Source of the DNA: a virus
Length of the DNA: 20,315 nt
Direction: 5' to 3' (one strand)
IMG/VR virus record: IMGVR_UViG_3300045581_000804
Span: 1 to 20,315 of that record
How positions within the stretch are numbered: position 1 is the stretch's first letter; each line of letters opens with the position of its first letter. The position numbers were made by a program, and so were the translations under genes. This document shows positions 1 to 20,315 of the stretch, one piece after another. The notes under the pieces were generated by a model. That model was not told where the DNA came from and searched no databases. It saw nothing but the letters and a program-made list of their open reading frames with translations.

Positions 1-304
1 GAACGTCATATAAAGACTCTAGAGCGTAATGCATACCTTTTTCCTCCGCTTGCATAAGAAGATCACTTATTTTTTTCTTGAGAAGCGATTTTGAAATAAC
101 TGCTTCGTCTTCTGCTTCATCAGGAATAGTAACAGTCGGCATTGATGGATTACCTTGTCCTGGTTGTGTTCCAGGTAGACCATAGTATGACGTATTACTT
201 CTAACAGCAGCTCTCTGCCCGTTAGCTATAATTGGAGGATTGGTTATATCGCCCCCGTAACCCTCAGTATATACTTGTTGTAATTCTCTTAAAAAGCTAC
301 TCAT
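1..304 (-). CDS. Unknown late protein, N-terminal part (runs off the window)
   Basis: The reading frame opens at an ATG whose complement is at 302-304 and stays open to the window edge, giving about 101 residues beginning MSSFLRELQQVYTEGYGG. I do not recognise the family. Visible features are a Gly/Pro/Asn/Gln-rich stretch around residues 20-55, an acidic DEAEDEA segment near residue 62, and a basic helical part (SLLKKKISDLLMQAEEKG) after it. A late-type box (AATAAATA, 311-318) ends 6 nt before the ATG, so late expression and a virion or assembly role are likely. The frame is uninterrupted and the start fits the promoter spacing of the other late genes here. Function is not assigned. Confidence 0.75.
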   Translation of the reverse strand, partial: MSSFLRELQQVYTEGYGGDITNPPIIANGQRAAVRSNTSYYGLPGTQPGQGNPSMPTVTIPDEAEDEAVISKSLLKKKISDLLMQAEEKGMHYALESLYDV

Positions 305-331
305 TGATTATATTTATTCTTATATTACAAT
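304..331 (+). promoter_or_regulatory. Sigma70-like promoter, leaderless spacing, for the 337 gene
   Basis: TTGATT at 304-309, a 16-nt spacer, then TACAAT at 326-331. The ATG follows after only 5 nt, so the expected transcription start coincides with the start codon. There is no room for a Shine-Dalgarno. Confidence 0.6.
311..318 (-). promoter_or_regulatory. T4-type late promoter box for the 304(-) gene
   Basis: On the minus strand this reads AATAAATA, 6 of 8 or better against the T4 late consensus TATAAATA. It ends 6 nt before the ATG at 304. It lies inside the sigma70-like promoter of the divergent gene at 337, so the 32-bp gap carries two opposed promoters of different classes. Confidence 0.65.
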
Positions 332-336
332 CATGT

Positions 337-777
337 ATGGAAAAAAAGCACGTTAGTTATGAATATATTTCTTTCATAGTCGATCTATTAGAGCAACGCG
401 TTTGTAAAGACTATGATTTTATTGTAGGTGTAGGTAGAGGAGGTCTTATTCCTGCAACAATGCTAGCATATAAGCTTAAAAAGAAAGTAGTTTGTTTTGG
501 TATTAACACTTACGATGATATGGTTCAAACAGACAAATATGTTATATACCAGCCTATACCTGTACATACTGCTAAGAAGAAGGTGCTCGTGGTGGATGAT
601 ATTTGCGACACAGGTAATACATTTAACATTATAAGAGACATCTATCAAAAAGAAGCTCATTATGAAATAGAATTTGCGTCATTGTTTGTTAGGGATAGTA
701 AATCTCATTTAGTAGATTATTATGGCTTATCAGTATCGGATGGTATCTGGTTATCTTTCCCTTGGGATGATGTTTGA
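337..777 (+). CDS. Purine phosphoribosyltransferase (Gpt/HGPRT-like)
   Basis: A 146-residue type I phosphoribosyltransferase. It would transfer the phosphoribosyl group of PRPP to a purine base, that is, salvage of hypoxanthine, xanthine or guanine. The PRPP-binding motif VLVVDDICDTGNT is at residues 83-95, and an N-terminal GVGRGG loop is at 31-36. The C-terminal WLSFPWD recalls the tryptophan-rich end of bacterial Gpt enzymes, so a xanthine/guanine type is slightly favoured, but the substrate is not certain. I chose ATG 337 over an upstream in-frame start at 232. The extra 35 residues are hydrophobic, lie over the neighbouring gene, and precede the promoter, whose -10 (TACAAT) ends 5 nt before 337. 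An unrelated ATG at 333 is out of frame. The gene is the first of a short cluster leading to nrdB/nrdA, which suits a nucleotide-supply role. Confidence 0.85.
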   Translation: MEKKHVSYEYISFIVDLLEQRVCKDYDFIVGVGRGGLIPATMLAYKLKKKVVCFGINTYDDMVQTDKYVIYQPIPVHTAKKKVLVVDDICDTGNTFNIIRDIYQKEAHYEIEFASLFVRDSKSHLVDYYGLSVSDGIWLSFPWDDV

Positions 778-788
778 TTATAGATTTT

Positions 789-808
789 CATAAATATTAC
801 TATATAAT
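789..808 (+). promoter_or_regulatory. Late box plus TATAAT -10 ahead of the 814 gene
   Basis: CATAAATA at 789-796 matches the late box. A perfect TATAAT at 803-808 ends 5 nt before the ATG at 814. The -35 for the latter is weak (TAGATT, 781-786, 16-nt spacer). The late box would start RNA about 11 nt before the ATG, the TATAAT at the ATG itself, so the gene may be read in two phases. Confidence 0.5.
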
Positions 809-813
809 GAATT

Positions 814-1167
814 ATGGATCGTACGTTGGTTTGTCTCATAACAGGTAGTAAGTATACGTTTGCAAAAGATTATTTTAATAAGAAGGTAGAGGAGTTCGGA
901 GATGTAGATACTCTTAAAAAATACTTCATTACAAGAAGAGTAAAGTCTCTTATTTCACGTGGCTATAGTGTAGAAGAGATACGTAATATTTTAAATGTCA
1001 CAGAGAGCAATCTACCTAGTCCCGACTCTCAAGACGTAAAGGATATTATGAATTTTTATAGTATTAAAAAGGATAATTCTAAACGATCTTCACCGAACTT
1101 TAATAGCCATAATTCTGATCCAGACGTGGCTGTTTTGATAAATAATATAAAGAACTTAAAACTATGA
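814..1167 (+). CDS. Conserved-looking small protein of unknown function
   Basis: A 117-residue soluble protein. The first two-thirds look well folded: a short strand (VCLITG), then helices with a YFNKKVEEFGDVDTLKKYF segment and a basic helix-turn-helix-like stretch VKSLISRGYSVEEIRNILNV (about residues 43-62). The last 50 residues are Ser/Asn/Asp-rich and probably disordered. I do not recognise a family. The 'GYSVEEIRNIL' part could bind nucleic acid or protein, but that is inference only. The start is fixed by the TATAAT box 5 nt upstream. The stop overlaps the start of the next gene (ATGA at 1164-1167), so the two are probably translationally coupled. Confidence 0.8.
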   Translation: MDRTLVCLITGSKYTFAKDYFNKKVEEFGDVDTLKKYFITRRVKSLISRGYSVEEIRNILNVTESNLPSPDSQDVKDIMNFYSIKKDNSKRSSPNFNSHNSDPDVAVLINNIKNLKL

Positions 1168-1388
1168 CTAAAAAATTTATACCACAGATAGGAAGCAATA
1201 ATACAATAAAATTATTTGACGCATCAACAGGACAATTACACAGAGTAATAAGCGTAGACGGTGAGATTATCTCACAGCCTGTATGTGTAGAAAGTGAAAT
1301 GTACGTTACTGTTAAACGTGGTGAACATACATCAGTTAAGTTCTATTCACTACCTAATGGTGGACTGAAAAAAACACAACCTCTTTGA
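1164..1388 (+). CDS. Small beta-rich protein of unknown function
   Basis: A 74-residue protein whose ATG overlaps the preceding stop (ATGA). The composition is that of beta strands separated by turns: NTIKLFDASTGQLHRVISV, then EIISQPVCV, EMYVTVKRG and SVKFYSLPNGG. This resembles a single blade of a WD/YncE-type propeller, but one blade cannot form a propeller, so it may be a small beta-sandwich or an oligomerising unit. A GATAAATA sequence at 1137-1144 inside the previous gene could act as a late promoter with a leader of about 14 nt; this is weak, since such words are frequent in AT-rich DNA. No family recognised. Confidence 0.7.
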   Translation: MTKKFIPQIGSNNTIKLFDASTGQLHRVISVDGEIISQPVCVESEMYVTVKRGEHTSVKFYSLPNGGLKKTQPL

Positions 1389-1408
1389 TAGACATAATCA
1401 TTTTAAAG

Positions 1409-1416
1409 CGTAAATA
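1409..1416 (+). promoter_or_regulatory. Late-type box ahead of nrdB
   Basis: CGTAAATA ends 5 nt before the nrdB ATG. The TAAATA core is intact, but the first two bases differ from TATAAATA. A sigma70 reading (TTGATA at 1385-1390) would need a 20-nt spacer, which is too long, so the late reading is preferred. Confidence 0.5.
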
Positions 1417-1421
1417 ACTTT

Positions 1422-2408
1422 ATGTTGAGGGAGTATAGTATTTTTGAGGAGCAGATTAGTCGTAAGCCAAATAGATATCCATGGACGGAAAAATTTATTG
1501 AGGCTATGCACAATGGGTTTTGGACGGATAAGGAGTTTAGTTTCGAGTCTGATATACAACAGTTCAAAGTCGAGCTAACAGATCAAGAGCGTGACATTAT
1601 TGTTCGTACATTATCTGCTATTGGTCAGATTGAAGTTGCTGTAAAGACGTTTTGGGCTAAGTTAGGTGAGAATTTACCTCACCCATCGCTACAAGATTTA
1701 GGTTATGTTATGGCTAATATTGAAGTTATCCATAATAACGCCTATGAAAGGCTTATTAGTATTTTAGATTTAGAAGATATCTTTGAAGAGAATCTTAAAC
1801 TTGAATGGATTCAAGGTAGAGTTAAATACCTACGTAAATATACTCACAAGTTTTATAAGGATTCTAAAAAGCAATATCTCTATGCATTAATCTTGTTTAC
1901 ATTATTTGTTGAAAACGTTTCCTTGTTTTCGCAGTTCTATGTAATTAACTGGTTTGCTAGATTTAAAAACGTATTAAAAGATACAGATCAGCAAGTTAAA
2001 TATACCCGTAACGAGGAGAACATTCATGCCCTTGTAGGTATTCAACTTATCAATACTATTAGAGAAGAGTTACCTGAATTATTTGACGCAGAGTTAGAGG
2101 AGCGTATTAAGCACGAGGCGGAAGAAGCGTTTAAGGCTGAATCTAAAATCGTTGATTGGATGATTAATGGTATAGATTTACCTGGTTTATCTGCACCTAT
2201 TCTAAAAGAGTTTATTAAAAACAGGATTAATGAGTCTTTGGTAAAAATTAATTTTAAGCCTGTTTTTGAAGTAGATAAAGATCTTTTAGAGTCTACCATG
2301 TGGTTCGAAGAAGAACTTCTTGGTAATAATATGGCTGACTTCTTCCATACAAGGCCGACAGAATATTCCAAGAAAAATCAATCCTTCGGTGAAGACGATC
2401 TATTTTAA
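1422..2408 (+). CDS. nrdB: Ribonucleotide reductase class I, beta (radical) subunit
   Basis: A 328-residue NrdB, which carries the metal cofactor and tyrosyl radical needed by NrdA to reduce ribonucleotides to deoxyribonucleotides. The metal site can be read directly: probable first ligand E71, then E101-x-x-H104 with the radical tyrosine at Y108 (E-V-I-H-N-N-A-Y), E164 in LFVENVSLF, and E199-x-x-H202 in NEENIH. This is the pattern of a normal tyrosyl-radical enzyme, not the Tyr-to-Phe variant. The length is typical of compact phage and bacterial beta subunits (E. coli about 375). The start at 1422 lies 5 nt after a late-type box. It is followed by nrdA after 3 nt, so the two subunits are co-transcribed. 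A late-type promoter for a precursor-supply gene is unusual; in T4 the nrd genes are read before the late phase. Confidence 0.96.
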   Translation: MLREYSIFEEQISRKPNRYPWTEKFIEAMHNGFWTDKEFSFESDIQQFKVELTDQERDIIVRTLSAIGQIEVAVKTFWAKLGENLPHPSLQDLGYVMANIEVIHNNAYERLISILDLEDIFEENLKLEWIQGRVKYLRKYTHKFYKDSKKQYLYALILFTLFVENVSLFSQFYVINWFARFKNVLKDTDQQVKYTRNEENIHALVGIQLINTIREELPELFDAELEERIKHEAEEAFKAESKIVDWMINGIDLPGLSAPILKEFIKNRINESLVKINFKPVFEVDKDLLESTMWFEEELLGNNMADFFHTRPTEYSKKNQSFGEDDLF

Positions 2409-2411
2409 TTT

Positions 2412-4058
2412 ATGCGAGAATATAAGTGGCTTAACAAAGATTCAAGAAAGTTCCTCGAAAGAGGTTATTTAGAACAAGGTGAAACTCCAGAACAACGTAT
2501 ACAAGATATTTCTGATAGAGCTGAAGCTCTATTGAATATTGATGGCTTTTCTGATAAGTTTCATGATTATATGGCGAGAGGTTTTTACTCTCTTTCATCA
2601 CCAATCTGGTCTAATTTCGGTCGTAAGAGAGGTTTACCTATTTCTTGCTTCGGTAGTTTTATACCAGATGATATGGAACAAATCCTTTATAAGGTTGGTG
2701 AGATAGGAACCATGTCTAAAGTAGGAGGAGGTACATCTGCATACTTTGGTGCAGTGAGAGGCAGGGGAGCTCCTATCTCTTCTGGAGGACATGCTACAGG
2801 CGTTCATCATCAGCTTACAGTTTTTGATTCCCTTATTAACTATGTCTCACAAGGTAATGTAAGAAGAGGATCTTTTGCAGCATATCTTCCTATTGATCAT
2901 GCTGATATTGATGAGTTTCTTAAGATTCGTTCAGACGGTAATACCATTCAAGATCTATCTATTGGTGTATGTGTTACTGATGATTGGATGAAATCGATGA
3001 TCGAGGGAGATAAAGAGAAGCGTAGGGTATGGGGATCAGTTATTAAGAAGCGTTTTGAATCTGGTTATCCTTATATCTTCTTTACTGATAACGCTAATAA
3101 TCAAGCTCCTCAGATGTATAAGGATAAGGGTCTTAAAATTAATGCATCTAACTTATGCACAGAGATCTTTCTTTCTACTAGTGAGGATGAATCATTTGTT
3201 TGTGATCTCTCATCTATCAATCTTGAAAAGTGGGATGAGATTGCTGAAACCGACGCAATTGAAACGCTAGTATATTTTCTTGACGCAGTTATGTCTGAGT
3301 TTATCTTAAAGACTGATGGTGTTAAGTTTATGGAAGCTCCGCGTAAGTTCGCCATCAATCAACGCGCATTAGGTGTAGGTGTATTAGGATGGCATTCATT
3401 GCTTCAGGCTAAGCTTATTCCGTTTGAATCAATGGAAGCTAAGATCATTAACAATGATATTTGGAAAACTATTAGAGAGAAAGCCGACAAAGCAACTTAT
3501 GAATTGGCTGAGATTTTTGGTGAGCCTCCTGCTCTTATAGGTTATAGGAGACGTAACTCTACAACTCTTGCAATTGCTCCTACTACCAGTAGTTCATTTA
3601 TATTGGGTCAAGTATCTCCTTCTATCGAACCTCTTAACTCAAATTACTTTGTTAAGGATCTAGCTAAAGGTAGATTTACTTATAAGAATCCTCATCTCGA
3701 AAAACTGCTTAAATTAAAAGGTAAGAATGATCAAGATGTATGGAAAGATATATTAACACATGGAGGATCTGTACAGCACTTAGAATTCTTAACTAGAGAT
3801 GAAAAGGATACGTTTAAAACTTTTGGTGAGATATCACAAAAAGAAATAGTAATACAGGCTGCACAGAGACAGCAATATATTGATCAAGGACAGTCGTTGA
3901 ACCTGATGATTGGACCATCTGTCAAGCCTAAGGAGGTAAATGAGCTTCTTATATATGCCTGGGAACAAGGAATTAAGTCTCTCTATTATCAGCGCTCAGC
4001 TAACCCCTCACAAGAATTAGCTAGATCTATATTAGCATGTTCTTCTTGCGAATCTTAA
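2412..4058 (+). CDS. nrdA: Ribonucleotide reductase class I, alpha (catalytic) subunit, short form
   Basis: A 548-residue NrdA, much shorter than E. coli NrdA (761). It begins where the catalytic domain begins and lacks the N-terminal ATP-cone, so overall-activity inhibition by dATP is probably absent. Catalytic residues are all visible: C79 (PISCFGS) and C264 (FVCDLSS) as the redox pair; N247, thiyl-radical C249 and E251 in NLCTE; the radical-transfer tyrosines Y525-Y526 in SLYYQRS; and the C-terminal thioredoxin/glutaredoxin-accessible pair C543/C546 in the final CSSCES. The start ATG is 3 nt after the nrdB stop with no Shine-Dalgarno in the gap, so translation probably depends on coupling. 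The enzyme would supply dNTPs for phage replication together with NrdB. Confidence 0.96.
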   Translation: MREYKWLNKDSRKFLERGYLEQGETPEQRIQDISDRAEALLNIDGFSDKFHDYMARGFYSLSSPIWSNFGRKRGLPISCFGSFIPDDMEQILYKVGEIGTMSKVGGGTSAYFGAVRGRGAPISSGGHATGVHHQLTVFDSLINYVSQGNVRRGSFAAYLPIDHADIDEFLKIRSDGNTIQDLSIGVCVTDDWMKSMIEGDKEKRRVWGSVIKKRFESGYPYIFFTDNANNQAPQMYKDKGLKINASNLCTEIFLSTSEDESFVCDLSSINLEKWDEIAETDAIETLVYFLDAVMSEFILKTDGVKFMEAPRKFAINQRALGVGVLGWHSLLQAKLIPFESMEAKIINNDIWKTIREKADKATYELAEIFGEPPALIGYRRRNSTTLAIAPTTSSSFILGQVSPSIEPLNSNYFVKDLAKGRFTYKNPHLEKLLKLKGKNDQDVWKDILTHGGSVQHLEFLTRDEKDTFKTFGEISQKEIVIQAAQRQQYIDQGQSLNLMIGPSVKPKEVNELLIYAWEQGIKSLYYQRSANPSQELARSILACSSCES

Positions 4059-4089
4059 TACAACCCCTTACATACTATAACAAGTAAAA

Positions 4090-4113
4090 AACTCCTATCT
4101 TACCCTAGGAGTT
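4090..4113. terminator. Hairpin after nrdA, probable weak terminator
   Basis: AACTCCTA (4090-4097) pairs with TAGGAGTT (4106-4113), an 8-bp stem with an 8-nt loop. It is preceded by an A-run and not followed by a T-run on the plus strand, so it fits a minus-strand terminator better, although no minus-strand gene lies next to it. It touches the late box of the next gene. Confidence 0.45.
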
Positions 4114-4120
4114 CTAAATA
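4113..4120 (+). promoter_or_regulatory. Late-type box for the ClpP-like gene
   Basis: TCTAAATA ends 5 nt before the ATG at 4126. It overlaps the last base of the hairpin arm at 4106-4113. Confidence 0.55.
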
Positions 4121-4125
4121 ATCTT

Positions 4126-4758
4126 ATGAAATGGAAATACCAACTAAGCGAAGAAGAAGAAGCCTTAAAGGCTACTCCACAACAAATCTTTATAACTACT
4201 TCAGGCGGTGAGAACTCGTCAGGAAGTGTAAGAGTTTCAGGTAACACTATTTTCTTTTACTCAGATGTTACTGAGCAAAGCGCTCTAGACCTTAATCAAG
4301 CTTTACATGATCTAGATAACAAATTACATCAACTATCTATCCTAGCAGGAGATGATTTTAAACCTTGTATTAAATTACGTATTAACTCCTACGGAGGTTC
4401 TCTCTTTGCTGGCTTAGCGGTTCTAGATACTATCAGAAATATTAAGAGTGAGATTCATACATATGTTGATGGGTCTGCTGCTTCAGCTGCTACGATTATA
4501 TCGATTGCAGGTTCTAAAAGATTCATCGGTAAGAACTCTATGATGCTTATTCATCAGTTAACTACAGGGGCTTATGGTAAGTTTTCTGAGCTCGAAGATG
4601 ATATGGAGAACAATAAGCGCTTAATGAAGATGATAAAGGACATCTATAAGCAATATACAAAGGTCCCTATGAAAAACATCGATGAGATTCTCAAGCATGA
4701 CTTGTGGTTCGACTCTGCTAAATGCTTAGAGTTTGGGTTAGTAGATGCTATTTTGTAA
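4126..4758 (+). CDS. ClpP-like serine protease
   Basis: A 210-residue member of the ClpP/crotonase-fold peptidases. The likely triad is S120 (VDGSAASAATI), H143 (MMLIHQ) and D192 (LKHDLWF). The substrate-strand glycines are in INSYGGS (87-92), and the typical FGLVD closes the protein near residue 203. ClpP enzymes form barrel-shaped oligomers that cut unfolded peptides, usually with a Clp ATPase; no ATPase is in the window. The family also includes capsid-maturation proteases of lambdoid and other phages. The late-type box 5 nt upstream and the opposed baseplate operon next door favour a late role, either maturation of a virion protein or remodelling of host proteolysis. T4-like phages normally use an unrelated gp21 prohead protease, so the role here is open. 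The gene ends 4 nt from the stop of the convergent spike gene, with no terminator visible between them. Confidence 0.88.
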   Translation: MKWKYQLSEEEEALKATPQQIFITTSGGENSSGSVRVSGNTIFFYSDVTEQSALDLNQALHDLDNKLHQLSILAGDDFKPCIKLRINSYGGSLFAGLAVLDTIRNIKSEIHTYVDGSAASAATIISIAGSKRFIGKNSMMLIHQLTTGAYGKFSELEDDMENNKRLMKMIKDIYKQYTKVPMKNIDEILKHDLWFDSAKCLEFGLVDAIL

Positions 4759-4762
4759 TACT

Positions 4763-5923
4763 CTATGATGGTGGAGGTCCACCGCCATGTACATGTTTCT
4801 GGAGTGAAATACCTCCAGAAATTATATCTCCGTCTGCTATTATTTTGCCCTTACATATAATATCACCATAAACAGTTAATTTACCTGCTACCTCTAAATT
4901 ACCACCTATAACGACATCTTCTTTTATACTTGCATTACCGGTAAAAGCAGCATCCGGAGCAAATACATTAAAGTTTGTTCCTGTAACTATAATAGCTCCG
5001 CCTGAGTTAATATAGGTAGTACCGGTTGAAACAAGGTTAACTTGGGCTCCAGAGAAATAAGATAATCCTTTACCTGCAAGTTTTATTTGACCTATTCCAT
5101 TAACTTCAAATCCCCCAGGACCCACATTCATATATAGTTTGTTACTCGCTACTATATTGACTTTACCGAAAGGTATGGTAGAGTACGTATCTTTCCCTGC
5201 AAAACTAGGTGTTGATGCATATGTAGATATGAGAGGAGAACTGGTATCTATTATCTTTAAAGATTTTAATACTTGCGATCCTTTAGGATTAATATAACCA
5301 GAATCGATAGGTATAGGTACGGCTCCAGCAGATATTAAAATATCTTTTGCGACATTTACAGTCATGTCTCCACCTTCACCCATTTTCTGTTCAAGCTCAG
5401 TCATTCTAGACGATTTACTTAAAACAAAATCAGAGTATTTATTTTTAATATTAAGTTCTTTAAATTTACCACCTTCAACAGAACCTCCCTCCGAATTAAA
5501 AGACCCGATAGTAGGGAAAGTTGTACCTGTATTATTTGTCTGACCTCCTACAGCTAGAGTAGGCGCGCAATGAACAGCGGCTAATTCGCCTCTTAAGTCT
5601 ATGTATTCCGGTAGTATAGGATTATTTTTATCAAATAAAGTTGGTTCTCCTGCTGTAATATGAATAGTGCTACCGGAATTTATATTATACGTACGCTTGG
5701 TATATACGGATCTATGTCCTTGTACGTCACTAAAACTTTCACCTAATATTTTTTCTTGATCATTAGTAGGACAAAAAAAACTAGATGTCTGACCATCAAA
5801 GGTAATATCGTGTCCGTGGATAGAGGTCTCTGACATAGTTTCTTGACCAAAAGTATTATTTACTACTTTTGATCCACCGCTATGTACTGTACCTGTTGAG
5901 CTTCTATATTTGTCTTGTGCCAT
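4763..5923 (-). CDS. Baseplate central spike, beta-helical with H-x-H tip
   Basis: A 386-residue protein that probably forms the trimeric membrane-piercing needle under the tail tube. The first 170 residues are Ser/Thr/Gly-rich with few recognisable motifs. From about residue 185 on there are regularly repeating short strands (DMTVNVAKDILISAG, KVNIVASNKLYMNVG, QIKLAGKGLSYFSG), and then a ladder of GGNLEVAGKLTVYGDIICKG-type turns typical of intertwined beta-helices. The end, GISLQKHVHGG, has H377-x-H379. This is the iron-binding apex motif seen at the C-termini of P2 gpV and phi92 gp138-type spikes. It is the last gene of the 7539-4763 operon, 20 nt after the OB-fold gene, with no promoter or clear Shine-Dalgarno of its own. 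T4 has these parts fused in gp5; here the needle is a separate protein. The exact family is inferred from the motif. Confidence 0.82.
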   Translation of the reverse strand: MAQDKYRSSTGTVHSGGSKVVNNTFGQETMSETSIHGHDITFDGQTSSFFCPTNDQEKILGESFSDVQGHRSVYTKRTYNINSGSTIHITAGEPTLFDKNNPILPEYIDLRGELAAVHCAPTLAVGGQTNNTGTTFPTIGSFNSEGGSVEGGKFKELNIKNKYSDFVLSKSSRMTELEQKMGEGGDMTVNVAKDILISAGAVPIPIDSGYINPKGSQVLKSLKIIDTSSPLISTYASTPSFAGKDTYSTIPFGKVNIVASNKLYMNVGPGGFEVNGIGQIKLAGKGLSYFSGAQVNLVSTGTTYINSGGAIIVTGTNFNVFAPDAAFTGNASIKEDVVIGGNLEVAGKLTVYGDIICKGKIIADGDIISGGISLQKHVHGGGPPPS

Positions 5924-5943
5924 TTTTTAAAAAAAAGTAAGTG

Positions 5944-6903
5944 TTATTTCTTTGGAGGACTTATTATATCTGCTGTTTTATTTGCATCTCTTGCTATAAT
6001 AGGTGCTATTCTTGATATTTGTTGATCTGACGCAGTATTAGCTATTACTTCAATTCTTGATTGTATAGATATATTACGATTAACTAGCGCTGATCTTTGT
6101 GCAGCGGTTAGATTACCACTGGCTAGTTTTTGAATATTAGCTACCCGCTCACTACTTATAGAATCAGCCTCAGATACTACATCACTAAAGACTGTAGCAG
6201 GCACAGGTGTAACAGGACTATTAGCTATAACTGCCTCACTATCTATAGTAGTACCTTCAGTAACCTCTGTACTTTCTGTACTTGGTTCTCCATATTTATA
6301 GTTTTGATCCTGACCAGGAGCGTTACCAAAAACACCTGATCTAGTAAAGAACGCCTTTTGTTCATCTTGGGTAGGTAATTTACCTATTACAATAGGCAAT
6401 GACCTACTTCCGTTAAGAAATGCTACTAATACTCTAGTATTTACTTCTGGTATACTATATGAACCTAAACCAGTATTCCATGGATAAGCTGGATAATAAT
6501 TATTACCGTAAGGGTTGTTAACAGGGTTAAGAAACTTTTTTACATTTTCGCTAAAAGAGTCTCTTAATTTCCTACTAAAAAATTTATAAGTTTTTGAAGG
6601 AACTCTTCTTGTAGCTTGAGTGGTATTATTATTAGCATCGTATATACCTTGTGAACTTTCACCTACTATAGGTTGCATTACATACGCTAGTACTTCAGTA
6701 CGAGCTGCAGATTCCAAATCTAGAGATCCGTTAACGTTATTTGATGGTATAGCTTTATAGCTTTCGTTAAATAATGTTGGTGTAATTCCGTTTATTTTAA
6801 CCAATACATGACCTATAAATCTAACACCCTCCTTGCTAATCGAATTCTCATAGCCAGTACTATCAATAACTATGCCTGAATATACACCAAATAAATTATC
6901 CAT
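5944..6903 (-). CDS. gp5-like baseplate hub protein, OB-fold, no lysozyme domain
   Basis: A 319-residue protein with a gp5/gpV-type OB-fold. The diagnostic segment lies at about 149-176 (YSIPEVNTRVLVAFLNG, then SLPIVIGKL), which matches the usual pattern of a 'PEVGT.VLV.F..GD...P.V.G' strand pair. The N-terminal strands VYSGIVIDS and RFIGHVLVKING (8-38) belong to the same fold. After residue 180 comes a Ser/Thr/Glu-rich linker and then a helical, probably flexible tail (residues 240-319, with SSERVANIQKLASG and similar). There is no lysozyme domain, unlike T4 gp5. It would attach the spike encoded next to the hub. The start is 6 nt after the previous stop, so the genes are coupled. Symbol left empty because the domain content differs from T4 gene 5. 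Confidence 0.82.
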   Translation of the reverse strand: MDNLFGVYSGIVIDSTGYENSISKEGVRFIGHVLVKINGITPTLFNESYKAIPSNNVNGSLDLESAARTEVLAYVMQPIVGESSQGIYDANNNTTQATRRVPSKTYKFFSRKLRDSFSENVKKFLNPVNNPYGNNYYPAYPWNTGLGSYSIPEVNTRVLVAFLNGSRSLPIVIGKLPTQDEQKAFFTRSGVFGNAPGQDQNYKYGEPSTESTEVTEGTTIDSEAVIANSPVTPVPATVFSDVVSEADSISSERVANIQKLASGNLTAAQRSALVNRNISIQSRIEVIANTASDQQISRIAPIIARDANKTADIISPPKK

Positions 6904-6909
6904 ACTATC

Positions 6910-7539
6910 TTAAAATAAACTCGTAGCAGCTATACGAGAGGTTGCTCGATCTATTTGCGAAGCTGTATTATTCACCCATCCGTTTAATTTTTCACCTGGC
7001 TCCTCTATTTTATCTACTATATTATCAACAACTCCACCTATCGATAAGTCAAATCCTTGACCTATTTTGCTGTTAAATGTTGAACTAAGCTGACCTAATA
7101 AATTACCAGCTATACAATTAACTAGCTCTGCTGCAGCGAATTTACAGTTCTCGCTATTTTCAAGCCATTTTTTTGTATCATTATAATCATCCTCTAAAAA
7201 CTTTTTTAAGTTCTTTACTCGCTGTATAGATGCAGCAATTTGAGCCTGTAAATTTAATACTGTATTTAAAAGCCCAGCAACAGCATTAGTTATTCTACCT
7301 ACTGTTTCATTTATAATTCCTGAGAGAAAGCCTCCAGGTGCAGAAAGTAAATTAGAGACTCCTCCAGCTATACCGCCTACTACACTCTTTGCTACACTTC
7401 CGATAACTCCACCCGCTATAGAAGGTAGAGAGGTTAAAATAGTTGGTAAACATGCTGCAATTTTACCGACAGTACTGGCTTGACGGGCTTTTTCCGCTAT
7501 AGCCGAAGTTAGGTTATTTACACTATTTAACAAGCTCAT
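6910..7539 (-). CDS. Gly/Ala-rich hydrophobic protein, probable baseplate or tail component
   Basis: A 209-residue protein. Residues 25-100 are an unusually long Gly/Ala/Val/Ile/Leu stretch with Pro (LPSIAGGVIGSVAKSVVGG, then further G/A/L helices). It is hydrophobic enough to insert in or lie on a membrane, or to form a helical bundle. The rest is amphipathic helix with three Cys (residues 29, 132 and 142 or nearby), including CIAGNLLGQ. I do not recognise the family. The position as first gene of the operon with the OB-fold and spike proteins, under a late box 6 nt from the ATG, suggests a hub or tail-tip partner, perhaps one that meets the host membrane during DNA entry. Tape-measure proteins are usually far longer, so that role is unlikely. 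Confidence 0.75.
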   Translation of the reverse strand: MSLLNSVNNLTSAIAEKARQASTVGKIAACLPTILTSLPSIAGGVIGSVAKSVVGGIAGGVSNLLSAPGGFLSGIINETVGRITNAVAGLLNTVLNLQAQIAASIQRVKNLKKFLEDDYNDTKKWLENSENCKFAAAELVNCIAGNLLGQLSSTFNSKIGQGFDLSIGGVVDNIVDKIEEPGEKLNGWVNNTASQIDRATSRIAATSLF

Positions 7540-7545
7540 ATTATA

Positions 7546-7553
7546 TATTTAGT
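7546..7553 (-). promoter_or_regulatory. Late-type box for the baseplate operon
   Basis: The minus strand reads ACTAAATA, ending 6 nt before the ATG at 7539. It overlaps the spacing region of the opposed sigma70-like promoter of 7591, so early and late promoters lie back to back in 51 bp. Confidence 0.6.
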
Positions 7554-7555
7554 AG

Positions 7556-7584
7556 TTGAAATACGTTTGGAACTACTATATAAT
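7556..7584 (+). promoter_or_regulatory. Strong sigma70-like promoter, leaderless spacing, for the TGT/DpdA-like gene
   Basis: TTGAAA at 7556-7561, a 17-nt spacer, then TATAAT at 7579-7584. The ATG at 7591 follows after 6 nt. This is the best sigma70 match in the window and supports ATG 7591 over the in-frame TTG at 7567, which would lie upstream of the -10. Confidence 0.75.
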
Positions 7585-7590
7585 AGATTT

Positions 7591-8391
7591 ATGTTAGTAT
7601 CCCATGAAACTCCAATTAGTTTTCTCGCTCAATCGAGATCGTATAATGATTATGATTATGCTCTAGTTCATTTGTTTGAAACTCATCCTGAATATTATAA
7701 CTTCTTTAAAAGTAGTCTGCTACAAGGTAGAGAAGTACTTCTTGATAATTCTATCTTTGAACTCAAAGAATCGTTTAACCCTGAAAAGTATGCGGAGTAT
7801 GTACGAGAGTTAAAGCCTACATATTTTATTGTCCCAGATGTTCTAGAGGATGCTACTGCTACAATGGAATCATATACTAGCTTCCGTAGCAAGTATATGG
7901 ATCTTCCTGGTATGTGGATTGGAGCAATTCAAGGTAAAGCATATGATGAAATAGCTGAGTGTTATGCATATATGTCAGCGTTTGCGGATTATATTGCTAT
8001 TTCGTTTGACTTCTCATGGTATCAACAAATAGGTAAATCTCAAAGCTTTGATCCACAACTGCAGAAATTAGAGCGTATGTGTGATGGTCGTCAGAAGCTC
8101 ATTAGAATGCTTATTGCGGATGGCTTGTGGAATCATAATAAGCCACATCATTTGTTAGGAAATTCTCTGCCTCAAGAAATGCTACATTACAGAGACTTAC
8201 CTAGCATAAGATCTGTAGATACTTCAAATCCGGTAATTGCAGGTATCCATAATATTAGATATATTAAAAATTACGGCATGCGTTTGAAGCCATCCGTTAT
8301 GCTGGCAGATCTAATCGATCATGAAGTTACTGGAGAAGAAGCTGATGATATATTATATAATGTAGCAGAATATAAAAAATTATGTTTGTAG
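7591..8391 (+). CDS. tRNA-guanine transglycosylase-like base exchanger (DpdA-like)
   Basis: A 266-residue protein that I read as a compact TIM barrel of the tRNA-guanine transglycosylase (TGT) superfamily, which swaps guanine for a 7-deazaguanine base. Motifs in order are LLDNSIFE (50-57), PDVLED (82-87), GAIQG (111-115, cf. TGT GIVQG), a strand-rich segment DYIAISFDF (133-141), HHLLGN (186-191, cf. YLMGVG) and SVDTSNP (208-214). D52 or D83 and D210 are candidate acid/base and nucleophile. The zinc cysteines of tRNA TGTs are not seen (only C124, C164 and C265), and it is shorter than bacterial TGT (about 375). Phage DpdA proteins of this kind act on DNA. Having QueF three genes downstream makes a DNA 7-deazaguanine role much more likely. 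The family call rests on motif reading, not on a search. Confidence 0.62.
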   Translation: MLVSHETPISFLAQSRSYNDYDYALVHLFETHPEYYNFFKSSLLQGREVLLDNSIFELKESFNPEKYAEYVRELKPTYFIVPDVLEDATATMESYTSFRSKYMDLPGMWIGAIQGKAYDEIAECYAYMSAFADYIAISFDFSWYQQIGKSQSFDPQLQKLERMCDGRQKLIRMLIADGLWNHNKPHHLLGNSLPQEMLHYRDLPSIRSVDTSNPVIAGIHNIRYIKNYGMRLKPSVMLADLIDHEVTGEEADDILYNVAEYKKLCL

Positions 8392-8399
8392 TTAGTTGA

Positions 8400-8413
8400 T
8401 CTACTGCAGTAGA
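8400..8413. repeat. 14-bp perfect palindrome upstream of a late box
   Basis: TCTACTGCAGTAGA is its own reverse complement. It ends 1 bp before the late box of the homing endonuclease gene. It could be an operator or a symmetric protein site; as RNA it has no loop. It may also be chance. Confidence 0.5.
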
Positions 8414-8414
8414 G

Positions 8415-8422
8415 AATAAATA
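8415..8422 (+). promoter_or_regulatory. Late-type box for the first GIY-YIG gene
   Basis: AATAAATA ends 5 nt before the ATG at 8428. It places a late-expressed homing endonuclease inside a cluster otherwise driven by sigma70-like promoters. Confidence 0.6.
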
Positions 8423-8427
8423 TAAGA

Positions 8428-9180
8428 ATGATATATGCCTATAGGACAATTAATATTATTAATGGAAATTATTATTTTGGTATACATAAATCTGTAACCG
8501 GAAATATTGATAATTATATTGGCTGCGGTATTAGACGTCAGAGTGATGCTAGGCTTAATAATAGGTTTCATAATGCTGTAAGAAAATATGGTTACGAGAA
8601 TTTTAAAGTTACTGTTATTATGTTTTTTTCGTGCTATGAAGACGCCTTATCATGGGAAAGAGAGTTTTTAACAAAAGAGGTTGTAGCTGATTCTCGATGC
8701 TATAATTCTAAGCTAGGCGGTAAGGGTGGTGGTTATATATGGAGTGACGAGAGGAAAAAGTATCATAAAGAAAATAATACCTATAAAAAAAGCGATGATA
8801 TGAAGAACAAACTTAGACAATCGGCTATTAATCGCTTTAGTAAGGAGTGCGGTACATTTCAGGGTAAAAAACATACGATCGAAACAAAAAAACGCTTATC
8901 TGAATCGCGTAAAGGAGTAATTAGTAAGAATAAAAATAAGAAATTAAATCTGACAGAGGGTCAGAGAATTTTAAAGAGGGATCTTTTTTTAAAAAATGCA
9001 CATAGCCGGGCAGTGGAGGTAAATAGAAAATTTAGTATTGAGGTGGAAGAAGAGATTAAAAGTAGGTACAGTGGTGCTAGAGGTGAGAAAACAAGTTTAG
9101 CTAAAGAATATAACTGCTCTATATCTCTAATAACTAAATTGGTAGGTAAAAGCTTTAAGCATAAAAAGTATGAAAGTTGA
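8428..9180 (+). CDS. GIY-YIG homing endonuclease with NUMOD3-type DNA-binding part
   Basis: A 250-residue free-standing homing endonuclease of the GIY-YIG (Seg-like) family, which cuts target DNA so that its own gene is copied into the break. The nuclease core is residues 1-100: divergent GIY and YIG strands (IYAYRT and NYYFGIHKS), an Arg helix around R47-R52 (RFHNAVRKYGYENF), the metal-binding Glu at E77 or E79 (SWEREF), and the closing CYNSKLGGKGGG. Residues 135-165 (FQGKKHTIETKKRLSESRKG) match the NUMOD3 minor-groove helix motif. The Lys-rich C-terminus with SLAKEYNCSISLITKLVGKS reads as a helix-turn-helix. Its last 11 nt overlap the start of the formyltransferase gene, and it separates that gene from the TGT/DpdA-like gene, so it looks like an insertion into the modification cluster. 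Confidence 0.88.
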   Translation: MIYAYRTINIINGNYYFGIHKSVTGNIDNYIGCGIRRQSDARLNNRFHNAVRKYGYENFKVTVIMFFSCYEDALSWEREFLTKEVVADSRCYNSKLGGKGGGYIWSDERKKYHKENNTYKKSDDMKNKLRQSAINRFSKECGTFQGKKHTIETKKRLSESRKGVISKNKNKKLNLTEGQRILKRDLFLKNAHSRAVEVNRKFSIEVEEEIKSRYSGARGEKTSLAKEYNCSISLITKLVGKSFKHKKYES

Positions 9181-9751
9181 TCTTAATAAATTAAAATGGG
9201 CTGCACTATTTTCGCAGACGGGATCAGAAATATGTAACCTATCGGAAAAGATAGGTACATATCCTAATCTTGTAATATCTGATAATGTCGATATTAATAA
9301 TTCTTTAGACAGTAGAATAGAACTTAATTGTAAAAGAATACTTTGGAGAAAATATAAAGGATTAACTAAAGAAGAGAAGGTATTATATTATACTAGACAC
9401 TTAATTGGATATGATGTTATAACTCTTCATGGATGGCTTAACATCGTACCAGCTGAAGTATGTGATGCTCTTAGCATATATAACGGACACCCCGGTTTAA
9501 TTAATTATTACCCAGACTTAAAGGGAAAAGATCCACAGGTGAGAGCGTGGGGAGACATTAAGAGATACGATGTTCTCGGCAGTGTTGTACATAAGGTAAC
9601 TCCAGGTGTGGATGAAGGTCCGATAATTTGCTACAGTAAGAAATCTATAATCGGTATAGACAGTCTCGATAAAGTATTTGATACTCTCAAAGAGACATCT
9701 TTGGATTCATGGGTTGATTTTTTTAATAATAAACGTTATAATATAGTATGA
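9170..9751 (+). CDS. Formyltransferase-fold enzyme (PurN/Fmt family)
   Basis: A 193-residue enzyme with the catalytic signature of N10-formyltetrahydrofolate-dependent formyltransferases: N105-x-H107 in YNGHPGLINYYPD (cf. NxHPSLLP) and D148 in VTPGVDEGPII (cf. GVDxGPI). The N-terminal strand KWAALFSQTGSE (9-20) resembles the PurN nucleotide-binding loop. It is close to PurN (about 212 aa) in size, but the sequence around the substrate pocket differs. Acting as PurN (GAR formylation) is possible, since T4-like cyanophages carry purN. Its place between a DpdA-like gene and queF instead suggests formylation of the primary amine of preQ1. It overlaps the upstream endonuclease gene by 11 nt; only a weak -10-like CATAAA lies ahead (9160-9165). 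Fold is secure, substrate is inference. Confidence 0.83.
   Translation: MKVDLNKLKWAALFSQTGSEICNLSEKIGTYPNLVISDNVDINNSLDSRIELNCKRILWRKYKGLTKEEKVLYYTRHLIGYDVITLHGWLNIVPAEVCDALSIYNGHPGLINYYPDLKGKDPQVRAWGDIKRYDVLGSVVHKVTPGVDEGPIICYSKKSIIGIDSLDKVFDTLKETSLDSWVDFFNNKRYNIV
9714..9742 (+). promoter_or_regulatory. Sigma70-like promoter, leaderless spacing, for the P-loop kinase gene
   Basis: TTGATT at 9714-9719, a 17-nt spacer, then TATAAT at 9737-9742, with the ATG at 9748 after 5 nt. It sits inside the end of the formyltransferase gene, which itself overlaps the ATG (ATGA). Confidence 0.65.
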
Positions 9752-10299
9752 TAATTAGCTTTTCAGGTGCGCAATCTACGGGTAAAAGTACTCTATTAAG
9801 TGAGTTTCAGAAGAAGGTTCCTGAATGGGATTATATACCTGAGGTTACGAGGTTAGTTAAAAGAGAGTATGATCTTCCTATCAATGAGGATGGTAATGAT
9901 CTAACTCAATTTATGATTATGGGTGAGCATTTGCGTAATGCATATGCAAAGAGAGATAAGGCTGTAGTATTAGATAGGTGCTCGTTAGATGGTCTTGTTT
10001 ATACTCATTGGCTTTGTGACAAGGAGAAAGTATCGATGAATGCTTTTTTGTATGCAAGATATGTCTTTGAAAATACTATTAACAAATATGATTTAATTTT
10101 CTATACTTCGCCTGAAGATGTTCCTGTAGTAGATGATGGAGAAAGAAGTATTAATGTTGAATTTCGTAATGAGATAATTGATACTTTTGAAAGGTTTATG
10201 AAATCAGATGAGGTACCGTCTTATAAGATAGTAAGGGTGAAGGGTACTGTAGAAGAGCGTATGGAGCAGATATTTGGCGCTCTAAGTATAGGTATGTAG
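9748..10299 (+). CDS. P-loop kinase/NTPase of the AAA_28 (NadR-like) type
   Basis: A 183-residue P-loop protein. Walker A is GAQSTGKST (7-15). A second acidic motif, VVLDRCSLDGLVY (73-85), supplies the Walker B/kinase aspartate. DLIFYTSPEDVPVVDDGERS (about 115-134) is the strand-plus-loop that carries the specificity and lid region in NadR-type ribosylnicotinamide kinases. The family phosphorylates nucleosides or small metabolites. The substrate here is unknown. NAD salvage is one option; given the neighbours, a kinase for a modified nucleoside or nucleotide is another, with no direct support. The start overlaps the upstream stop (ATGA), yet the gene has its own strong promoter, so both linked and independent expression are expected. 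The P-loop call is firm. Confidence 0.87.
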   Translation: MIISFSGAQSTGKSTLLSEFQKKVPEWDYIPEVTRLVKREYDLPINEDGNDLTQFMIMGEHLRNAYAKRDKAVVLDRCSLDGLVYTHWLCDKEKVSMNAFLYARYVFENTINKYDLIFYTSPEDVPVVDDGERSINVEFRNEIIDTFERFMKSDEVPSYKIVRVKGTVEERMEQIFGALSIGM

Positions 10300-10313
10300 A
10301 CTTAAAAATAATC

Positions 10314-10341
10314 TTGAAAAATACAACAGTTAGATTATAAT
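10314..10341 (+). promoter_or_regulatory. Sigma70-like promoter, leaderless spacing, for queF
   Basis: TTGAAA at 10314-10319, a 16-nt spacer, then TATAAT at 10336-10341, with the ATG at 10347 after 5 nt. The intergenic space has no Shine-Dalgarno. Confidence 0.72.
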
Positions 10342-10346
10342 AAATT

Positions 10347-11288
10347 ATGGCATCGAAAACTAAATTAGATAATACAGCAATCGGAAGGCATTTGGGTAAA
10401 TCCTCTGCTTATATTTCATCCTATGATCCTACGCTTCTCGTAAAAGAGCCTAGGCAGTCAAATAGAACGCATCTAGATATTAGAGAAGGTGATCTACCTT
10501 TTGTAGGATTTGATACCTGGAATGGTTACGAGGTTACTGGTCTTACAAATAATGGCTTGCCCGTTACAGGAATTTGTAAGTTTGTTTACCCCTGTAATAG
10601 CAAATATATTGTAGAATCTAAATCAGTTAAGCTATACTTTAACTCATTTAGTATGACTAAGCTTGGTAATACTGCAGAAGAGGTTCTTAAAGAAATTGAG
10701 AATCGTGCTGTAAAAGATCTTTCTGAATTGGTTGAGTCTAAAGTAAAAGTAACTATGCTTTCTAACTACGAAGCTCTTTGCGATAAAAGAAATGCGATGG
10801 ACGAATGGAATCATGATCGTAGCGTAGGTGATTCATATATTACTCTAGAAGATGAGTTTCCGGTTGTTGTATCTGATTTAGTATTTAAACACTATACTGA
10901 GACTCCAGAGGTTTTGAGAGTTATTGATTCCGTTACAGGTTGCGAAAAGTATCATAGCTCTTTACTTAGATCTCTATGTAGGATTACTTCACAGCCTGAC
11001 TCAGGTGATGTATATATTCATATTGAAGGTAATAAGACTATTGATCCTATTTCTCTTCTTGAGTATGTAGTTTCGTTTAGAGATGAGAATCACTTCCATG
11101 AAGAGATTTGCGAGGCTATCTATAAAAGACTTTGGGACGTACTCAAACCTACTAAGCTTGTTGTTAAGTGTCTCTATGCAAGACGTGGTGGGTGGGATAT
11201 TAACCCAGAGAGAGCTTCTGATAGAGAATTACTTCACAGCAACCTTAAGAATTCAACTTCGCTTCATATCAAGATGCCTAGACAATAA
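10347..11288 (+). CDS. queF: 7-cyano-7-deazaguanine reductase QueF, bimodular
   Basis: A 313-residue bimodular QueF (E. coli 282 aa), the NADPH-dependent T-fold enzyme that reduces the nitrile of preQ0 to the aminomethyl group of preQ1. The N-terminal module has LGKSSAYISSYDPTLL, PFVGFDTWNGYEVTGL (51-66) and the QueF signature ESKSVKLYFNSF (90-101). The C-terminal module has the covalent-catalysis Cys C211 (LCRITSQPDSG) with D218, the substrate-contact VSFRDENHFHE (242-252, H251/E252), and the end YARRGGWDINPER. All known active-site residues appear intact. In bacteria QueF feeds queuosine in tRNA. In a phage next to a TGT/DpdA-like gene it more likely makes preQ1 for insertion into phage DNA. 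No QueC/D/E or FolE is in this window, so preQ0 must come from the host or from phage genes elsewhere. Followed by a strong terminator. Confidence 0.94.
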   Translation: MASKTKLDNTAIGRHLGKSSAYISSYDPTLLVKEPRQSNRTHLDIREGDLPFVGFDTWNGYEVTGLTNNGLPVTGICKFVYPCNSKYIVESKSVKLYFNSFSMTKLGNTAEEVLKEIENRAVKDLSELVESKVKVTMLSNYEALCDKRNAMDEWNHDRSVGDSYITLEDEFPVVVSDLVFKHYTETPEVLRVIDSVTGCEKYHSSLLRSLCRITSQPDSGDVYIHIEGNKTIDPISLLEYVVSFRDENHFHEEICEAIYKRLWDVLKPTKLVVKCLYARRGGWDINPERASDRELLHSNLKNSTSLHIKMPRQ

Positions 11289-11312
11289 TATATCTATATT
11301 ATCGTTGACTAT

Positions 11313-11343
11313 AAAAACCGCTATCTAAGATAGCGGTTTTTTT
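11313..11343 (+). terminator. Strong intrinsic terminator after queF
   Basis: CCGCTATC (11318-11325) pairs with GATAGCGG (11329-11336) over a 3-nt loop. The stem is extended by A5/T5 and followed by a 7-T run (11337-11343). The A-run on the other side makes it potentially bidirectional. It isolates the modification cluster from the structural genes. Confidence 0.9.
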
Positions 11344-11352
11344 GTTGTATAG

Positions 11353-11360
11353 CATAAATA
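11353..11360 (+). promoter_or_regulatory. Late-type box for the 11366 gene
   Basis: CATAAATA ends 5 nt before ATG 11366. An ATG at 11361 directly after the box is out of frame. The in-frame TTG at 11342 lies upstream of the box and within the terminator's T-run, so it is rejected. Confidence 0.65.
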
Positions 11361-11365
11361 ATGGT

Positions 11366-11689
11366 ATGCCTGTACCTACGACAAATAACGGTTCAACCTA
11401 TTATAATATAAACGAATGCAGATCCTTTAATTTGACTGTGGGAACTGCTCTTACTAAGCTATCATCTCAACCATGCTCTGAAATAGAACTCTTCAATAGA
11501 ACAGGTAGTACTCTTAGTGCATATGATAACGGCTATAGCACTGAGCCATTTGCTATGATGCTCAATAATAATGAGAGTGTAGTTCTTAGAGGATTAACTA
11601 ATTCTAATCAAGTATCCGCTAAAGCAGCTACGCCTGGTTTAGTTTTCTATAGAACTCAATTCTTCAGTAGTAATCCTTTAAGATCATAA
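11366..11689 (+). CDS. Small virion-type protein (decoration or fibre-associated)
   Basis: A 107-residue protein beginning MPVPTTNNGSTYYNINECRS. It is almost all beta: strands around FNLTVGTAL, SEIELFNRTGSTLSAYDNG, FAMMLNNNESVVLRGL and GLVFYRTQFFSS. It carries two Cys (residues 17 and 35 or nearby). This composition is common in small head-decoration or tail-fibre accessory proteins, but I do not recognise a named family. A late box, and being first in the run that leads to the fibre genes, support a structural role. A 40-nt gap separates it from the next gene, which has its own late box. Confidence 0.78.
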   Translation: MPVPTTNNGSTYYNINECRSFNLTVGTALTKLSSQPCSEIELFNRTGSTLSAYDNGYSTEPFAMMLNNNESVVLRGLTNSNQVSAKAATPGLVFYRTQFFSSNPLRS

Positions 11690-11715
11690 TATAACTGGTT
11701 ATATCTCCTATTAAG

Positions 11716-11723
11716 TATAAATA
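11716..11723 (+). promoter_or_regulatory. Consensus late promoter for the coiled-coil fibre gene
   Basis: Perfect TATAAATA, ending 6 nt before the ATG at 11730. Only this one and the capsid-gene box match all eight bases. Confidence 0.8.
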
Positions 11724-11729
11724 ACATTA

Positions 11730-14312
11730 ATGAGACTGTTTAGCGAAAAGGTAACACCTACCTTTACTAGCTCTGACCTGAACATCTTAACAGTTGAAGA
11801 TTTTCAAGAAATCTTTTTCGATGTTTTTGAGTTTGAGATAAACGGTAAGAAGTTTATAGCAGAAAAGATTTCCGAATACAAAGGTTATCCTGTTGTAGAT
11901 GTGCCGCTAGTATTGGAAGGTAGAGAATTAACTGCTCCGTTTGTTTTGCAACGCGGTAGTTTTGAAGTATTGTTTAATAAAAACAATTCTACTTTTGTTA
12001 GAGAGAATCTTGAGGTAGTAGAGGAGGAATATGGTAATTATTCTCATCCAGAAGAAGAGGTGGAGAGTATAATTTTTGAGAAGAAAGAAGATATACTCAA
12101 GGAGATTAATTCAGCTAGACTTTCTGCTAAAAAATATGTAGAGAAGGTAAAGCAAGAAAAGCTCGAAGAAGCGTATACTGCTATACAAGAAAAGAAAGAA
12201 GCTCTTAAAGCAGAAATAGAAGATTGCAAGAATCAGCTCTTAGAAGAATTTTTAGAATTAGTAGGTAAGGTTAAGAGTGATATTTCATCAGAAGGTACTG
12301 CACACAGAGATAGAGTTGATATCTTTATAGAGAAGAGGTTAGATGTTATTACTAAGCAGTTAGTAGATAATATTAACTCTAAGCAAGAAAAAGCTGAATC
12401 TAAATTTAGTGAACAGATTAACGAGCTAGCAGCTAATGTTTTATCTGGTGTTCTATTAAAGGAAATCTCTAATAAAACTAGAGATATTGAGAAAGGTGTT
12501 ACTGCTAAGTTTGAATCGATTTCTAATTCGCTTAGAGGTCTTATATCACAAGAAGTAAAACAGGTTGAGGGGTTAGTTAAGGAAGAGCTTGAAGAAAATA
12601 AAAATTTAGTTTACGATCTTCAAAAAGCTAATATAGAGCTTAATGATAGAATTAATAAAGATACCAATAAGTCTCTTAGTAGAATTGGTAATGTTAAAAC
12701 ACAGCTAGAACAAAGCTTACAAGAAGTAAAAGAAAATGTAAAAGAGTTAGTTCTTGATACTGAGAATAAAATTATTGAAGATGTTTCAGCTAAGATAAAA
12801 GAAGGTGATGAAACAATTCTAGAATCCTGTATACAGAAAATAGAAGATACAGAAAATAATATATCTAAATTCTATAATGATAGGATATCTATCATACAAG
12901 AAGAACTTCAAAATACTACTGAACAAAATAGACGTAATATTATTGATTTGATAAACGAGTCTAAAGAATCTATTTTAGCTGAAGTATCAAATATTAAGGT
13001 AGATGTACCTAATATTATTATAGAGAAATCCAATGGTAAACAAGAAGTAGATTTAAAAGGAATTAAATCTGAGTTAGAAAAAATAATAGGTACGAGATTC
13101 TCTAACGAATTACAAGCTCTTAAAAGATTGATAGAGATGTCGTCCGGTGGCGGTTCGGTTGCTAAGCAGTTTGCTGCAGGTGGTACGATGGATGGTAGTC
13201 TGACTCTAGTAGGAGATTTAATATTTAACCCTGGATCTATAGAGAACGTAAATACTATTCAATTTAATACTGCTCTTGAAACTAATCCCAATACAGGGGA
13301 AATAGGATGGAATTCTAGTGATGGTACTCTTGACGTCGGTCTTCAAAATAATGTAACCATTCCTATAGGGGAAAAACAAGTAGTGTATGTTAAAGCAGCA
13401 GAAAACATAAAGGTAGGTCAATGTGTATATGCTTCTTCTGCTAGTGGAGGTGGTTCAGGAAACATAATCGTATCTCTTTTTAGTGCTAATGCATCTTTTG
13501 TAGATGAATATAGATTTCTAGGTATTGCTACACAAGATTTTACTGCTAATGATTTTGGTTATGTTGCAACTTTCGGTAAAATAAAGAATGTCGATCCACA
13601 GTATACAAGAGGTACTGATGATCCTCAATACGGGCTTCCTCGTAATCAAGGATGGAGTGTTGGTACGATTCTTTTTATAAGTGCGAATCAAGCAGGTAGA
13701 TTTACATCCGTATCCCCGACCTCACCAAATAGGAGAATGGCAGTAGCTATAGTTATAGCTGAAAATGGTAATACAAGAACTCTATTTGTAAGATCTGAAC
13801 ATGGATACGATCTAAACGATTTACATGACGTCAAGATATCCAATCCTCTAAATAACCAATTATTATCGTTCAATCAGATACTTTCGACATGGGAAAATAC
13901 CTCTAATTTAAATGTTACTTCTCTATCAGCGTCTACTATATATACAAATAATCTAGAAGCTTTATCAGCTAATATTACTGTAATAGATATTAAGCAGTAT
14001 GAATTAAGCGGCTTTAATGTACAAGGTAATTCTACAATTCAAGGAAATGTAAGTGCTTCAGGTAATATAGCCGCTAGTAACATGACCATAAATAATCTTC
14101 AGGTTGCTACAAATGAAATTGGACCATCTTTAACATATACTTCCGGAAACCTAACTCGAGTTGATTATGATAGTGGAAATTATAAAATATTTAGCTATAC
14201 TGACGATATATTAACACAAATTGATTATGTTGTTGGAAGCACAACTATTAGAAAAACATTGAACTACAACCTGGATGGAACACTCGCATCTGTCGATCAA
14301 ACTACTATATAA
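11730..14312 (+). CDS. Long tail fibre protein with extended coiled coil
   Basis: An 860-residue fibre-type protein. Residues 1-100 form a small globular head (probable attachment domain: FEFEINGKKFIAEKISEYKG, then VPLVLEGREL). Residues 110-470 are a very long, charged coiled coil with few prolines (EKKEALKAEIEDCKNQLLEE and similar). A Gly-rich hinge, SSGGGSVAKQFAAGGTMDG (about 471-489), follows. Next comes a beta-rich shaft, GEIGWNSSDGTLDVGLQNN and GEKQVVYVKAAENIKVGQCV, then a GYVATFGKIKNVD domain common in marine and freshwater phage fibres. After residue 730, repeated NLNVTSLSASTIYTNNLEAL-type turns suggest a beta-helix, and the end (LTYTSGNLTRVDYDSGN) has YD-repeat-like strands. It would trimerise and link the virion to a receptor. 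The GC-rich fibre gene 40 nt downstream may provide the distal part. Confidence 0.82.
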   Translation: MRLFSEKVTPTFTSSDLNILTVEDFQEIFFDVFEFEINGKKFIAEKISEYKGYPVVDVPLVLEGRELTAPFVLQRGSFEVLFNKNNSTFVRENLEVVEEEYGNYSHPEEEVESIIFEKKEDILKEINSARLSAKKYVEKVKQEKLEEAYTAIQEKKEALKAEIEDCKNQLLEEFLELVGKVKSDISSEGTAHRDRVDIFIEKRLDVITKQLVDNINSKQEKAESKFSEQINELAANVLSGVLLKEISNKTRDIEKGVTAKFESISNSLRGLISQEVKQVEGLVKEELEENKNLVYDLQKANIELNDRINKDTNKSLSRIGNVKTQLEQSLQEVKENVKELVLDTENKIIEDVSAKIKEGDETILESCIQKIEDTENNISKFYNDRISIIQEELQNTTEQNRRNIIDLINESKESILAEVSNIKVDVPNIIIEKSNGKQEVDLKGIKSELEKIIGTRFSNELQALKRLIEMSSGGGSVAKQFAAGGTMDGSLTLVGDLIFNPGSIENVNTIQFNTALETNPNTGEIGWNSSDGTLDVGLQNNVTIPIGEKQVVYVKAAENIKVGQCVYASSASGGGSGNIIVSLFSANASFVDEYRFLGIATQDFTANDFGYVATFGKIKNVDPQYTRGTDDPQYGLPRNQGWSVGTILFISANQAGRFTSVSPTSPNRRMAVAIVIAENGNTRTLFVRSEHGYDLNDLHDVKISNPLNNQLLSFNQILSTWENTSNLNVTSLSASTIYTNNLEALSANITVIDIKQYELSGFNVQGNSTIQGNVSASGNIAASNMTINNLQVATNEIGPSLTYTSGNLTRVDYDSGNYKIFSYTDDILTQIDYVVGSTTIRKTLNYNLDGTLASVDQTTI

Positions 14313-14333
14313 TATGAAAAATCAAACTACAAC

Positions 14334-14339
14334 AGGAGG
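14334..14339 (+). promoter_or_regulatory. Consensus Shine-Dalgarno ahead of the GC-rich fibre gene
   Basis: AGGAGG, 13 nt before ATG 14353, longer than the usual 5-9 nt. It lies inside a possible 11-codon ORF (14314-14349) that ends 3 nt before the fibre ATG. A TATAAT at 14308-14313 has no good -35. This is the only full AGGAGG I see in front of a gene in the window. Confidence 0.55.
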
Positions 14340-14352
14340 GATAAATTAAGAC

Positions 14353-17184
14353 ATGGCATTTATTCTTGACATAACCAAACGAGCCGCGACTGAAGGCGTG
14401 TCCGCCGTCAGCATCACATTTGAAGAGTGGTTTACCGCTAATGACAGCTTGCAGGCTGGCGACTACATAATGGTGTGCGCTGTAAATGCAAGCGGTTTGA
14501 ACGCGCTGACGCTGACAAGCGCCACTGGAACATGGACGCGCTTGAATAATGTCGACACTCCGCGAGCCTCGAACTTCCGTGCGCAAATTTGGTGGCACAA
14601 ATATAATGGAACGACTCTTCCCACCGCTCCCACAGCCAGCGGTGTGTCGGCAGGCTGGGCAGCATTTGCTTGGGTCGTGCGAGATGCGCCCGATGTGGTT
14701 GATGAATCGTGGATCGATGCAACAGCGCGGGTAGATGCTGGTGCCGTTGCTACTGCCCGTGTATTTTCTCTCCCAAGCGTCACAACGACAGCCGCTGATA
14801 CTCTGTTGCTCGCGGTTTTTACAGCTGGTACTGCCGCTGGTTTTGAAACGCCTGACAATTTTTGGGGAGTCGATTTTTCCATTGGTCGAGTCAGCGACAA
14901 CAGCACGATCTCAAATCCTACGGTTCGCGCCACCGTTGCAAGCCGCGCACAATACGCCGCCGGCGCAACGCCCGCTTATGACTATGTTTCTGGCACGGCG
15001 ATCCGCGCGCAGTATTGGACTATTGCTATTAAAAACAAAGTTGGCGGGACAAAGCCCGTGGGGATCATTAACCCACCTACTCGCATCACGGATTTTTACA
15101 ACAACGACACGTTCTCAGTCGCGAGTCTGTCAAGCCTATCGACTCTGCACGCCACGATTGACGGCCAGCCGACATTCGCTCCAGCGTCGATTGGAGCTGT
15201 CATAAGTAACAACGGTGTGGTCACAAATAATCCACCTATTTTGGACTGGTTTAGAACGATCTCCATCACGCCGCCGACTGCGGCGACGGGCGTTTCTGGC
15301 GTGTATTGGACACTGCCGAGCGCCACCGATTACACGGCGGGGTTGTGGTGTCTATTTTTTCAGCGTGCGGTGGTAGGATCGGACGGCTTAGACGGTGTCT
15401 ATCACTACTTCGCAGACGCGGCCGGGAACTGGTCTGTTTATCGTCCGCTTAACCGCTTCGAAGGATCTTCCTACAACACGCTCGTGCGACATCTTCCTGA
15501 CGAAACGCGAGTGGACGGCAGCGTAACACCTCCCAACCTCAGTGCCATCACACGGCGCGGAATCGCGTATCGGCAAATTTCATCCAGCGCTGGTGCGCGA
15601 GCATTTAACCTGCGGGCAGAGTGTGTCCAGCCATTTACTGCTCCACTTACTTTGGTCGGTGGAGGATCGGCCAACCCAATCACGGCGAGGATGGTGGCGC
15701 GAATGCTGACCTCTGGCGCAGCATGGAGGCTTGCTTTCGTGCAGGGGCAGGCGCAGCAGGTCATCGCCATGCCCTATCAACTGGGTAACGGTACTATTGA
15801 GACCTATGTATACAACGAAGCGCAGGCGCTCGAATATCCGCGAGTTGGAGGTGTGCTGGGCTACACGGTGCTATCCAACAGGCAGGAAATCCGCATCAAG
15901 GCAAGTGCGGACGACACAATCAGCCTGGCAGCAGGCATCAAAGGCACATCGCAGCAGCAAGACTTTGTGATCGACCCTGCCAGCAGCACCAGTGCGAGCT
16001 ATGGATTTGAGGGAACGTTCCTCGGCTGGAAAGTCACCGGGAAAACTGGCGTGCCGCTGGAAGGCGCGACATGGATCGGATGTTCCAAAATCGACGGCAA
16101 GGGTGGCAGCTACGATAACTGCACGTTCCGATCTGGCACATCCACCGACGCGGCTTTGCGACTGGAAAACGGCGGCAGCGCAGCAGGCGCGGCATTCGTG
16201 AAGGGCGCAGAGACCTACGCCATCGAAATACAAGGGACAGGCACGATCAACATCGCTGAAGCTACGTTCTCTGGCTACACTAAGCCTCTGAACATTCTTG
16301 CCAGCAGTGGTACCGTTACAATTGAACTCGGACCAGACGATGCACAGCCCACCTATGACACTGCAGGCGCGACGGTAGTGTTCGATCAAGCCGTCGTGCA
16401 GTCAACGGCTAGCGTCGAGTGGACGCAGACTGGCTCGTCGGTACAGGTTTATAATGTCACCAGCGACACTGAGATTTACGCCGAGGCAGCGGTATCAGGA
16501 ACTTCTTGGTCGCTGAGTTACACCCCACCTACTAGCTTTGATGTAGGTGATATAGTGCGTGTCCGTATCCGCAAGGCTGGGTATGAGCCTATCGAAGCAA
16601 CAGCTATTGTCGGCAGCACGGGCTGGTCAGTGTTCGGTGATCAGGTGGTGGATCCCCGCTATACCGCAACAACGCTAGCTAACTACACCGTAGACTACCC
16701 AAATAAGAAAATCCGCGCTACAGGATCCCGCGCTCAGTTTTTGGCACAGGAAATCGTGGACATCGTACGACAAGCCGAAACCACGCTTGATGGAATTCGG
16801 TTACCCGAGTTTGCAGCTGTATCTGGCTTGGTTACCTTGTCATCAGGTGTAAGCACCGCTCTTACAGTAAAACTAGAAGGCTGGCAGCTCTCTTGGGCAT
16901 CAGGTAGTGTTCCACAAGCTACAGTCAGCGGCGGTAACGTCGTTGGCGGTATTATGGATGATCCTGTTGAGGATATTGTAGGTGGTCCGCAGGTTACGGT
17001 AAACTTATCAGCGGCAGCAACGCAGGTAAGTGTAGGGTCTGGTGTATTACCAAGTGATATTACAGCCATTGCAGAGGCGGTTTGGAATGCCGCGCTTACA
17101 GATCATCAAATAACAGGAACAACTGGCAAAGCACTTGATAAAGCAGAAAAAAATGCCGCATTAGCTGCAGCGCTCAGTGTATAA
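14353..17184 (+). CDS. Large GC-rich tail fibre/receptor-binding-type protein, horizontally acquired
   Basis: A 943-residue structural protein. One line near its middle (15241-15300) is about 62% G+C by hand count, against about 32% in the neighbouring native fibre gene (12661-12720), and the antisense frames stay open as GC-rich DNA often does. Residues 1-230 are a beta-sandwich-like unit rich in Ala/Thr/Val with Trp (AGWAAFAWVVRDAPDVV). Residues 230-520 form a probable second globular part (GLWCLFFQRAVVG, NRFEGSSYNTLVRHLPDE). Residues 560-690 show beta-helix turns (GATWIGCSKIDGKGGSYDN, ALRLENGG, IEIQGTGTINIAEATFSGY). The C-terminal 150 residues (VEDIVGGPQVTVNLSAAATQ, ITAIAEAVWNAALTDH) are of a type found in tail proteins of proteobacterial phages. 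G+C falls to about 48% near 17041. Host-recognition role is inferred from position and fold. Confidence 0.8.
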   Translation: MAFILDITKRAATEGVSAVSITFEEWFTANDSLQAGDYIMVCAVNASGLNALTLTSATGTWTRLNNVDTPRASNFRAQIWWHKYNGTTLPTAPTASGVSAGWAAFAWVVRDAPDVVDESWIDATARVDAGAVATARVFSLPSVTTTAADTLLLAVFTAGTAAGFETPDNFWGVDFSIGRVSDNSTISNPTVRATVASRAQYAAGATPAYDYVSGTAIRAQYWTIAIKNKVGGTKPVGIINPPTRITDFYNNDTFSVASLSSLSTLHATIDGQPTFAPASIGAVISNNGVVTNNPPILDWFRTISITPPTAATGVSGVYWTLPSATDYTAGLWCLFFQRAVVGSDGLDGVYHYFADAAGNWSVYRPLNRFEGSSYNTLVRHLPDETRVDGSVTPPNLSAITRRGIAYRQISSSAGARAFNLRAECVQPFTAPLTLVGGGSANPITARMVARMLTSGAAWRLAFVQGQAQQVIAMPYQLGNGTIETYVYNEAQALEYPRVGGVLGYTVLSNRQEIRIKASADDTISLAAGIKGTSQQQDFVIDPASSTSASYGFEGTFLGWKVTGKTGVPLEGATWIGCSKIDGKGGSYDNCTFRSGTSTDAALRLENGGSAAGAAFVKGAETYAIEIQGTGTINIAEATFSGYTKPLNILASSGTVTIELGPDDAQPTYDTAGATVVFDQAVVQSTASVEWTQTGSSVQVYNVTSDTEIYAEAAVSGTSWSLSYTPPTSFDVGDIVRVRIRKAGYEPIEATAIVGSTGWSVFGDQVVDPRYTATTLANYTVDYPNKKIRATGSRAQFLAQEIVDIVRQAETTLDGIRLPEFAAVSGLVTLSSGVSTALTVKLEGWQLSWASGSVPQATVSGGNVVGGIMDDPVEDIVGGPQVTVNLSAAATQVSVGSGVLPSDITAIAEAVWNAALTDHQITGTTGKALDKAEKNAALAAALSV

Positions 17185-17202
17185 AACTAAGATATAATCT
17201 GT

Positions 17203-17216
17203 TTTATCATGATAAA
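17203..17216. repeat. 14-bp perfect palindrome, with an orphan late-type box
   Basis: TTTATCATGATAAA is its own reverse complement. A GATAAATA (17211-17218, plus strand) starts within it, but no start codon follows at the usual 5-6 nt, so if active this box would give an antisense RNA against 17301-17702. Confidence 0.4.
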
Positions 17217-17217
17217 T

Positions 17218-17257
17218 AAAAAAAAAGCTGCAGTTATTAATATTAATAGCTGCAGCT
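17218..17257 (-). terminator. Intrinsic terminator of the 17702-17301 gene
   Basis: Read on the minus strand: AGCTGCAG plus TATTA arms (17244-17257 with 17226-17239), a 4-nt loop and one A-C mismatch, followed by nine T (17226-17218). On the plus strand the same hairpin pairs fully with one G-U but lacks a T-run, so it mainly serves the minus-strand gene and may also slow fibre transcription. Confidence 0.8.
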
Positions 17258-17266
17258 AATTATTGG

Positions 17267-17304
17267 AATTATAAAATTATAAAATTATAAAATTATAAAA
17301 TTAT
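17267..17304. repeat. Tandem 8-bp repeat, about 4.75 copies
   Basis: AATTATAA is repeated four times exactly (17267-17298), then AATTAT. It runs into the stop codon of the minus-strand gene (17301-17303). On the minus strand it contains TATAAT several times at 8-bp intervals. Probably slippage-prone AT repeat. Confidence 0.85.
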
Positions 17305-17702
17305 CTATAACCTAAGTAAACTTCTCTTACAATATCTGGATAGGTTGTATTAAAGTCATTACTTGTGAGAGTTTGTTTTGTGGTAGTAGCACCAGTCACT
17401 ACAGTAAAGAGAGATGAAGAATCATCTGTGCATACAACAGCCATTGTTCTACCTTGATAAGCAGTATCTACTCTTAGAGTAGTGCCAGAGAAAGCTGATA
17501 AAGTTGCAAAGACACCGTTACCGCTAGCAGGTGATGTAAGGGTGTTAAAAACAATTCCTTTTACTTGTTTACCATTTACGGTTCCTACTGTTAAGAGTTC
17601 TACTGTCTTATATGTTCCTGCACTCGATAGAGAGTAGTTTAAGTTTAGCGGAGCGAGACCGAACGCTGATAGTACTTGATTGTTAAAGCTTGTTACTGGC
17701 AT
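17301..17702 (-). CDS. Small virion-type protein of unknown function
   Basis: A 133-residue beta-rich protein starting MPVTSFNNQVLSAFGLAPLN. It has alternating strands and Thr/Ser/Gly turns (TYKTVELLTVGTVNGKQVKG, GTTLRVDTAYQGRTMAVVC, SLFTVVTGATTTKQTLTS) and an aromatic end, REVYLGYR. The style resembles small decoration or fibre-associated proteins like that at 11366, though I see no clear sequence match between them. A late box 5 nt from the ATG supports late expression. It is transcribed toward the GC-rich fibre gene, with a terminator between. The stop overlaps an AT tandem repeat, so the C-terminus could vary by slippage between strains. No family recognised. Confidence 0.78.
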   Translation of the reverse strand: MPVTSFNNQVLSAFGLAPLNLNYSLSSAGTYKTVELLTVGTVNGKQVKGIVFNTLTSPASGNGVFATLSAFSGTTLRVDTAYQGRTMAVVCTDDSSSLFTVVTGATTTKQTLTSNDFNTTYPDIVREVYLGYR

Positions 17703-17707
17703 ATTAT

Positions 17708-17715
17708 TATTTATT
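17708..17715 (-). promoter_or_regulatory. Late-type box for the 17702(-) gene
   Basis: The minus strand reads AATAAATA, ending 5 nt before the ATG at 17702. Confidence 0.65.
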
Positions 17716-17765
17716 CATTTGCACCTAATTTTACCTAAAAAATAATAGAGTAATACCCCGGCTTG

Positions 17766-17773
17766 ACTAAATA
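17766..17773 (+). promoter_or_regulatory. Late-type box for the second GIY-YIG gene
   Basis: ACTAAATA ends 5 nt before the ATG at 17779. No Shine-Dalgarno in the gap. Confidence 0.6.
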
Positions 17774-17778
17774 TTTAC

Positions 17779-18558
17779 ATGAGGAATAAAACTTACGAGC
17801 TTTATATAACGAAAAATAACGTTACAGGGTGCGTGTATGGAGGAAAACATAGCTATATAAATAAAAGAGGTATATATTTAGGCTCAGGATTTAGACTTAA
17901 AAGAGCGTTTAAAAAATATGGAAAGGAAAATTTTTCAGTTCGTGTACTTCGTTTACAGATAACTAACGAAGAGGATATGAATATTAAAGAAATTAGACTT
18001 ATACGTTTATTGAGATATATATTTAAAGATAAATGTTATAATATACATAAAGGTGGTAGTGGAGGAGATTATTATAAATATCTTACTCCTGAGGAGAGAC
18101 TTGAAGTAAATCTACGTATTAGTAAGAGTAAAAAGTTACAGTATAGTAGAGGTGAAACTGAGGCTCAAAAAATAGGCTATAAAAAGCAATCAACCACTTT
18201 AAAAGAAAAAAATAAAAATGATTTAGAGTATCGTGAACGCATGCTAGACGTATGGCGTAATAAAGGTAGAGCTCTATCTGATAGGATAAGGACTCGCGGA
18301 TTAACAGTTAGCGAGATAGCGCGTAATAAAAATAACGCTATAAAACAGACACGACTTTACGATATATTAATATCGTATCCGTCAGGTAATAGTGAAACTA
18401 TTACTATAAATTCAAAGAAATTTAAAACAATTTATAAAACAGACGATAGTATGTTTTCTACCTTACGTAAAACTGGTATGTACATAGTAAACATACGACG
18501 ATCAACTACCAAACATCCTTTTCCTTTAGGCACTAAACTTACAATTTTATATACATAG
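17779..18558 (+). CDS. GIY-YIG homing endonuclease next to the capsid gene
   Basis: A 259-residue endonuclease with a GIY-YIG core in residues 1-100: YELYITKNNVTGCVYGGKHS (first strands; GIY and YIG are divergent), YLGSGFRLKRAFKKYGKENF (the Arg helix), the metal-binding Glu at about E71 (NIKEIRLI), and CYNIHKGGSGG closing the domain. The remaining part is basic. I see no NUMOD3 repeat; TVSEIARNKNNAIKQTRLYDI and SMFSTLRKTGMYIVNIRR may form a helix-turn-helix for DNA recognition. It differs in sequence from the endonuclease at 8428 apart from the core, so the two are probably separate arrivals. It lies convergent to the major capsid gene, a place where T4-like phages often carry such genes. A double hairpin separates them. 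Confidence 0.83.
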   Translation: MRNKTYELYITKNNVTGCVYGGKHSYINKRGIYLGSGFRLKRAFKKYGKENFSVRVLRLQITNEEDMNIKEIRLIRLLRYIFKDKCYNIHKGGSGGDYYKYLTPEERLEVNLRISKSKKLQYSRGETEAQKIGYKKQSTTLKEKNKNDLEYRERMLDVWRNKGRALSDRIRTRGLTVSEIARNKNNAIKQTRLYDILISYPSGNSETITINSKKFKTIYKTDDSMFSTLRKTGMYIVNIRRSTTKHPFPLGTKLTILYT

Positions 18559-18567
18559 TAAAAGAGG

Positions 18568-18599
18568 AGCCCTAAGAGCTCTTCGGCGCTCTTAGGGCT
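18568..18599. terminator. Strong hairpin between convergent endonuclease and capsid genes
   Basis: AGCCCTAAGAGC (18568-18579) pairs with GCTCTTAGGGCT (18588-18599), a perfect 12-bp stem. The loop TCTTCGGC contains a C(UUCG)G core. A T-rich tract follows on the plus strand after about 10 nt, and CTTTT on the minus strand, so it can serve both directions. Confidence 0.75.
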
Positions 18600-18609
18600 A
18601 GATTTGTCG

Positions 18610-18635
18610 TTTTTAATACTAATCAGTATTAAAAA
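18610..18635. terminator. Second hairpin, overlapping the capsid stop codon
   Basis: TTTTTAATACT (18610-18620) and AGTATTAAAAA (18625-18635) form an 11-bp perfect stem with a 4-nt loop, flanked by T5 on either strand. It covers the stop codon of the capsid gene (18629-18631) and is probably the first of two stacked terminators for that transcript. Confidence 0.65.
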
Positions 18636-20077
18636 TATACGTTCTGCGTAGCTGGCGAGAACGCGGTACCTAAGCCCTGAACAATAACAACGTGGTAGTA
18701 AAGATTTGCACCAAAGATATTATCAACAACGCCGTAACGTGTAAGCAAGCCTACGCGTGGAGCGAAGTCGTTAGGACCAATGGTTCTTTGTACCATGATA
18801 GGAATGTATGGGCAGTAGATGATACCTGTATCATAGAACTCCGTGCCTTTATAGCCAAGGAGAGCGTACTCGATACCAGATGTTTGGCCTGAATAATTCA
18901 GATTGCCATAAACGCCGGTATTTTGTACTTCTGTACGTGTATCACGATATACCGAGAATCTTCCACCAACAGAACCTACCTTAGCAACACCAACTGGTTG
19001 TGTTGAAACGTCGCCTTGAACAGGTACCCACTGGAATTCAGGGAGCATTTCAAGGATCGCGCAAACACGTGGTGTAGCAACGATGAAGTTAGCAGCACCG
19101 CGTCTGTTACGAACTGCGATTCTGTTTGCTTCAATGATAAGTTTTTGATAGAAGTCTCTGTTTCTCTCAACGAGCCATCTGCCGTCAGCAGATGCTGGGG
19201 ACCAGAATGAGTAACCTGCACCGAAACCTGCGTTAAGGGCGGATTGAATCATTCTAACGATCATTTCACGGTCGATCTCAGCTTGGATCTCATACGACAT
19301 TGCGTTTGTGATCTCAGCATCGATATCGATACCATTCATGTTCTTAAGGTCTTGTTCCAATTCAACGGACCAGCGAGCGCCAAGTCTACGAGTACCAGCT
19401 TCAACAGCTGTTTTCTCAAACTTAACTTCTACTTGTGGAATGTTGCCAGTGATTTCAAACGCAGACAAGATTTGAGCAACGCCCTGATCTTGTTGTGCGA
19501 AAGTCCAAGCACCAGTAGCACCAGAAAGTCTTTGTGAAGACGAACCAGTGAAACGAGTGTCAAGGAATTGGTAGCCGAGCTCTGTGTTGCCAGTATAACC
19601 AGCATTGACACCAGGAATGTTGCCAGCACCACCAGGGGTAGTAGCATCAAAACCAGAACCAAGACCAGTAGAATTGTACTGATAACGGAGAGCGAAAGCG
19701 AGACCAACTGGACCGGACATAGGCTGAACGCCTACGATCTCGTTGGAGATAAGCTCAGGAAAGGTACGACGAATCATCGGAATGAGGATCTTAGGAAGAC
19801 GTGCATCACCAGGAGCGTAGTTGTCACCGGAGTTTACAACACCATTAACTGGGCTGTATTGACCACCTGCGTTACCACCAAACGCGCTGTTTGTGCTTGA
19901 CTCTTGAACACACCATTGTTCTTGGTTCTCAAGAAGAATAGCGGTGTTTAAGCGTTGGTTTTCGTCTTTAATTTCCTTAACCGAATCGGAAGTATAGTTA
20001 AGAACTGGTGCCCACTTCTCAAGAAGTGCTTCAGCTCTTGCTCTATCTACGAATGCTTGTGTCGGACGAATTTTCAT
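18629..20077 (-). CDS. Major capsid protein, T4 gp23-like
   Basis: A 482-residue HK97-fold major capsid protein of the T4 gp23 type. Recognisable parts are the N-terminal delta region with LLEKWAPVLNY (18-28), SVKEIKDENQRLNTAILLEN (32-51), FGGNAGGQYSPVNG (67-80), and the P-domain entry RLPKILIPMIRRTFPELISN followed by EIVGVQPMSGPVGLAFALRY. A match to the T4 prohead cleavage rule (L/I-x-E) is LLE at 48-50, so N-terminal processing is possible, although the exact site is not sure. G+C is high for this genome (29 of 60 in line 19621-19680), consistent with codon choice for very high expression. Unlike its neighbours it has a leader of about 55 nt with a Shine-Dalgarno-like AAAGGA. It would form the icosahedral shell together with the scaffold encoded upstream. 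Confidence 0.95.
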   Translation of the reverse strand: MKIRPTQAFVDRARAEALLEKWAPVLNYTSDSVKEIKDENQRLNTAILLENQEQWCVQESSTNSAFGGNAGGQYSPVNGVVNSGDNYAPGDARLPKILIPMIRRTFPELISNEIVGVQPMSGPVGLAFALRYQYNSTGLGSGFDATTPGGAGNIPGVNAGYTGNTELGYQFLDTRFTGSSSQRLSGATGAWTFAQQDQGVAQILSAFEITGNIPQVEVKFEKTAVEAGTRRLGARWSVELEQDLKNMNGIDIDAEITNAMSYEIQAEIDREMIVRMIQSALNAGFGAGYSFWSPASADGRWLVERNRDFYQKLIIEANRIAVRNRRGAANFIVATPRVCAILEMLPEFQWVPVQGDVSTQPVGVAKVGSVGGRFSVYRDTRTEVQNTGVYGNLNYSGQTSGIEYALLGYKGTEFYDTGIIYCPYIPIMVQRTIGPNDFAPRVGLLTRYGVVDNIFGANLYYHVVIVQGLGTAFSPATQNVYF

Positions 20078-20088
20078 ATTGCTTTTTT

Positions 20089-20094
20089 TCCTTT
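20089..20094 (-). promoter_or_regulatory. Shine-Dalgarno-like site of the capsid gene
   Basis: The minus strand reads AAAGGA, 11 nt before the ATG, in a purine-rich run. It is one of only two Shine-Dalgarno-like sites I can see ahead of a gene in the window. Confidence 0.5.
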
Positions 20095-20105
20095 CAAAAA
20101 AACTC

Positions 20106-20120
20106 AGGTCGTATAGACCT
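20106..20120 (-). promoter_or_regulatory. Small stem-loop in the capsid mRNA leader
   Basis: AGGTC (20120-20116) pairs with GACCT (20110-20106) with a 5-nt loop TATAC, then GAG and seven T. It is weak as a terminator (5 bp), but it sits in the leader 11 nt upstream of the AAAGGA, so it may stabilise the mRNA 5' end or affect translation. Confidence 0.45.
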
Positions 20121-20137
20121 CATTGTTCAGGGTGAAA

Positions 20138-20315
20138 TTATTTATACTTCTGTAATTCTGTTATATAAGGGTTATTATCAGATGTTTTTGTAGCAGGTGT
20201 CTGCTTAACAACTGGAGCATCAGCCTTTACTTCTCTCTTGGTAAAAGCTTGTTCTTTAATAATACTTATTCTCTCTTGTTCTTTTTTATCAAACAATCTT
20301 AAGGTATAATCAAAG
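20138..20315 (-). CDS. C-terminal part of the gene upstream of the capsid gene (possible scaffold)
   Basis: An open frame entering from the window edge and ending at TAA (20140-20138), giving about 58 residues that start FDYTLRLFDKKEQERISIIK. It then turns into a Lys/Ala/Thr/Pro-rich linker and ends NPYITELQKYK. It is charged and helical at first, then disordered. In T4-like phages the gene just upstream of gene 23 is usually the prohead scaffold (gp22), and a charged, helical, low-complexity C-terminus fits. The sequence alone does not prove it. Its stop codon is built from the late box of the capsid gene (TATAAATAA). Confidence 0.7.
   Translation of the reverse strand, partial: FDYTLRLFDKKEQERISIIKEQAFTKREVKADAPVVKQTPATKTSDNNPYITELQKYK
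20139..20146 (-). promoter_or_regulatory. Consensus late promoter of the major capsid gene
   Basis: The minus strand reads a perfect TATAAATA. The box ends 61 nt before the capsid ATG, giving a leader of about 55 nt, unlike the 5-6 nt spacing of the other late genes here. It lies in the last codons of the upstream gene. Confidence 0.8.

Follow-up and report, generated by a model that had tools for sequence, protein, structure and literature searches.

A lineage of T4-superfamily phages very probably has transcription units built for leaderless or near-leaderless mRNAs (leaders of 0–2 nt), with the SD-leadered capsid gene exempt; we give this reading a probability of roughly 85%. The sequence analyzed (the window, 20,315 nt) is a 20-kb fragment of a T4-superfamily phage, and 21 of its genes were checked for upstream boxes. 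It encodes a gp23-type capsid protein (Pfam Gp23 E 4e-87; PHROG 138) that shares 33–36% identity with T4-type proteins among the 40 matches listed, and both box types were confirmed, in agreement with an initial annotation that had described a T4-like phage with two promoter classes. The relatives sharing the box placement form a large group of uncultured T4-related phages of lakes and sea. Such a leaderless design has apparently not been reported so far in the T4 superfamily.

Boxes at short distances from start codons in the window

The nine TAAATA boxes and five −10 boxes that the initial annotation had placed 5–6 nt before an ATG were all located as described. Late boxes were called from the upstream-sequence listing and shuffle test, −10 boxes from sequence, with further evidence given in brackets.

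311–316, minus strand: late box TAAATA, 6 nt before ATG 304−
1411–1416, plus strand: late box TAAATA, 5 nt before NrdB ATG 1422
4115–4120, plus strand: late box TAAATA, 5 nt before ClpP-like protease ATG 4126
7546–7551, minus strand: late box TAAATA, 6 nt before ATG 7539− (tail protein) (orthologues)
8417–8422, plus strand: late box TAAATA, 5 nt before the ATG 8428 of a GIY-YIG ORF
11355–11360, plus strand: late box TAAATA, 5 nt before ATG 11366 (orthologues)
11718–11723, plus strand: late box TAAATA, inside TATAAATA at 11716–11723, 6 nt before ATG 11730 (orthologues)
17708–17713, minus strand: late box TAAATA, 5 nt before ATG 17702− (orthologues)
17768–17773, plus strand: late box TAAATA, 5 nt before the ATG 17779 of a homing-endonuclease-like ORF
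304–331, plus strand: sigma70-type promoter, TTGATT (304–309) N16 TACAAT (326–331), 5 nt before ATG 337 (orthologues)
803–808, plus strand: −10 box TATAAT without a clear −35, 5 nt before ATG 814 (shuffle test)
7556–7584, plus strand: sigma70-type promoter, TTGAAA (7556–7561) N17 TATAAT (7579–7584), 6 nt before DpdA ATG 7591 (orthologues)
9714–9742, plus strand: sigma70-type promoter, TTGATT (9714–9719) N17 TATAAT (9737–9742), 5 nt before ATG 9748 (orthologues)
10314–10341, plus strand: sigma70-type promoter, TTGAAA (10314–10319) N16 TATAAT (10336–10341), 5 nt before QueF ATG 10347 (orthologues)

With 60 nt upstream inspected, 14 of 21 genes thus carry a box 5–6 nt before the ATG (9 TAAATA and 5 TATAAT/TACAAT), as do only 2 of the 576 other ATGs in the window. 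Because GC content is 0.30–0.37 across most of the window, such boxes could in principle be chance matches in AT-rich DNA. However, when these upstream regions were shuffled 20,000 times with dinucleotides preserved, the mean count was 0.32 and the highest 4, so that no shuffle reached the observed number. Moreover, the AT-rich controls CP21 (GC 0.27) and Mosig (0.33) displayed no peak. The shuffles refute the chance reading, whose probability is negligible, and bear out the earlier argument that AT-richness is an insufficient cause.

The seven genes without a box at 5–6 nt are 1164, 9170, 2412, 6903−, 5923−, 14353, and 20077−. Genes 1164 and 9170 each overlap the gene ahead, and 2412, 6903−, and 5923− lie 3–20 nt behind a preceding gene on the same strand. 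Gene 20077− encodes the capsid protein, and gene 14353 is a second leadered exception:

14353–17184, plus strand: GC-rich 943-aa fibre gene with an AGGAGG SD before its ATG

Leaderless expression had been proposed as the genome-wide standard; the box placement supports it as a common rule for the first genes of transcription units, in both promoter classes, and not for the genome as a whole, since operon-internal, fibre, and capsid genes are exempt. In addition, the divergent starts 304− and 337 are only 32 bp apart, indicating that there is no room for a leader.

Promoter-like behavior of the boxes across the lineage

Box spacing was surveyed in 2,005 ORFs from 197 related sequences, with genes called not by a gene finder but by a simple rule that took the first ATG of an ORF and chose ORFs greedily by length. 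Loci sharing sequence by overlap were deduplicated via identical upstream keys, and the remaining loci are related rather than independent. The gap from TAAATA to the ATG was 5, 6, or 7 nt in 198, 78, and 60 ORFs, respectively, against a background of about 4 per position, and the gap from TATAAT had its mode at 6 nt (53 ORFs). This difference of 1 nt between the two modes is expected if the late box spans −13 to −6 and the sigma70 −10 box −12 to −7, the latter being its usual position. PMC1524935 gives −13 to −6 for T4 late boxes, and with this geometry the late-box positions predict leaders of 0–2 nt. The earlier proposal that the RNA starts at the A of the ATG therefore fits the box placement, except that part of the late starts should have leaders of 1–2 nt.

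Counted over whole records, TAAATAN{5,6}ATG was more frequent than its reversed control in all 11 group records (e.g., 81 vs. 17 and 65 vs. 8; weakest 23 vs. 13) and in 0 of 4 contigs outside the group; it was mildly above control in P-HM2 (10 vs. 4), T4 (12 vs. 8), and Mosig (18 vs. 13). No box peak near the ATG was present in T4, P-HM2, Mosig, CP21, immuto, or two SD-using T4-like contigs. The fixed-distance search against shuffled or reversed controls suggested in the initial annotation, run here on the window and its relatives, thus supports its claim. Among candidates for the first gene of a unit, a box at 5–7 nt was found in 48/125, 61/88, 62/157, and 29/50, about a third to two thirds. 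The peak is broader in the basal records G006 and G014 (5–12 nt), suggesting short leaders there. In the gp23 tree the outgroup branches are very long and meet, and only the in-group branching was used.

The boxes behave as promoters. They precede transcription units and are almost absent ahead of overlapping operon genes: TAAATA at 5–7 nt was found in 3 of 175 genes that overlap the gene before, vs. 47 of 93 with a gap of 30–59 nt. With a −35-like hexamer defined by at least 4 of 6 matches to TTGACA, the 68 TATAAT cases showed one at spacer 16 in 31, spacer 17 in 12, and spacer 18 in none, so that these boxes have the −35 of sigma70 promoters within 16–18 bp of the −10; the TAAATA cases showed one in only 27 of 293, with no sharp spacer. 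T4 late promoters likewise have no −35 (PMC2988020). The late box is TATAAATA-like, as expected of the gp55 type, with A at 0.67 just before TAAATA and a weak T at −13, and homologues of gp55, which would recognize it, are encoded in 6 of 6 group records above 180 kb and in 5 of 8 shorter ones; none was found in the 20-kb window itself. The T4 placement, a late box about 20–30 nt before the ATG together with an SD, was not observed. Furthermore, a pyrimidine occupies box+5 in 171 of 178 cases when the gap is 5, and A remains at box+6 in 37 of 49 when the gap is 7, so the initiator lies at a fixed distance from the late box (6 nt after it), not from the ATG.

These tests also bear on the reading that TAAATA and TATAAT near the ATG are a translation signal, an AT-rich and unstructured start context, rather than promoters. 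The hosts probably use little SD, and SD counts in most group records come close to those of shuffled sequence, which would suit such a signal. However, it would not account for the near absence of boxes before overlapping operon genes, a correctly spaced −35 for one box type only, the initiator fixed to the box, or the conserved assignment of the two box types to different gene classes, and the Flavobacterium phage immuto, which also does not use SD, has no peak. The translation-signal reading was dropped after the operon-position, −35, and initiator tests and is very improbable.

Box class (late vs. −10) is conserved among orthologues. The late box is kept in 13/13 orthologues of gene 11366, 11/11 of 17702−, 8/11 of 11730, and, at 6–8 nt, in 4/4 in-register orthologues of 7539−. 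The −10 class is found in 11/11 orthologues of gene 337, 31/40 of DpdA gene 7591 (with the promoter visible in most of 8 sequences), 23/43 of gene 9748, and 19/38 of QueF gene 10347. For gene 814, 10 of its 15 orthologues lack both boxes. In the relatives, each ORF was assumed to begin at its first ATG, and the true start codons might lie further downstream, with the boxes serving leadered mRNAs of shorter proteins. This is extremely improbable, because N-termini from the first ATG are conserved, for example in 8 DpdA relatives (a set chosen by N-terminal pattern), and orthologues aligned from residue 1–6 hold box and ATG in register.

A further alternative is that the boxes are real promoters and functional mRNA comes mostly by read-through from promoters further upstream, leaderless mRNA being minor. 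Many genes are tightly packed on one strand, and among in-register orthologues the late box is kept in only 2/25 for NrdB and 4/15 for ClpP, both consistent with read-through. We nevertheless consider it unlikely, since divergent first genes have start codons 32–76 bp apart, leaving little space for an upstream promoter and leader, and SD is near background in genes with a box (17/392 vs. 10.9 shuffled). The pattern of leaderless genes, a −10-type signal that ends 5–7 nt from the start codon of a gene lacking an SD, is present. SD is enriched in genes without a box (106/654 vs. 49 shuffled), suggesting that leadered translation is also in use alongside the predicted leaderless mode.

The capsid leader and a proposed model

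The initial annotation had extended the leaderless boxes to a position near 20146. This did not hold: the TAAATA lies 61 nt from the capsid ATG, and an SD is present.

18629–20077, minus strand: gp23-type major capsid protein gene (Pfam and PHROG matches given above)
20078–20139, minus strand: capsid-gene leader with a hairpin RNA element and SD (AAAGGA), an exception to the leaderless rule (covariance-model match, family covariation)

The leader family forms a covarying two-hairpin RNA, and its covariance model matched 20066–20139 of the window with a moderate score of 38 bits. An Rfam search of the window gave no match for this RNA at the gathering score. When MAFFT/RNAalifold was first applied to 32 divergent leaders of the capsid gene, no structure emerged; only closer leaders aligned. 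The RNA end-motif pattern was absent in 36 of the scanned capsid loci, window included, indicating that the RNA is variable. The leader set varies in size by step (81, 32, 40, 50, 73) because the filters for finding starts were not the same and duplicates were taken out.

In the proposed model, early and metabolic genes would be transcribed from host sigma70-type promoters (TTGACA-like, N16–17, TATAAT) with a −10 that typically ends 6 nt upstream of the ATG, and late genes from gp55-type boxes (NATAAATA, lacking a −35) that typically end 5 nt upstream of it. Both placements predict the A of the AUG as the usual start site. Operon-internal genes would be read from the same transcripts as the first gene, and the major capsid gene, with the GC-rich fibre gene in the window, would be translated from SD-bearing leaders, that of the capsid gene carrying the conserved hairpin RNA. 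It is conceivable, although we hold this only tentatively, that leaderless output was adopted across the whole lineage for both the host-sigma early and the gp55 late promoters, with the capsid mRNA as the one main transcript to keep a leader, whose two-hairpin RNA and SD might let the phage switch or balance translation modes during infection.

Searches for factors found WhiB in 0 of 14 records, phage IF3 (IF3_C) in 0 of 12, and ribosomal protein S21 in only 2 of 14; the IF3_C and S21 results indicate that no general phage initiation factor was found. In the search for the host, the tmRNA tag of one relative (G001) had no match when scanned against bacterial genomes, and a scan of genome contigs with capsid alignment A1 gave 113 pattern matches, none of them a relative.

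An aquatic lineage that keeps gp55 without leaders would be a natural experiment, with the same promoter machinery and opposite modes of translation initiation, to which the basal group with its predicted short leaders adds. It makes testable the commitment of a phage to leaderless initiation, the ribosome state needed, and why the capsid mRNA is exempt. Gene-start annotation of these phages would also improve.

Comparison with known systems

Leaderless genes are common in Thermus, whose phage P23-45 is a case comparable to phiYS40, and we know of no gp55/TATAAATA system there. According to PMC3594737, most middle and late transcripts of phiYS40 are leaderless, which corrects the earlier statement that leaderless phage mRNAs are known singly. 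By description only, phiYS40 is similar to the present lineage as a large lytic phage with mostly leaderless transcripts. It differs in its Thermus host, and in the lineage described here the capsid gene retains a structured SD leader.

The lambda cI mRNA from PRM is leaderless, but it represents a single gene rather than a genome design. PMC3160421 mentions leaderless initiation in lambda and describes, for leaderless genes of Deinococcus-Thermus and Actinobacteria, a −10-like signal located roughly 10 bp before the start codon. Those are bacterial genes, whereas here two phage promoter classes share the design.

T4 serves as the model system for phage translation led by SD and for late transcription driven by gp55. 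Its late promoters and those of the present lineage have the same TAAATA core, an A-rich position before the core, no −35, and an encoded gp55 homologue. In contrast, boxes in the examined segment of T4 lie most often 27–28 nt from the ATG (7 of 18 boxes) and 33 of 45 genes have an SD, whereas in the lineage described here the late box typically lies 5 nt from the ATG, without an SD.

Box position in the window and its relatives

The 60 nt upstream of 21 gene starts in the window were inspected. All 14 boxes named in the initial annotation, late-type (TAAATA) or sigma70-type -10 (TATAAT/TACAAT), were present and ended 5 or 6 nt before the start codon (14 of 21 genes). Boxes preceded 2 of 576 other ATGs in the window, and 20,000 dinucleotide-preserving shuffles gave a mean of 0.32 and a maximum of 4. 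The fixed-distance search against shuffled upstream regions, suggested by the initial annotation, was thus far outside chance, and AT-richness does not account for the spacing. Between genes 304- and 337 (named by start position; hyphen, minus strand), whose divergent start codons lie 32 bp apart, the late box of the former and the complete sigma70 promoter of the latter stand back to back. Leaderless starts as the standard, claimed genome-wide, are predicted for the 14 boxed genes, but that scope was too broad: of the seven genes without a box, five are packed behind other genes, one is the leadered capsid gene, and one is a fibre gene preceded by an AGGAGG Shine-Dalgarno (SD) sequence:

Window 14353-17184: 943-aa GC-rich fibre gene (GC about 0.47-0.56 vs. 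about 0.34 in its surroundings)

The fibre gene had no Pfam or PHROG match, and looks like a recent import that retained SD-led translation.

Relatives were fetched using DpdA, capsid, and NrdA queries (31, 80, and 80 loci), and spacing was surveyed across 197 sequences with 2,005 distinct ORFs (minimum length 100 aa). The distance from the end of TAAATA to ATG was 5 nt in 198 ORFs, 6 nt in 78, and 7 nt in 60, with a background of about 4 per position; TATAAT had its mode at 6 nt (53 cases). In distant NrdA loci from the same fetch, a built-in control, the box was almost absent and SD was frequent. TAAATA at 4-7 nt was found in 43/223, 64/208, 48/267, and 48/281 ORFs of the near-complete records G001, G002, G005, and G004, compared with 0/247 in the T4-like, gp55-bearing control G019, where 141/247 ORFs carried an SD. 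Moreover, whole records were scored for TAAATAN{5,6}ATG versus the reversed pattern. The eleven records of the group sharing this design gave 55/15, 81/17, 65/8, 60/11, 47/20, and 23/13 for the first six and 37/4, 37/7, 44/6, 15/4, and 25/9 for the remaining five; four contigs outside the group gave 4/9, 1/5, 1/8, and 5/5, and the named phages T4 12/8, P-HM2 10/4, Mosig 18/13, immuto 13/12, and CP21 15/17.

Promoter classes and predicted leaderless starts

A translation signal would be expected at every gene and a promoter only at unit starts, and the context of 1,046 group genes therefore favours promoters: TAAATA at 5-7 nt was found in 3/175 genes overlapping the preceding gene, in 46/165, 41/91, 47/93, and 73/292 genes with intergenic gaps of 0-14, 15-29, 30-59, and at least 60 nt, respectively, and in 83/230 genes at a strand change. 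TATAAT boxes had a TTGACA-like hexamer (at least 4/6 matches) at a spacer of 16 in 31/68 cases and 17 in 12/68, whereas for TAAATA boxes such hexamers showed no sharp spacer (at most 27/293). The latter thus resemble T4 late promoters, described in PMC2988020 as lacking a -35. When orthologues were compared (windows of 4-8 nt, looser -10 pattern), the late box was kept for 17702- (11/11), 11366 (13/13), 7539- (4/4), and 11730 (8/11), and the -10 for phosphoribosyltransferase (11/11), DpdA (31/40), thymidylate-kinase-like (23/43), and QueF (19/38) genes. On the contrary side, the late box occurred in only 2/25 NrdB and 4/15 ClpP orthologues, and 10/15 orthologues of gene 814 had neither class. 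The distinct -35 behaviour and the orthologues that keep their class support the proposed two promoter classes.

T4 late boxes occupy positions -13 to -6, as stated in PMC1524935, so that a spacing of 5 nt between box and ATG would place +1 on the A of the start codon. Where the gap was 5 nt, the base preceding this A was a pyrimidine in 171/178 genes, compared with 65% in boxless genes, and GTG starts were enriched (15 vs. 0-3 at other gaps tested). A was found at box+6 in 37/49 genes with a gap of 7 and 35/66 with a gap of 6. It is apparently the box, rather than the ATG, that sets the start site, and genes with gaps of 6-7 nt should have leaders of 1-2 nt. SD was found in 17/392 box genes (shuffled 10.9) and 106/654 non-box genes (shuffled 49.3). 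At the sequence level, the prediction of leaderless mRNAs from these boxes is strongly supported.

The capsid gene and its leader RNA

The major capsid gene, of the gp23 type (Pfam Gp23, E 4e-87), is the exception. Among 68 in-register orthologues, none had a late box and one had a -10-like hexamer at 4-8 nt; under another start rule, TAAATA at 4-7 nt was found in 1/73, and SD in 55/73 vs. 17 shuffled. Its leader contains a conserved element:

Window 20078-20139, minus strand: two-hairpin RNA in the gp23 capsid gene leader (alignments A3 and A5)

Compensatory paired changes were already present in A3, the seed of 10 close leaders. The covariance model, run on 84 sources, gave 36 matches with E no greater than 1, including 24 with E below 0.005. 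It had none in G019 or in the segments of T4, P-HM2, Mosig, immuto, and CP21 used as controls; Rfam gave no match in the window at gathering score. In an alignment of 26 sequences (25 chosen from the 84 sources and one from G001), which is biased towards the model's structure as it was fitted to the model, 93.8% of cells pair, while slid controls drop to 20-48%. Both-side changes occurred in 55 cells (shuffled mean 17.1), and further pair types were not above shuffles. The RNA may act as a translation or stability element of the capsid mRNA, which probably outnumbers all other late transcripts.

Lineage and comparison with known systems

The window capsid protein shares only 33-36% identity with the 40 T4-type phage records listed but 65-85% with the best 80 IMG/VR loci, placing the window in a large uncultured lineage. 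Besides tail genes, a ClpP-type protease gene, and two homing-endonuclease-like ORFs, the window, a viral record of 20,315 bases in IMG/VR, contains NrdB/NrdA genes and a modification cassette whose gene order equals that of Flavobacterium phage immuto (locus L257, 14090-17016):

Window 7591-11288: 7-deazaguanine DNA modification cassette (DpdA, formyltransferase, thymidylate-kinase-like, QueF)

A GIY-YIG ORF (8428-9180) lies within this cassette. Ribosomal protein S21 is phage-encoded in 2/14 records (G005:C1:39344-39463 and G006:C1:70324-70455), and the relative G001 carries a tmRNA:

Locus L208 15777-16193, minus strand: one-piece tmRNA with tag AANKVVDFVLPQAEPQFALAA

Used as a pattern, this tag matched no genome in the bacterial collection.

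In a gp23 tree (quick method, long outgroup branches), all 89 in-group rows lay to a single side of the outgroup. The basal L108/L114 subgroup (records G006 and G014; segments L269-L283) showed a broad box-to-ATG peak at 5-12 nt and may, from this spacing, be an intermediate with short leaders.

In the literature searched, no report joins leaderless transcripts with the late-box motif TATAAATA, none combines leaderless, phage, late promoters, and T4-like, and one mentions both leaderless and gp23; to that extent, the predicted leaderless design, spanning a lineage of the T4 superfamily and two promoter classes, appears not to have been described before. Leaderless transcripts are already known for phages: PMC3594737 describes most middle and late phiYS40 transcripts as leaderless, and a remark in PMC5312081 calls phage transcripts often leaderless. 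A signal at the same position serves to call leaderless genes in bacteria in PMC3160421. Homologues of gp55, the T4-type late sigma factor, were found in 11/14 group records, as well as in G017 and G019, which both lie outside the group; thus, the sigma factor is shared, whereas the box-to-ATG distance differs, the box lying most often 27-28 nt from ATG in the T4 segment examined (7/18 boxes).

Follow-up and report, generated by a model that had tools for sequence, protein, structure and literature searches.

Phage DNA has been found to contain dPreQ1, and 7-deazaguanines protect phage DNA (PMC6884629). Flavobacterium phage vB_FspM_immuto_2-6A (NC_055915; immuto hereafter) carries dpdA, a small ORF, a formyltransferase gene, a 'thymidylate kinase' gene and queF in succession, with DpdA and QueF annotated as such and with FolE, QueD, QueE and QueC making up a full preQ0 pathway. 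In the genus of Campylobacter phage CP220 (Firehammervirus), a 7-deazaguanine derivative takes the place of all dG; we take the final base there to be dADG, not a preQ1 derivative, and understand the name DpdA3 to stand for the subfamily of complete-replacement DpdAs. A 2023 study by Cui et al. (NAR 51:9214, doi 10.1093/nar/gkad657) is reported to have described fdPreQ1, a predicted dPreQ1 formyltransferase named DpdN and DpdA3 as the subfamily responsible for complete replacement; that system reportedly pairs the formyltransferase with DpdA and QueF, N-formyl-preQ1 being the predicted product, and is not known to include a GNAT replacement or a link to a kinase.

The window (that is, the whole stretch of 20,315 nucleotides that was analysed) is a fragment of a marine-type phage. 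It holds a block of genes (Table 1) that we consider likely to be a DNA-hypermodification operon replacing DNA guanine by N-formyl-preQ1. The four genes stand in the same order and orientation as in immuto, the products being 46% (DpdA), 42% (formyltransferase (FT); immuto gp204), 34% (kinase) and 43% (QueF) identical, and a phosphoribosyltransferase (PRTase) gene is also nearby in both. Unlike immuto, the window has a GIY-YIG endonuclease gene between dpdA and the FT gene, and in a comparison with 40 kb of immuto none of the other window genes had a counterpart. Given the reported description of that base, of DpdN and of DpdA3, we regard the operon as a new member of this group, that is, another predicted case of fdPreQ1-type modification. 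The sequence-only reading had suggested that the cluster may supply the gene for the formyl step; such a gene is not new, as immuto is already annotated with the same operon and the naming of DpdN reportedly came earlier.

Table 1. Features of the operon and its surroundings in the window (numbers after family names are E values)
Feature	Position	Strand	Evidence and remarks
Phosphoribosyltransferase	334..774	+	Pribosyltran 4e-13; operon membership uncertain
Promoter-like site, TTGAAA-17-TATAAT	7556..7584	+	11/12 consensus matches; just 5' of dpdA
dpdA, DNA guanine transglycosylase (DpdA3-like), 266 aa	7591..8391	+	phrog_19058 2e-56; AlphaFold; Foldseek
GIY-YIG/NUMOD3 homing endonuclease	8428..9180	+	phrog_314 9e-24; Pfam GIY-YIG
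Formyltransferase (FT), predicted preQ1 N-formyltransferase, DpdN-like, 193 aa	9170..9751	+	Pfam Formyl_trans_N 4e-8
P-loop deoxynucleoside/nucleotide-kinase-fold protein, 183 aa	9748..10299	+	AAA_28 6e-18; AlphaFold; Foldseek
Promoter-like site, TTGAAA-16-TATAAT	10314..10341	+	11/12 matches; just 5' of queF; weak evidence
queF, preQ0 nitrile reductase (to preQ1), two-domain type, 313 aa	10347..11288	+	Pfam QueF_N 7e-31, QueF 6e-21
Intrinsic terminator ending the operon	11313..11341	+	13-pair stem, 3-nt loop, T-run

All four ORFs (dpdA, FT, kinase and queF) were confirmed at the coordinates in Table 1. The block had been described as a single unit closed by a terminator, and the strong terminator, a stem with a T-run, does close it; omitted from that description was the homing endonuclease, which splits the block between dpdA and the FT gene and whose ORF overlaps the FT start. 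This endonuclease occupies the same position in one relative (L026) and is missing from others (L003-L006), and a different GIY-YIG-like ORF stands at the same dpdA/FT junction in L009 and L010. As the promoter scan was at background overall, the site 5' of dpdA is suggestive by its placement only. The PRTase, a possible guanine-salvage partner, is kept close to the operon in three relatives (L004, L006 and L009) and lies between queE and folE in immuto. Within the 20-kb window we found no preQ0 genes, Rfam and tRNA scans gave no matches, and PADLOC returned nothing relevant.

The assignment of the dpdA product to the TGT/DpdA family follows from its predicted structure, which gave significant matches where searches by sequence did not. 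The AlphaFold model (pLDDT 95.6) has a TGT fold, as the sequence-only reading had proposed (among the Foldseek matches listed against the PDB, 50 of 50 were TGT; best E 1.4e-8), whereas Pfam, NCBIfam, phmmer and hmmsearch against the PDB and hhalign to E. coli TGT found nothing significant for this fold. Within the DpdAs, the protein is 46% identical to the 'DNA guanine transglycosylase' of immuto and about 42% identical, over 99% of its length, to the Campylobacter CP220-group protein (about 41% to the DpdA of CP220); it is thus a predicted DpdA homologous to the DpdA of complete-replacement phages. D52, D83, Q114 and D210 are conserved, D52, D83 and D210 being invariant and Q114 nearly so even across distant DpdAs, and in an hhalign alignment of low probability the QGK and HHLLG motifs pair with QGS and RYLMG of E. 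coli TGT. These residues are the putative counterparts of the catalytic Asp/Asp and the base-pocket Asp/Gln of TGT, with D52 and D210 equated by motif.

QueF matches the PDB entry 3bp1 (QueF; E = 1.5e-39) and carries the E. coli-type Cys/Asp/His/Glu motifs at C211, D218, H251, E252 and E90. The earlier description of a complete QueF therefore holds for both domains and for the catalytic motifs, but the protein falls below the cut-off of the NCBIfam equivalog TIGR03138 (232.4 versus 293.45 bits), which makes it a divergent member; QueF activity is predicted from sequence, and a QueF-L-like activity would also be compatible with the score. In the FT, N105, G106, H107 and D148 were found at these positions, and N105, H107 and D148, which the sequence-only reading had called intact, are invariant in 11 homologues. 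The FT gene is genomically linked to dpdA and queF in relatives, and a DpdA-FT pair is also present in a Clostridiales contig. The acceptor of the FT, preQ1 as judged from this context and from the gene replacement described below, may be the free base, a nucleotide or DNA.

The order dpdA-FT-kinase-queF recurs in immuto and in many IMG/VR contigs (23 contig clusters, with two more cut after the FT gene), and such synteny, shared with immuto and with over 20 contig clusters, excludes a chance grouping. Another 35 contig clusters have dpdA-kinase-queF with no FT gene. At eight loci dpdA is displaced by about 7 kb, the FT gene still adjoins the kinase gene and queF follows the kinase gene; an apparent class of eight contigs with dpdA alone was an artefact of a 5-kb cut, as FT-kinase-QueF lies about 7 kb downstream. 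FolE, QueD and QueC together with a QueE-like ORF are encoded on a 122-kb sister contig. Three contigs have a GNAT acetyltransferase gene in the FT slot, as would be expected if the gene in this slot acylates a primary amine. The gene between dpdA and the kinase gene would then be an exchangeable acylation cassette (FT here, GNAT in sister phages), and the GNAT-bearing phages are predicted to make an N-acyl-preQ1. That this is N-acetyl-preQ1 in particular seems to us quite conceivable, if somewhat short of probable; we know of no report of N-acetyl-preQ1 as a DNA base.

The kinase, recognized as a P-loop kinase in the sequence-only reading, carries a Walker A motif (GAQSTGKST at residue 7), and its AlphaFold model (pLDDT 89.8) has a dNK/TMPK fold, the top PDB Foldseek matches being deoxyadenosine kinase, dCK, TMP kinase and NadR. 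At each of the 121 loci that could be scored, whether an FT is present or not, a nucleotide-type kinase accompanies DpdA of this type; in every relative that was scored, the partner gene closest upstream of the kinase gene is dpdA, FT or GNAT. The kinase is retained where the FT is absent, both in the 35 contig clusters above and in CP220, where a homologous kinase gene lies directly downstream of the homologous dpdA and no FT gene adjoins the latter. Across phages, short DpdAs are adjoined by four different kinase families, including TMP-kinase-like proteins (Bacillus BSP7 and Weizmannia Youna2), AAA_18 kinases (Cellulophaga phiST and Chryseobacterium MA9V-3) and a T4 gp1-type dNMP kinase (DNMK 1.7e-17; Aeromonas Ahp1); in phage 9g, the single control with a classical DpdA (DpdA1), no kinase gene is adjacent. 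As the kinase and DpdA stay paired with or without the FT, and four kinase families are involved, we infer that the kinase serves base exchange, and a part in formylation is ruled out. The sequence-only reading had given the kinase no role; its tie is to DpdA. One contig (L101) has a GMP reductase gene inside the operon, a single case that fits purine salvage.

We propose that preQ0, supplied by FolE-QueD-QueE-QueC encoded elsewhere in the phage (as in sister phages) or by the host, would be reduced to preQ1 by QueF, and that the TGT-fold DpdA would exchange guanine for the 7-deazaguanine base. With 10-formyl-tetrahydrofolate as the donor, the FT would formylate preQ1 at the nitrogen of its free aminomethyl group, yielding 7-(formylamino)methyl-7-deazaguanine, and the kinase may serve base exchange in a general way, most simply by returning the released purine to the deoxynucleotide pool. 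The outcome would be guanine-modified DNA that resists restriction. The presence of preQ1, most likely as N-formyl-preQ1, in the phage DNA, which the sequence-only reading had predicted, is the best-supported reading of the DpdA-FT-kinase-QueF operon.

Among characterized proteins, those most similar to the FT in sequence are PurN, and PurN genes are indeed found in cyanophages. The FT could be taken for an ordinary PurN of purine biosynthesis, present as an auxiliary metabolic gene, the way cyanophages have it, and placed in the operon by chance. Its score against the NCBIfam PurN family is 40 against a cut-off of 150 bits, however, and in the tree the operon FTs form a clade with 100/100 support on a long stem, apart from PurN, PurU, Fmt and ArnA and separate from the E. 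coli, cyanophage and clostridial PurN; the tight grouping with canonical PurN that the sequence-only reading had named as counter-evidence is not seen, and on score and tree together we reject a canonical PurN (that is, GAR transformylase). Matches to the FT from Enterococcus and from faecal 'phages' cluster with ordinary PurN in the same tree. As tens of contigs also keep the FT gene beside dpdA or the kinase gene, and others have a GNAT gene instead, we give the chance presence of a PurN very little credence. QueF together with a TGT fold also recalls the queuosine pathway, and for phages that have preQ0 genes but lack DpdA a boost of tRNA queuosine has been suggested (PMC6884629); the genes might thus raise queuosine in host tRNA, or modify tRNA, instead of phage DNA. 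Against this, the transglycosylase belongs with the DpdAs of phages, like those of immuto and the CP220 group, and is far from TGT in sequence. A formyl group would moreover block the preQ1 amine, which QueA uses, and an effect on tRNA appears to us highly improbable.

A further alternative places base exchange at the nucleotide level: the short DpdA would act on free guanine deoxynucleotides such as dGMP and swap their base; the kinase would phosphorylate the product toward the triphosphate and a polymerase would incorporate it, and the FT could act on the base or on the nucleotide. Such a route would resemble the Z-genome pathway (2-aminoadenine; PurZ/MazZ/DpoZ), in which nucleotide enzymes bring about base replacement, although the enzymology is unrelated (PurA-like versus TGT-like) and DpdA3 action on nucleotides is only hypothetical. 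The constant pairing of this DpdA with a dNK/TMPK-fold kinase, which extends to CP220, from a genus with complete replacement of dG, and the different kinases beside other short DpdAs are consistent with it, as are MazG-like pyrophosphatases near some short DpdAs (immuto, phiST and L158) and PolA near some (immuto, BSP7, Youna2 and L158). Infected cells, however, reportedly showed no dADG phosphates (Crippen et al. 2019), and the contrast in kinases rests on 9g as the one classical control. Eight large T4-like contigs had neither MazG (PF03819) nor PolA, which excludes the two as universal partners, and DpdA is regarded as acting on polymerized DNA (PMC12783734, PMC12707154). We therefore consider exchange on nucleotides unlikely, and prefer the operon as a system in which DpdA would act on DNA guanine.

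In summary, the comparison shows dpdA-kinase-queF to be the core of the system, with a slot between dpdA and the kinase gene that accepts different acyl-transfer genes, and it extends formyl-preQ1-type modification, as predicted from the operon, beyond the one cultured phage annotated with it to a large number of uncultured ones. Two questions can now be tested directly: whether N-acetylated 7-deazaguanine occurs in phages, and whether complete replacement of guanine takes place on DNA or on nucleotides; for the latter, the link between DpdA and kinases of four families provides a handle.

The window, a virus fragment of 20,315 bases (IMG/VR) that also encodes a major head protein, a ClpP-like head protease and ribonucleotide reductase genes, carries the block proposed by the sequence-only reading in full: gene calls, family matches and structure prediction recovered a TGT/DpdA-like gene, a formyltransferase (FT), a P-loop kinase and queF, closed by a terminator with a 13-pair stem. 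The region's two best sigma-70-like sites lie immediately 5′ of dpdA (7556) and queF (10314), in a scan that as a whole was at background level. The GIY-YIG gene at the dpdA/FT junction, present in the window and contig L026, absent in L003–L006 and represented by a different GIY-YIG-like gene in L009/L010, is an insertion outside the pathway. A second homing-endonuclease relative lies at 17779–18558 (phrog_314, 1e-21). The 943-aa open reading frame at 14353–17184 (probably tail-fibre-like; no family match) has approximately 55% GC, against approximately 34% elsewhere in the window, and may be a recent gain from a GC-rich donor or mark a chimeric join.

Positions of the operon genes in the window and of related genes on compared contigs (L numbers)
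Feature	Location	Strand
dpdA	7591–8391	+
GIY-YIG homing endonuclease	8428–9180	+
Formyltransferase (FT)	9170–9751	+
P-loop kinase	9748–10299	+
queF	10347–11288	+
Terminator	11313–11341	+
GNAT acetyltransferase, between dpdA and kinase	L098 8798–9349; L100 8801–9346; L103 8801–9382	
~115-aa FCKKQFDYGPGNISLG protein	L101 10337–10684	
~115-aa FCKKQFDYGPGNISLG protein fused to FT	L104 2200–3129	
~115-aa FCKKQFDYGPGNISLG protein 3′ of FT	L130, L132, L133, L135–L139	

The DpdA protein was unrecognized in sequence-based family and PDB searches. Its AlphaFold model, built on an alignment of 40 homologues (window and IMG/VR loci), was confident (pLDDT 95.6, pTM 0.91), and all 50 PDB matches listed by Foldseek were tRNA-guanine transglycosylases (best E = 1.4e-8), so that the predicted structure argues for the TGT fold initially proposed. 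The protein is 46% identical to the annotated DpdA of Flavobacterium phage vB_FspM_immuto_2-6A (immuto; NC_055915) and about 42% identical to a Campylobacter CP220-group protein. D52, D83 and D210 are invariant, and Q114 nearly so, down to homologues at 23–27% identity; by motif, these would match the residues that TGT uses for catalysis and in its base pocket, and when the profile was aligned to E. coli TGT, with low statistical weight, QGK fell opposite QGS and HHLLG opposite RYLMG. This subfamily, reportedly described by Cui et al. 2023, is called DpdA3 and permits complete replacement. All deoxyguanosine in Campylobacter firehammerviruses is replaced by a 7-deazaguanine derivative (PMC10273834). 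A DpdA-like domain bears a fused C-terminal DUF3310 domain in Rhizobium phage RHph_I1_18 (L174 3941–5209), and a DUF3310 gene lies immediately upstream of DpdA at L158.

FT contains a Formyl_trans_N domain (E = 4e-8). N105, H107 and D148, previously read as intact, are indeed present, and none of the three varies across 11 homologues. Against the PurN family profile FT reaches 40 bits (cut-off 150). A maximum-likelihood tree unites the operon FTs with 100/100 support on a very long stem, outside the PurN sequences of E. coli, cyanophages and a clostridial genome and likewise separate from PurU, Fmt and ArnA; a grouping with canonical GAR-formylating PurN is thus not seen. The sole FT relative found in cellular genome contigs immediately follows a DpdA on a Clostridiales MAG contig that is probably phage, given that MazG and DUF3310 genes precede the pair and a PolA gene follows it. 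A protein of ~115 aa (motif FCKKQFDYGPGNISLG; phrog_1485; without a Pfam match) is conserved next to FT or fused to it and may resemble small nucleotide-modification-associated proteins. QueF proved complete, retaining its two domains together with the Cys, Asp, His and Glu motifs; its product, preQ1, bears a free primary amine. Genes for preQ0 are absent from the 20-kb fragment, whereas immuto, which shares the window's gene order, encodes FolE, QueD, QueE and QueC, and the 122-kb sister contig of L005 (dpdA 68% and FT 73% identical) encodes FolE, QueD and QueC and has a QueE-like radical-SAM open reading frame. A further kinase, longer than the operon's but of its family, lies beside the queE/queD region on sister contigs L019 (6253–6984) and L021 (4501–5259).

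The dpdA–FT–kinase–queF order is common to immuto and eight IMG/VR contigs found with FT as the query. When 126 DpdA loci were grouped into 75 clusters (95% DpdA identity), 35 had dpdA–kinase–queF, 23 had dpdA–FT–kinase–queF (two more end after FT, where the contig is cut off) and three had dpdA–GNAT–kinase–queF. The GNAT passes the Pfam cut-off (Acetyltransf_1, E = 2e-6) and is encoded by three separate contigs; relative to the copy used as query, the remaining copies are 84% and 65% identical. Another eight loci have dpdA about 7 kb away, with FT still abutting the kinase. Across 121 loci with a clear kinase, several from the same contig, its nearest upstream partner gene was dpdA (66), FT (45) or GNAT (10). 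Between the displaced dpdA and FT–kinase–queF, L065 (8806–13735; L077 alike) carries secretion and cyclic-nucleotide genes within a phage contig: a CHASE2-adenylate/guanylate cyclase, curli-type CsgG and CsgF, and a short repeat protein.

The kinase is a NadR/AAA_28-type P-loop protein whose model (pLDDT 89.8) is closest to deoxyadenosine kinase, deoxycytidine kinase, TMP kinase and NadR. It stands beside DpdA with or without FT, including in CP220, where, unlike in the window, no FT adjoins; a role as the formylation enzyme is therefore ruled out. In contrast to the window, phage 9g, the one classical control examined, has no kinase neighbour at DpdA. Other short DpdAs lie next to different kinases: a TMP-kinase-like gene in BSP7 and Youna2, AAA_18 in phiST and MA9V-3, and a T4 gp1-type deoxynucleoside monophosphate kinase in Aeromonas phage Ahp1, in which a dCTP deaminase-like gene follows (L175 3983–5966). 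Exchange might instead occur on a nucleotide, with the kinase phosphorylating the product, but we consider this improbable, as the prevailing view places exchange on DNA (PMC12783734; PMC12707154). In line with that view, we adopt exchange on DNA as the best explanation: the kinase would return the released guanine to the pool, perhaps aided by a phosphoribosyltransferase (334–774) and GMP reductase. A GMP reductase/IMP dehydrogenase-family gene, seen once, lies inside the dpdA–FT–kinase–queF operon of L101 (9369–10340), fitting purine salvage coupled to guanine exchange.

Cui et al. 2023 reportedly described a formylated form of the base and named DpdN as its predicted formyltransferase. As published work also covers 7-deazaguanines in phages, the occurrence of dPreQ1 in phage DNA and restriction protection (PMC6884629), the window system is of an already-known type. 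The exchange of GNAT for FT and the general kinase association provisionally appear to be new, neither having been found in the literature examined, key papers excepted. The swap of FT and GNAT at one place suggests that both enzymes acylate the same type of group, and the GNAT is a candidate preQ1 N-acetyltransferase, which predicts acetylated 7-deazaguanine in the DNA of these phages.
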